Source of the DNA: Sphaerolaimus hirsutus
Taxonomy: Eukaryota > Nematoda > Chromadorea > Monhysterida > Sphaerolaimidae
Reading direction: 5' to 3'
Length of the DNA: 64,000 nucleotides
Assembly: GCA_964036195.1 (NCBI GenBank)
Contig: OZ038459.1
Location: 18,659,206 to 18,723,205, forward strand
The translations under genes and the position numbers were made by a program. Position 1 is the stretch's first letter, and every line of letters starts with the position of its first letter. Positions 1 through 64,000 of this stretch are shown here, in pieces. The notes under the pieces were generated by a model that saw only the letters and a program-made list of their open reading frames with translations, did no database searches and was not told the DNA's origin.

Positions 1-198
1 CGCGTGTATTCTTGACACCCATCAACTGATGTAAAATACGTAAGTATCTCACACCACCCTTCACTTATCGACAGCTTCATCAATGAAAAAAACACATTTT
101 TTTCCACAGAAAACACACCAAATCTTCTAAAAATGTAGAACATCAAATACCACCAAAAACAAACACAAAGTCGACAACCCCCCAACCCCCCCCCCAGC
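1..198. other. No gene recognised; ends in a C-rich tract
   Basis: AT-rich DNA followed by a long C tract ending in CAG just before the ATG at 199. The tract could be a 3' splice site, in which case 199 lies in an internal exon, or it could be 5' leader. I see no other feature. Confidence 0.4.
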
Positions 199-3100
199 AT
201 GTCGACCTCCCTCAGCGTGCTACTCAGCCTGAGCATGCACCGCGTCAATGCAACCCGCTGTTGCAACTCCGTGGTTACAGGACCCGCTGGGAACTATAGC
301 GGTGCGGGCGATATGGGCGCTTCAATGGGTGCAGTGGGTGTAGAAGGGGATAATGGGGAGTGTGATCAGACGAAGTTGTGTGAATTTTGTTGGTTTTGTT
401 GTCTTCCAGGGAGAGTCTCGCACCCAGTAAAGTGTCAAATGTCATGTAAAATGTCAAAAAATCCAAGAGATTTTGTTACTGAACTTTTGACATGACAATT
501 GACAAATTTGTATGACATTTTGACATCTTTGACACTTGACAGTTTACAGTGTGCGGGATTGGCACCAGATGTTTTATTTTCAGGCCAGGTCAGGCCCACA
601 TAAGTGCAATTTCAAGCGACCTTTTTCAGTCTGCTCATCGACCTTGATCTTTTCCGCCGCTACAAATACAACCGAAATACGACGCGGCTGCGGCCTGCCC
701 AAAGATTGGCCGAAAAAGTCAGATCTTGACTCTGATCCAAGGATTACTCCACTAGCGAACAAAACGATTTGGTGTAAGCACGAGCGATTTTTGGACGCAA
801 GGGGAACTGGAATGCTATTGTTCGCATATCGGTTAGTCAACCAAATATGTCAAATTAGCTGGAAACGTATGTCAAAATCACATCCAATGTGCAGATGTCG
901 CTGCAGTGGAGCTCTGTGCAATGAGGTGGATGTAGGAAAACTTTTGGCCGATGAAAGGCAAAAGGCTGAGCAGAAAGAACAAGAGATGAATAATGTAAAT
1001 TTGTTTTTCTGGTCACAATGACAGAACCCTTTGTGCCAATCCCAGACCCTGAAAGTGTAAAGTAAATTATAAAATGTGATGTAAAATATCATGCAAAGTG
1101 TCAATTGTCATGACAAGTGTAAAGTCAAGTGTCAATTGTCATGCAAAGTACAGTAAAAAAATCTTTTATTTTTTGTTTTGATTGACATTCTACAGGGCAT
1201 TTGACACTTTATTTTACACTTTACAGGGTCCGGGACTGCACCTTTCAAAACAACAAAACACATCCGTAATATCCATTCACCCATCGCAGGCCCACCAAAA
1301 TCAACAGGGAGCTTCCACCTACACAACAGAACCAGGAGAAAACAACATTGGTCAAGAAACGAACTCCACTATGGATCCTAATGGAACGGGGTACAGCAAT
1401 CAAACTACAGCCCCCCTGCAGTGTTGCAATGATGCAGAAACATCAACTTTTGCATCACTGGTGGCTGAGAGTGGACAATGCCAGTCGCTGATAACTTGTT
1501 ATGATGGTATGTCGCATGTGGATGGACTGTATGTATAAAATATTCAACCTAAATTATGATGCAGTGAAGTGAAAATATTTACCAGATTGTCAGAGTGATA
1601 TATGTCTGACAGATCGTAAATAGAAGTGACTGTAGTGTGCAAATAGCTTGTAGGTATATTCATTGCACTTCTTACATGCAGAGACACATGCGCAAAATCA
1701 TAACTGCAGTAAAAGCAGTCACTTCGAGTAGTGATGTTCTCGTTACAACAAAATTCATAGTATTTGCATAAATATTTGTGATAGTAAATATAACACAACC
1801 ACTTAAATTACAGCCTGTCTAGTGACAATAACCCGATCAAGTCAAGCGTGGCGCCACTGCGGCACCATACCCGATCCGCTGGGCTCCGATACATCCAGAT
1901 TCGTCACCTATAATGGCCGCGTACTCAGTTGCACCTGGCAGCCTGCCAGCGCGAGTGAACCTCCTAATTCGGACAAAGTTATTTGTTATTGTAATAGTGG
2001 AGATTTGTGCAACGCTATGGGCGGTGGCGGGAGTGTCAGGCAGATTGAATTGATCTTTGGAAGTGGTCTGTTTTTATTTTGAATTATTTAAATGTGGATG
2101 GAAAAAATGGTAAACATTGAAAGAATCTCGGCAAATTTATATTAGATCAAATATTACAAAATTATAATTAGTATATTTATCTAGGTATATTTTCTCCGGG
2201 TTTTCCAGAGAAATTTGATTATGTATACCGTATTTCCTCGAAATACCCCCGGGGGGTTTATTTTTTCAGAGTGAATTTTGAGGGGGGGTTAAACGAGGGG
2301 GGGATATTTCGAGGGGGGGTTATTATTTCGCCAGAAATTTTTTGAAAACCAAGTACTAAATTGTCGTCTGAAACGTACGCAGACGTCGTAAATGGAACAA
2401 AAATCGCCATTTTTAAGACTCTAAAGTAGGGCTCGAACTCGACTCGACTCGACTCGATTCGACTCGTGACTCGAGGGTAAAACAGGGTACCGACTCGACT
2501 CGTCTGACTCGACCGGAAAAATATGGCCCAAACTCGAGACTCGAGGTTTTTGCCTGACTCGACTCGAAATATTGGCAAATTTCGAGTCAGGGTTTCCATT
2601 GAATAATGTCCTAAAAATCAATTTTGATATGAACTTTTTAACATATTTTTCAAAAAATTTGCGCGCAAGCGCACATTTCCATACCACATGTGTGATATAT
2701 TGTCGATTGGCTTGGCATATGTATTGAATGGTGTTAAAACTCAAATTTCTTGTTACCATACAATTCTACATAATGAGATACACACACCCCATGATATACA
2801 CACCACCTCAAATGCATTGCACAATGTTGGCACTGATCCAAAAAATGCTGTAAAAGATGTTAATTATCCATCCGCAGGCTGATTTTATAATTGCAACTTT
2901 ATTTGTAGCAACATGAGTGATAAAAAAGTTATGTTTTTGCTTTATCTTGATATTTAAATGCACTGTTGGCATTTAGACTTCATTAAGTACGTGTGAAAAC
3001 ATTGGAAGAGAAACCAGTATCAAAAATTTCTGCAAGGGTCATACCAAAAAGTAATGCATCCGACTCGACTCGAGACTCGAGATTTTTGCCAGACTCGACT

Positions 3101-3878
3101 CGACTTTTCACTGGCTTGCCTGACTCGACTCGCCGACTCGACCGGAAAAAATTTGGAGTTGCGACTCGAACTCGAGTTTGAAAAAAATCGAGTTTCGAGC
3201 CCTACTCTAAAGACTTGTATAAGTGTGTAGACGTATAATCACTGTTCTCACATAACAGAGTTATCGTTTTTAACGTGTGTTTTGCATTACCCAGATGACA
3301 AACCGCAGCCTTTGTCATTTACGTTCTCTATACACTAAATTTGGGGGGGGGTATTTCGAGGGGGGGTTTATAAGTTCATAGTGTCCATTTTGAGGGGGGT
3401 ATTTCGAGGGGGGGGGGTATTTCGAGGGGGGGGTATTTCGAGGGGGGGGTATTTCGAGGGGGGGGGGTATTTCGAGGGGGGGGTTATAAGTTCATAGTGT
3501 CCATTTTGAGGGGGGTATTTCGAGGGGGGGGGGGTATTTCGAGGAAATACGGTACATATCTTTAAGAGAAGAAAATATTTCATTTATATAGGCAAGGCAA
3601 TCTCCCTATATTTTTCAGAGAGATGTACTTATTTTTCTTTCTGTGAGATATTCTGAGATTATATTTTATTATATTTTCTCAAAATCACCCATTTTTTCAA
3701 TGCTAAATATCTGTTCAATGCAGGTGGAATGGTGACCCCTTCTACTTCAACAGAGAGTACAACTGCGATGGGAGATGGAGCCTTCGACTCGAAGACAGAA
3801 ACGACAGTTATAAGTTTTACAGTTACACTGATGACAGTGCTTTTTGGTCATACTTACTTTTTCACTCTTCCGTACTGA
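199..3878 (+). CDS. Ly6/uPAR-like protein with two three-finger domains
   Basis: Likely a secreted or GPI-anchored surface protein. Exons: 199-388, 630-994, 1290-1506, 1814-2023, 3724-3878; phases agree and they sum to 379 codons including stop. The N-terminus has a short hydrophobic stretch (LSVLLSL) that may be a signal peptide. Two cysteine patterns repeat: CCN, then C-x5-C-x3-C, then GCG or HCG, then the Ly6 hallmark CxCxxxxLCN (CRCSGALCN; CYCNSGDLCN). The last exon is Ser/Thr-rich and ends in a hydrophobic tail (VISFTVTLMTVLFG) next to the stop, as in GPI-attachment signals. The end of exon 4 (2023) is chosen by phase and is the weakest boundary. Upstream exons may lie outside the window. 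The Ly6 assignment comes from cysteine spacing only; no ligand is implied. Confidence 0.65.
410..565 (+). mobile_element. Divergent introner-like MITE in Ly6-like intron 1
   Basis: It starts GGAGAGTCTCGCACC and ends GTGCGGGATTGGCAC, with CAG on both sides (407-409, 566-568). The interior carries the family words AAATGTCATG and TTTGACA on opposite arms. It lies wholly within the intron 389-629 and does not touch coding sequence. Confidence 0.6.
1033..1242 (+). mobile_element. Introner-family MITE in Ly6-like intron 2
   Basis: The left end is GTGCCAATCCCAGACCCTG and the right end CAGGGTCCGGGACTGCACC, flanked by TTT (1030-1032 and 1243-1245). The interior has AAAATGT, CATGCAAAGTGTC and their complements. 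It lies inside the intron 995-1289. The TTT duplication shows that the 3-bp target is not restricted to CWG. Confidence 0.7.
2226..3553. mobile_element. Long-TIR MITE (CCGTATTTCCTCGAA family)
   Basis: The left end reads TACCGTATTTCCTCGAAATA and the right end is its complement (ends ATACGGTA near 3553), followed by G-rich arms repeating GGGGGTATTTCGAG. It fills the last Ly6-like intron and hosts the hAT element at 2427-3204. Confidence 0.7.
2427..3204. mobile_element. hAT MITE with ACTCG subterminal word
   Basis: The TIR is TAGGGCTCGA...TCGAGCCCTA, and a perfect 8-bp target duplication, CTCTAAAG, sits at 2419-2426 and 3205-3212. The subterminal regions are arrays of the word ACTCG (left) and its mirror on the right. 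The interior is AT-rich with no recognised gene. An 8-bp TSD with a TAGGG end is typical of hAT. Confidence 0.85.
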
Positions 3879-4330
3879 AATCTGATGCAATTACAAGTGT
3901 GAACAATCTATTATGGAATACAATCTACCCGTACTGTATATCCTCGAACAATCACCCTTTGAATAACGTCCCGGTCAAAAATCAATCGATGAATTGCTCC
4001 CCCTGGGACTTATTCGAAGATTTACAGTATGTATCCCTCTACGTCATTGGTTCTCACTCATTGTGTGCAAACTAATTTTGTGTACAAACTTTGTGATGCT
4101 CATGCTCTGTCGTTTACTTTCATACTTTTCTGTCTAGCTACAAAATTTAGTCATATTCACAAGGACTTGTACAGCCGCTTCACTGTCAACAATAAAAGCA
4201 ACCCCTCACCCCCAAAAGCAACCCCTCACCCCCAAAAACAACCCTCACCCCAAAAACAACCCCGCACCCCCAAAAACAACCCGCACCCCCAAAAACAACC
4301 CCCCCCCAATACCCCCAACACCCAACCCAC
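3879..4330. repeat. Short MITE plus C-rich tandem repeat
   Basis: 3930-4031 is a small element with ends TACTGTATATCCTCGAA and TTCGAAGATTTACAGTA. 4199-4310 is an imperfect tandem array of a CCCCCAAAAACAA-like unit. The 3' exons of the minus-strand CCP gene would be expected here or further left, but I could not identify one. Confidence 0.5.
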
Positions 4331-7300
4331 CCGGCGTGCAAACGGGCTCATGCGGTCGCCACTGCCCAAAGGCGCACCTCACAGTGCCCCCGTGGGGCCT
4401 GGCGTTGAGCCGGGCGCCGCACGTGAAGTTCACCTCGGTGTTGTGCGACACGTTGCCGTTCACCGAGCCCGACACCCAGTAGCCGTACTCGATCGAGGGG
4501 AGCACGCAGTGCTCTGGGGGGGGGGTGGTTGGCAGATAGCAGGCGGCAAGATTGATAACTAGGGGAGGTTGTGTATTTATGTGTGAATGTGGAACTACCC
4601 TGAATCCGGGAATAAGACCCTCTTAAAGAACATCCCCTTGAATAACCCCCATGTTAGCAAAGTGAGGAAAAATACCCCCCTTGATTAACTCCACCCTCTT
4701 GAATAACTACCGTCTGTGATGGTTGGAAAACTAAAAACAATCTATCTAGTCACATAGACCAACAAAAGCTACGTCTGGGGGATGATTCATCGAATGCAAC
4801 GGCAGTGCGTGTGCCAAACAAAAAAAAGCATGTTAGCCTACCGCATTGGCATTCATACGATGAATAAAGTCCATGTTTCATGAAACTTCTGATGAAAAAA
4901 CTCCCCCCCCCCCTCAAAAACTCTGACGAAAAAAAGACTACCTTGGGCTCTTATTCAAGGATTTGCGGTGTATTTACAGGAGACACATAATAAGCATGTT
5001 ATCAGTCTACACATCAACCATCCACCCTCACTCACTGGGCACGCACTGTCCAGCGGGCTTTAGCCACTGGCCCAGACTGCAGTCGATGGCGTTCCTGCCG
5101 CGCACCTGGTAGCCGCGCAGGCAGTACATGCTGGCGCGGCGGCCGTGCGCCACCCGCTCGCCCATCTGCGCGATGTCGGCCCCGTGCACGTAGAACGCGT
5201 GCGGCCGCGTCGGCAGCGAGCACTCCTCTGGGAGGGTGGTGGTGGTTGGATTGGAAAGGGGTCTGGTTCAAGGTTTGTATTTTGGATAAATAATATACAA
5301 TTTATTGCTATAACGAGTTAAGCTACATGCCCACAGTCTTTGAAAATAATTTATAATATAATAATTATAATGAAAATAATAGTATTTGTGCTACTTTGTT
5401 TATTTCAGTTTGTCAACATGAGAAACAGAGCAAATAAATACCGAAACATACATTTAAATATGTGTGTGTAGAGAAAGAGACACAGTAGAGAAAGTGGGGG
5501 GCACCCCACATCCTGTAAAATGTCCTGTAACGTGTCAAATGTCATGTTAAGTGACAAAACTCGAAAGTCGTGTAAAATTGCAAACGAAGTTTGCTATTCC
5601 GCAGTGCATTTTACGTGACTTTTGACATTTGCATACATTTTACATATTACAGGGCTCCAGGTGCCAATCCCGAACCCTGTAAAGTGTAAACTAAAGTGTC
5701 AAATGTCATGCAAATTTGTCAATTGTCATGCAAACTGTCCAAAGTTCAGTAATAAAATATTTTCTGTTTTTGCTTTGACACTACATTCGACACTTGACAG
5801 TTGACAGTGTGCCGGATTGCCCCCGAAACTCGCACGGCGGTAACCAGCAACATGCTCCACATATCAATCTAAACATCCCATAAAAATCCACATATTTACA
5901 AAATACACCCAAACACTCCCAAACCAACTGGGCACGCAAACGGGCACCACGGGCGCCCACTGCCCCCCGTCGCAATTGATGCTGCCGTCCATGCCCGTGG
6001 GCAAGCGGAAGCCGGCCCTGGGGGCAGTCCCAGACCTTGTAAAATGCCCTGCAAAATGTCAAATCTCACGCAAAGTGTCAAAAGTCATGTAAAATGCCCT
6101 GTAAAATGTCAAATGTCATGCAAAATGTGAAAAGTAATGTAAAATGCCCTGAAGAATGTCAAATGTCACGCAGTGTCAAAGTCACATAAAATGCCCTGAA
6201 AATTGGCAAAACTCGGTTGCCATTTTGCAGGACATTTTACATGACTTTGACACTTTGCATGACATTTCACATTTTACAGGGCATTTTACAGGGTCTGGGA
6301 CTGGCACCTGCACAGCACGAGCAGCCGGGCGCCGTCGGGGTACGACATGTCGGATAGGCGCCCGGCGGAGGCGCTTATTACGGCGAACCGTTGTCTGTGG
6401 TTGTCGTAGAGAGGCGGGCAGGCTGTCTGGATTTGGGACGGTTTGGTGATGTTGATATCGATGAATATAAGTATTTCTCTGGGTGGGGATTTGGTAATTT
6501 ACAGAATGCAGTGATACAGGCGGCCTAGGCCTTCTGTGCATGTTTACCCGCTGTGCATGGATACCCGGTGTGCATTTTTATCAACCCGGTGTGCATGGAG
6601 GCCCAGTGTGCATGGCGGCCACCCTCCATGCACACCGGGCCTCCATGCACACCGGGCCTCCGTGCACACCGGGCACCACCATGCGCACCGGGCACCACCA
6701 TGCGCACCGAGCAGACATGCAAACTGTTTACCTGCCATTCTATTTTTTTGCCAATTTTTGAACGAATATTTCACGGGTAAACACGGCGGACTTTATGGAA
6801 GTCATTGTTCTACGGGATTTTTGTACGAGTGTGAAGACTTAAACTTGGCACAAGTCCAAGTTCATTGCGTTTCATGCAAACAAGTTTAGAGACACACAAT
6901 TTATTTTTGCGTCACCGTTAGCGTTCGCGTTCGAATCCAATTAAGCGACTGCAAATAGCCGTTTATGACGACCCACATATTTATATACTAGTTGACACTT
7001 GTGTTGACTTAATCGCATTCCGCGGCCATTATCGGGTGACGCGAACAGAAACTGTGCGTCTTTTATCTTTTTCGTATGAAACGCAACGAATTTGGACGTG
7101 TGCCAAATTCGTATGAACTTTTCGGAGGAATTTGTCTGGGCTGCGACGATAAGATCCGACCTAAGGCCTTACAATCCGACTTTCTATATGATATTTCTTG
7201 ATATATTTTTTGGGGGGGAGGGCGAAATCATGTTATTTTCCCATTTCACGTGCACCGTGTATTTTCACGTGAACTGCGCATGTACGACCAGTAAACCAAA

Positions 7301-10300
7301 CGGTCAAGTGAAAGAAACGGTGATATATTCACCAATTACCATATTTCTTCTAATAGAACGGCATACCTCCAATAGAATGGCACCTACTATAGAACGGCAG
7401 GTTTCGGAACGTTTTTGCACTCACGATAACAATAGAACGGCAGCTACCAATAGAACGGCAGGTACAAATTACGATGGATTAATGCCAAACAAATGAATCG
7501 ATGTTCAAATAAAATAAGCGTGAAAAAATTGGCAAAACAATTGAATGGCAGGTAAAAAGTTGGCATGTCGGCTCGGTGCGCATGGTGGTGCCCAGTGGCA
7601 TGGTGGTGCCCAGTGGCATGGTGGTGCCCGGTGCGCATGGTGGTGCCTGGTGTGCATGGAGGGGCGGCCGCCATGCACACCGGGCCTCCATGCACAGCGG
7701 GTTGATAAAAATGCACACCGGGTATCCATGCACAGCAGGTAAACATGCACAGAGGCACAGACCCGATACAGGCGCTTTTCACATCACTACCCTGTACACA
7801 ACCCATAAATTTTTTGACCAGAAAACAGTCAGCCACCCCCACCCACTTCAACCTTTCCAGCCCCATTTCCCAACAAGGTGCCATCGGCAACCCGCAGCCC
7901 CTTGTGCACCGCCTCAGCAGTCCAGTCAGCCTTACTCGCTTCCCTGAGATAAATGACGTCATTGTCGCCCATTGGATTGGGGTGGCCAGAAAAAAATGTT
8001 GGTTCAAAAGGGGTGACAAACAGGCGCCTGGGAACAGGGTGCCTCCTCGTTCTGTGTCGTCTGTGGCGCCGAACTGCCTTGGCGCCCTTGTCCCTGTCCC
8101 AGATGATGTTTCCTGGAAGTGGTGTATTGTTTCGAAGCTCTCTTTTTCTAGCATAAAATAAAGATCACGATTCACACATCACAATCTTACCTTGAACCAG
8201 GGGGCACTCCCAGTTCCTGTAAAAACCCCTGTAAAATGTCAAATGTCATGCAAAGTGGCAAAAGTCATGGAAAATGCCCTGAAAAATGGCCATTTTTCAG
8301 GGCATTTTCCATGACTTTTGACAGTTTGCATGACATTTGACATTTTACAGGACTTTTTACAGGGTCTGGGAGTGGCACCAGCGGATGCGTCTGGGGCACG
8401 CACGCGGGCGCCACTTTTGGGCGCCACTCGCCGCGGACGCACGTGGCCCTAGGCGGACCTGCGCAGTAGGGCTCGTGTAGGGTTAATTACTTTACTTAAC
8501 TAATTTTACTGTTGAGTGCCGCCGATGCGCGAATACTCGGAAAGTTAGCTAAAACTGCTAAAACTCGGTAAAATTAGCAAAATGTCCCCACACGCACACG
8601 CGAACGCACATGCTTCAAATAACGCCTGCTAAAGCAATGCAAAATAATAGCAATTATACAGGGTGCGGCAATTCAGACCTGCGCTCTAGATTTCGAATAA
8701 CTTGTCACTGGGTGGTCGGATGATTGTCAAATTTTAGGTCGACATTAACAACTAAATAGGAAAGGATCCCTGATAATATGGCTGCGATAGCTCCACTCGT
8801 TCACAAGTTATTCATGCGAACGCGTATTTGTCACTTTTCCACCACCGGGCTTTACGACCAATTACGCAAGCGCCCGCCTTATGGGCATAGCGAATTGGTG
8901 GCGGGCGTACACGCATTTAGGCATGCAGCTGCGAAAAGAAAATCAGAAAAAACCCTGAAAAAAACAATTCGATCCCGATCCCGGTCGCGAGAAGTCAATC
9001 CCGTTTGAACGATATCACAAGGTGGTGGAAAAGTGACAATTACGCGTTTGCATGAATAACTTCTGAACGAGAGGAGATATCGCAGCCATATTTTCAGGCA
9101 TTCTTTCCTATTTAGTTGTTAATGTTAATCTAAAATTTGAAGTCAATTCGACCACCCAGTGACAAGTTATTCGAAATATAGAGCGCAGGTCTAAATTGCC
9201 GCACCCTGTATATAAAACACTGACTGCACACTTTACAATGAAATCCGGCATAATAAGGCCTACTGAATAAAAAGTCGAAAATTTTAGGTTTACTCATCAC
9301 ACTCCATTGCTCTCACTAGGTATCTTGAATTTGATCTACAAGTTTTTGCGTAACATATTCATCAAAATACGGTAAGACCCTGTTGTATAGCGTGCAGACC
9401 GATCAGCGCAGCGTCGAAAACGAAACATTCCCGCGTGCTACCGTATACCTTGCAAATAGAACCCCTCATTGCACTCGTAATAAATCTCCCTGCCGAACTC
9501 AAAATAGTCCAAATAGTGGTCGAAAGTGTACGCGCCTAGCAAACTGGACACTGTCACCCTACCGTTGTGCAGTGGGCCGAAAACGGAATTCGGGTTGGCG
9601 CAGTACTCTAAACGAGCAGGGGGGGCTATTTGAGCGTGTGTAAAAGTGAAACGCACCGTGCAAATAATATCCCCTGCGGCACTGGTAGACAATCTGCCTG
9701 CCTTCGGTGACCGAGCGGATGTAACTTTCGTACAAGTAGCTTCCCAATCCGCTTTTGCCCTCGATCATGATGCGGCCGTGCGCAAAGCGCCCGCTGAACA
9801 CCGCGTCCAGGGGGTGCGAGCAAATGTCTGCTAGCCGTGTGTTGGGGTGGGCTGGCGCCGGGGGTTTGGGCGCCATTTTTTGGCGCCAGGCACTGGCGCA
9901 AAATCATTGTGAGAGGCAAGATTTATTTCGAAATATTGACGTTCGAAATCTGTTTTGACACCTCTGGCAGCGTCATGGAGTATTAGAGCGCAACGCCATT
10001 TTTTGCTATTGCGTCACTAACCTGATAGCCCAAATTTACAAATAATATTGCAATTTAGATGCCTCATGCTATGCACATCGATAATCGTTTTGAAAGTTGC
10101 AAACAACTAACCATATATCTGGGTTTTGCCAAACCATATCGTTTTTACTCACCGAATAACTCAACTAGTAATCATCCACGAAATAAATAAATACTGGAAA
10201 ATAAAAAAAGCAAACAGCAAATCCAGAATACAAACGCACTGGGTATGCACTTTGGCGGTTCGCCGAGCCACTTTCCATATGAACAGCGCACTGTGGGGTC

Positions 10301-13300
10301 GCCGAGCAGCTCGAAGCCGATGTGGCACTGGTAGCGCGCCTGGGGGCACTCACAGACACTGTAAAATGCCTGTAAAATGTCAACTGTCCTGTAAAGTGTC
10401 AAAATTCATGTAAAATGCCCTGCAAGATTGTTAACCATTTTACAGGGCATTTTACATTTAACATTGAGCAGGGTATTTGACATTTGACATTCGACAGGGT
10501 ATTTTACAGGGTCCGGGAGTGCCACCTGGGCGTTGTGTTCTGACTTGACGAAAATTACCCGCCCGTGTGCTACCGGCGTTGGCCATTCGTGACATCGTAC
10601 TGCGGGGAATGAGGTTTTGAGCAGTTTAGAAAATTTGTTTTTCTTACGGTGTTGAAGGTTTTTTTTAACGGGAAAAACACGAAACGTGGACATTATGTTC
10701 ACCGTATATCCTCGAATAAGCCCCCCTTTGAAAACTACCCATATTGGCCACGTGAGAGAAAAATGACTCCAATTTTACTGAACATTCTGATGCAAAATAA
10801 CTACTTCCCTTGAAAAACTCCCCAGTCAAAAAATTCTGACGAAAAACAACAACAGCGCACTCAACATAGCGTTATTCAACCTATCAACACTCTGAGAACC
10901 CTGGCACCCAAGAAAAAACCACTACACACCGCCCTAGGTACAAAACACAACCACCCCACAAACCCGGCACGCAAGAGGGCAAGTTCGACCAAGTGCCATT
11001 GTTGCACAGCGGGTTGTTGTCGTACTGGCGCTCGTGGTTGTCGTCGCACTCGATCTGTATGAGCTCGCCGTGCGGCACGCTGCTGCCCGCCGGCCGCCGC
11101 TTCACGTGCCCGTTCGCCACCGAGGGGAGGGAACAGGACGCTGGGGGGGGGGGTGATAAAGAAGACATTGTTAAGTTGGAACGGTGAAAAATGTGGTTTC
11201 CTGGTAGCTCAGTGGGTTGGAGCGTACACACGCATAGTGAAAGGTCCCGGGTTCGAGTCCCAGGGCAGGGCGAAAACATTTTTGTACCTTTTCTCGAATT
11301 TTTGTTTGACCGCTAGAAAAAAACACTTCACAAATGGATTCTTTATTGTTTGCATTATTTTTTGTTGAAAATGCGCATAAAATGCGGGAAGGAACACAAT
11401 ACGAAACATCGATTTCACATGGATTTAGTCATAGCGGAACGAAAGTGCAAGTGTGTCTGCCTGCGGTAAGAGCTTGGAAGGCCACACAACATAAAAATGT
11501 ATTCAAAATCCAGCAGAAAAATAGAAAAATGCGAAAAAAATTGTGAAACAATTTCTAAATTTGAAAAATTCGAAAATTCAAAAACTTTTTCTGAAAAAAT
11601 CGTGAAATTCGACAAGTCATTTAATAAAAAAACACTTCTATGTATTCCATAGGTTTACCACCATCACACGTAAACCTGTCCCTGCCCCATCCCCTCAAGC
11701 AATGGTCTACCCTCAACCAACCCCCAACCCCCAACCCCCAACCCTCACCCAGACACTGCGGCAGTGGATGTGACCAGTGCCCATCCGACTGGCAGGTAGC
11801 GTAGGCGGGCCCCACGTGCGTCATCCCATCCAGACAGCGGAATATCACCGCCGACTTGTACTTGAGCTCGTGGCCCTCGATGTAGCCGTTCCACAGGGGT
11901 GACAGGGCCGTGCAGCGGATCTCTGTGGGGGGAAGGGGTTTCGGGTTGGCGTTTTGAGACCAATTTTTATTACTTTGTGATAGACAGATGGTATGAGAAG
12001 CGCGCAAAACAATACATAACAATATATGTATAAAACGAATAAAGTTATTAGCACACTGCCCGTTTCCAATGTGGTTCATGTTGGCAGCTACACGCACCAT
12101 TTCAGATACCTTATATCCTCGAACAAGACCCCAGGGAGTTATTTTTCGTCAGAGTTTTTCAGGGGTGGGCTATTCAAGGGAGGGAGTTATACCTTATTTA
12201 TCGTCAGAGTTTTTGAGTGGGGGTTATTCAATTGGTGGACGTTATTTAAGGGAGTCTTATTCGAGATAAGACACAAGATAAGATTCGAGATAAGATTTGA
12301 TACACGCTATATATTTACAACAAAATAACTTGGGCTGTCCGAAAAATAGGTCGGTCAAATCAAACTGCCAAAAACAACAACCCCAAAATCAACAAACCAA
12401 TGCACTGCGGCGGCATGCCGCTCCAGGTACTATCATGCTGGCACACGCGCTGCACCTGGCCGACGAGTCTGTACCCATCGTCGCAGGCGTACTCCACCCT
12501 GGACTGGTACTCGAGCGACGTGCCCAGCACCGTGCCGTGGGTTGGGGACGCTGGCCGCTCGCAGCTGATCGCTGAGAAGGTGAAGAGAGTGTGTTAGAGT
12601 CTTTTAAAGACCTATCGATTTGGCGGCCCACACAGTAGTTGACACATGTGTGTCAAGTGCTTTGTGTCAAGTGGTTTGTGTCAACTGGTCTGTGTCAATA
12701 CAGATTACATCTTCACACGTCGCAGAGCGATCTACCAATGCACGTGCCATAATTTTTATTTTACAAGATTGCTGCGTGTGCATTTTGGGATCGCGCTGCG
12801 ACACGTGAAGCCGAAATCTGAGTTGACACAGATCAGTTGACTCACATCTGTGTCAACTACTGTGGCTTTATTGCATGTTGGCCTCAAAAATAACATTTGG
12901 GGTCAGCCAGTTCCAACACAGGTATTCCTTGGTTGCCGACGTTTAAACATGCTACATTTACACAACCCCTTCCCCAACCGCAACCCCCAACCCACGGAGG
13001 CACTGGGGCGCGGTGTCGCCGCTCCACCGGCCGTTGGGCATGCACTTGCGCACGCTGGGCCCGTGCAGCTCGAAGCCGGCCACGCAGTAGTACTTGACGA
13101 TGTGCGGGTAGTTGTAGTTGTCGCCCTCCTTGAACCCGTTCAGCAGGGAGCCCGGCTCGCCGCAACTTCGCGCTGAGGGGTGGATGGGTTTTGGAGTTCG
13201 GGTGGATTGAATGTGAAGGGTTTTTCACTTCTGATAGACTTACCTAAATCATGTATTGTTGTTCCCGCGTTACATAAATATTATACAGGCTTTATCTTAT

Positions 13301-16300
13301 GAAACAATTGTAAATATGTTGTTCTATGATTAATATCTCATTTAGTATCATTTCTAAAAAATAAATGAAATGACAATCACTTGCATTTATTGGAGTTCAG
13401 TTTCAAAGATATACCTAAATGTAAATACATATAACAAAGGCTTTTCCAGAGATTCGTTTTCATCAGAATCATTAACGGTTATCTCGGTCGAAAAAGATTG
13501 GTGAAAATATACAGTATTTACTCGAATACCCCGAGAAATTATTTTTTTCGTCAGACTTTTTGAGGGGGACTATTCGGGGGATAACTTTCCAAGGGGGATT
13601 ATTGTTTCATGAAAATTTTCAAGCATGTTTCTATCAACTGAGTTCGTGGATGACATTTTTGTTCTGATTATACACAAAAAAATTTATCACAATATGTTCA
13701 AGGGGGGGGATTATTTTCCCTACTCATCTAACATTGGATTATTCAAGTGGGGAACTATTCACGAGGGGGAAAATTATTCGAGTAAATACGGTAGGTTTCC
13801 GACATTGCCAGACATTAAATTTATTTTTTTTGTATTTTTTAAATAAAATCCCATAAAAACCACCAAAATTCTGAACCCTAATCACAAACCAGTTGTAACC
13901 AAATCCCCTCCCTGCGAACTTACGCGAGCACTTCAAATTGGGTCCGTACCACCTGGTAGTCTGGTTGTAATGCAAACACTTCGCCTTGGGCAGGCCGCGC
14001 TGAGGGCACTCCCAGACCCTGTAAAAAGCCCTGTAAATGTAAAATGTCATGCAAAGTGTCAAAAGTCATGGAAAATGCCCTGCAAAATGGCAAACGTACG
14101 TTTGCCATTTTGCAGGGCATTTTCCATGACTTTTGACACTTTGCATGACATTTGACATTTGACAGGGCAGCTTACAGGGTCCACAAGTGGCACCTGGTCG
14201 AATCTGTAATAGCCGGCGATGCACTCGTAGTCGACGATGGTGCCCACGGGGAACTCGTAGCGCCCGGCGCCCGTGTGCGTCGCGAATGGAACTGTTGGTG
14301 CCGCGCCGCACTTGCCTGCGTTAGGTACTTGTTGTCGACAGCGCAAAGTATGCATAAAAAAAGTACTTATGTCTTGGTGCCAATCCGAAACCCTGTAAAA
14401 TGTAAAATGTCATGCAAAGTATCAAAAGTCATGGAAAATGCCCTGCAAAACGGCAACTCGGTCGCCATTTTGCAGGGCATTTTCCATTGCCTTTTGACAC
14501 TTTGCATGACATTTGACATTTTACAGGGCTTTTTACAGGGTCTGGGAGTGCCCCTTGGTCGATAATGCGTGAGCAGGATACTTATGCACGCACTTTCACG
14601 AAAAATATTGCAAAAAGAAGAAGGCAGAGAATGTGTTTTTATGAAACAATTTTTGTTTTATAAACGGTGACGTCATGATGGAGTGTTTCCTTCAGAAAAA
14701 AGCATAGCGTACGATCCGAGGAGTATAAAAACAGTCTGTATTTTCAGCAATTGGGTTGATGGTGTTGAACCCGTTGTAGGAGGTTATTTTCTCCCTAAAC
14801 AAACCCCTGTCATTGATGACTATCATGGTTCTAGCAGGGATAATCAGCCGTAAGGGGTATGGGCCTATCGACACTTTATTCCTTTTTCCTCAAAACGATT
14901 CTGACACCGCTTCTGAGCAGGAGTCTTGACATAGAATTTTTTACATCACCACTAAATGGGCACTTTGCCAATTTGGTGTGTGGATACAAACTTACTCTGC
15001 CAATAGTCCAAGTGTCGATTAGCATCGCTTTGAGTTTGTTGATCGGCTGCCAGCGACACAACAACACAAATCACTAAGATGAATGCGTGCCGTAGTGAGC
15101 ACATTTTTCGGTTACTACGGGAGTTTTAACAGGTAAATATTTTCTAGCGGCACCGACGACACAAAAAACACACATAAAAATTAGGTTGCCTAAATCATTT
15201 TAGTAGAGTGGGATAAGGTAAAGCATATTTTTTCCAGTTCAGAACAGATAAAACGTGATGGCATCAAGTCGCCGCCCACAAGACATCTAAAATCTGTACG
15301 ATATATGGTGCACACGTTGTGTGTGCACTGGGCACATAAATAGGCTCAAGCATATAACAAAGTGCACCGAGGCATGCGCTAATACACATTGCGGCAGATT
15401 CATCAAGAAAAGGGATTACTGTGTGATTAGGCCGACCTATAGCAAGGCGCCACTGTTAAATGGCACGGAAATGGCAGAAAAATGCGCTATTGTCGCTGGA
15501 CACACTAGTTAACCAATTTGGCATTTTGAGAATTTAGTAAACTGATAAATGTGCTTTGAGGTTACTGGGATGGGTTGTTTTTATTCTCATTCAATTGTAG
15601 TTGACGAACACCTAAATACAAATGAGGCGTCCAATTCTAAAAGTCGACAAGTCCAAAATATGAAAATTTTGAGTTAGGCCCGGAAACGTCATCTGGGGCT
15701 ACTCCCGCACATTTTTCATAATTTTTAAATAATTTTTTAACCTCATATGCCCATATGGCAAAGTGCCAAATTTGTTATTTCTGGGAAAAATGCAAAAAAA
15801 TTGGGCAAGAAGTCGACAAATCCACTTAGTTTTGGGCTAAAAGTCGACCTTCCGCAGCCTTTTTTATGGGAAAAAAGCGCAAGAAATGTGATAAGTCCAT
15901 CATGGACACCGATTTCTAAAAGTCGACAAGTCCGTAAATTTCCCATAAGGCAGGCGCAACGCGGGCGGGAAGAAAAATGTTGTCGCGTGCAAGAAGGCGA
16001 CAAGTCTATTTCCCTCCTCAAAACAGTTTTGTTCTGTCCGAGTAGAATTTTATAGACACCCAATTTTTCACATATACGTTGAGAGCAGGGGCTGAAAATT
16101 TGAAACTTTATTGTTAACATTTGGAACTTAATGTTGAGCATGAGGGAGCCCCATTGGACACGCACCACGGACCTGGAATTGGAAATGAAACTTAAGATGC
16201 GATTTACTCAAAATCGCATTTTGTGGACTTGTCGACTTTTAGAATTAGACGCCTCAAATGAATTCGTCAGTGATGGCCCAACGTGGTCACAATTGACATG

Positions 16301-19300
16301 ATAAATACTTTGGCAAGTGACGCATGCCAGACACTTAGAAATTTATGATTATCTGTGATGTAAAAAGTTTCAAATTCTCTGTCATAAATATGATAGGTAG
16401 TTGAAGTTAAGGATGAACAGCGAGCAGGTTTCCGGTAATTTTAAATGTTTCATAAATTTGTTCCTCGACAGAGCACTTAACAGGGTGCAAAAGCCTTACC
16501 AATGGTGTAGGCTCGCTAGGCACGTAAACCCGCTTGGCGTGTAGGCCCGGCGGGCACGTATTTCTACTCGCCAGGCACGCAGACCCGGCAGGCACGTAGC
16601 AGGGCGTTTACAGTTTACGATAATACAAGTTTACAGGAATGAAGTGTCTCCCAACTACGCTTGACAGACAGGGAAATCACACAGTCTGGTAAACTCAAAT
16701 GTGTTCAAAATGGATTTATGATTTAGGGAAATTTCGGTTGTCAACTAGTGGGGAAATTGGGATTAAAATGAATATGGTTTGCCGCAGTGAGCTGCTGGTG
16801 TGAGCAATTAACGTATCATTGCGCAGCAGTTCGCGGTGCACGTGAGTGGGCATGTGGACCCGGTAAGAATGTAGGCTGCCCGCTTGGCACGTACGCTCTG
16901 CTACATGCCTGCCGGGTCTACGTGCCCGCCGGGTCTACATGCCAAGCGGGTTTACGTACCAAGCGGCACAGGGTCCTACCAATTCGCTCGTTCCAAGAAC
17001 CATATTGCGATAATTTATGTGTGTTCGCAAAATTTATCACCCTAGTTTTAATCAACCGACCAAAGAAAAGAAAAGAAAATGAATCAACGCATTAATAAAG
17101 ATTGCATAGTGGTCCGAATGCGGCACGCGATATGAAATGATATTGAGAACTTGATAACGGCAAAAGCTTCAGCAGCCCTTGTTATGGTTCATTGTCTATA
17201 GAAAATTTATATCAGTTCAAAATGATAAAATCCGGTCTGGCAACTCAGTGCATATCGCAACTTGAGTGCGCTCATAACTAGCCAATAACAACTTTTAAAA
17301 AATTCTTATCTTACAATCTATAGACCAACTCAAGGTTGCAAGATTTTCAGGTTGTGCAGTAATAATTATTCCAGTCGGAGAGTGTTGGTCATATAGATAT
17401 AACTACTCAGCGGACGCATGCTAAGCATTTTCTGAATGAAACACTCGATCATGACGTCATCATTAATAAAACGAATTGTCGAACTAAATAATTTCAGGCA
17501 CGAAACATATCTCGGTTGTACTCGACTCCGCCTTTCTTATGCAAAAATATTTTTCTTATTCTGAAAACGCGTCCATAAGTATCCTGCTCACGCTTTATCA
17601 ACTAAGACATAAGTATTTTTGAGCGCATTCTTATTGGCGGTTCGCCAAGTATATGTATAATGTAAAGTACCTAAGCTGACTGCCCAAGGGTGCATACTTG
17701 AAGAAGGTATCATCACAGCCGTGAATGATGCATGTTATTGAAAAGAGACTAGCCACATCTACAGCAAAGCAGCGGGCAGCGCACTCGTTGGAAGACAACA
17801 ACAGAATGTACAATAAGTCGTTTGGGCGGAAATAAAATGTATTATACCTACCTAGTTAGTGGTACTCATTTTCAATAGTTAAGCGACCGTTAAAGGAGTC
17901 AGGAAAGTATTTACACACCTAAATATCATAGAGGTAGACCTCCAATAACGCCACACACGCTGTATGTCAACTGAATTCGTGTCAACTAAATTTTAGTGAA
18001 TTATGTGATTTCAACTTTTCTATCTGATAGAGCATAATCAATTTTACACCGTGACACTTGATTTCAATTGTTTTTGTTAAGTGTGAATGCTTTGATTTTT
18101 TTGTTATTTAGTTGACACGAATTTTCAATGTCAACTAGCGTGTGTGGGCCCAATCAACCAGAAAACCCACCCCCCCCCCCCAACCCCCTCATATTTACCC
18201 CCCCCCACCCACGATCAGTAGTGCACTGTGGCTGGTCGCCGCTCCAAGCGCCATCGCCGTCGCACCTGCGCACGGGCGGGCCGGCCAGGGTGTAGCCCTC
18301 GTCGCAGCCGTACTCGGCCGCTGTTCCCAGATGGGCCGTGGGGGGTTGCAGGACACGACCGTGGAGGGGCGAGATTAGGGGCCGGCATTGGATGGCTGGG
18401 GGGGGGGTGGTTGGGGGGTGATGAAGTGTGAAGTCTATTGAGTGGGTTGTGATTGGTCAGTTACTAGGTATGTGGATATAACATAGGCCAGAGTTTACGG
18501 TAAATTTTGATGCGGTGTGTAGCTAGATAGTAGCCCCCTTTGAAGGGATAAGCAGACTTACCATATTTGCTTGAACAGGTCCCCCCCTTTAATAATTCCC
18601 CCTGTCAGAGGAGTGATGAAATAATAATTCCGCTCTTAAGAGATTTGATCAATTCGTTCTGCCCAATTTTAACAAAAATGGCACGTTATTATGTTAAGAA
18701 AGTATATTTCGTGAAATGAGTTGACAGAAATATGCTTGATAATTTTACGAAATAATGATACCCCCTTTGAATTATTCCCACTCGAATAAATAGTTCCCTC
18801 TCAAAAATGTCCGACGAAATTATAATTCCCCAGGGGGATTATTCAAGCAACACAAAACCAAACCCAAACACCACCAGGGGTCTCGAATGGGGGGGGTTGG
18901 GGGGGGGTTACCCCCCCCCAAACCGCCCAGCTATCTATCTATCCCGGAGGCAGCTCAGCTATCTATCTATCCCGGAGGCAAAATTTTGGGTTACTACCCC
19001 CTAAACCCCCCCCCAAATCGCTCAGCTATCTACCTATCTGGAACGATTTTTCAGAAACTATACCCCAATTTTCGCTCAAAATCGCTATTTTTCATACCTA
19101 TATATAGATTTCCACCTTCAAAATCACTGGTTCATGCGTCTAACTGCCTATTTTCAGCTATTTTAAGTACTATATGCTCTTGTATACCCATTTTGAGCTT
19201 TTTTACACCTACTTTTAGCGATTTTTCTCCCTTTTCTTCCTTCTATGCCCCGAAAAAGCCTATATATCGAACCACCACAACCCCCCCCCAAACCCCCCCC

Positions 19301-20034
19301 CAGAAAATTTTTCAGCTATCTATCCCTCCGGAGGAGCGATTTGCTATCTATCCAACCACTCGGAGGGTCAAAATTCAAGATACCCCTGAACACCACCCAA
19401 ACTCACTGGGCAACAAACAACTCATGCCGCACTCGTTATCACACAAGCACAAGTGCCTATCATCTGCACAGGTCACCCCACCGGCGCAGCTCTGCGCGGC
19501 GCACCTGCCCTGCGAGTACACGCGCCGCCAGTCGACGCGCCGCCGAGGACAGAGTTCAGCCGGCGGCAAAGTGTTCAAGTGCGCGGCCAGGGAGCAGTCC
19601 CGGACCCTGTGAAGGGCCCTGTAAAGTGTTAAAGACCCTGTAAAATGGCGTGTGTCATGTAAAAGAACTCTTAAAACGACAGGTGTCATATGAAAAAATC
19701 CTGTGAAGTTTCACGTTTATCCAACTCTTATTGTATCGTATCCAAATCTTAGGTTTTTGAATCTAAATCGTACTTTTGGACATAAGGAGACTTGGATACA
19801 ATGTAATCAGATTTGGATCCACGTGACACTTTACAGGGTGTTTTATTTACATGACATTTGACACTTTAGGTACCTATTTTACATGACACATGCCATTTTA
19901 CAGGGTCTTTCACACTTTACAGGGTCTTTTCCAGGGTCTGGGACTGGCACCAGTTCGGCGGGTAGATGCTGCCGCACGCACACGGCAAAGTGCAGCGCGG
20001 CCATGGCGCTCGCAATGGCCAAGTGTAGATCCAT
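4331..20034 (-). CDS. Secreted WAP plus multi-CCP (sushi) protein, 3' end missing
   Basis: Extracellular protein. The ATG at 20034 opens a signal peptide ([16 protein letters not shown]). 19587-19407 encodes an eight-Cys WAP-like domain (CGMSCLLP end; its fifth and sixth Cys are CxC rather than CC). CCP modules follow: 18395-18213; 14315-14194 + 13999-13924; 13172-12996; 12571-12398; 11922-11749; 11140-10964; 10599-10526 + 10339-10240; 9827-9657 or 9607-9449 plus 8458-8379 + 8197-8191; 6422-6308 + 6017-5929; 5227-5036; 4513-4331. Each has the CCP pattern C, YxC, C, W, C. Every exon boundary outside the inserted elements is phase 1, the usual CCP phase. Five exons are split by introner insertions. 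The last exon ends with a donor, so more protein is encoded to the left. CCP chains often bind ligands or complement-like factors; no specific partner can be named. Confidence 0.9.
4514..5035. repeat. Intron with CCGTATTTCCTCGAA-family MITE relic
   Basis: About 4598-4975 has C-rich arms (AATAACCCCCA, AAAACTCCCCC) and a right end CTTATTCAAGGATTTGCGG, matching the abundant TIR family. No exon seen. Confidence 0.5.
5228..5496. other. Intron, no feature recognised
   Basis: AT-rich DNA between CCP exons with no repeat or coding signal that I could recognise. Confidence 0.4.
5497..5660. mobile_element. Introner-family MITE (intronic)
   Basis: It begins GGGGCACCCCACATCCTGTAA and has inverted arms built from AAAATGTC and GACATTT words. 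Its right end abuts a second copy at 5661. It lies in the intron between CCP exons 5929-6017 and 5036-5227. Confidence 0.6.
5661..5823. mobile_element. Introner-family MITE (intronic, divergent)
   Basis: It starts GTGCCAATCCCGAACCCTG after CAG and ends GTGCCGGATTGCCCC. The right flank no longer matches CAG, so it is probably older. Same subfamily as the copy at 410-565 (shared GTGCCAATCCC start and CAGTTGACAG words). Confidence 0.6.
6018..6307 (-). mobile_element. Introner 1: splits a CCP exon, GT-AG, phase 2
   Basis: In gene sense, exon ...CTG TGC AG is followed by GTGCCAGTCCCAGACCCTG, a hairpin body, then GGGACTGCCCCCAG and exon GGCCGGC. Removing 6307-6018 joins LVLC-R-AGFRL into a complete CCP module. 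CAG lies on both sides of the element as the 3-bp duplication. The TIR supplies the 5' GT and the duplication supplies the 3' AG. Confidence 0.9.
6427..8190. repeat. Large intron with two word-type elements
   Basis: It contains the 6534-7752 inverted-repeat element, described separately, which encloses another repeat at about 7335-7476 made of the word CCGTTCTATTGGAGG in reverse. The latter matches 48675-48862. 7753-8190 shows no recognised feature. Confidence 0.55.
6534..7752. mobile_element. Inverted-repeat element with CATGCACACCGGG words
   Basis: The left end is CTGTGCATGTTTACCCG and the right end is its complement (GGTAAACATGCACAG, with one change nearby). About 220 bp at each end are arrays of CATGCACACCGGGCCTC or its complement, around an unrelated 780-bp centre. 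A target duplication is not clear. Structurally like the hAT word families elsewhere in the window. Confidence 0.7.
8201..8378 (-). mobile_element. Introner 2: near the end of a CCP exon, CTG type
   Basis: In gene sense CCG CTG is followed by GTGCCACTCCCAGACCCTG, a hairpin, GGGAGTGCCCC, then CTG GTT CAA G and a canonical GTAAG donor at 8190. The flanking CTG copies are 8379-8381 and 8198-8200. Removing the element with one CTG restores the phase-1 exon end shared by all CCP exons. Left in, the reading frame stops within the element. Confidence 0.8.
8659..9208. mobile_element. Tc1/mariner-like MITE
   Basis: The TIR CAGGGTGCGGCAATTCAGAC has its complement at the other end (GTCTAAATTGCCGCACCCTG), with TA on both sides. 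The inverted arms extend about 130 bp (TTCGAATAACTTGTCACTGGG). The short ORF in the middle has no recognisable transposase motif, so the element is non-autonomous. Confidence 0.85.
9449..9607 (-). CDS. Alternative half-CCP exon b
   Basis: 53 codons, phase 1 at both ends, donor GTATAC. It encodes the first half of a CCP module (YCANPNS...[11 protein letters not shown]), carrying the first two cysteines. The second half (TCVRGEW...ACVP) lies in the exon starting at 8458. It duplicates exon a in structure. Confidence 0.75.
9657..9827 (-). CDS. Alternative half-CCP exon a
   Basis: 57 codons, phase 1 at both ends. It encodes [14 protein letters not shown]...[10 protein letters not shown], again only the first half of a CCP module. 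The intron separating it from exon b is 49 bp (9608-9656). Either half joins in frame to the second-half exon at 8458, which suggests a mutually exclusive pair. Confidence 0.75.
9828..10239. other. Intron, no feature recognised
   Basis: AT-rich sequence with a short GGCGCC patch near 9857-9900. No exon or clear repeat boundary. Confidence 0.4.
10340..10525 (-). mobile_element. Introner 3: splits a CCP exon, GT-AG, phase 0
   Basis: In gene sense AAC GCC CAG is followed by GTGGCACTCCCGGACCCTG, a hairpin, GTGAGTGCCCC and CAG, then GCG CGC TAC. Removing it joins [14 protein letters not shown] into a full CCP module. CAG duplication. All other introns of this gene are phase 1, so a phase-0 intron inside the module marks a later insertion. 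Confidence 0.92.
10600..10963. repeat. Intron with CCGTAT-family MITE
   Basis: About 10700-10870 starts CCGTATATCCTCGAATAAG and has CTCCCCAGTCA arms. No exon seen. Confidence 0.5.
11190..11330 (+). repeat. tRNA-derived SINE copy
   Basis: It contains an A-box-like GGTAGCTCAGTGG (11203-11215) and a perfect B box GGTTCGAGTCC (11250-11260) about 35 bp apart, followed by AT-rich tail sequence. No complete cloverleaf with an acceptor stem is visible, so it is not called a tRNA gene. A related copy lies at 24195-24362 on the other strand (shared CACACGCRTAGTGAAAGGTCC). Confidence 0.7.
11331..11748. other. Intron, no further feature
   Basis: AT-rich, followed by a C-rich tandem (CCCCCAAC) near 11720-11745, next to the CCP exon donor. 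Confidence 0.4.
11923..12397. repeat. Intron with CCGTAT-family relic
   Basis: About 12108-12310 carries TATATCCTCGAACAAGACC, GTCAGAGTTTTTNAG twice and TTATTCGAGATAAG, the arms of the abundant TIR family. Confidence 0.5.
12621..12866. mobile_element. Inverted-repeat MITE (GGCGGCCCACAC...AGTTGACAC family)
   Basis: The left arm is GCGGCCCACACAGTAGTTGAC, and the right arm is the complement ending TGTGTCAACTACTGTGG. The interior repeats GTGTCAACTGG and CTTCACACGTCGCA. Related elements lie at 20706-21067 and 17946-18150. Confidence 0.7.
13511..13792. mobile_element. CCGTATTT-family MITE
   Basis: The left end is CAGTATTTACTCGAATACCCC and the right end GGGGGAAAATTATTCGAGTAAATACGG. G/C-rich arms and an AT-rich centre, in a CCP-gene intron. 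Confidence 0.7.
14000..14193 (-). mobile_element. Introner 4: splits a CCP exon, GT-AG, phase 0
   Basis: In gene sense AGA TTC GAC CAG is followed by GTGCCACTTGTGGACCCTG, a hairpin, GGGAGTGCCCT and CAG, then CGC GGC CTG. Removal gives [15 protein letters not shown], one intact CCP module. The central stem (CAAAATGGCAAACGTACGTTTG region) is nearly perfect, which suggests a young copy. Confidence 0.92.
14377..14554. mobile_element. Introner-family MITE nested in another repeat
   Basis: It starts GTGCCAATCCGAAACCCTG and ends GGGTCTGGGAGTGCCCC, flanked by TTG (14374-14376 and 14555-14557). The host sequence ACTTATGTCTTGGTCGATAA is a repeat also present without an insertion at about 50578 and 53871 (ACTTATGTCTTAGTCGA), which gives an empty-site comparison. 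Confidence 0.85.
14558..15620. repeat. Intron: repeat host of the nested introner, then unannotated DNA
   Basis: About 14357-14745 matches 50578-50830 and 53865-54190 (CTTATGTCTTRGTCGA, then TGACGTCATGATGGAGTG and TTTCCTYCRGAAAAA); 17445-17640 is an inverted relative. 14745-15620 shows no recognised gene or element. Confidence 0.5.
15624..16255. mobile_element. Word-type MITE (AGTCGACAAGTCC)
   Basis: The left end is GAGGCGTCCAATTCTAAAAG and the right end CTTTTAGAATTAGACGCCTC. The word GTCGACAAGTC recurs about five times across both arms. No transposase ORF. Confidence 0.75.
16256..18212. repeat. Large intron with word-type and inverted-repeat elements
   Basis: 16490-16600 and 16840-16980 are opposing arrays of words such as GGCACGTAGACCCGGC, i.e. 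the arms of one element of about 490 bp. 17445-17640 is an inverted relative of the 50578 repeat. 17946-18150 is an inverted repeat (TGTCAACTGAATTCGTGTCAA) of the 12621 family. No exon recognised. Confidence 0.5.
18559..18855. mobile_element. CCGTATTT-family MITE
   Basis: The left end is CCATATTTGCTTGAACAGG and the right end CCCAGGGGGATTATTCAAGC. Same arms as 51527-51845. Confidence 0.6.
18875..19388. mobile_element. hAT MITE (CAGGGGTCTCGAATGGGG family)
   Basis: The ends are CAGGGGT...ACCCCTG with a perfect 8-bp duplication AACACCAC (18867-18874 and 19389-19396). The interior repeats CAGCTATCTATCTATCCCGGAGG. A close copy in the opposite orientation lies at 39585-40099; relics at about 25530, 29210, 42430 and 59560. 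Confidence 0.88.
19591..19950 (-). mobile_element. Introner 5: between signal peptide and WAP domain, CTG type
   Basis: In gene sense GCC GAA CTG is followed by GTGCCAGTCCCAGACCCTG, a 360-bp hairpin body, GGGACTGCTCC and CTG, then GCC GCG CAC. Removing the element with one CTG leaves an open frame from ATG 20034 through the WAP domain. The intron would be GT...TG. The centre (CCAAATCTTAGGTTTTTG) is shared with introner 11 in the K2P gene, so the two form a subfamily. Confidence 0.8.
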
Positions 20035-20186
20035 GGAGTTGATTTTAACAGTCAGCGGACGGGTAGATTAGCCCAGGGTGGGGTGTAGTTTTGATAATTT
20101 CAACGTACTGTTCCCTTTCAGTCGTGTAGAACGGTAATCACGCAATTCACATAACCCTCTGCTGGGAAGCAAAAAAATCACGCCCG

Positions 20187-20362
20187 GTGCCAATCCCAGA
20201 CCCTGTAAAATGCCCTGGAAAATGTCAAATGTCATGCAAAGTGTCAAAAGTCACGTAAAATGCCCTGCAAAATGGCAACCGAGTTGCCATTTTGCAGGGC
20301 ATTTTACGTGACTTTTGACACTTTGCATGACATTTTACATTTTACAGGGTGTGGGACTGCCC
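20187..20362. mobile_element. Introner-family MITE upstream of the CCP gene
   Basis: GTGCCAATCCCAGACCCTG to GGGTGTGGGACTGCCC, flanked by CCG. The stem is almost perfect (GCAAAATGGCAACCGAGTTGCCATTTTGC at the centre, split here as two arms). It lies outside coding sequence. Confidence 0.8.
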
Positions 20363-20705
20363 CCGGGGTATTCAAGCTCAGGGTATTCAATGCATGAACG
20401 CAAGCGCGAATGTCATTAGGGTAGCATTGATCAAACCTGACCCGACAAAATGAATGTTCCCTCGCTCCATTATGTGCATTTTTCACGCGTTGCATGGATT
20501 GTGCGGAAATTGAGGTTAGCACCCTGTTGTTTCTACAAGAATTATTTAGAATTTGAAAAACAAGAAAGGCTGTCAGTTTTAATGATAAAAATAGAGTCGA
20601 AACGAAAGTTATACTAAATGTTATCGTCATTTTGCTCATCGCTGACGAAATGTCTTTTCATGTCTTCACGCCGGAATGCAACCTTAAATATAACGCGAAG
20701 GATAG

Positions 20706-21067
20706 GCGGCCCGCACACTAGTTGACACCTGTGAGTCAACTGGTGCACTCCCGTCCCAGACCCTGTAAAATGTCAAATGTCATGCAGAGTGTCAAAAGTC
20801 ATGGAAAATGCCCTGCGAAATGGAAACTCGGTTGACACTTTGCATGACATTTGACATTTTATGGGGCACTTCACAGGGCCTGGGAGTGTCAACTGGTCTG
20901 TGTCAACTCAGATTTCCGCTTCACGTGTCGCACAGCGATCTCCAAATGCACATGTGTCAATATTGAAAGACAAATATTACGGCATGTGCATTGCGACACG
21001 TGAAGCTGACATCTGAGTTGACACAAACCAGTTGACACACAAGTGTCAACTAGTGTGTGGGCCGCCA
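20706..21067. mobile_element. Inverted-repeat MITE carrying a nested introner
   Basis: The left arm is GGCGGCCCGCACACTAGTTG, and the right arm is the complement ending CTAGTGTGTGGGCCGCC. Related to 12621-12866. An introner-family copy (20743-20892) interrupts it within GTCAACTGGTCTGTGTCAA. Confidence 0.75.
20743..20892. mobile_element. Introner-family MITE, CTG target
   Basis: It starts GTGCACTCCCGTCCCAGACC and ends GGGCCTGGGAGTGTCAA, flanked by CTG (20740-20742, 20893-20895). Removing it restores GTCAACTGGTCTGTGTCAA, which is seen uninterrupted in the related element near 12672. Confidence 0.75.
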
Positions 21068-23202
21068 TACTCACAGCGCAATCCGGGCACTTTTTTCAAC
21101 AGCAAAAAGAACCCACAATCCGCGCCGCGCATGCTAAGTACACGGGCAATTTTCATTACCTCCCAGACAGACTTAGGTACTCTAAATACTTATGTTACAT
21201 GTTTGAAAAGGCGCGGGTTAGAACGAGTGCTGCACTGTGACACCGACACCGGTTTCCTGTAGCTAATGCGGTCGCACTTCAACCAGACTTGGGTGGGACG
21301 GACTTTGGTTGCAGCGAGAAAAAATGTGGTGGTAATTGAATGTGTAAGACGATATAGGTATAAAAAACGATCCCTATCACGAAAGGTCAACCATTTGAAC
21401 CTAACACGACGGAAATCTCAGACAATTGCGTTTGGTCGCGATAATGCAAATATAGTCAATCCCATAACACTCAAGATGCAAAGCCAATTCCTGCAAACTC
21501 ATAACTTTGCCAGATACGGGGGAAAATCCCTGTAAAATGCCCTGTAAAGCAAACGAGTTAGCCATTTTACAGGGCATTCAACATCACTTTTCATTGCAAA
21601 ACATCTGACATTTCACAGGGTCTCAAAGTGGCACTCGATCACACCAGGCGTCAAAACCAAACCCCCCAACCAAGTACGGCACCCGCCTCAACACGACCGA
21701 GCCAACTGCAAAGACGCGGCGGTAAGCGACGCATATTCAGGTCGGCGCTGCACCGCGGTCGGGCACGTGTGCATGTGATTCGCACTTCCGGCCGTTGCGT
21801 GTGACCAGCGACGACCGCGTAGGGTTCGCAGACGGGATTGGCTTGAGGGATCGGGATTGGGTTTTGGGATCGGGATTGGGGTCTCGGGTAGGGTTCAAAC
21901 GGGATTGACTTTTCGGGATCGGGATCGGGATTGAGGTTTCGGGACCACAAAATACCAAAAATTTTCGGGATTCGGGATCGGGATCCCGTTTGGACCCTAG
22001 TCTCGGGATCGGGATTGGGATTTTTTCGGGATCGGGATTTTGGAAAATGTTCTGATATAAATGATTTTTTTCCTTTAAGTTGTCATAACACATTGGTCTA
22101 AAAACACACTTGGATGCCATAAAGAGGCATAAAGTGGAAACTTCAGGTTTCCGTTCACATTTATTGGTGCAAAAATTGCATCGAATTAAGTTGGCATATT
22201 TTTACGGGATCGGGACGGCGTAATTTTTTCGGGATCGGGATTTCAAAATTTTCGAGACCGGGATCGGGATTCATTTTTTTGAAATTTCGGGCTCGGAATA
22301 GGTATTTCGGGATCGGCACCGAAAAATCCCGAAACTTTTCGGGATTCGGGATCGGGATCCAGTTTGAACCCTAGACGGCAGCGGCGCTCAACTCCCATCA
22401 TCGCACGAGCTCATTTCACGCGACGCATTCGATCTAATGACTTCTGGTTGACTAAGCGAAAACTTGACACGGAAACTGAGTAGCTACTTGACATTGGAGA
22501 ACTATTTCGCGAATCATGAAAACTATCATTTTCACGCAAATTGCGAACTTGGCGGTGCAATGATAACTGGGCGAGAATAATAGATTTCGCATGAAAGATG
22601 ACACTTTCAACACAAACATCATTTCACCACGGCTGCTGGGCGGGTGGCAAACTATGCAATTCCCGTGGGAAAACAGCCAATGCGTTAAGAACACTGGAAT
22701 GTTTGTGGAACGCAATCATGGAGACACTGCAAATAAGGAACATTGCCGCTTTTAGAGGAACCTAGCTCATATTTAAATATGTTGTGCAGATATGAATATT
22801 TATGTTGTTTGGCGCGAATTTGAACGGCTAATGGAGTGCATCGGTGAAAATACACAAGAATATCAATACCTTACCATATTTTTCGCATTTGGTATGGACT
22901 GCACGAATTCCTTTTTCTTTTTAGGCTAGAGTACGCCGAAAACTTTGGTAAACTGCCAATAAACACGAGCTTTTCTTGGATAGGAGTTCTGCATCAGCCG
23001 AACGAATATCATTGGTATTGGTTGTGGAAAATATATGTTTTACTGAAAATTCGTAGTAGATAAATATAATAAATACCTCACGAAGACAAGACAAGACGTA
23101 AATATGTACAAAAAAGTCCTCACGTGCATCAATATCAACACACTGTACACAAATACACACATAGGTAAATAAATAGACACATATCCATTAAATCTCCACA
23201 TC
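21068..23202. repeat. Intergenic: partial introner relic and CGGGAT hAT elements
   Basis: 21525-21640 is a fragment with CCCTGTAAAATGCCCTGTAAA and a right end TCTCAAAGTGGCAC. 21820-22375 is an array of CGGGAT words (older hAT copy, right end TTTGAACCCTA) interrupted by 21889-21999. 22376-23202 has no recognised feature. Confidence 0.5.
21889..21999. mobile_element. Short hAT MITE, CGGGAT word, nested in an older copy
   Basis: TAGGGTTCAAACGGGATTG to CCCGTTTGGACCCTA with a perfect 8-bp duplication GTCTCGGG at 21881-21888 and 22000-22007. The surrounding DNA is the same word family, so this is a self-nested insertion. Confidence 0.85.
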
Positions 23203-26200
23203 TCAAACCCAATAATAATTATTGTAAAAGCAATCAACGCACGAGGGCCACCCTCCCTGTCGTGACATGTGACACTTGTCACACGCCGCGTCACTGAGTG
23301 ACATGGATCTGGGCATGCGGATGTCGCCCACGACTGCGCGAACGGTCGGCACTGTGCTGGTTTCTTGTTGTTTTGAGAGTGGTTGATCGATATCGTCGGA
23401 TTCGGGTTTGTCCTGTGTGGGAAATGGAGGTAAATGATGTAATTTCTTGAAATACCACAAGGTATTTTTTACCAGCTCACTCAGACCTGAGGGTATTTCG
23501 AGGGTGGGGGTAATTCGAGGGTGGGGTAATTCGAGGGCAATATTATTTTGTCAGTATTTTCACGTAAGTCCATCAGCATTCACACATAAATAAGCTAATC
23601 AAACGTCAACATTTAAACATTTCTAATTCAAACGTAAAGTCGGCGGACATTTCACCCTACAAAATCGGAGAGTTAGAATTCGCTCGTGAATAGGGCGAAC
23701 AACGAAACTTGTGTCCCACGCGGACGCTAGAAATTGAAAAAGAAAATCATATTTGAAGAAAAATGGACGTTTCGCCGCGTCCGTGCGTGCCGCGCCCTAG
23801 TTATCTACATTTTCAACGTTGCTCGTAAAGAATTTGACCGTTCAAACTACCGTTTTACCGTTCAAACTACTGTTTTTGTTTTTATTTTATTTTTCATTCG
23901 TTGGCTCCGTTCCAACGAAAGAGAACTTGGCAGCCGGCCAAAATTTCGAAATCCGCTATTAATATGAATAAAATAGGCTCACAATAGCTATATAACCATG
24001 TATATAAACAAAAATAGCGATTATGAAGGTGGAAATTGGCAAAGCGAAGCAAATTTTAACGATTTTTAGCTAACTTTCAGTTTTCACTCTCATTTGTATA
24101 ATACGCAACTGGTAACTGGGATAAGGGCCAAGTTTTCATACGTGACCCGATCTATTCCAATCGTTAAAATATTGCGTCACAACTCACAATACCTAATGCC
24201 GTCATGCACTCTCCACTGGAGAGATTGACGCAAATGTTTGTAGGGCGATACGTCTGCCGACTTTAGTTATAAAACGTTTCCACCCTCGGCGGGACTCCAA
24301 CCAGGGACCTTTCACTACGCGTGTGAATGCACTAAGAGACTGATCTACCATGAGGCCAGATTTTGAACTGCTCAACTCTATATATAGAGACAAAAGTTAT
24401 AACAAAATAACCACCACTCGATCATTCTTCTCCTTCTCCACAGACTGTCCAGCTTGTTCACCAGCGACGACCTCGGTCTCGGCATGGACAACGTCGCCCA
24501 CGCCGCACTGCACGCCCTCATACAGCGGCGCGCTCTGAATGAAAGCGTGAATGTGCTGTGTCTGTTCGTCTGTCGCGCAGCGGCGGAATAGCGGCATGTA
24601 CCTGAAGGGATGAACGGTGATTTGATTGAGGTAGATGACAGCGTAAATACAGCGCGCGCAGAAATTCCTGTGCGTATTGGCGCCGACGCATGTGCCACTG
24701 TTACTCCGCGCACTCGCCCCAGCCTACATCATCAAATCACACGTGAATTTGGCCCGGCCGCGCGCGTCGTTTTCCCTATACAAACTTGTGATTTTTACGA
24801 ACTTTTTGAGGCCCATCGCGCGCTTGAAAATGGGAATTGTCGGTCGATATGTTTGTTCTTTTATTCGGATGGGATATGGTAGATTTCATTGTAAGGTGTA
24901 ATGTCGCTGGAGTATACTACGAGGCTCCGATTGGGTTTGGGGATGAAGGGAGCTGTGAACGCTTTAAGTGTCTCTCTCTCTCTCTGCCATTCTAGATTAT
25001 ACATTTGATTTTTATACTCTAAATTCTTGGTTGCTGTAGAAACCGGTGGCCATTAAAGGGAATATTATAATATCCATGTGGAGTGATTTTTTGGTTTCAC
25101 AAATACACCTTTTTAACATTTCACAGGTTTATATCAACTTTAGACATTGGCCTATCCACTTTCGATTATTCTATGACGTCATTTATCGAGTATGTTACAG
25201 CAAACCTACAACCCCAATATTCCACCTAGATATTTACACCTTCAAAAAAGCACAAATTCTCAACCCACCCCACACAAATACCGACACCAAAACCCACACA
25301 CCAAACAAATCAACCAAACACCCCCCCCCCAATGCACCCACCTGCGAATGGTTCCAGCAATGATGTACCGCTTAAAGTGGTCGGACGCGCGGCGCGCCAA
25401 CTCGGCGTGCGTGATATCTGGCTGCCGCCGGACGATCTGACACAGTTGGTGCAGTTCGTACATGGTGAACGCCTGCGAGCGGCGTGTGAAAGTGACGTAA
25501 GGAAGTGAATGTAGCAATACTACAATCTAGGGGTCTCAGATGGGGGTGCGTTTGTGGGGGGGGGGTTAAACCCCAAATCGGCCAGCTCTCTATCCCGTGA
25601 CCCCATTTTTTTGGCTATTATTAGGGTTCAAACGATATGACTTTTCGATATCGATATTCGATATTCGATATTTTTTTCTGAAACTCGATATCGATATTCG
25701 ATATTCGATATTTTTTTCTGAAACTCGATATTCGATATCGATACGATATGGAACCTCGATATCGATATTCGATATTCGATATTAAAAAATGGTCGATACT
25801 CGATATTTCGATATTCGATATTGCGATTTGCTTTTGGTATAGCAAGGCATATTTCAAGTGACATATTGTATTTTCATGTGGTTGCACGCATGGTTAATCA
25901 TCTCTTTAGTTAAATGTGAATGGTACAAGTGATTTTAACAAGGTTTACATCATACAAAAGTAGAACATGTAGGAAAAAAACATGATGAATCAATGTGTAT
26001 CAGACAAATAACAATTGGTAGATATTACAGTTTATACTGATAACCTGATTGCTGAGGGCATGTTGCAAAAAATAGAATATCAGCATTTTCTGGCTTCAAA
26101 TATAGCACTCCAACAAAAATGACATTATAAGTACTGTACTTTTACTCATCTAATACAATTCTCAGATCAGATACTTTAGATACTTGAAACGGTAGGTATT

Positions 26201-26612
26201 CCTGGATTTTCGATGATTTTTTTCTCCATTTCTGCCTTCTACACTTTGAAGCCAATACATGAAAAATTCAGTTATGCTCCGGATGAATTTTCATCTATCG
26301 AACACATGCGAGGGTCAACAGCCTGGGAAACCCTGCAAATTGGATAGGTGCAAAGAAAACATCTACAAAACACGCAAACCACCAAAGTACCATTCAGCCA
26401 AGTAAACCCCCCCCCACACCAACCCTCCTCTTAATAGGATGCCTGGGGGGCTCGGCCTTCTGCAATCTCTTCTCCCTGCGCCACAACGCGACAATCCTCT
26501 CGACAGTTCGCTCGCTGCACTGGAGCTGCTCGGCGATCAAGCGGACGGGCTCGCCGTTCTCGTGCAGGCTGACCACCTCGGCCCGCTTTGCTAGGGAATA
26601 GCTGCGCGGCAT
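23203..26612 (-). CDS. HTH gene A: paired-like bipartite HTH plus zinc-knuckle-like tail
   Basis: Exons 26612-26424, 25472-25342, 24601-24442, 23412-23203; phases agree and give 229 residues. Exon 1 encodes HTH1 (SLAKRAEVVSLHENGEPVRL, recognition helix near SERTVERIVALWRR). Exon 2 encodes HTH2 (FTMYELHQLCQI...ITHAELARRAS...IIAGTIRR). Exon 3 is acidic and low in motifs; its donor at 24441 is chosen by phase. Exon 4 ends in CDKCHMSRQGGWPSCVDCF, a C-x2-C-x10-C-x2-C motif that could bind zinc. Two HTH units in this order resemble paired domains and Tc1/mariner transposase N-termini; no catalytic DDE region follows. Probably a nuclear DNA-binding protein, by inference. Lowest of four tandem copies and free of introners. 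Confidence 0.75.
24195..24362 (-). repeat. tRNA-derived SINE copy
   Basis: On the minus strand, an A-box-like TGGTAGATCAGTC precedes CACACGCGTAGTGAAAGGTCC and a degenerate B box GGTTGGAGTCC. It shares these with 11190-11330. It lies in an intron of HTH gene A. Confidence 0.65.
25530..26332. mobile_element. CAGGGGTC-type hAT relic hosting a TCGATA-word element
   Basis: The left end TAGGGGTCTCAGATGGGG resembles 18875. At 25624-25826 lies a dense array of TTCGATATCGATA words beginning TAGGGTTCAAACGATATG, another hAT-type word family without a clear right end. It sits in the gene A intron between exons 1 and 2. Confidence 0.55.
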
Positions 26613-27539
26613 GGCTGGGGCTGGGAGAGGGGTTGGGGGGTTTTGGATGATGTGGTTGCTGTGGGGGGGGGGGTTGAGTGGGGTGCATTTGCAAACCAGT
26701 TGCATTTGCAAATTTACTTGTATCTGTTACATCAATTCACTTGATAAGTTGCGGAACTGACCCCACCCCAACAATCTTTGGAGTCGGATGCAGTAACGAT
26801 GACAAACCCTTCGGAACTATTGAAATTCTCAAGTTTTTTTTTCTTAACTTTTTTCTTATCTTTTTGTGATACTTTTCAATCATTTTCCACTGAATTATTG
26901 CATTTTCAAATATTTCGTCGATATTTTGAAATCATCGTTGCGTTTTCCGGCCTTCCAAGCTGTTACAGCAGAAACATCTGCAAATCTTTATTCCGACCCG
27001 TCCAACCCGACAAATAAATGTGACATCGATATTTTGTATTGTTTTTCTACATTTTAGGTAAATATATGCATTTTCAACCAAAAAGCTAGAAAAAAATCGA
27101 TTTTTGAGTTTCTTCTAGCGGTGAAATAAAAATTCGAAAAAGTTTTTGTTTGGCATCATTAGCATTTAAGTCGTACATGAAGCCCAAAATTTACCTAAAA
27201 CACGTGGAGGCATGGCCGTAGGTAGTTAGCGAGCCAGAGGCTTGCAAAGGGTGCAAAAAAAACCAGGCGAAAAAATCAAAGAATTCAAAAAGCGTGAACT
27301 GCATTTATTCAGCGAAATTGAAGATATGTCACTCGAATCAAAAGACTTCAATTGTAGTTTAGGTATGTATTCTATGTAGATAAAACTAACAAACGGAAAT
27401 TCATTCTAATTGATTACTGCGATTGGTGAAACATTCAAAAAGTCGGAAATACAGACACGAAGACAGAAGACACAGACGATAACGTAAATACATACATACA
27501 TATCACAAATATTCACACACGTCCAAACACCGGACACAA
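26613..27539. other. Intergenic between HTH genes A and B
   Basis: 26740-26765 retains TTGCGGAACTGACCCCA, a fragment of the second introner-like family (see 37608-37827). The rest is AT-rich without recognised features. Confidence 0.4.
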
Positions 27540-30500
27540 TCAATCAACCACTTTCGACCAATATCGACAATTGTAAAAGCAATCGACACAGGAGGGCCAG
27601 CCAGCCTGCTGTCCCAATTTGCACTTTGCACACCTGGAAGCACTCCCAGACCCCGTAAAATGGCCTGTAAAATGTCAAATGTCATGCACAGCGTCAAAAG
27701 TCATGTAAAATGTCCTGCAAAATTTCAAATGTCATGCAATCAGTCAAAATCATGTATTTTTTACGATATTTGACACTTTGAATGAGATTTGATTTTTTCT
27801 AGGTCTATTTACATGACTTCAGACACTTTGCATTGCTTAGACACTTTACATTTTACAGAGCATTTTACAATGTCTGGGAGTGGCACCTGGTGACTGTGGC
27901 CAGCGCGGTGTGCTCGAAGTCACTCAAAACGGTGGTGTTGGTGGCGGGAGGTTGGAACGGCTCCAGGCCGACCTCGTCCGGGGGCTCCACCTTGGACTGC
28001 TGCGAGATTGCGACGGATTTCATTGCCATAATTAACGTGATCATACTCATTCAAGTTTCAACTGATCAGGCAAATTTTATCGGCTATCAGTGAATACTGG
28101 TTCGCGATTGCACATTTTTAGTATGCATTGTAGGTATTTATGCTTAGCATTTTCTGGGCAGTTATTCACTGAAAATGCCGTGTAGCTTCCTGAAGTGGGC
28201 AGTATGGAAAGTTCGATCATGTGAACCTGAAAGTGATTTTTCTACTAAATGCACTGTGTCCATATTTATCAATGTAAAAAGTTTTATCTTCCGAAACCAC
28301 AGTGCGGGTTGAATGTCAAAAAAGCTTTCAGGGTTTTTTAATTGTCCTTTAACGTGAATTGTAAGAAAGACATGCACTTAAAGTCTTCCCACCCGACGCC
28401 AGCAATGTGTTCATTTTCAGAAATTTTATAACATTGTGTTAAAAATATTTTAGTGTGATTTGGTAGGAAACGAAATTATCGGCTTGAAAAGAGAACTTTC
28501 GCTACAACACTGAAAACTGAAAGCTTTTAATGAAAACAGTGAATTTTGTAGAAAATTGGAAAATTTGTTTACGACCTCCCCACTCCCCAGTGTCATAGTG
28601 GTTTGCAGAGTGAATAAATAAATTCACATCTCAGCCCGGCATGAAACAGCATCATAAATCAATCAAAAGGAAACCAACATTATTCCCCACATTCTGCTCA
28701 TGACACTTCCCCGCATCTTTATGAAATTTCCTCCTTACTCTTTCTTTTTTCCCGTTAGGCCCCGGTTTTTTCGAACGCGCTGATTGCTGTTCGCTACTAC
28801 TGGGGGCAGTCCCGGACCCTGTAAAATGCCCTGTAAAATGTAAAATGCCACGCAAAGTGTCAAAAGTCATGCAAAATGCCTTGCAATATGGCAACAGAGT
28901 TGCCATTTCGCAGGGCATTTTACATGACTTTTGACACTTTGCGCGACATTTGACATTTTACAGGGCCTTTTACAGGGTTTGAGATTGGCACCAGGTCTCC
29001 ATAAAAGCCATCAAATGCGCATTTTTCGAGTCATCTTCCATGCACGGCTGCAGATCTTTGCAGTACCTTTGCACGGTGTTGTGCGAAACATAGACGCCGA
29101 AAGTAGCGAGCACTTTTTTGGCCAAGTCGCGATAGGGCATTTCGGGGTTCTCTTTGCGCCAGCGAATTAGTTGGTGCACTTGGTAGAGAGTTAAGGTCTG
29201 CACAGCAGTAGGGGTTTAGTAGGGAGTGGGTGGGTTGGGAGGGGGTTGCCCCCCCCCAAATAAATCCGCCGGCTATTTCTCACCTTCAAAATCGCTATTT
29301 CAGGTGTTTCATTGCCTATTTTCAGCTATTTGTGTATTATATATGCTTATATACCTGTTTTTCACCTACTTTGAGCGATTTTGCTGTTTTTTCCTTCTAT
29401 ACCTTGGACAAGCCTCCTTTTTGAACCACCGCGAACCCCCCCCCCCCATTTTTTTCACCTATCTAGCTTTAGCGATTTACTATCTAGGTATACGAACCCC
29501 CGCAAGGGTCCAAATCTACAAAACCCCTGCGGAAAAGTGTTTTTTGCTATGAACCATTGTTTTTTTTCTCTGGAATTTGTGCTGGTTGTTGCATACCCAA
29601 GAAAGCGGAAAATAATATTTTTCAAAGCTTTTTTAGAGCATTTTGCGGCATTGAGTTCAATATTGATGATTGAAGAGTTGAATCGATCGGAAAATATTTA
29701 TCAAAGAGAACATAAGATATTGCAGTAGAATTGTGCAAATTCCAGCGCAAATTCAACAATTACCATACGAGGTAGCGCTTGCACGGCTGTACACATGGCT
29801 AGAACCCGGTACGCAAGTAACAATATCCGGTGCTAATGTAGACCCGGTGCATAGGTACGGCGCCCGTACCGGAGTACTGCGTCTTCATGGGCACTGCAGG
29901 GGTTCAGTATGGGGTTGAAGGGGTGGTTACCACAAAAAGGCTTCAGCTATTTACATACTTATCTAGCGATTTTTCTTTTTTCCTCCTAAAGCTTGAAAAA
30001 CCCTATATATTGGCCCTGCGCACACTAGTTTTCACATGAAATGACGAAAACTCATAAACGAGTTTTGAACGTGTGTGAAAGTTTTTTCCACAACGAGTCA
30101 TTTTTGATCTCCGTCAACTGTAGGTAACGGCCACCTCATTGTAGAAAACTGAAATGCTTTCCAATTTAGCTGATTTGTTAGTTTTCGAAATTTCGTGTGA
30201 AAACTAGTGTGCGCAGGCACATTGAAACCCTGCGGACCCCCTCCAAAAACAACAATTATACACATTATTAGTGATGGAAAAGCGCCTTTTGACGGCTCCA
30301 AAGTACGCCGCACCATGGCGCCCTTTTACTACTTTTGCTACTTGTGCAACGGGTAAACTTGTGCACCGGTACAGGGCCGTACAGATAACGGAGATCGGCA
30401 CTCAGTGTCGAAAATTCTCGTCAGCTTTACATCAACCACTCAAATAAAGCCGGCCAGCCCACACTCGTAAAAGGCACAATAAATCCCAACCAAAGTAACC

Positions 30501-30876
30501 TTTCTACCGGTGCCAGACTTTTTGATCGGCTGCATGGTGCCCTCAGCGTCCCAGATTTCGCAAATCCTGGCCACCGTGGAACGGGCAAGCCCCACCTGGT
30601 GCCACTCTCAGACCCTGTAAAATGGCCTGAAAAAATGTAAAATGTCATGCAAAGTGTCAAAGGTCACGTAAAGTGGTGCCTGTAAAACGGCCAACAGTTT
30701 ACATTTTATAGGGCATTTTACATGACTTTTGACACTCTGCATGACATTTTACATTTCACAGGGCATTTTACAGGTTCTCAGAATGTCACCTGCTTCGCGA
30801 TGCCTTTATACGATTCGCCGGCGGCGCGCATCGCTATGACTTCGGCGCGCTTGGCCAACGGCGAGGCGGTTGGCAT
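27540..30876 (-). CDS. HTH gene B: paired-like bipartite HTH, three introners, frameshift
   Basis: Exons 30876-30790, 30595-30499, 29197-28992, 28799-28739, 27999-27887, 27633-27540. HTH1 is PLAKRAEVIAMRAAGESYKG then IAKQVGLARSTVARICEIW; HTH2 is LTLYQVHQLIRW...YRDLAKKVL...YVSHNTVQRY. The C-terminus has CAKCKLGQQAGWPSCVDCF. Three introners split it (30596-30789, 28800-28991, 27634-27886). The HTH2 exon runs straight on where A and C have an intron. In 30595-30499 a GGGG run near 30540 is one base too long for the family frame (EGTMQPIKK), so this copy is a pseudogene, a polymorphic allele or an assembly error. Other exon phases agree. Confidence 0.7.
27634..27886 (-). mobile_element. Introner 6: before the zinc-knuckle motif of gene B, GT-AG, phase 2
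   Basis: In gene sense GTC ACC AG is followed by GTGCCACTCCCAGACATTG, a hairpin, GGGAGTGCTTC and CAG, then G TGT GCA AAG TGC. Removing it joins LATVTR-CAKC. CAG on both sides. Confidence 0.88.
28800..28991 (-). mobile_element. Introner 7: gene B, CTG upstream and CAG downstream, phase 2
   Basis: In gene sense GAG ACC TG is followed by GTGCCAATCTCAAACCCTG, a hairpin, GGGACTGCCCC and CAG, then T AGT AGC GAA. The upstream duplication copy reads CTG and the downstream copy CAG, one substitution apart, and the change gives a canonical AG acceptor. Removal keeps the frame (FMET-CSSSEQQ). Confidence 0.85.
29210..29528. mobile_element. TAGGGGTT-type hAT relic
   Basis: G-rich left part (GGGTTGGGAGGGGGTTGCC), CACCTATCTAGC words and a right end AAAACCCCTG, as in 18875-19388. 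Intron of gene B. Confidence 0.6.
29529..30498. repeat. Gene B intron: inverted-repeat MITE and hAT fragments
   Basis: 30015-30216 is a 200-bp inverted repeat with ends CCTGCGCACACTAGTTTTCA and its complement. 30268-30420 begins TAGTGATGGAAAAGCGCC, a truncated GGCGCC-word hAT. 29755-29890 carries GACCCGGTGC words. No exon. Confidence 0.55.
30596..30789 (-). mobile_element. Introner 8: inside HTH1 of gene B, GT-AG, phase 0
   Basis: In gene sense GCG AAG CAG is followed by GTGACATTCTGAGAACCTG, a hairpin, GAGAGTGGCAC and CAG, then GTG GGG CTT GCC. It falls between the second and third helices of HTH1 (IAKQ-VGLARSTV). CAG duplication. This copy has GCAC rather than a pyrimidine run at its 3' end, so its acceptor relies on the duplicated CAG. 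Confidence 0.9.
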
Positions 30877-31209
30877 CGTGCCAGCTCAGAATGAAGTTTT
30901 GTTGTGGGCGGGTGCAATGCTTTTCTGACTTTAATTTGATTGATTTAGGGAGTTGTGGGGCATATTCGATTTATGTATTTGGTTGGAAAAAAGAGTCTGA
31001 TAGAGTCTGTCGACTGATGTGGGATTTACATGAGTTGAATGGCAATGTGCAAACTGATTGAGAGCGTCTTTGTTAATTCCACTCTAAGTATTTGCCACAG
31101 TTTGCAAAGAATCACACTCACCAGAGCATAAACATGCATACATTTTATTCATTCTGATATTTACATATTTAAAAGCCTTAAACTCACGAAAAAAAATAAA
31201 GAAAAATTA

Positions 31210-34200
31210 TCACCCAGTCCAATAGAAACTATTATAGAAACAATCAACGCAAGAAGGCCAGCCACCAATTTCGGCATGGTAGCATTTTTCACATGTGTTG
31301 CTTTGTTTTTGAACGAAACAACGTCGGCCCTTTTTAACCGACACGCCATTTATTGTATCACAATTTGCCCGCCTGTCCACGTACTCCTGTTTGATATGTG
31401 TCTCGTCGGGTGAAGTTTCGGGAGGCTGCAAAATTGAGTGGTTTTGTCTTGAAAATGCATTTACNNNNNNNNNNNNNNNNNNNNNNNNNNNNNNNNNNNN
31501 NNNNNNNNNNNNNNNNNNNNNNNNNNNNNNNNNNNNNNNNNNNNNNNNNNNNNNNNNNNNNNNNNNNNNNNNNNNNNNNNNNNNNNNNNNNNNNNNNNNN
31601 NNNNNNNNNNNNNNNNNNNNNNNNNNNNNNNNNNNNNNNNNNNNNNNNNNNNNNNNNNNNNNNNATAAAGCGATTTTGTCGGCAGCTCGAAAAATTTCGC
31701 GCATTTCGCCGCCGCACAGTATATTTAATTTGCACCTGTGGTTTAGAACCGAAAAAGCACTCAAAATGTGCCCCCGTCGCTGTATATGTACGTAAAAATA
31801 CATACATGTCGACCAGCATTTGGCGCCAATGCCAACGTCAATGGCGCCATGGCGTGTCGCCTACGAATGGCGCCGGCGCCAAGGTGCCATTCGTTTACCA
31901 CATCGGTCAAATTTTAGGGCCCCCCTGATTCGAGGGGAGAAGTTTTTTGATCCTCAGCCAGCTAACAAGGGCGAGTTATTCGAAGGGGGTTTTACGAGGG
32001 GGAACTTTTTCGAGGATATACGATAGATATGATAAATGAAAGACTTGGTAAAATAACTACACAAACAAAAACACCATAAAACCGCACAATACAAACCTCC
32101 CCATCATCACCCTCAAACCCATCCTGCAGTTCTGACTCCACGTGCCCGGCACCGTGCCCACTGCTACTTGCCCCCCGGTCGCTGTGCCCAACGCTAGTGC
32201 GGTTGCCGATCGCAGATGCGAACGCGTCTAGGTGGGCGCTCTGTTCTTCAGTGATGAACTTGCGCCCGGTTTGGCGGGAGTACCTGTGGAATTAGTTGTA
32301 TGTTATTATTCAATCTTCGACGGGCGCCTTTCACGCGGTGATCAAATACGAAAATTTTTACTGCGCTTTTTTAAAAATGGATTCGATACTTTTTTTTAAA
32401 ACACCGGCCATCTTACTCAGCTACACTCACGGACATCTCACGCCAACAATATCTAAAGGAAATCTACCGTATTACCTCGAATTATCCCTCCTGTTGAATT
32501 AACCCCCCCCCCCCCTCAAAATGCGCTGGGGAAATAATAACCACCCCTTCCGGAATGATGTACATCACGTATGCAATGTACATGATGTATTCATTACTGC
32601 TAATTTGCATTGCAGCTACACAGACTAGTTTGTGTAGCTACCTATCTACGTTTTTAAGTCCAAATATACTGTTTGGACACATTTATTACCTGTTTTGTGT
32701 ACGCAAATCCCTACTATTTACTAAGATTTTTACGAAAACTACCGACGAAATAATAACCCTCCTCGAATCAACCCCCCGAATTCACCCTCCCCCCTCAATA
32801 TTTTCGAAATAATAAACCCCCATGGGGGTACTTCGGGTAATACGGTAAATTCTTGTCACCCACCTTCGTATAGTAGAGGAAGAAACATAGCGACCGAATT
32901 CAGCGCTTGTTCTACGCGCCAAATCCGAACTGGAAAGGTTGGGCTCGTTCGCTCGCCACCGGGACAATTGGTGCAGCTCGAACAAGGTGAACGCCTGCGA
33001 CACGTCAACGGCTTGTCCGCAACTACCGCGTTACCTCGAAATACCCCCATGGGTTTTTTTTTATTTCGCCAGCAAAATTTGAGGGGGTTAATGCGAGGGG
33101 GGCTTATTCGAGGGGGGGGGTTATTATTTCGTCAAAAAATTTCGTAAGGGACGTAGTAAATAGTAGGCATTTGCGTACCTAAAACAGGGAATAAATGTGT
33201 CCAAACAGGATATAGTTGGACATAAAAAACGTAGATAGCTACACAAACTAGTCTGTGTGTAGCTGCAATCCAAATTAGCAGCAATCAATACATCATGTAC
33301 ATTGCATACATGATGTACATCATTTCGGGGGGGGGGGGGTATTTCGAGGGGGGTTGTTATTTCCCCAGCCCATTTTGAGGGGGGTTAATTCAGGGGGGGG
33401 GGGGTAATTCGAGTTAATACGGTACTTTATCCGGTTGGCAGATTGATAATCGCAAAACTTATTGAAATGAAATATTTTTATGAAAAATGCAATTTTACTA
33501 ATATTCGGATTGTTACGAACGAAACGCGGCGACAAAGGGTGAAAGATGATTGGAATTTTTCAATGAGCGGCGGCAGGGACGTATACAGGATTTTTGAGCG
33601 GGGGGGGGCTGCTTGTTTACGGGGACCGGCGAACGGGGGGGGGCTCAGCCCCCCCCCCTAAATTTTTTCCCTATATAGGGACGGAAAGGCGTTTTGGAGC
33701 TAGCGCCATACAAAGGCGCCACGCCATGGCGCTATTGGCGTTGGCGCCAGCGCCAGAACCCGCTTTATATGTATGTAAAAATGCATACATATGCAGCGAA
33801 ATTCGCAAAAATGTGTTTATTTCGGAGGATATTGGTTCGCAGGGGCCGATCCGTTGAAAATACAATGCATGGGGGAGAAATTGCGCGCTTGCGCGCAAAA
33901 TTTTTTAAGAAACATCGGAAAATATGCATTTTCCGGGATATTTTGGGTCTCACCCCAGGAAGGGGGGGGCTGCAGCCCCCCCGCCCCCTCCCCTGGATAC
34001 GTCCTTGAGCGGCGGGTCACCAACGGACGATCAATTGCGGAAAATCAAAATTTTTGAAGCCTCAAAATCTCGTGCTAACGCCGCAATTCTGTCAGGCAGC
34101 GAAAGAGATGCGATTTCGGTAAAAATGAACCAGAATACCATCACAAACAATATAATATATTAGATAAGCTGTTGTCACAAAAATTTCAGGTCAAGGTTTT

Positions 34201-34737
34201 GGGTAATTTTCCAGCGGGGTTGAATGTCAATTAAGATTTTCCGAGTCAATGTTGACAAAATAAAAAAATGCCTCTAACAACCCCACACAATCAAATAGAG
34301 GTGGGAAGAGGCGTGTCAACTTGACTGTTTGCATTTATGTCAACTCTAAATCGGAAAATTCTAATTGACATTCAACCCCCGCTGGAAAATGGCCAAAACT
34401 TTTTATGTGCGAATATTTTTTATGTGACAACAGCGTATTCACAATGTGGCACCCACATGTGTTTACCGGTATTTTGACAGATTGACAACGCCCCCACTGG
34501 GATTTACCCCACATTCAGCACCCAGAAAAACAACCTCACTTTTTTCATCGGCGGCTTAACAGGAGTCAACGGCTTCACACTGCCAGTAGACTCCCACATT
34601 TTGCAAACTCTCTCAGCTGTGCTCGTGGCCACTTTGAACCGCTGGGCGATTTGACGTAACGTGGCGCCCCCCGCGCGCATTTTTACCATTTTCATCCTGG
34701 TTGATAGGGGGGTGAAGGGCTTGCCTGGAGGCGCCAT
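31210..34737 (-). CDS. HTH gene C: paired-like bipartite HTH plus zinc-knuckle-like tail
   Basis: Exons 34737-34540, 32994-32864, 32283-32097, 31425-31210; phases agree and give 243 residues. HTH1: LSTRMKMVKMRAGGATLRQI, then FKVATSTAERVCKMW. HTH2: FTLFELHQLSRW...SSSDLARRTS...YVSSSTIRR. Exon 3 is Ser/Gly/Asp-rich after YSRQTGRKFITEEQ. The tail has CEKCYHAEIGGWPSCVDCF and ends shortly after. Exon/intron positions match gene A exactly, and there are no introners. The assembly gap lies in its last intron. Confidence 0.78.
31465..31664. other. Assembly gap (N run)
   Basis: 200 Ns in the last intron of HTH gene C. The round length suggests a placeholder gap, so the true distance is unknown. Confidence 0.97.
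32467..32848. mobile_element. CCGTATTACCTCGAA-family MITE
   Basis: Left end TACCGTATTACCTCGAATTA, right end TACTTCGGGTAATACGGTA. Its inner arms (GATGTACATCACGTATG..., TAGTTTGTGTAGCTACC) also appear inverted in 33027-33425. Confidence 0.75.
33027..33425. mobile_element. CCGTATTACCTCGAA-family MITE, close relative of 32467
   Basis: Left end TACCGCGTTACCTCGAAATA, right end GGTAATTCGAGTTAATACGG. It shares the inner sequence ACACAAACTAGTCTGTGTG with 32467-32848 but in inverted order. Confidence 0.75.
33577..34430. repeat. Two further repeats in gene C intron 1
   Basis: 33577-34013 runs from ACGTATACAGGATTTTTGAG to CTGGATACGTCCTTGAGCGG and carries G/C tracts and GGCGCCA words. Related pieces are at 31790-31930 and 41775-42110. 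34165-34430 is an inverted repeat (CCAGCGGGGTTGAATGTCAAT, complement near 34360-34385). Confidence 0.55.
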
Positions 34738-35760
34738 TCTTTGCAGATGGGGGCGGGGCTTAAAGGTGTTTGGGGGTGACACTTTTTGAAGCGCGCGGTT
34801 TGAGGTTAAACTTGTGGTATTCGTGTTTGCTGAGGACACGATATGATGTTAAAAACAAGATGAATAATGTAAATAATAACGATGAGATGAGGGAATGAAG
34901 GTTTTACTGTTATAAGCGTGAATTTGAAGAAATAAATCACATACTGTTATGCTCAAGCACACTCCACGACACTAATTACGTCAATTATATCTGAGATATG
35001 ACCTCATATGACAAGTTGGCAGCCGACCAAAAATTTCGAAATTGCTATAAATATAAAAAATAGCTAAAGCTAGGTATATAACTTGTGTATAGACGAAAAT
35101 AGCTATTACAAATGTGAAAATTGGCAAAATGGAGCAAATTTTGGCGATTTAAGTAAAACGGGGGAATCGCTCAAAATGCAATACGCGACCGGGAACTCGG
35201 ACGTTGGCCAACTTGTCGATTCAATTATATGTACATAGGTATTTACAGCAGAACACCGCAGTGCAGTTCACAAAACCATACAAATATTCACATTCACCAA
35301 TAGGGTTCAAACGGGATCCCGATCCCGATCCCGGATCCCGTGAAATTCCGGGATTTAGCAGTCCCGATCCCGATCCCGAAACTTTTCAAATCCCGATCCC
35401 GATCCAGAGAAACTCCAAAGTCCGGGATCCCGATCCCGGAAAAATTAGTGGAAATTATCAAAAGTGAAAAAACGACGTTTTTGCATGCAAAAATGTGAAC
35501 GCAAACCCCCAGCGTTCATTTTATGCCACGTTTCTGGCATCCAACAGTGTTTTTAGACCTTTATGAACAACTGTGGATGCCAAAACATTGGCCAAAATCT
35601 CTATCCCAAGACCCCAATCCCGATCCCGAAGAAATGCCAATCCCGATCCCGATCCCGTGACCCCAATCCCGGCCAATCCCGATCCCGATCCCGAAATCTC
35701 AAAAAAACAATCCCGATCCCGATCCCGAAAAGTCAATCCCGTTTGAACCCTATTCACCAC
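34738..35760. repeat. Intergenic between HTH genes C and D, with a CGGGAT hAT
   Basis: It contains the hAT element 35301-35752. 34740-35300 shows no recognised feature. Confidence 0.5.
35301..35752. mobile_element. hAT MITE, CCCGAT word
   Basis: TAGGGTTCAAACGGGATCCC to CCCGTTTGAACCCTA with 8-bp flanks TTCACCAA / TTCACCAC (7 of 8). The arms are runs of TCCCGA. Same family as 21889-21999, 40947-41093 and 58706-59013. Confidence 0.85.
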
Positions 35761-38423
35761 TCAAGTAGACTTCTCTTCACTCCAAGCCCTCCTGCCTCTG
35801 TCAATCATCATGTGCAATTTAAAGCACGGGGCACATTTCGGCCAGCCGCAAATATCGCTCGCGACTCTGCAATCTTCACACGCTGCCGCACTACTATCAT
35901 AATCTCGCAGCGGCGTCTCAGCTAGAACGATATTCATTGCCGCCGAAGTTTCATGCCGCATTGGCGGGGTGGCGGTTAGCTTGAGGGTGGTGTTGGGTTC
36001 GGAATTGTTGGCGCTGTCGATGGCTGCGGCGGCCTGCGGGTACAGTTGGCTATGTGAAATTGTTGAGGCGACAAACATGGTTTTCGTGTGATGATATTGT
36101 TTGGGTTGTGAAAAAATTGTGAAAATAATGGAATTTTGTCGCCGGACAGAAAATTTGTAATCGGCTATGTTGACGAGGGTGACGACAAATTTTGTGCGTG
36201 TTGACGATGAAAAAACTGTCATTTGTCAATTTTACGAATTACGAACACAAGCTGGACATGTTTTAATCAGAAATCGGATATACACATCGTAAATACTTTT
36301 CATCAATTTTCTCAGCCAAAATTAACGTTGGCATCATACCAAAACCCTGTGAACGCCACTTAAGTGACGTGAACGTTTGAAACTTACGTCTACATCATGT
36401 TTTATGACAGGGCTGGCAGCCTTTCCATTTTTACGTCTCTTCCGGGTACCCGAAGTTGAAACAACCGTAAAATGAGTGTCTGTTTTAGATTTCCGTGTAC
36501 GACGGCCAGAGGTCCCATTGACCTTATGATTTTTGTTCTTTTCACTGGACATCTGCAGGAAAAACAGCAAACACACTTAAGTCACCATTTCAAACTTTTG
36601 TAATTTAAATTAAATAACTTGGTTACTCGATGAAGCCCGTTCCCGGGGATTCATGTAAGCCGTTTTTCTATCGAGTGGCCTCGGGATGGCTTCTGGTCGC
36701 ACCCAGCGCTTAATTGTCGCTTGACACAGCTGCAAATATTTGAGGGTGGGCGGAGTCAATTTGGGTGGATCGGCGTGGTAAAGGAATAAGTGGGGTGAGT
36801 GCTAAATGGATGCGAAAATGACTGTTCAACTGTGAAATGTCCGGAAATATGTCGAATGTTATGCATAATGTCAATGTAAAATGTAGAAAGTGGCAGAATG
36901 TAGAAATGTAAAATAATGTAACATGTCAAAAGTCATGCAAAATCCAAGCTGTCTATTCAGCTTAAAAAACTTCGGTATCCTTAAAATGTCGAGATTTTCA
37001 ATTATCCGACAAATTCAAGCAGACATTTTCAGGGTCCACATAGTCAGGGTGCTTCTAAACGGTACGATAATGACCCACCTGAATGCCCATTTCCGTGCTG
37101 GCATATCTGGCCATCTGCGTCAAATTGAAATTGTTTTCTGCGTACACTCTCCTCAGCTCATTGACCTACGTGATAGCGTTGGTGAATTGATCAATGTGAA
37201 ATGTGTCCATTTACGCCACCCCATATGAATGAACAACAATTGAGCCATTCACAATATTACTAAATATTCTGACTCCGCCCAACAATTATATATGAATCGC
37301 CCGGCGATAAATTGCAAAAAAACAACAGTGTAACGCCCATCAATGAGCAGGGTAGTGCTGGTACCGGTTTCGAAAATGGCAAGGTAAAATAACAAATGTT
37401 AAACGTAAAATAATTTGACAAACTACTTCATATTTTCTTGTCATTTGCCATTTTTATATTGACCTTTTAATTCACTCTCAACATTCCATTTGTCAAAATT
37501 ACTTTGCTTTTGTCATTGGCCATTTTATCTTGCCAACCGCGGAACTGGCCCCTGGTACTAACACAGGTAGCCACGCCCAAATTGATAGGTCAAAAAAGCG
37601 ACATCAGGGGACAGTTCCGCAAATTGAGAAGTAAAATGGCAAATGCGAAGTGAAATGGCAAATGTGAAGCCAATCGAGAAGTAAAATGGCAAAAGCGAAG
37701 AGAACTTACGTTTTATTTTTATTTTAACTCCACTTCTGCCAATTTACTTTCCATTTCGATTCACTTTTGCCATTTCATTTCGCTTTTGCCATTTTACTCA
37801 TCACTTCTCAATTTGCGGAACTGGCACCAGCCCAACGCCAACCTGTTTTTGATTCAACGCCGTGGGCCTGCCAGTGATGGCGCGCTCTTCCAGACTGCCC
37901 GCGAGCTTCCACCTGCGCAGCCAGCGGCTAATGGTCCCCCGGCACACGCCCAGGGGGCACTCCCAGATCCTGTAAAATGCCATGGAAAATGTTGAAGGTC
38001 ATGCAAAGTGAAAAAAGTCATGAAAATGCCCAGAAAAATGGTATGCAGAGTGATAAAAGTTATGTCAAATGTCAAATGTCATGCAAAGTATCAAAAATCA
38101 TGTAAAATCCCTGGAAAATGGCAAACTTTGACACTTGCATGACTCTTGACATTTCACAGGGCATTTTACATGACTTTTGACATTTTGCATGATGTTTGAT
38201 ATTTAAGAGGGCATTTTAATTGACTTTTGACACTTGTTATTTTTAACATTTCACAGGGCACTTTACATGACATTTGCCACTCGCATGACATTTTACATTT
38301 CACATGGCATTTTACAGGGTCCGGGAGTGGCACCAGCTGGCTGGCCACCTCCTCCACGGGCACGCCGGCCGCCCTCAGCTCGATAATGCGGATGCGCGCC
38401 GCCATGCTGCACGCTGGCGGCAT
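35761..38423 (-). CDS. HTH gene D: paired-like bipartite HTH, split by an introner
   Basis: Exons 38423-38334, 37950-37843, 37165-37079, 36729-36619, 36552-36388, 36033-35761; frames agree (277 residues). HTH1: AARIRIIELRAAGVPVEEV, ASQLGVCRGTISRWLRRW, then a GRPTALNQKQ linker, the closest match to a paired-domain N-terminal half. HTH2 is divided by an intron: VNELRRVYAENNFNLTQMA / LCQATIKRWV. The fifth exon is basic (TRKRRKNGK), possibly a nuclear localisation signal. The C-terminus has CEDCRVASDICGWPKCAPCF, a looser version of the knuckle (x11), and a longer basic end. Most diverged of the four copies. Boundaries of exons 4 and 6 are chosen by phase. Confidence 0.7.
37361..37551. mobile_element. 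Second introner-like family, copy 1
   Basis: GTACCGGTTTCGAAAATGGC to CGCGGAACTGGCCC, flanked by CTG (37358-37360, 37552-37554). The interior is AAATGTTAAA / TCATTTGCCATTT arms. Intronic in gene D. Confidence 0.6.
37608..37827. mobile_element. Second introner-like family, copy 2
   Basis: GGGACAGTTCCGCAAATTGAG to CTCAATTTGCGGAACTGGCAC, flanked by CAG (37605-37607, 37828-37830). It has the same terminal GTGCCAGT and 3-bp CWG duplication as the main family but a different body (AAGTAAAATGGCAAA). It lies 15 bp from a gene D donor, in the intron. Confidence 0.75.
37954..38333 (-). mobile_element. Introner 9: inside HTH1 of gene D, CTG type, phase 0
   Basis: In gene sense AGC CAG CTG is followed by GTGCCACTCCCGGACCCTG, a 380-bp multi-arm hairpin, GGGAGTGCCCC and CTG, then GGC GTG TGC. 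Removal gives ASQL-GVCRGTISRW, an uninterrupted helix-turn-helix. The insertion point is one codon downstream of introner 8 in gene B. The CTG duplication gives GT...TG ends. Confidence 0.85.
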
Positions 38424-39337
38424 GGTGAAGGGCGGGTTGATAAGGGTGGGATGCTGTGATAAGTTTGATGGGTTTGATTTTTGGATGGATCAAATGAGAG
38501 ATGTGAAAACTTGAAAGTAGATAATCAACGTAAGTGTGAAAATACGCAATTAAAATGTAGCTTTAAAAGTCTCAAACGACTGATTCATTTAAACATAGGT
38601 GCATGAACGAGACTCGAAACAACACATTCAAAAGGAAAAACGTGATCATTTTTTAAGCAAACTGTTGTATTCATCATACATGAGCTACATTAATTTAACA
38701 TGAACGAGTAACACAGTTTCACTGGGCTGTGGCTTGAAGTTGAAAACAAATTCTTCCATTTTCACTGAATATTCAGTACCTAGTATTTATTTGGTTTTGA
38801 TTCATTCATAGCACATCCGACATAATTATGTACCTAATCACAGCAAAAAGTGGTTCAACGAGGAACAAAAAAGGCCAACAATGAGTTAATAATGGAAGAA
38901 TTGAGTAGATCGATCACTGAAACAAAATGTGCACACTGGTCGGGCTGGAAAACTGAATGCAAGCCTCAAAATCAAATCAAATGAATCAAAAACAGCTGAA
39001 ATACCTAGTTACCCAGTTGACAGAATTAAAGCCGATTTTAAAATTAAGAGTGCATTCCAACCAGCGTGTAGCAATACTCGACGGACATAACACTTAGGTA
39101 GTATGGAAAACTACCATAACCCATCTGAATAATGAACAAAAAGATTATACAGTTTTTCATCATAATAATTTGTTTTTATTATGGAATAATTAATTACGAA
39201 ACTTATCACAAGATTTTATTCATAAAATTATGGTAGGACTCTGCACATACTTTGCGGTCAGTCCAGTATACCAACAGTTCTCAAATCAATAAGACATCTT
39301 TACCATAACCCGCCAATCAAACAACCCCCACCCCCAA
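38424..39337. repeat. Intergenic between HTH gene D and eIF2B delta
   Basis: 39060-39290 contains an inverted repeat (GAAAACTACCATAACCCATC, complement-like CATAAAATTATGGTAGG) related to 41300-41505. 38424-39060 shows nothing I recognise. Confidence 0.45.
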
Positions 39338-42300
39338 TCACTCAGCCCCCTGCTGCTTGACTCTGAGCACGGCGGGGGCGGAGCTTGGCGGCAACAGCCT
39401 CAACTCGGTCACAAGCGCGCTCACCAAATCCACAGGGAGCAATTCCCGCCTCTGAGTGCACAGGCGGTCGACTGAGGGTGCAGTGGGCTGCCTGCCGCCG
39501 CGGCCGCTGGTGGCGCCCGTGGGCTGCAGCGTGCCGTCGGAGGTGGCCCGTGTCCATACCTGGTTGAGGGGGTTGGGTTTGGGGCAGGGGTATCTTGAAT
39601 TTTCACCCTCCGAGTGGTTGGATAGATAGCAAATCGCTCCTCTGGAGGGATAGATAGCTGAAAAATTTTCGGGGGGGGGGTTGGGGGGGAGGGGTTGTGG
39701 TGGTTCGATATATTCATATCGATATGTTCGGCATAGAAGGAAGAAAAGGGAGAAAAATCGCTAAAAGTATGTGTAAAATGGCTCAAAATAGGTATACAAG
39801 AGCATATAGAACTAAATATAGCTGAAAATAGGCTAATAGGAACCAGAAATACGATTTTGGAAGTGAAAATCTATAAAAGGGTATGAAAAATAGCGATTTT
39901 GAGCGAAAAATGGGGTATAGTTTCGCAAAAATCGCTCCAGATAAGTAGATAGCTGGGCGATTTGGGGGGGGGGGGTTTAGGGGGTAGTAGCCCAAAATTT
40001 TGCCTCCGGGATAGATAGATAGGTGAGCGGCCACCGGGATAGAAAGATAGCTGGGCGGTTTGGGGGGGGGGGTAACCCCCCCCCCATTCGAGACCCCTGG
40101 TTTGGGGGTCTATTGGAGGAATGTGAATGTTGAGAGCATGTTGAAAATCGTGAGATTTTTAAACTGGATCGAATTATCGACAGTAAAATATCGGATATAT
40201 ATTGGATATATTGGAGTTATATTGGATTCGTTGTTTTGGAAGTTTTACGCTGGCAGACTCAGTGTGCTTCTTGGTCAATTCCGAAGTGGGGAAGTAAAAA
40301 ATACTACAATTCAATGTTTCAAGTAAAATGAGAAGTGAGAAATGAAATAATAAGTAAAAAATTAAAAGCTTAATGGAATGGGAAGTAAAAACTAGGTTAA
40401 TTTAGAAGTGAAAAGTTAAAATAATTCGTTTAAAATTCGTTTTCATTTTATTACTTATTTCCTGTTTTACATCACTTTTAACATTTTACTTCTCATTTCA
40501 CTTCTACTTCAAAATTTACTACATTCTTAAATTTTTACTTCCAAAATGTTTCTTATCTATTCCTCCACTCACACAATCGACACCTAATCACCCTCTCAAC
40601 TCAAAATTATCAAATTACAACCTCAAACCTAAGCCCCGCCCACCTTCTCCGAGAACTTATAAGTCGGGCAGGCCAGTAAAACAGGAACATTATGCGCGCG
40701 GGCGACCAGGGCCACCTGAGTGCTGCCCAAACGCACCAGCGCGTGTCCGTTCGCAGCTACTGAATCGCAGCCTAGTAGGACTATGTCTGTCTGAAATGGG
40801 TTACTCGAGGGTTTGAGTTGAGATGATTGGTGGATCTTGATTAGTGAATAATGAGGTGTTTATGAAGATACTTTAGGGTTGAAAAAATATCTCTAAATAA
40901 AAGTTACTGAATTACGTTTTTCGAAAGAATACATCGCGCCTGTGCTAGGGTTCAAACGGGATGCCGTTCCCATATCAATTCCGTAAATTTTGCAGTCCCG
41001 ATCCTGAAACCCCAATCCCGCGTACTCAAAATACCAATCCCGATCCAGTTACCTCAATCCCGATCCCGAAAAGTCAATCCCGTGTGAACCCAAGCGCGTG
41101 CGTAAATAATTTATTAATGGGTTAATAAGAAGGAAAACGAACATCTCTGACAGTATAGGCGAGTGAAGAGAGCAGAGAATAAGTCACCGGTACACCGGCT
41201 TCCACTAGTCGCGACAAAAGTCTCCTGCCTGCGCAAATTTTACAATAGTAAATGCGGTAAATATGTAAGTAGATGATCAATGCGTGCGTAAATTAAAGCG
41301 TGCTAAATCGACAACGGTCCACTGATGTATACCGAATGGGCGCATAATCCTACCATAATTTAATGAATTCAAATTATGTGATAAATTTCGTAATCAATCA
41401 TTCCATCATAAAAACGAAATATCGTAAAAACTGTATTATTATTGGTTCATTATTCATATGGGTTATGGTAGGTTTCATGCAAAGTGTGACGTCCGCTGAG
41501 TATAAAAACCGCACCAGGTCTATCAGGCTCAAAATCTACCACCGCCACACTGAAAGCGCCACCGCGGCCGGACGCATCCAACTTCTGTTGATGCGCGTGC
41601 GCGTCGAGCAACATGCGCTGCACGATGGGGCACCAGGCGTAGGTGAGCACGCGCTGGCCGCACAGCTTCGACAGGCCGTACTGCGACATCGCGTCCATGC
41701 ACAGCGACAGGCGCTCGTGCTTGAAATTCGCTAGTAGGTCCAGCAGGGAGGAACGCACCTGAGAGTTGCAGGTAGGGTTTGGGCAGCGACGTAGCCAGTA
41801 TTTTTGAGCGGGGGGGGGGCGGATTGTATACGCGGCCCGGCGAGCGGGCGGGTCGGCGCTACCCGTAAAAATGTGCCCCTGTAGTAAGTGAATTGCGCCA
41901 TGGCGCTGGCGCCATTCATAGGCGCGACGCCATGGCGCCACGAGCGTTGGAATTGGTGCCAAAACTGCTGTATGTCTGTATTTTACAAGCATATACAGCG
42001 ACATATACCGGAATTTAGGTTTTTCACTGGCTTTGTGACTGCGGAGACTATTCAGCCGAAAATTATGTTTTGTGAATTTTGACGGCAAAATGCGCGGCGC
42101 GGCCGCAACGATGGTCCAAAATTGGTTCAGCCAATACCCACACAATCCAACCTGTTCATCAGTCAGATGCCTCTGTTCAGCATGGGCATGCACCTTCCCC
42201 TTGAGCAGTTTTACAAGCGTGCCGCATCCAGCGGGCAGTGCGTTCCCGCCGGTCAAATAAGTGATTTGCGGCCGCAGCGCAGCGTCCACATCGCGACACA

Positions 42301-43696
42301 GAGATCCAGACGACTTGGCTTCGAATGTGCTCAGGAACTGAAAGGGTTTTGAAGGTGGGTGGTGTGATGGGAATGTGGCAGGGTAGTGGATGATGAGACA
42401 AGGCAATTAATTGGAAGGCAATAAGTCATGGAGTCTCCCACTGTGGAGACAAATAGCGTCGTCAATGGGTCCTTGCGAATCGCATATTGACGAGACAATT
42501 TTGAGCGGTTTTGTCTTCATTTTTCACTCTTTTTACCTTCAATATCGCCATTTTGAATTTGAATCGAAGTTGTATATATCCTTGGCTGCATATTTTTAGC
42601 TACTTTTCAAATATTTCTTTCTATTTTACCCTATTTGAACCGATTTTTCTTTTTCTTTCTGGCTTCTTTACCTTGAAAAAGCATGCATTTATACTGAACC
42701 CCCGCGACCCAACCACCCCCAAAACTAAAATTTCCATCTATCCAACCCCCCCCCCCACGGGGGGTCAAATCCCCCCAGACTCCTCAAGACAATCGAACCG
42801 AACCTGCACCAAAGCGTCTGCCATGGCGGAGCAAATGTCGTGTGAATCGAGCAGCGTGCCGTTGGCGCAGTCGGCCGCCAGCGATTTGAATGCAGGGTGA
42901 ATGCCGCTGGGAAATGACGACATGGGTTGAGAGGTCGATTTTATGCAGTTGTTAAAAGGCCTATTCCGCAACTAGTTAAGTGATAAGAAAAGTTGCAAGG
43001 GGAAAAGTGTCAAGTGACAGGGACTTGACAGGGTTTTTATGTAATTTATCAATCAAATTTCGTCATTTTTCGCATGGGGATGATCTTTATCACTTCAACA
43101 GGGGGTTTTGTCAGAAAAATATTTCAACCTTAAAAAAACCCTCGTGAACTCACTCATCCTCAGTTTCAGCAGGTTGTTCTGCACTTTTGCTAGTTTTTCT
43201 GGTCGCACTAGAAACACTCAAATTTCCAACATCATTTGTAATTGCGTCAGCTGAGGAAGTTGCTTCACTTTTTGACGCCACATTTTTCTGCTCGGTGTTT
43301 TTGTCTTGCGAATGTGCTTGTTTGGGTTGATTTTGAGCGACTGGTGCTTTTTTGCCAGTTTTTGCCGCCCGCTGTGCTTCCTGCAACGAGGAAATGAAAT
43401 TGGATAGTCGTCGATTGGCAGCCTGCCAAAACGATGAAAAACACCCATTGAAGAAGGAAAACAAACATTAGGATACAGGAAGCATTTCCACACCGAATTA
43501 CGACACCGTAAGCCATATAAAGGACCCACACCGGATAAACAACGATTATAAAATCGTGCATAATTTCATTCGTGTTTCATTGACTAAACCCAACCTGTAG
43601 AGCGCGTCTCTCGGCTTTCAGTTGCGCTTTTGTCTTTTTAGGCGTTTCAACATCGCCCTGTTCTTCTACAGGTCCGTTTGAAGCGCCGTCCACCAT
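39338..43696 (-). CDS. EIF2B4: Translation initiation factor eIF2B subunit delta
   Basis: Part of the cytosolic eIF2B complex that exchanges GDP for GTP on eIF2. Exons 43696-43595, 43380-43154, 42906-42804, 42337-42152, 41758-41515, 41228-41143, 40790-40644, 39559-39338; total 1317 nt, 438 residues, all phases agree. The N-terminus is charged ([18 protein letters not shown]), as in animal delta subunits. The conserved core includes [77 protein letters not shown] and [19 protein letters not shown]. The C-terminus [20 protein letters not shown] matches the family end. It is shorter than the human protein, mainly in the N-terminal tail. Intron 7 holds a hAT element (39585-40099). No introner in any exon. 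Confidence 0.95.
39585..40099. mobile_element. hAT MITE in the last eIF2B delta intron
   Basis: CAGGGGTATCTTGAATTTT to CGAGACCCCTG with a perfect 8-bp duplication GTTTGGGG (39577-39584, 40100-40107). An inverted near-copy of 18875-19388. Confidence 0.88.
40100..40643. repeat. Intron with AAGTAAAA inverted repeat
   Basis: About 40275-40550 has opposing arms built of GAAGTAAAAA and TTTTTACTTC, reminiscent of the body of the second introner-like family. Ends unclear. Confidence 0.4.
40947..41093. mobile_element. Short CCCGAT hAT MITE
   Basis: TAGGGTTCAAACGGGATGCC to AATCCCGTGTGAACCCAA. No clear 8-bp duplication; the right terminus is mutated. In an eIF2B delta intron. Confidence 0.6.
41300..41505. 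repeat. Inverted repeat in an eIF2B delta intron
   Basis: Arms near TACCATAATTTAATGAATTC and ATTCATATGGGTTATGGTAGG. Related to 39060-39290. The outer end TACTCAGCGGACG abuts the exon donor at 41514. Confidence 0.45.
41775..42790. repeat. eIF2B delta introns: repeat fragments
   Basis: 41775-42110 begins GACGTAGCCAGTATTTTTGAG and has GGCGCCATGGCGC words. 42430-42790 has TTTTAGCTACTTTTCAA and CCCGCGACC pieces of the CAGGGGTC hAT family. The exon 42152-42337 lies between them and is intact. Confidence 0.45.
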
Positions 43697-45514
43697 TTGT
43701 TATGATTGAGCTTGGATTTATACAGGGAATTATGCAATTTTTTCTTTTTTGTGAGTTTTACGTGTGTCGAAATAATGTTTCGCATATCATTTTGGGAAAG
43801 ATGCGATTGCGTCAAATTAATATTATTCGCTCTATCGAATTTCATTTGGAATTCTGCCAAACAAGTTTGGCAGTTAGCCAACTCAAGCCAGCGTTCTTTA
43901 CATAAAACAGCATTTAACGCAAAACTAAAAACAGTCTCCATTACAAACCAAATCAACAAACATCAAACAAGCGGAGAAAGCTGCAAATTGGATCGAAAAT
44001 CATGCAAGATGCATGAAAGCACACCAGCAGTGTCTTTCTCTAATCACGTAAGCTCAAAGTTGGTTGCAAACTGCATTATTTTGCATCGCCAATGCTGATT
44101 CAGATGACCTAAATTTATATGAACTATGGCACTCGACAATCACTCTTTTTGTAAATAATCTGTTGAACAGAAATTGATTAGGAGCCTCATTTTGTCACCT
44201 TGCCAAAAACCAGAGTATTTTTTGCTCATCGATTTAGGTATTTTAGCCATTTATTGCTTTTCTGAAGAATTCTAAATTACCCTGGAAGCTGCGATTATAC
44301 GCCATTTTTTACAAAATGAGTGTCTGAGAGTAGTCATGAGTAGGGTGTCAAATTTCCGTTTTCCGTTTTCCGTTTCCGTTTTCCGCAGGCAAATTTTTTC
44401 CGTTTTCCGTTCCGTTTTCCGGCTGCTGAAATTTTTTTTCCGTTTTCCGTTCCGTTTTCCGGCAACATTTTTTTCCGTTTCCATTTTTCCGGCTCATTTT
44501 CCGTTTTCCGGCTAAATTTACAGTTTTTCCGCCTTTTTTCCGTTTTCCGCCTCAATTACCAGTTTTTCTGCCTTTTTTCCATTTTCCGCCTCAATTTTCC
44601 ATTTTTCTGCCTCATTTTACCTTTTTCTGGCTTAACTTTCTGTTTTCTGATCAGCCAAACTGGTAAAAATTCATGCAGATTGTCAATGATGTACAAAAAA
44701 TTCTGTCTCCAGCAAAATTACTGCAAATTTTTTCCACTTCCAGCAAAATTTCTGCCAATTTTATCCGTTTTCCGGCAAAATTTCAGCAAGTTTTTCCATT
44801 TCCGTGCAAATTTGATTTTTCCGTTTCCGTTTTTCCGGCCTCTTTTTCCGTTTTCCGGCTGCTGAAATTTTTTTTCCGTTTCCGTTTCCGTTTTCCGCCA
44901 AGTGCAAATTTTTTTCCGTTTTCCGTTCCGTTTTCCGGCCGCTGAAAATTTTTTTCCGTTTCCGTTTCCGTTTTCCGTAAAAAAATTTTTTTGACACTCT
45001 AGTCATGAGTGGCCGACGGCTTAGGCATGTAGTATGCACAGGAGCTTTGCATTTTAAATCTGTTTATCTATCGGAAAACCGCAGCCCTAACGGTTGGCAC
45101 CTTCAGAGAATGAAAAGCTCTCAGAAAATGTGTGATTTATCATTTCGGCTTTTCTGCTATTGTATTCGTGATCAGTGAAGTAAATATATGCAATACTTTG
45201 TTTTGTTGCCTTTTGATAATTTTACTTTATTCTTTAAAACTTCTGCACGCTCCCAGTGACAGTTCAATCGCTATCATTTATCCATAACTTGACATCAAAT
45301 CTCCAACCGCAAATAAATCAGCCCACCAAATTCACCGCAACACATAATTCGGTCTGCATGCAGACCACAGGCAAAAAACAGTCCAATTTCAAATTCCACA
45401 AACGAAACTTTTCGCAGAGAAAAACTTTCCGATACGCAGCGCCGCAGGGCGCGGCCATGCGGCTCTCTGCAGTCCGGAAGTAGGATTCTAGCGGATCTAT
45501 AGAATAGAGGATAG
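43697..45514. repeat. Divergent intergenic region with a hAT element
   Basis: It lies between the start of eIF2B delta (-) and the candidate first exon of the channel gene (+), so it may hold promoters for both. No core promoter motif stands out. It contains the hAT at 44341-45001. Confidence 0.45.
44341..45001. mobile_element. hAT MITE, TTTTCCG word
   Basis: TAGGGTGTCAAA...TTTGACACTCTA with a perfect 8-bp duplication GTCATGAG (44333-44340, 45002-45009). The body is almost entirely TTTTCCGTTTCCG-type words with CAAATTTTT spacers. Confidence 0.88.
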
Positions 45515-45625
45515 ATGGCTCTTTGTCATGACTGCATGAAATCAAGCGGGCGGCGAGAAATTGCAGACGCGCCGCCGCGGCTCCAGCCGCAGCCGAAGTT
45601 AGATTGCGCGCGGCCGCGGCCTATT
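45515..45625 (+). CDS. Candidate first coding exon, possibly of the K2P gene
   Basis: ATG followed by 37 codons (MALCHDCMKSSGRREIADAP...ARPRPI), GC-rich unlike its surroundings, ending at a perfect GTAAGT donor. It is the right strand and GC content to start the channel gene, but no exon linking it to 52610 was found and the peptide has no recognisable motif. It could belong to another transcript. Confidence 0.35.
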
Positions 45626-47800
45626 GTAAGTATTCTGAGTTTATGTAGTGGCGTTTTCTGTTTTTCAGCTCGATGCGTGGGCTGTATTCGTCAATCCGAC
45701 TTTTTCCGTATTTTCTCGAAATACCCCCTCTGAAAAAATCCCCCCCTCGAGATATCCCCACACTAATTAGTGTAATGAAAATGTAATTGCCAAAAACTGC
45801 TGTTTGTGATCTGTATACTGCAGAACACATGTTAAAAACACTGCAGACCGAGTTACATTAAGCAGGGCAAATAGGATCTACATGCTTATAGATGCTGAAA
45901 CATGTAAGTTATAGTTGCATTTTCTGTGTGCATACAGTACAAACAATAAATATGTACTTGTGATCCAAAAAAATTCTGGTGAAATGATAGTTGAAATACC
46001 TCTCCCTCAATTAACCCCCTGCCCCCTCCAAATTTGCACTCTGGAAAAATACCCCCCCCCCCCTGGCGCCAGATTTAATTATCCCTACAGATTTTGTGGG
46101 GTAGGATGTGCACCCAATAAATTTTCAACAGTCCACCAGGTCGATGCACACACACTGACAGCAAGGCAGTTTGTGAAATACATGAAAGTTTGCCTCAACA
46201 TCACCTATATTGCAATATGATGTGCTTTAGATAAGATGAGATGCATATGATGATGAGATTTTGGCCCAGAAATCACGATTTCATCATTTTTTGGCTGTCA
46301 GCCAACTCTTTCTTTTTCAATGTTTTTGGGTGCATTATTTGCACAATTCGCAATTTTGTATAGTCCTGTGCACACTTCTTAGTTTTCACATCCTTACAGC
46401 TGAAACATGAGGGCAGTGGAAATAATGGAATTCATGCACAAGCATACAAAATCATCAGTTATGCAAGTAATGCACCCAACAAAATCAAAAAAAGAAAGAG
46501 ATGGCCAATGGCCAAAAAATGATGAAATCGTGATTATTGGACCAAAATGTAAGTAGAATATGTCATATTGCAATATCAGTCACATTGAGGCAAACTTTAA
46601 CGTAAAGTTTTTCACAAACTGCCTTGCTGTCAGTGTGTGTGCATTGACCTGGTGGAATGTTGAAAATTTATCGAGTGCATGTGATACCCTACAAAGTCTG
46701 TAGGGAGAATAAAATCTAGTCACAGGGGGTATTGTGAGGTATTTTTGGGTATGTTTAATTTTAATATGTGTTGATAATATCATTCATGAGAAACAAGCTT
46801 CATTACACAAGCACCAAAGTTAGCAATCACAAACTGGGATGACAGTAAGTCAACAAGTGTGAAATCTTTTTGGAAAAATGGCTTCAAAAAACAAAGAAAT
46901 CACACTGTCGCAATAATTCTGGGGCACGCAAATTACTCATTTGCTGCTCATCAGAAGCAATGTGTTGCTTCCCCCCTTTTGATGGGCTTTGTCCAGTATT
47001 ATCTCTATTAAAGCCCGACTGTAACTATATTTCGGATTATCGCAGTAGTCGGTTTTGCGGATGTGCAGGAAGATTCGCGTAGTTGCAACGCGCCCACCCA
47101 CAGATGGCCAAATAGTGGAAACTCTTATCTGCCCATCTCAGCTGTTGTATTATATAGCGATATCTTTGGAACGGCATGCGGGCAGGCTTGCAAAAAAATG
47201 GTTGCTTCATTTTACTTTAAAATGTAGGAGAAAATTTTTTTTTGTGACTTCTGTGACACGCTTCAAAGCACACCAGAGTCAAGTCTCATGCTCTGTCAAA
47301 TTTCATATAAAATTCCCGATAAAAAATAAAAGAAACGTTTACGAAGTGCTGGCCCTGCCATTGGTCTGTTTTGGATGCTGCAATTTTATTTATCGCAACT
47401 GTACTGATCTTAGTTCGACAAACTGATCAAGTTTCACACTTTTAATTTCGCTGTTCATTAGGTAAATGAGTTGACGTAGGCTCATCCCACATCGAAACCC
47501 ATCCCACATCTAAATCTATTTTGTCCCTCAGTATTTTATTTAGGGAATTTCAAAAAAGTCATGATGACACAAGGTAATCAATCTAATATAATATGTTAGA
47601 GTGTTTGAAGGCAATTTGACACCACATGTGTTAAAACATGACAGTTGACAACTATTGAGTGCAGTCAGTGTTATTGAGTACAACTTTGACTTGTGAAATC
47701 ACCGAGTCATTGAAAGTGGCTCTTAATGTAGCACTTTTTCATCATCAACATTTTTTGCATCCATTATTCACCAAACATGCCAGGAATACGCATCTAATAG
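45626..47800. repeat. Fold-back element and unannotated DNA
   Basis: 45707-45750 has CCGTATTTTCTCGAAATACC. 45990-46760 is a long inverted repeat: AAACTGCC / GGCAGTTT, CCAGGTCGATGCACACACACTGACAGCAAGG region versus its complement near 46610-46660, and TGGCCAAAAAATGATGAAATC in the inner arms. 46800-47800 has no recognised feature. Confidence 0.5.
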
Positions 47801-48322
47801 GCCGGAATTAGAGCTCAGCGTCGATTTGACGTGAAATGACGTCGTGAAATTAATTACACGAGTGTGGATCATGCTACGGGTCTACAATTTTCTAAGGATA
47901 ATATATGAATCAATACCTTAATCGTGTCCAATACTGAGTGTTATCAGCCACAACTAGAGCAAATTGAAAAATTCAATTTTTATCATTTCACGTCATCATC
48001 ATTTCACGTCACAGTGTCAGGGAACAACTTGACATTTCACGTCAGACTATTGCAAGCAGCAGTCTGACGTGAAATGTCAAGTTGTTCCCTGACACTGTGA
48101 CGTGAAATGATGATGACCTGAAATGATAAAAATTGAATTTTTCAATTCGCTCTAGTTGTGGCTGATAACACTCAGTATTGGACACGATTAAGGTATTGAT
48201 TCATATATTATCCTTAGAAAATTGTAGACCCGTAGCATGATCCACACTCGTGTAATTAATTTCACGACGACATTTCACGTCATCATTTCACGTCGAATCG
48301 ACGCTGAGCTCTAATTCCCGCT
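47801..48322. mobile_element. Near-perfect 520-bp palindrome (fold-back element)
   Basis: The arms of about 250 bp meet at about 48058 (ATTGCAAGCAGCAGT spacer). The outer ends are GGAATTAGAGCTCAGCGTCGA and its complement. TGACGTGAAATGATGA words occur on both arms. Only a handful of differences separate the arms (for example GACGTGAAATGATGATGACCTG against its complement), so it is young or maintained. Confidence 0.85.
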
Positions 48323-51142
48323 ATATAACAGGCATCCAATTTATGGGCCGGGATGTGGGATGGGTTTAGATGTGGGATGGCACAGACCCAATGAGTTACC
48401 GTTACAAACAATGGCACACTAAACGTTTCACACTATGGATATATTTAGCGCATATCCATAAACATAAATATCCTATAAATAAAACCTTAATTACGTAATA
48501 CATAGATTAGAAAACTGTAGTCTTGATTTGGTGGTGTTAGCGTGCGGTCCAGTAAACTCCGAAATCCCTCTAGCTAAGAACTGGATATGTGTGACAGAGA
48601 TCATCGCATTGTCTAATTAGATTTATTGACCAATCAGGCAAAGAGAATGTTAAAGGCTATATATTAAATGTGTTTCATCTAATAGAACGGCACCGTTCTA
48701 TATTTTTCGTCTACGTTTTTACCTGCCGTTCTATTGGGGATGCCGTTCTATTGGAGGTGCCGTTCTATTGTAGGCTGCCGTTATATTCTTTTCGTGGGGT
48801 AAAAAGGTGCCAAAACCTGCCGTTCTATTGGAGGTGCCGTTCTATTAGAAGAAACACGGTAAGAAGGTGAATATTAATTAGATACACTTACCTAATACAG
48901 TTAGAAAATGCAAGAGTTTTTGAGCTTTTGGCAGCGATTGCATTTGACAGCCGAAACCAGTTCTGAAATTATTACAAAACTACGCACTTTTAGGGAAGGG
49001 ATCATTTAAGTAAGAGTAAATAAATACGTTTTAACAACTATGCGGCCGTATATTTAGATTCGGCACTTTTTCTCCACGGCCGCCTATTTTGTAGATTATA
49101 TACCCATTTCGTGTCATCCATTCGATTCGGGCATCCTCTCAAATTAGCATTTTACAGAAAAATCTCTACATATATTTGTCCATTTGGGTGGACATTTTTG
49201 CCGTTTTCCGTGATTAAGGCTCCCTGTGTCGCTTATGGCTCGACTGCAAAGCAGAGTTGTTAAAAGTACCAAACTTTTTCAGAATATGTAAACGTTAAAT
49301 TTTTTACTTTTACTCATGAGTAAACGTGTGTATCCCAGAAAAATGTAAAAGCGGGTACCCTTTGGCTTTTTTCCGTATTTTTAGCTTTTTTCTTCCTTTC
49401 TTCATACTTGTATGACATGAAAGATTAAGAATAAAGGCTTATCTGAAATACGTTTTCTGTACTCGAGTACTTTCAAAAGTAAACGTAAAAATGAATACAG
49501 GTACATTTCTCAGAGAAACGTAAATGTATTTACGTACGTATACGTATTCCGAGGTTTATTTTCCGAGTATATAAGCGTAACATTAACAACTGCGCTGCAA
49601 AGTGCCGTTGCGTCAATCGGCCGCGCGGCTATTATCCATGCACGCAGACAAATAGCAAGAGGGATAGATGGAATGCGCATTTTATTTGCATCGCATCAGC
49701 TTTCATCATTTTGGAACTGCTCTATCAGAATCGAGCGAAAATCGAGGCCCATTCCCGACGCAGTGGAGGCTGTGCTTAAGCTGTATTTTTTATGTGCGTT
49801 CGTTTAGATGCCAGTAATGCGCAGTGTGTGGATGCTTGTGGTAGTGATGTTCGATTGAGTGTTCAATTGAAAGTTTTACAGGAAGCTGCTACAGCAAGCT
49901 TCTACGTGAACAAACTAGATTCTCAAAGTTTTGGCAAAGGGCCAAGTGTGCATATTTACAATGGGGCGGGCGGGGTCAATGCGCCGGACCGTTTCGCAGT
50001 CAAGCAGCGTATTTGCGGTCAGCGAAATAAAATGAACTACTTACTGCTGTGCAAAGCAGTCCATAATGACGTAAATCCTTGATTAAACCCCCGCTGAAAA
50101 AGTTCCTCTATGGTCTGTGTGAGAAATAAATTACACTCCCGCAATTCGGTGAGTAATATCGAATTACTCCCGAATTATATCGAGTGAATTTATAAGAAAA
50201 ACAAATTGCAATTATAACAGTTATTTTAATTTTTTGTATAATTTTTGCATTGCTATTTGGATAAATACAGTTAATGGAACCCCATTCATATCCGTATGGC
50301 AAAATACCCTTCCCCTTGAATAACCCGAGACGAAAAGTCTGATGAAAAACACCCATAGCGCTTATCTGCTGATTAATAGCTTAAATACATTCCTTTTATT
50401 TGTGGAATGTAGTCTTTGTGTATTTTACCTATATACATCGTGATTACTTGTTAAATCTACATATTTATTACAAATGTGAATATTTTTAGATTTTAATGGT
50501 AAATATTTGTCATACAATGCGCGTGTATGTTTCTGTTTTCGCTGAAGCCGGACACCGCAATGTATGCGCCCAAAATTACTTATGTCTTAGTCGATAACGC
50601 GCGAGCACGATACTTATTTTTGTATGCACATTCACAAAAAATTTTTTTTAACAAACAGGCGAGGTCAAGTACCATTAACATACGTTTCGTGCCTGAATTC
50701 ATTTTTTCTTCATTGGGAACAATATTTATTTTCGTTTTATGACGTCATGGATCATGGTGCAGTGTTTCCTCCAGAAAAATGGATAGCGTGCGCTCCTTCG
50801 AGTATATTTCAAACCGTTTCACGGTGCACTGGTTGATAATTTACAGTGATGATGCACCGATAAATAAAAATATATATCGAAAACATTGCACTGCACTGAA
50901 ACAACCAGCACTATCATTTATCACCAAACTTCAGCTCGCAACAGACATTTATCTTTTTGATGTGCATTATATTCAAACTTTCACAAAACCGCTTACAATC
51001 ACTGCACCCAGCATTCCCTATACGACCGTATCTGCCGCACTTTTCCAGGCATAAATAGCATCCCCAAAAGGGTCCACTTATATCAGTCCAATATCAATTC
51101 GACCCATTGTATTCCACATAACATTACATTACAGCGCACCAG

Positions 51143-51325
51143 GTGCCAGTCGCAGACCCTGTAAAATGGCCTGTAAAATGTCAAATGTCATGCAAAGTGT
51201 CAAAAGTCATGTCAAAAGTCACGTAACGTACGTTTGCCATTTTACCGGGCATTTTACATGACTTTAGACACTTTGCATGACATTTTACATTTTACAGGGC
51301 ATTTTACAGGCTCTGAAACTGCCCC
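51143..51325. mobile_element. Introner-family MITE upstream of the K2P exons
   Basis: GTGCCAGTCGCAGACCCTG to GGCTCTGAAACTGCCCC, flanked by CAG (51140-51142, 51326-51328). The flanking sequence (ACATTACAGCGCACCAG / GCTCTAATATAG) is not recognisably coding. Confidence 0.75.
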
Positions 51326-51526
51326 CAGGCTCTAATATAGTAACAATACCAACAGTCTACTAAAACACAAAAACACATCAATGGCGGCATGACAGAAGGG
51401 CCGCGCGCGGCAAACATTGGGCAGTTGCGGGCCGGCAGATAAATAGATGCGAGACAAGTAGTGCCGTGCAGTGGCGCAAGCCGCATGGCAAGGGCTAGTA
51501 GAAGGCGTGCACCAGGCGGGTGTTTA

Positions 51527-51845
51527 TGTACCGTGTTTGCTTGAATAATTCCCCCCCCCTTGAATAATTCCCAGTGTTGAATAATTCCTTCTGTGAGATG
51601 AGTGAGGAAACCCCCCCTCCCCTTGAATCATTCCCACCTGAAGGTTAATGATCAATTTGTTTATGTTAAATTTGAACAAAAATGGCATGTTATTGTGTTA
51701 ATGAAGCTTAGGTATTTAGTGGAATGAGTAAATAAAAAACACGCTTGAAAATTTGGAAACAATAATAATCCCCCAATGAATAATCCCCCCTCAAAAAAGT
51801 GACGAAAAATAATGCCCCAGGGGAATTATTCAAGCGAATACGGTA
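51527..51845. mobile_element. CCGTATTT-family MITE
   Basis: TACCGTGTTTGCTTGAATAA to TTATTCAAGCGAATACGGTA, with C-rich and G-rich arms. Confidence 0.75.
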
Positions 51846-52609
51846 TGTACTTGTGTTGAAGTTTGATTGTAGCCCCTCTCAATTGTGCTGAGCACATGTT
51901 TGACCCCAAAGGGGGGGGGGGGTGCCCACCCGAGCGAAATATGATTGATGTCGTGTACATACAAGTGGACATACGCTTCCTTTGAATTTGGCCCACCCCG
52001 CTCGCCCGTCACAATGTTTTAGGTTGAGATTTCTGTCTGTGCGCGTTTTTGGTGCATGATTGAAAGTGGAGAAGTTTATCATTTTGAAGGAATGATCGAG
52101 TGGGCACTCTAGATGACCACCGGTCCATTTTTCATATTTCGAAGAAAAAATACTTCAAATTATATATTGTGAAAAATGAACTATATCTCTGTGGCTGAGT
52201 CTATTTCATTGTGATTAGCTTACTATGATGAAAAATGAGCAGAGAAAGGGTTCGAGTGTGAAACAAAGTGGTGCAAATGAAGAGGCGCAAAAGCAAGCAA
52301 AAGAAAGCACTGATGCCGAGAAAGGTTCCCTTTCACTGATTTAAATAAAATACCTACTTACCGTATTTGTCTAAGTAATTCCTCTTGAATACCCCCCCCC
52401 CCCCCTTAGACGAGTGAGACAAAATAATTCAGCCCTCAAAAAATAATAACAGTGAGGAAATAATAACTTAATAAAATAAAAAGGAAAAAAAAATATTATA
52501 TGAAATGAGTTTATTGAATATTTCTTGGAAATTTTGACGAAACTGTGGTTGCAAGATGCCGCTGAAACGACTTCCTTGCGCAATTCAATCACTAAATACC
52601 CCTTCTCAG

Positions 52610-55600
52610 GCACGCACCGTTTTCGCACAGTGGGCGGAGTCGTGGGATCAGAAAGTTCCCGCAGTCGTTTGTCGCACATCGTCTGCGTCAACTGTGTGCT
52701 GGTGCCAGTCCCAGACCATGTAAAATGCCTTGTAAAATGTCAAATGTCATGCAAAGTGTCAAAAGTCATGTAAAATGCCGTTCAAAATGACAACTCGGTT
52801 GCCATTTTGCAGGGCATTTTACACGACTTTAGACACTTTGCATGACATTTGACATTTTACAGGGCAGTTTACAGGGTCTGGGACTGCCCCTGGTCGGCTT
52901 CATACTGCTCTACTTGTTGATCGGAGCGACCGTGTTCCACTCGATCGAGAGCAAGCCGTATTATGACAGGCAGATTGAGTTGCATAATCAGACTAGATCC
53001 TGCTTGAGGAACGTTTTGAGAAAGGTGCGAATAGATGGCAGTTTTTTTGGGAAAAAATTGGGTGTCAACGTGTTTTGAGAGGTGCCACTAACAACGATGG
53101 CAAACAGACATTCGAAAATGTTTTCGAATTTTCGATTGTTTTCTGACTTACCTATATCTAGTTTTTAGAACCACTATCAAAGTCGAACTCGAAAAATTCG
53201 AAAATTAGGAAATTCGAAAAGTGTTTTAAATTTTTTCCCAAAAAATTCGAAAATTCATTTTTAGAAAAATACTACAAACTTTAAACACTTTTTTTCAGGG
53301 GGTTTGGCATGGTTAAGCTGGAATTACAGCTCAACGTAATAGACATACCGTATTTCCTCGAATTACCCCTCCCGCTCGAAATACCGCCCGCCCTTAAAAT
53401 ACCCCCCTCAAAATGGGCACTATGAATTTATAAACCCCCCCTCGAAATACCCCCTCCCCCAAATTCAGTGTATAGGGAACGTAGATGACAAAAGCTCTGG
53501 GAAACTGAATAACCTCAATTTGCAGAAAAGCTATGGCCCAGAGGCGGACGAGCGGGCCGTGGAAAGAATGTTCCAACGGTGTCTACAGGACAAAAAGCCG
53601 AGACAACGCTGGGCCCCAGCCACTAGCGTTGTGTTCGCTTTCAGCGCTGTCACTACTCTGGGTGAGTCTGTAGCGGGTTTTTTTAAAGAAAAAATGAAAT
53701 ATAATGACTGATAGTGTTGATTTGGGATATTCGCGAACTAAATATTCCTAAGGAGTTATTCTAAATCAAATGACCCACAGTTAGAGACTGATTTTGGACG
53801 CACGCACACACTGTATGTCTCCAGAAAAAGCCTGCCAGTCTCGCGGGACCGCAAAATATGCGCACAAAATTACTTATGTCTTAGTCGACAACGCGCGAGT
53901 ATGTACTTACTTTCACATGTCGACAGTCAAAATCTCTCACGAAAAAAACTTAAAAGAAAAAGGCAGACACGATACTCTACAAACAGATACGAGTTATGTT
54001 TTGGCTGGCAGACGGCCAGCCGAGAACTTATGGAAGGCGTGATGAGGACGAAGTGATGACGTCATGAAGACGACGTGATGGCGAGAGATGATGACGGTGA
54101 CGAAAGTGATCACGTCATGATGGAGTGTTTCCTCCGGAAAAATGTACGGCGTAATGTCATTGGAGTATACATGCAGCGATGCAGTCCGCGGAGCATATTT
54201 ACCTCAAACCATTTCATTACCCCCCCCCCCCAAGGCTACGGCTACGTGACGCTAGTAACAGACTTCGGCCAGGTGTTCTACATCTGCTACGGCATCATCG
54301 GCATACCCATCATGTTGCTGGCGATCGCCAACATCGGCCAGTTCATCCGCGAGGCCATACTCCTGATTCAGGCAAAGTGCAAACGATGGCTCAGGCTTTG
54401 CAGGAGGAGGTTCAGGTGCCAGTCCCGGACCCTGCAAAAGACTGTGTAAAATGTCATGCGTCATGTAAAAGACCCTTGAACGTGCCATGTGTATCCAAAT
54501 CTTATTCAGAAGTTTCCATATCTTAGGTTTTTGTATCCAAATCATAAGTGTGGACATAAGATTTGGATACAAAACATAAAATTTGGATATGATACAATGA
54601 GATTTGGATACACATGATACTTTATATGGTTGTTACATGACACATAACATTTTACAGAGTCTTTTACAGGGTCTGGGACTGCCCCCAGGAGGTGGCTGCC
54701 GCTGGCGCAAAGTGCATTGAGTAGGATGATTAGCAGGGTCACGCGGAGTGCGTTCGGGGGGGGGGGTGTTTTAGGGGGTTGTAAATGTGGGACTGAGATT
54801 TGGTGAAGTGAATTGATCGCGGAAATTACTGGTGTCGTAGATCGGGTGATCCATCAACGGCAGAAAAACATGAGGAGTTATGTCGTCGGTCCGGCATTGA
54901 TTCCAGTGGTCTTTAAATGATTTTTCCCCGAAAATGTGCTTTCTAATTAAGTTTCATCAATTGATAACATATAAGATATATAATTAGGGCTGTCAGTAGT
55001 AACGGCCGTGAACCTACAAAAATCGTAAATAAAAGCCCCAACCCCAGGCCACGCACCCACAGCTGACACAGAATCAATATCTGTAGGCCACCACAACCCA
55101 CACACGGGCGATGACACAATGAGCGATTTCAGCCGGCCTTCAACTGTCCACAAAACTGATCTGGCCGATTCGGAGGACAGGTTAGTTTGTAGCGACGGAG
55201 GCCTAGTAAACATCTAAACCCATCACACATCTGAACCCGCCACTCATCTAATTATACCCATCACACATATAGGATAAATATAATAGCTTATTATTTGACA
55301 CGCCCGCTCCACCTAGGCGTGTCAAATTATACAGCTAATAAATAAAAATATAATAGCTCCCTATGCCGGTACACATCTAAACCCATTACACATCTAGACA
55401 GAGTCTGCGGATAAGCAGCGATTATCTACATGTTGGGTTTATTAACGCTATCACTCATTCAACATAGCCTATTATTCAGTGGCACTTGCAGCATGCATTG
55501 TTTCCATCCTCAGTGCACCTGAATTTGGTTGGATGATAGTGATATTAGTGGACAGGCCCGCGGTAAACAGAAAGTCATACAGGTGTACGCCTTTGTGTTT

Positions 55601-58600
55601 TCCGCCCACTGCGGAGCGAGCATGTCAAATAATCCGCTTATATCTTTATCCTAGATGTGTGATGGGTAGAATGAGATGGGTGGTGGGTTTAGATGTGTAG
55701 TGGGCTTAGATGTGTACATAGTCAGAAGGCCTCAGTCAGTAAATGCGAAGTAATCCAACTTCACAATTACTTTTCAAAAGGTTCCGTACATTTGACAACT
55801 CTAGTGTCTGAAAACCTGGTATTTTCCAATTCAGGACCAGCGAAGCTTCCAGCGACGCGGCGCTTAAGGAAATGGGCGGAGTCACGTTCATCGCGGTGTT
55901 TCTGGCCTACGTGTTTTTCGGCGGCGTGCTCAACGTGCTCGTGATGGGCGCGAGCGGCAACTACCTGTCCGGCGTCTACATCAGCTTTTTGTCGCTGACT
56001 ACGGACATTGGGAGTGCGGTTTCTGAACAGAAGTGAGTGAAGCGCTATTTTCACAGTTACGGTGTGTATTCTGTAGGGTCTTTCACCCCCGTCGAAAGTT
56101 GTCATACCGTGTTTCCGCGAATAAAACCACAGCGGAGTAATCTTTTCGCCGAGTTTTTGATGTAGGGTTCAAGGAGAGGGAAGTTATTTTTCCTCAGAAT
56201 TACACTATGGAATCTGCTGGTCTGTCTGACTTGCATGATCATTTTTAACACTTTTGCAACATCTATTCCGCCAATCACAGACGTGGAGTTTTTCAGGTGG
56301 GGGAGTTATTCGAGGGGTGGTTTTTCCTCACCCAGCTATCAGGGGGGGCTTATTCAAGGGGGTCTTATTCGAGGATATACGTATAAATCTCACCTCGAAC
56401 AGACGCTCGGGCAATCTTCACAATTAGACTGACTGTGGGACTGACCTCCTAATTATCATCAATCTAACTATTACCGCAAAATCCCCCCCAAAACCCCGCT
56501 CGCCCAGAATCTACACGGTGCCCGTCGCGTTGACCTACGTCGTCATCGGCGTGGCCCTGTGCACGATCGCCGTGGAAATCGCCGCCGTGCACTTGCGCCG
56601 ACTTCATTGGGTCGGCCGGCCGGCTGGCAAGCACAGGGCAGGCTTGCTAAGGGTCTGGGTGGGCGGCAGGCGCACCAATATAGCTGATGTGCTTAGTGCC
56701 GCTTGCGCTCAGGTGGCACTGTCGGACACTGGGGAATGACATGTAAAATGTGAAATGTCAAGTGAAGTGTGAAAAGTTAGGTGAAATGCCCTGGGAAATG
56801 GCAAATCGTGTTTTCCGTGTTCCATGGCTTTTTCCACGACTTTTGGCACTTTGCATGACATTTTACATTTTTCAGTGCATTTTACAGGGTCTGGGAGTGC
56901 CCCAAGATGGGCATACCCATGGAGTCGGTGAACAATTTGGATTTGGAAGATTTGATGAATTGCGCCCTAGATATTAGTAGTGGCAAGCCGGTGCGTCTTT
57001 TTCAGGTTTTTTTTTACAGTTCACAAAGTTGATTTTAAACTGATTTTAAAATTCAGGTGGAAGTGCGCATGCTAGATGAGGAAACACCGCTACAGTATGT
57101 TACCAGATTTTTTTGCTTTGCAGTTGAAGGAAATACGTTCATCTTTTTATGTAAATATTTTCTTTCGAGTGCACATTCCATAAGTGATTTCTTATCCCAT
57201 TTAAATCTCATCAATATGTACTTTAGGATATTACACAATTAGTATGTCACCAATACGCTGCGTTTGTTCATTGATATGAAGTTGTAAAACATATTTATGT
57301 TGTCTTCGCATTGACTGCAGAATGTATCCGGATACGGTCCTATAATTCCGTATAAATACTTTCCTATTCATCTACCAAAAGAGCTGTTTGGTAGTTCGAT
57401 GACTTTTGACTTTGGCATCGTGCCATTAGTAATCAACTACTCTTTCACAGCCAGCCAGCAACCTGCGGCTGGGGGGCACTCTCACATGCACTGCAAAAAT
57501 AGCATGTAACATGTCATGTAAAGTCACGTAAAATGTCAAATTTGTGATTCAAATTTGCAAAATTGATTTAAAAAATTACTGCTGAGAGTGGCACCGTTTG
57601 GAACACCTATACCGCTATTGTAGCATCTAGAAGCCAAAAGTGTGGCGCGCAGCCAACCGCCCGAACTGCACCCAAATTTAACCACCACCGCAGGCCGGGC
57701 GCGTTCACGCACGACGCGGCCACGCGCTCCATCGACGACGTGGACACCGAGCACGAGCTCGGCGAGCAGGACCGCAACGCGAACAAGTCGGACAAGTTGG
57801 CCCACTGCCAAGTCGCCGATCTGCGCATCAGAATGGCGCCGCCGGCCACGCTGCGCACCTACAGCAGGCAGCTGGACTTCCACGGGCCGTACGGATTGGA
57901 AAAGAAAGAACTGATGAGAGTGACGAAGTTCCCCAGGGCCGTGGTGCACAAGATGTCCGTGATGGACACCCCCGTGAAGGGCGAATGTGTGCCGATGAGA
58001 CACGGTAAATTGGCACTCAGCCAAGGCGTGGGGTTGATAGCGCGTATTTCGCGCAAGATTTCCTTTAGGGCCGACGGAAGTGATCTGTAAGTATTGCGAC
58101 ATTATGCTTGCCACATTAAATTTACGTGTGCGCGTGCCATTGCGCACTGCATCCTGTTCCGATGACACTCTGAAATGCATGAGATTCACAATCGACACGT
58201 TCGCACAGCTTTGCTTATGCCAGCCCCCCTGCACATTTGCTTAACCTCGCCACCAGTCACTGTAACTACGTCATCTTGCCACTAGTGATGGAATGGCGCC
58301 ATGGCGCTGGCGCCATTTGAGGGCGCTGAAGGGCGCCATTGACATCTGGCGCCCTTTTCCTGTGGCGCCAATAGCGCTTGGCGCCCTGATGGCGCCCATA
58401 ACGCCCTTTCTATGGCGCTTTTCCATCACTACTTACCACCCAATTGCACGACCCATCCGCTTGAAGCAGTCACACCCGCTAAAACTCATTCCCAAAATGC
58501 ACCAAACTCCAGCCACGCCGCGGCGCCTCATGAGTTCGCACATTCCGCCGCCGAAAACGAAACTGTACAGCATGAAAATCGGCAGCGGCACGAGCACGCC

Positions 58601-61600
58601 TTTGAGCGGCGCCGCCAGCGCACAGGGAAGCCCGGCTAAGTCGCCGGTGGGGCAGCAGATTAAAACCCCTGGGGTTAGTGGGGGGTTTACTTTAGGAGGG
58701 TCGATTACAGGGCTCGAACGGGATTCCGATTCGGAATCCAGCGATATTTCGGGATTTGGTAGGCCCGATCGAAATCCTGATCACAAAAACTCGATCCTGA
58801 TTCCGAAAAATCTGTGGACATGATGAAGTTCGAAAAATGAGGCAAAAATGTGCACTGAGGAATGTGAAAAGTGTTAAATTTATGCCACTTTTATGGCATC
58901 CAGGTGTAATTTCAGACCATTCTTGTGGCAATTCAGAGAAAAACCTTTGATATCAGAAAAATCTCCAAAATACCCTATCCCGATCCCGAAACCTCAATCC
59001 CGTTTGAACCCTAGCCACTTCTAGAAAACATCCCCGTTCTCCCATGCACCCCTAAACCAACATTCCTCAAATCAACGTCACCGAAATGACACAGATGAGT
59101 GGAATCCGACCGCCGGCGACGCTGCGGCCCAAGGCGGAGCTGGCGCCGGCCGCGTCGCAGCCGCTGCCGCCCGCCGTCGCGCCCATGCACGCCGCGCCCG
59201 CGCAACTCTCGGCCACGCAATCACGTGTGATATTTGGAAAATTTGTAGAATAGCAAAGGAAAGATGTCGATAAGTCCAGTCAGAATTGGATAAGACGATC
59301 CCCTCTCGTCATTATTTTTGTGTGAAAAATATATATCAAGAGGATCAGCATCAAAATTTAGGCACAGCAGGCACATTTATCATGGCTGGGAACAGTTTGG
59401 TTAAAATTAGCTGAAAATAGGCAAACAGGCACATTAACTAGTGCTTTTGAAAGTGAAAAGTAGTATAAAAAAATAAAAAGGGATGAAAATGATTCATTTT
59501 GATTGAAAATGCAGGAAAAAAATAGCTCCTGAAAGATAAATGTCTGATCTAGGAGGGGGATATAAATAAGTCAAAAAATATGCCCCGGGATAGATAGATA
59601 GTTGAGTGGTACCTAGGATCGATAGCTGGCAGCCTTCGGGGGGGGGGGGACCCCCCTATTAGACCCTCGAATGAAACCTAAAGTGAAATTTCCTTGAAAT
59701 CCATTTCCTTGGACTTTAGAAGTACCTAATAAGTATTCAGACACCATCAAAGCCAACCACCCCCCCCCCCCACTCCACCAGCCCTACTAGCCGCATCACG
59801 CCGCAAGAATGCGGGCAGCAAGGAGAACTTGATCGGCTACTCGCACAACCCGCCGGCGACGGGCATGCGGCTGCCCAGCGCGCGCACGCCCGTCAAGACG
59901 CCGCAGCACGCCCAGTCGGGGCAGCATAGTGCTGGTTTGTGATGGGGAGGGTGTAATAATGGTGGGGAGATAGTGTGTTTGGTTGAATAACCCCCCCCCC
60001 CCCCTGTAAGAGGACTGAGGGAAAAATACTGCCCCCCGTAATAATTCCCCCCTTTGGGAATATGATAAATTCAGGGTAGGGATGGAAAAAAAACGCTTTT
60101 TTTCAACGGCCCCGCTTTTTTTTTAAAAAGCGCTTTTTTCGCTTTAAAAAAAATGTCAAGACGTTACCTAAAAAGCTCCCAAATATGGTTCTCAGTCAAT
60201 ATATACAGGTATATCAGACAAGTGGTAGTACTTGTGATGATATATAGCCATAGAATGGCTGTAAAATCATGATATAGCATTTTAAGTTCTGATTTCAGGC
60301 AGAAAAGTACAATTTTGTGTTGACTCATTTTGTATATCGCTGTTTGTTTATGTTTCATGACTTCTAGTGAAGTTAGGCATGGAATAGTGCTTAAATACGG
60401 CTTAAACCTCCCCGCCCCCCCCCCTGGCTACGTCCTTGGATAAATTTGTTGTGTATTTGAGCAAAAATAGCATGTTTTGTCGTGAATAAAGCATATTTCA
60501 TGAAATGAGTTGATAGAAATAGTTTGTCGAGTAAATAATTCCGCTCTTGAATAGTTCCCCCTCACAAATTTTTGCCGAAAAAATTATTTCCCAGGCAATT
60601 TTTCCAGCAAATTACGGGATGTGCATGACGCAAATAGGGATGGCCGGTGTCTTTTTAACAGTTTTTTTAAAAACAACGTTTTTTTATAATAAAAAACAGA
60701 GGCATCGAAACCGTCAGCCAAATTTTTTAGTACTAAACACTAGGTATTTTGTGATTTTTTTTTTGCGCAAGCGCGCAATTTCACATGCCCATTAGCATTG
60801 GTGGTTGTTTTCATTGGTTTTGAGGCATTTTTAGTGTGAAACCTTCCATTTGTTCATGCTATTGTCGCATAATAAGCCGTGATATGTTAGTGTAGTATAT
60901 AATATTCAGCCAATGTGCCCCCAGATAGCTGTACAGTGTGATACATCACTGCCAATGTATTTGCCTGCTCTTATAACCTTATTTAAGCACTTTTCCATGC
61001 CCAACTTCACTTGAAGTCACGAACATTCGACAAAAGGCAATATAAGTAAGAAGTCGACATAAAACAGATATTTTTTAAATACCCACTTATAATGCTATCC
61101 CATGGCTCCACAGCCATTCTGTGGCTATATATATAATCACAAAGTACTGCCAGTTGTCTAATGTACCTGTATATGTTGACCCATAACCATAACTGGGAGC
61201 TTTTGAAAAAAACACATTTTAAATTATAGAAAAACGTTGTTTTTTAAACCCGTTTTTTTAAAACAGGGTCGTTAAAAAAAACGTTTTTTGGCCATCCCTA
61301 GACGCAAACAACTAAACCGTATACTGATCGGGTCGCGTGATTTTTACAGAGAGCTTTCATGCTATCATATTTTATGAACAGAGCTGTGAGAAGTTTGCAT
61401 TCTTACCCCATGGTGAAAACGTAACGCGGTGAGAAACAATATTTTCGACACCTTATTCAGATAGGATACGGTAGACATCGCAGGGAAGCGTCCGGTCGGT
61501 TAGGGTTGGGAACCCGACCCGAACCCGACACACGCACACTTTATGGAACCGAAACCCGACCGGGTCGGTAAACCATAGTCAACGCCAATCGTACTCTCAG

Positions 61601-61695
61601 CGGGCAGCGAGTCGGGCAGTCTGGCGGGCAGCAGCGTGTCCATGGCGGCGCCCAGCGGCATGCGCATGCCCACGCCCGTCCGCAGACAGCACTAG
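52610..61695 (+). CDS. Two-pore-domain (K2P) potassium channel
   Basis: Plasma-membrane leak K+ channel by family. Exons 52610-52701, 52893-53024, 53526-53661, 54235-54415, 54689-54765, 55063-55180, 55835-56032, 56508-56712, 56907-56990, 57057-57094, 57694-58086, 58535-58673, 59095-59224, 59782-59934, 61601-61695; phases agree throughout. M1 is VGFILLYLLIGATVFHSIES, followed by a cap region with a possible N-glycosylation site (HNQT). Pore 1 is canonical: AVTTLGYGYVTLVTDFG, then M2. The M2-M3 loop is basic, then Ser/Asp-rich. M3 is FIAVFLAYVFFGGVL. Pore 2 reads SLTTDIGSAV, lacking the usual TxGFGD filter. M4 is LTYVVIGVALCTIAVEI. The C-terminal tail of about 270 residues is Ser/Pro-rich. The start of exon 58535 is chosen by phase. 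The 5' end is missing or lies at 45515. Three introners interrupt it. Confidence 0.92.
52702..52889 (+). mobile_element. Introner 10: at the start of K2P M1, CTG type, phase 0
   Basis: TGT GTG CTG is followed by GTGCCAGTCCCAGACCATG, a hairpin, GGGTCTGGGACTGCCC and CTG, then GTC GGC TTC ATA. Removing it with one CTG joins CVNCVL-VGFILLYLL, an intact first membrane helix. GT...TG ends. Confidence 0.88.
53345..53480. repeat. CCGTATTTCCTCGAA-family fragment in a K2P intron
   Basis: ACCGTATTTCCTCGAATTACC, then CCCCCTCAAAATGGGCAC. A half element with no matching right end. Confidence 0.55.
53805..54225. repeat. K2P intron: repeat without introner insertion
   Basis: ACTTATGTCTTAGTCGACAA and TGACGTCATGATGGAGTG / TTTCCTCCGGAAAAATG match 50578-50830 and the host of the nested introner at 14377. 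A C tract precedes the next exon. Confidence 0.6.
54416..54688 (+). mobile_element. Introner 11: K2P M2-M3 loop, GT-AG, phase 2
   Basis: AGG TTC AG is followed by GTGCCAGTCCCGGACCCTG, a hairpin, GGGACTGCCCC and CAG, then G AGG TGG CTG. CAG duplication at 54413-54415 and 54686-54688. The centre (CCAAATCTTATTCAG...TTTGGATACA) is the same subfamily as introner 5. Confidence 0.9.
54766..55062. other. K2P intron, no feature recognised
   Basis: AT-rich, no repeat boundaries visible. Confidence 0.4.
55181..55834. repeat. K2P intron with ACACATCTAAACCCATC words
   Basis: CATCTAAACCCATCACACATCT recurs near 55213-55270 and 55370-55395, and its complement (GTGTGATGGGTAGA, GGTTTAGATGTG) near 55656-55715, giving an inverted-word element of about 500 bp. 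Similar GGGATGGGTTTAGATGTGGG occurs near 48350. Confidence 0.5.
56105..56385. mobile_element. CCGTATTT-family MITE
   Basis: ATACCGTGTTTCCGCGAATAA to TCTTATTCGAGGATATACG, in a K2P intron. Confidence 0.65.
56713..56906 (+). mobile_element. Introner 12: after K2P M4, GT-AG, phase 0
   Basis: TGC GCT CAG is followed by GTGGCACTGTCGGACACTG, a hairpin, GGGAGTGCCCC and AAG, then ATG GGC ATA CCC. The duplication is CAG upstream and AAG downstream, one change that keeps AG. Removal gives LSAACAQ-MGIPMESVNN. Confidence 0.88.
57095..57693. repeat. K2P intron with a degenerate introner-like copy
   Basis: 57473-57574 runs from GGGGCACTCTCACATGCACTG to CTGCTGAGAGTGGCAC with short AAATGTC arms. Flanking duplication not preserved. 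The rest is AT-rich. Confidence 0.5.
58283..58431. mobile_element. hAT MITE, GGCGCC word
   Basis: TAGTGATGGAATGGCGCC to GGCGCTTTTCCATCACTA with 8-bp flanks CTTGCCAC / CTTACCAC (7 of 8). Body of GGCGCCAT-type words. A relative lies at 62178-62305. Confidence 0.8.
58706..59013. mobile_element. CCCGAT-word hAT MITE
   Basis: CAGGGCTCGAACGGGATTCC to AATCCCGTTTGAACCCTA. The left arm is diverged (GATTCGGAATCC). K2P intron. Confidence 0.7.
59225..59781. repeat. K2P intron with CTATC-family relic
   Basis: 59560-59660 has CCGGGATAGATAGATAG and a G tract, as in the hAT family at 18875. Confidence 0.45.
59935..61600. repeat. K2P last intron: nested MITEs
   Basis: 59976-60620 has the arms of the CCGTAT family (GGTTGAATAACCCCC; CCCAGGCAATTTTTCC). 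About 60076-60410 is an AAAAAGCG-word hAT fragment starting TAGGGATGG. 60635-61300 is listed separately. 61500-61590 is an ACCCGA-word fragment starting TAGGGTTGGGAACCC. Confidence 0.5.
60635..61300. mobile_element. hAT MITE, AAAAACG word
   Basis: TAGGGATGGCC...GGCCATCCCTA with a perfect 8-bp duplication GACGCAAA (60627-60634, 61301-61308). The terminal arms are T- and A-rich (AACGTTTTTTTAT). Confidence 0.88.
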
Positions 61696-64000
61696 CGGAA
61701 ATAACGCGGCGGCGCCGCGCGAAAAAAAGTGTTTATTGCTTTTTTAATTACCTAAAGTTTACTGGGGAATATTTGCTTTGTTGGTTGTACTGCATTGAAC
61801 GGTGGGAGGGATTGATAGAATGTGGAAGATACAGTTCGATCATTTGATGGGTTGCTTTTTACCACGTGAAGTCACTTCACAATTTTTCTGAACACTGCAA
61901 AATGTGAAAACGCATGGCGGGCATTGACCTGAACTTTTACATCAAATATAATAACGAAACTAAAAAATGTTCTCACAGAAAATCAAAATCCAGCCCGTTC
62001 AGCAGTACAACTATATTCACATGGGTTGCATGCAATGGTATTTAACTAAATATTGGCTTCTTGCCAGACCTGCTTTTTTACATTTTTGCCTGTGGAGAAA
62101 TTTCGCATGTGGGCATGACCATCTGTTTGCTTGGCTTTTTGCACACTGCAATATTATCGCGGACAGACGCACGACCTAGTTATGGAAACGCTCCATGGCG
62201 CTTGGTGCAATGAACAAAACACTTGGCGCTGGCGCTTGGCGCTAGCGCCAAAGCGAAAAGCGCCATGGTGCTTGGCGCCACAGTTCTGGCGCATTTTCCA
62301 TAACTAGCGCGTGCTCATAACGCATCATGCAAAATGGAAAACTGAATTGAACTGGAGACAAGTGAGCACAGGACCATCAGAAAATCTGAGAAACACCGCT
62401 TATCCGAATAGCAACTTATTACCCTCACACAGGGGGGCAAAAATTGTAGCATTTTTTTTAGGACGCCATTACTGATAGGCTTCTAGAGTTCTTAAAAGTA
62501 CTAAGCTTTTCCAAAGTATGCGTAAGCGCAAAGCATTTTATTTTTACTCACCCCCGAGTACAGAAAGCATAAAGTGAAAAATTTCTACTTTTACTCACGA
62601 GTACGTTTTACCAGAAAGCGTAAATGTGAGTATTATCACAGGAAAATACAAGTAAAGTAAAAGGCAAGTAAACTTACATAAATTCTTTCTGGAAAAGTTA
62701 GAATGGAGCATTATGAATATTAACCCCGGACAACAGAAGGGTGTTTTCTTTCTATTAAGAAGTATTCTTTATGAAAAGTGGGTTAATTCATGGTTAGCAT
62801 TCCAAAAAATTGGTAAAATATTACGGAAAAATAGTCTTTCTGTACTCGGAAAAATTACTATACTATACTCTACAAAAGTAAGCGTAAATGCGAGAACAGA
62901 TACTTCTTTCAAGGGATGCGTATGCGTATTTACTCAGTACTCGAGTACCGTAAATCCTCGAATAAGTCCCCCCCTCGAATAACTCCCCCCTGTGAACTGA
63001 CTGAGGAAAAAATAACTCCCCCCCTCGAATAACTCCCCCCTCTTTTATGGGTGGGAACGAAGTCCGCGTATAAAAAATGTATGTATGTAAATATATATGT
63101 TCATTAAAAGCATTCATTATTTTGCAGTTTTTGCACACTAGCATTGATTTTATTGCGTGAATTTCTATTCTGGCTCACACGTTTATGCAGCCTACTTGAC
63201 CCCATTCAGATGATATACTGATCAAGTATTTTACTCAATCTTCCGACGAAAAAATAACTCCCCCCCTCGAATAAGTCCCCCCTCCAAAAATTCTGAGGAA
63301 AAAATAACTCCCCCGGGGACTTATTCGAGGATTTACGGTATACGTACTTTACGAGTAAAAGTAAGACGCATTAACGACTATGGACCTCTATACAAGTGTC
63401 GGTGCGCGACCAATCTCATTTAGCTACCTTTTCATCGAAACCTGCCGAAATTTTTTTTTAAATAATCGGAGCTAACTACAGCAGATTTTTTTAAATACAC
63501 ACCGCGACTATTTAGGTAGCATTATATTATCATCAAAATCTGTGAATGCAACTATCGTATGCACGTGTCGGTCTGAGTTCACATCGCTAAAGCAGTGTTG
63601 TGATTTTTCATTTTCGGATATATTTATAATTCATTCATATTTTATAAAAAATATTTATGCCAATCATTTACATTAGAGTGATCTGTATTCTGTGTTTTAA
63701 CTGAGTTCTAATTGAACCGCAAAAATTGCAATGAAGCATTATAATCACACACTAAAGATTAAAAATAAAATAATTGTTAATAAATACAAACAACTTGCTA
63801 CGACAATCTATGCACTGAATGAACAAAAATAATATAAATATTTATACGTAAATAAATTAATGAAACCAACATTACGCCACGCATCACATCAAAATTCAAC
63901 ATTTCCAACATCAAACATTTCAGACAATGAGCACACGAATAAAAAAAAGATCAAGGATTAACTGAAACTTGAATATACCTCAACTTCAGATGCGACAGAT
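61696..64000. repeat. Downstream of the K2P gene: word-type and nested elements
   Basis: 62178-62305 is a GGCGCC-word element (TAGTTATGGAAACGC / ATTTTCCATAACTA). 62490-63375 has GTAAAAGTA and TACTCGAGTAC words, as in 49240-49575, and is interrupted by 62946-63342. 63380-64000 has no recognised feature. Confidence 0.5.
62946..63342. mobile_element. CCGTAAATCCTCGAATAA-family MITE, nested
   Basis: TACCGTAAATCCTCGAATAA to TTATTCGAGGATTTACGGTA, with CCCCCCTCGAATAACTCC repeats inside. Inserted between TACTCGAG words of the surrounding element. Confidence 0.8.

Follow-up and report, generated by a model that had tools for sequence, protein, structure and literature searches.

Introduction

How new introns originate is a long-standing question, and a stretch of 64,000 nucleotides from contig OZ038459.1 of Sphaerolaimus hirsutus (hereafter the window) raises it directly: what are the short hairpin elements that interrupt its coding exons, and how could the genes that carry them still encode their proteins? 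An earlier note had read twelve such elements as introners. The evidence in the DNA, namely orientation, duplication of CWG, restoration of proteins, exon-rich sites and identical ends, upholds that reading, although the simple GT-AG rule attached to it breaks down for the copies on CTG. Judging from the sequence, we consider it highly probable that the elements form a MITE family, non-autonomous DNA transposons that give rise to spliceosomal introns in the host animal, which seems to gain introns on a large scale.

Results

Elements in the exons of the window

All twelve elements are present, at coordinates good to within 3 bp, and their ends are common to all. The inverted-repeat bodies that had been claimed were borne out for the two full-length elements that were folded with their duplications, both forming hairpins (z about -18 for the element at 52702 and about -14 for that at 6018; in each case 0 of 200 shuffles equalled it). 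The claimed 3-bp flanking duplications are exact in nine of the twelve, the exceptions being 28800 (CTG against CAG), 52702 (CTG, the right end lacking one base) and 56713 (CAG against AAG). Short, bounded by terminal inverted repeats, without coding capacity and flanked by a target duplication, the elements have the properties that define MITEs.

Known domains cross the junction in five of ten peptides tested. Sushi (CCP) exons on the minus strand carry elements at 6021..6307 (CAG/GTGCCAGTCCC...GGGACTGCCCC/CAG, slashes marking element boundaries; duplication at 6018-6020 and 6308-6310, CTG on the plus strand), 10343..10525 (CAG/GTGGCACTCCC...TGCCCC/CAG) and 14003..14193 (CAG/GTGCCACTT...TGCCCT/CAG), and Sushi matches run across these junctions at 1.3e-6, 2.5e-8 and 7.8e-6, respectively. 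Two further minus-strand elements lie inside HTH domains: that at 30599..30789 (the 30596 element; CAG/GTGACATT...TGGCAC/CAG) has GTG at both ends, with HTH_23 crossing the junction at 1.4e-7, and that at 37954..38333 (CTG/GTGCCACTCCC...TGCCCC/CTG) has no AG at its 3' boundary, with HTH_23 crossing at 3e-12. An uninterrupted HTH paralog of both exons occupies an open frame at 26394..26726 on the minus strand, and a second is found at 34504..34848 on the same strand.

The remaining elements are identified by other means. At 8201..8378, on the minus strand, the element (CTG/GTGCCACTCCC...GAGTGCCCC/CTG, no AG) lies, duplication included, ten bases before the GTAAG closing an exon that we read as CCP-like; a Pfam search of the exon peptide gave no match, and the strand is our reading of the exon. 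The element at 27637..27886 (minus strand; CAG/GTGCCACTCCC...TGCTTC/CAG) interrupts a Cys-rich exon (..CxxC..GWPSCVDCFYN) whose peptide likewise had no match in a Pfam search and of which uninterrupted paralogs exist within the window. At 28803..28991, on the minus strand (CTG/GTGCCAATCTC...TGCCCC/CAG, thus CTG 5' and CAG 3'), an open frame is interrupted just after an HTH-like stretch, whose match to HTH_32 (E 3e-5, under the curated cut-off) gives weak support to the strand. Around the element at 19591..19950 the DNA is GC-rich and open on either strand, and the element is assigned to neither; its duplication is CAG on the plus strand.

On the plus strand, elements at 52702..52890 (CTG/GTGCCAGTCCC...TGCCCC/TGG, one base lost), 54416..54685 (CAG/GTGCCAGTCCC...TGCCCC/CAG) and 56713..56903 (CAG/GTGGCACTG...TGCCCC/AAG) lie, respectively, where by our reading the first K2P membrane helix starts, in a K2P exon after Ion_trans_2, which adjoins the element, and in an open frame that follows this K2P exon downstream, the strand of the last being our reading. 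A query joined from three exons matches K2P and TOK channels, its best match, KCNK3 (E 2e-8), covering the middle exon; the exon pieces at 52702 and 56713 alone returned no relevant match in domain and protein searches. The range first given for the 52702 element, 52702-52889, marks a real element, but its excision as given leaves one extra codon.

In all twelve cases the empty site is spanned by an open frame 45 or more codons long, although in DNA this rich in GC such frames carry little weight. That host domains become continuous on excision had been claimed for CCP, HTH and a K2P helix; this is so for Sushi and HTH, but the K2P helix piece at 52702 has no Pfam match alone. When an element is excised together with one CWG copy, conserved proteins are restored without error. 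Many similar copies lie inside coding exons, with their similarity reaching both predicted splice boundaries, as in introners.

About eight more family copies are found in the window, all outside recognised exons. They include copies at 14377..14554 (duplication TTG), 20187..20363 (flanks CCG and CGG), 1033..1242 (duplication TTT) and, in AT-rich DNA, 51143..51326 (5' CAG), and two diverged adjacent copies at 5497..5823.

The element family and its target site

A genome-wide pattern search with the terminal repeat of the twelve-element family returned 2,899 exact matches, compared to 0 for the same pattern read backwards. CAG or CTG adjoins 2397 of these 2899 ends (83%; CAG 1291, CTG 1106), and identical CWG copies flank both sides in 20 of 46 element pairs: the family integrates at CWG, duplicating those three bases. 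Its ends are asymmetric, one being GTGCCA and the other GGGGCA (..TGCCCC on the gene strand), and in most copies the proposed acceptor is preceded, 19 bases earlier, by a TTTACAG-like AG.

A CTG..CAG member also sits within an open frame of a PF13359-bearing transposon, whose four copies are about 99% identical. An autonomous partner, encoding a transposase and sharing the family's ends, was not found among the 150 of 306 PF13359 candidates scored. Two abundant PF13359 families were rejected in this role, having ends in ..GGGGCC with other flanks, as was the L043 candidate, the ends of which do not match. A ten-copy array on C4, considered as a family of genes carrying a CTG element, was also set aside; by its appearance it consists of repeated non-coding segments. 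The array slightly inflates the CTG count.

Orientation within genes

We term an element orientation A when its GTG end is 5' on the gene strand, and B when it is opposite. Domains or paralogs support the gene strand of seven asymmetric copies in the window, and all seven are in orientation A (p 0.016): 6018, 10340, 14000, 27634, 28800, 37954 and 54416. Those at 8201, 52702 and 56713 are also A, their gene strand resting on weaker grounds: repeat strand tests of 8201 and 56713 gained no support, and the codon test is neutral for 56713, as it is for 28800.

For a wider set, 87 elements were parsed and 82 entered after five duplicates were dropped; 34 passed a codon test, three of them symmetric. 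Among the 31 asymmetric passers, 27 are A and 4 are B, as judged by a codon classifier trained on A-orientation exons only (leave-one-out 13/15), with thresholds chosen after the scores were seen. Excluding L046, which has no GT end and carries GG at the donor position, the count is 26 to 4 (p 6e-5); with the classifier's training rows removed, A accounts for 15 of 19 (p 0.02), and for 14 of 18 with L046 removed as well (p 0.03). The four exonic copies in orientation B count against our main reading, and L097, below the codon-test threshold, is a fifth. The symmetric copies are all three on coding-strand CAG.

The sites are also rich in exon-like DNA. Among the 38 copies parsed from 40 C1 loci, 25 have a flanking GC of at least 0.5, a level reached by 32% of the window's CWG sites (p 2e-5); once near-duplicate loci are removed, the count is 22 of 35 (p 2e-4).

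Elements in OSCP1 and Srx genes

OSCP1 (L054) carries two elements, a CAG copy at EQRLR/AQN and a CTG copy between L89 and M90, both invariant in a ten-protein alignment. The Oscp1 domain match extends across the CTG junction (4e-18), and at the protein level the OSCP1 sequences of other animals show no alignment gap at the element sites. The best named match of the protein is to Plectus (63%), the next named being 52%. In addition, two Srx receptor paralogs (Pfam Srx) share one CTG copy. The OSCP1 match and the Srx domain both indicate a nematode host; the best named COX1 matches, among 120 listed, are insects at about 66%. The two Srx paralogs differ at 2 of 327 exon positions, 30 of 987 upstream positions and 12 of 171 element positions plus a 28-base gap, so that the exons have changed less than the upstream DNA (p 0.012).

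CTG copies and the splice acceptor

The earlier note had each element leave with one duplication copy at a GT-AG junction. The CAG copies fit this rule, but about a third of exonic copies lie on gene-strand CTG, where precise excision would leave a TG acceptor in place of AG. The junction that the note predicts is present in the DNA of the CAG copies; the CTG copies have no AG there and need another explanation. Among the twelve window copies the predicted acceptor is AG in eight and TG in three (8201, 37954 and 52702), and that of 19591 would be TG if it were oriented like the others. Genome-wide, the acceptor side has CAG at 1515 and CTG at 967 of 2482 CAG-or-CTG ends (p 3e-28), and this CAG bias exceeds that of the donor side (p 4e-7). 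Two entries of ten tested, L054 and L078, contain no in-frame, stop-free GT-AG pair within the ranges scanned. Either TG acceptors are tolerated in this host or the alleles with CTG copies are impaired, and the lack of AG at the junction, together with L054 and L078, is why the latter may be so.

One alternative to our main reading, which we regard as a serious possibility falling somewhat short of even, is that only CAG copies are introns, exonic CTG copies being young, harmful and possibly heterozygous insertions that break genes and persist solely through the high activity of the family. The acceptor-side bias to CAG favours this, as do exonic CTG copies with perfect ends, such as L054, which could therefore be recent. 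Moreover TG does not normally serve as the sole acceptor; according to the portion of PMC2374985 available to us, every TG 3' site found in the U2 introns of humans is an alternative to an AG close by. It is harder to reconcile with the exonic CTG..CTG or CTG..TGG copies keeping GTG 5' (nine A, one B), which would be needless in a broken gene, with the Srx paralogs having preserved their exons better than their flanks while sharing a CTG copy, and with the excision at 37954 leaving the HTH domain intact. With nearly the same weight, we entertain the view that the spliceosome takes CTG as well as CAG when it ends a hairpin intron, giving exact introns at both orientations of CWG; a single genome would then hold GT-TG introns in the hundreds or beyond, made canonical by later T-to-A changes.

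It is unlikely that CTG copies are instead spliced to a nearby cryptic AG (GGGAG/TG at +9 nt, or TTTACAG/ at +19 nt), adding residues to the protein. The GGGAG site does give an in-frame +9 in 37954 and L080, the base lost from 52702 puts TTTACAG in frame at +18, and L005, L092 and L093 also hold some in-frame pair. Against this, the AG-bearing end variant is not enriched beside CTG (357 of 967, compared to 632 of 1515 beside CAG), L054 and L078 offer no in-frame option in the ranges scanned, and the extra residues would fall in the HTH domain and among invariant OSCP1 residues. Judged by the opening 100 rows of two lists (25 vs 39) the GGGAG acceptor had seemed plausible, but the whole counts run the opposite way.

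We give very little weight to removal of the elements from somatic DNA by programmed elimination, in the manner of ciliates, rather than from RNA: it would account for precise removal at CAG and CTG alike, and the hairpin and duplication are transposon-like, but it has no need of a GTG end placed 5', as in 7 of 7 window copies and 27 of 31 wider rows. Equally improbable are ordinary MITE insertions in pseudogenes or misread non-coding DNA, for which the open frames on both strands at 19591 and several GC-rich copies might speak, and against which stand the domain matches across junctions, the OSCP1 alignment and the orientation bias.

Discussion

If the family does generate introns, the first bases of the element would supply the donor (CAG/GTGCCA), while the acceptor would be the AG within the second copy of the target (TGCCCCCAG/). 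With GT from the element and AG from the duplicated CAG, each CAG insertion would be spliced without change to the mRNA; splice sites so divided between element and target duplication are present in CAG copies but not in CTG copies. The latter might also be removed at the exact place (..TGCCCCCTG/), perhaps with the aid of the TTTACAG lying 19 bases upstream and of the hairpin joining both ends, and a later change from CTG to CAG on the 3' side could yield a canonical site. The same TTTACAG-like AG should compete with the proposed acceptor. Thousands of identical ends, a target motif carrying AG and a one-sided GT donor make each of these steps testable, and the CTG copies constitute a natural experiment on the need for a 3' AG, having the same element and the same hairpin with one acceptor base changed.

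Introners are known from Micromonas and Aureococcus, and were reportedly treated by Huff et al. in 2016. No nematode introner family was found among the titles and abstract openings listed in searches of open papers, and the available part of PMC9169325, on nematode introns, names no introner family of this kind. Animal introners as such have been seen before: the part of PMC9860276 available to us already reports them in two animal groups, and only two.

By its features the present family is of introner type and, by target site, closest to NuwaI of the PHIS superfamily, which in the accessible text of PMC4482050 shares the 5'-CWG-3' duplication and animal hosts. The NuwaI terminal repeat usually begins GGG, according to the same text, whereas here one end is GGGGCA and the other GTGCCA; the likeness concerns target site and end bases only, no transposase linked to the ends here having been found among the candidates scored. 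An autonomous NuwaI-type copy would be expected to encode a DDE transposase and a Myb/SANT protein and to bear the same terminal repeats.

Unusual splice sites have precedents in animals. Larvacean tunicates have many non-GT-AG introns, for which the portion of PMC13326754 available to us names introner transposons with weak splice sites as a possible source; the likeness is by description, for here the donor is GT and it is the acceptor that departs in some copies. Non-canonical introns are reported for Fritillaria as well, in a study cited by others. In the copepod Eurytemora a noticeable share of introns has unusual sites, GA or GG donors, but in that animal it is the donor that deviates, with little difference at the acceptor, and the accessible text of PMC5714493 contains no word beginning 'transpos'.

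Introner elements of Amoebophrya, as described in the part of PMC7789003 at hand, share hairpin-forming inverted repeats, direct repeats of 3-5 bp and many non-canonical junctions; no family-specific inverted repeat was found in them and their boundaries vary widely, whereas the present ends are fixed and the donor is mostly GT. The protist and algal introners covered by the available portion of PMC9860276 are, similarly, non-autonomous DNA transposons in exons, many with terminal inverted repeats and a target duplication; some families divide splice sites between element and duplicated target, and mRNA length is unchanged in most. Unlike these, the present family has a 3-bp CWG target that holds AG in one orientation, many of its copies sit on the wrong-way CTG yet in good exons, and its host is an animal.

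Element family and distribution

All twelve elements reported in the earlier note (starting at 6018, 8201, 10340, 14000, 19591, 27634, 28800, 30596, 37954, 52702, 54416 and 56713) were found in the sequence where it had placed them, and each is an inverted repeat running nearly from end to end. When folded as RNA, two full-length elements gave z-scores of about -18 and -14, with none of 200 shuffles folding as well. A repeat search located approximately eight additional family copies in the window beyond recognised exons. When one terminal repeat was searched for genome-wide, as proposed, the 762 contigs (348 Mb) yielded 2,899 exact ends, while the reversed pattern, used as a control, gave no match across the same 348 Mb.

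The target site is predominantly CWG. Among ends recovered by fuzzy search of the window and a set of other loci, 81 of 107 adjoin CTG (46) or CAG (35); of the 46 paired ends, which include some composites or overlapping loci, CTG/CTG accounts for 13, CAG/CAG for 7, CTG/CAG for 6 (four belong to copies of a single transposon) and CAG/CTG for 2, with other combinations making up the rest. Genome-wide, exact ends are preceded by CAG in 1291 cases and by CTG in 1106, jointly 83% of 2899. To assess distribution, 40 loci were taken from consecutive matches on contig C1, 20 per 5' motif, of which 38 could be parsed; with GC as a proxy for exons, the distribution looks exon-rich: mean flank GC was at least 0.5 in 25 of 38 loci (p = 2e-5), or in 22 of 35 when three near-duplicates were left out (p = 2e-4), against a background of 32% drawn from the CWG sites of this one window after masking.

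Exact excision and host proteins

Upon removal of the element and one target copy, Sushi domains at 6018, 10340 and 14000 and HTH domains at 30596 and 37954 become continuous, and the window contains two HTH paralogs without interruption. Two elements interrupt OSCP1, which lies on the minus strand of L054: a CAG copy between EQRLR and AQN and a CTG copy between KLYDL and MTMA; in an alignment of ten proteins, this one and nine others, both junctions are gap-free and lie within or beside invariant columns. Among named matches to this OSCP1, the best comes from a nematode, Plectus sambesii (63%), followed by one from a bivalve (52%). With the Pfam Srx match described below, this indicates that the host is probably a nematode or close to that group. 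A local gene family occupies 23040-41000 on the minus strand, with several copies of HTH exons and of Cys-rich exons (CxxC...GWPSCVDCFYN), some interrupted by elements; our guess is that both exon types are parts of one gene.

Polarity of the elements in genes

In 26 of 46 pairs the ends are asymmetric, one carrying GTG and the other GGG. All seven asymmetric window copies whose gene strand has domain or paralog support (6018, 10340, 14000, 27634, 28800, 37954 and 54416) are in orientation A, with the GTG end 5' (p = 0.016), a count that leaves out 52702, 8201, 56713, 19591 and 30599. Among these, 52702 is also A, with weak support for its gene strand, as are 8201 and 56713, with gene strand from frame reading only, and 30599 (the copy at 30596) carries GTG on both ends.

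A codon-usage classifier was built on 15 exons (leave-one-out 13/15), 14 of which were used in application, and scored 87 elements, reduced to 82 by removal of five duplicates. With thresholds chosen once scores were known, 34 of 82 passed: 27 A, 4 B (L064, L071, L086 and L091) and 3 symmetric; L097 likewise reads B, under threshold. Leaving out L046, an A row without a GT end, gives 26 A versus 4 B (p = 6e-5). Training exons account for 12 of the 31 asymmetric rows, and with these removed A is found in 15 of 19 (p = 0.02), or 14 of 18 when L046 is also removed (p = 0.03). The L046 element (9301-9491) lies in a C2H2 zinc-finger gene and has a GG donor end, and its exact excision still leaves the frame continuous.

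The acceptor of CTG copies

Read on the gene strand, the 3' end is ..TGCCCCCAG in CAG copies, which is a normal acceptor, and ..TGCCCCCTG in CTG copies. The A rows of the codon test comprise 16 CAG..CAG, 8 CTG..CTG, 1 CTG..TGG (52702) and 2 CTG..CAG, and thus CTG copies are common in exons, with the same polarity as CAG copies. In-frame GT-AG pairs were scanned in the 10 of 12 entries that have a frame anchor, two being paralogs encoding the Srx receptor. Within the ranges scanned, no in-frame, stop-free pair occurs at L054 or L078. A single odd pair, adding 51 nt, is present in the Srx copies, and some in-frame, stop-free pair exists at 37954, 52702, L092, L080, L005 and L093.

Srx is a nematode family, and the two genes, which match Pfam Srx and lie about 17 kb apart, have one CTG insertion in common. 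They differ at 2 of 327 exon sites, 30 of 987 in the upstream kilobase (exons versus upstream, p = 0.012), 95 of 1011 downstream and 12 of 171 in the element, which also has a 28-base gap. The simplest reading of this one gene pair is that the exons were under selection after the CTG insertion, although their likeness may instead come from gene conversion.

Among exact ends anywhere in the genome, exonic or otherwise, the three bases next to the GGGG side are CAG in 1515 cases and CTG in 967 (p = 3e-28), the CTG count being raised by a ten-copy array on contig C4; this CAG bias exceeds its counterpart at the GTG ends (p = 4e-7). Of the C1 copies, 38 were parsed, and among them 5' CTG with 3' CAG outnumbers the reverse by 3 to 1, and by 6 to 1 when L041, 28800 and L071 are added, which is suggestive only (p = 0.125). 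The counts argue against a cryptic GGGAG acceptor as a general rescue of CTG copies, since this end variant is no commoner beside CTG (357/967) than beside CAG (632/1515).

Other repeats and sequences

A Harbinger-type transposon family bearing PF13359 (L039-L042) has copies about 99% identical over more than 5 kb, and within one of its open frames is a member of the element family (L041:2224-2415, also in L039, L040 and L042), CTG/GTGGCAAT..ATTGCCCC/CAG. On contig C4 (G000:C4:881307-982525, L120-L129), ten sites 7-15 kb apart carry a near-identical truncated family element, with downstream DNA alike in all ten and upstream DNA of two kinds. The window also contains a 227-bp inverted repeat at 47827-48282 (arms 98% complementary, loop 2 bp), one repeat in two inverted copies about 20 kb apart (18899-19400 and 39573-40082, 90-93% alike), and a G-run unit (GGGGGGGGTATTTCGA) that forms arrays at several sites, including 2251-3554 and 33066-33403. 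Contig C762 (G000:C762; L056, L057) is mitochondrial and 14,754 bp long; one strand carries nad2 and nad1, and the opposite strand cox1, atp6, cox3, cob, cox2, nad3, nad5, nad6, nad4L and nad4, all named by frame reading; among the matches listed, the best named ones to its COX1 are insects, at about 66%.

Proposed splicing mechanism and relation to known introners

Insertion at CAG on the gene strand would produce CAG/GTGCCA..TGCCCC/CAG and hence permit exact splicing, and insertion at CTG would place a TG acceptor 19 bases downstream of TTTACAG. From these arrangements in the DNA we propose that splicing would begin with early recognition of the inner AG and that the outer TG or AG would be used in the second step, perhaps helped by the hairpin.

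In the literature searched, we found no description of a CWG target that itself bears the acceptor, of preferred polarity with asymmetric ends, or of many CTG copies in good exons. Introners derived from DNA transposons, with splice sites supplied by the target, are already known, two animal groups included (PMC9860276). The CWG target recalls the NuwaI group of PHIS transposons, which has 5'-CWG-3' duplications and terminal inverted repeats usually starting with GGG (PMC4482050). In human introns, every TG acceptor that was found was an alternative to an AG close by, no more than 28 nt away (PMC2374985); the geometry predicted here from DNA for CTG copies is of the same kind, with TG near AG.
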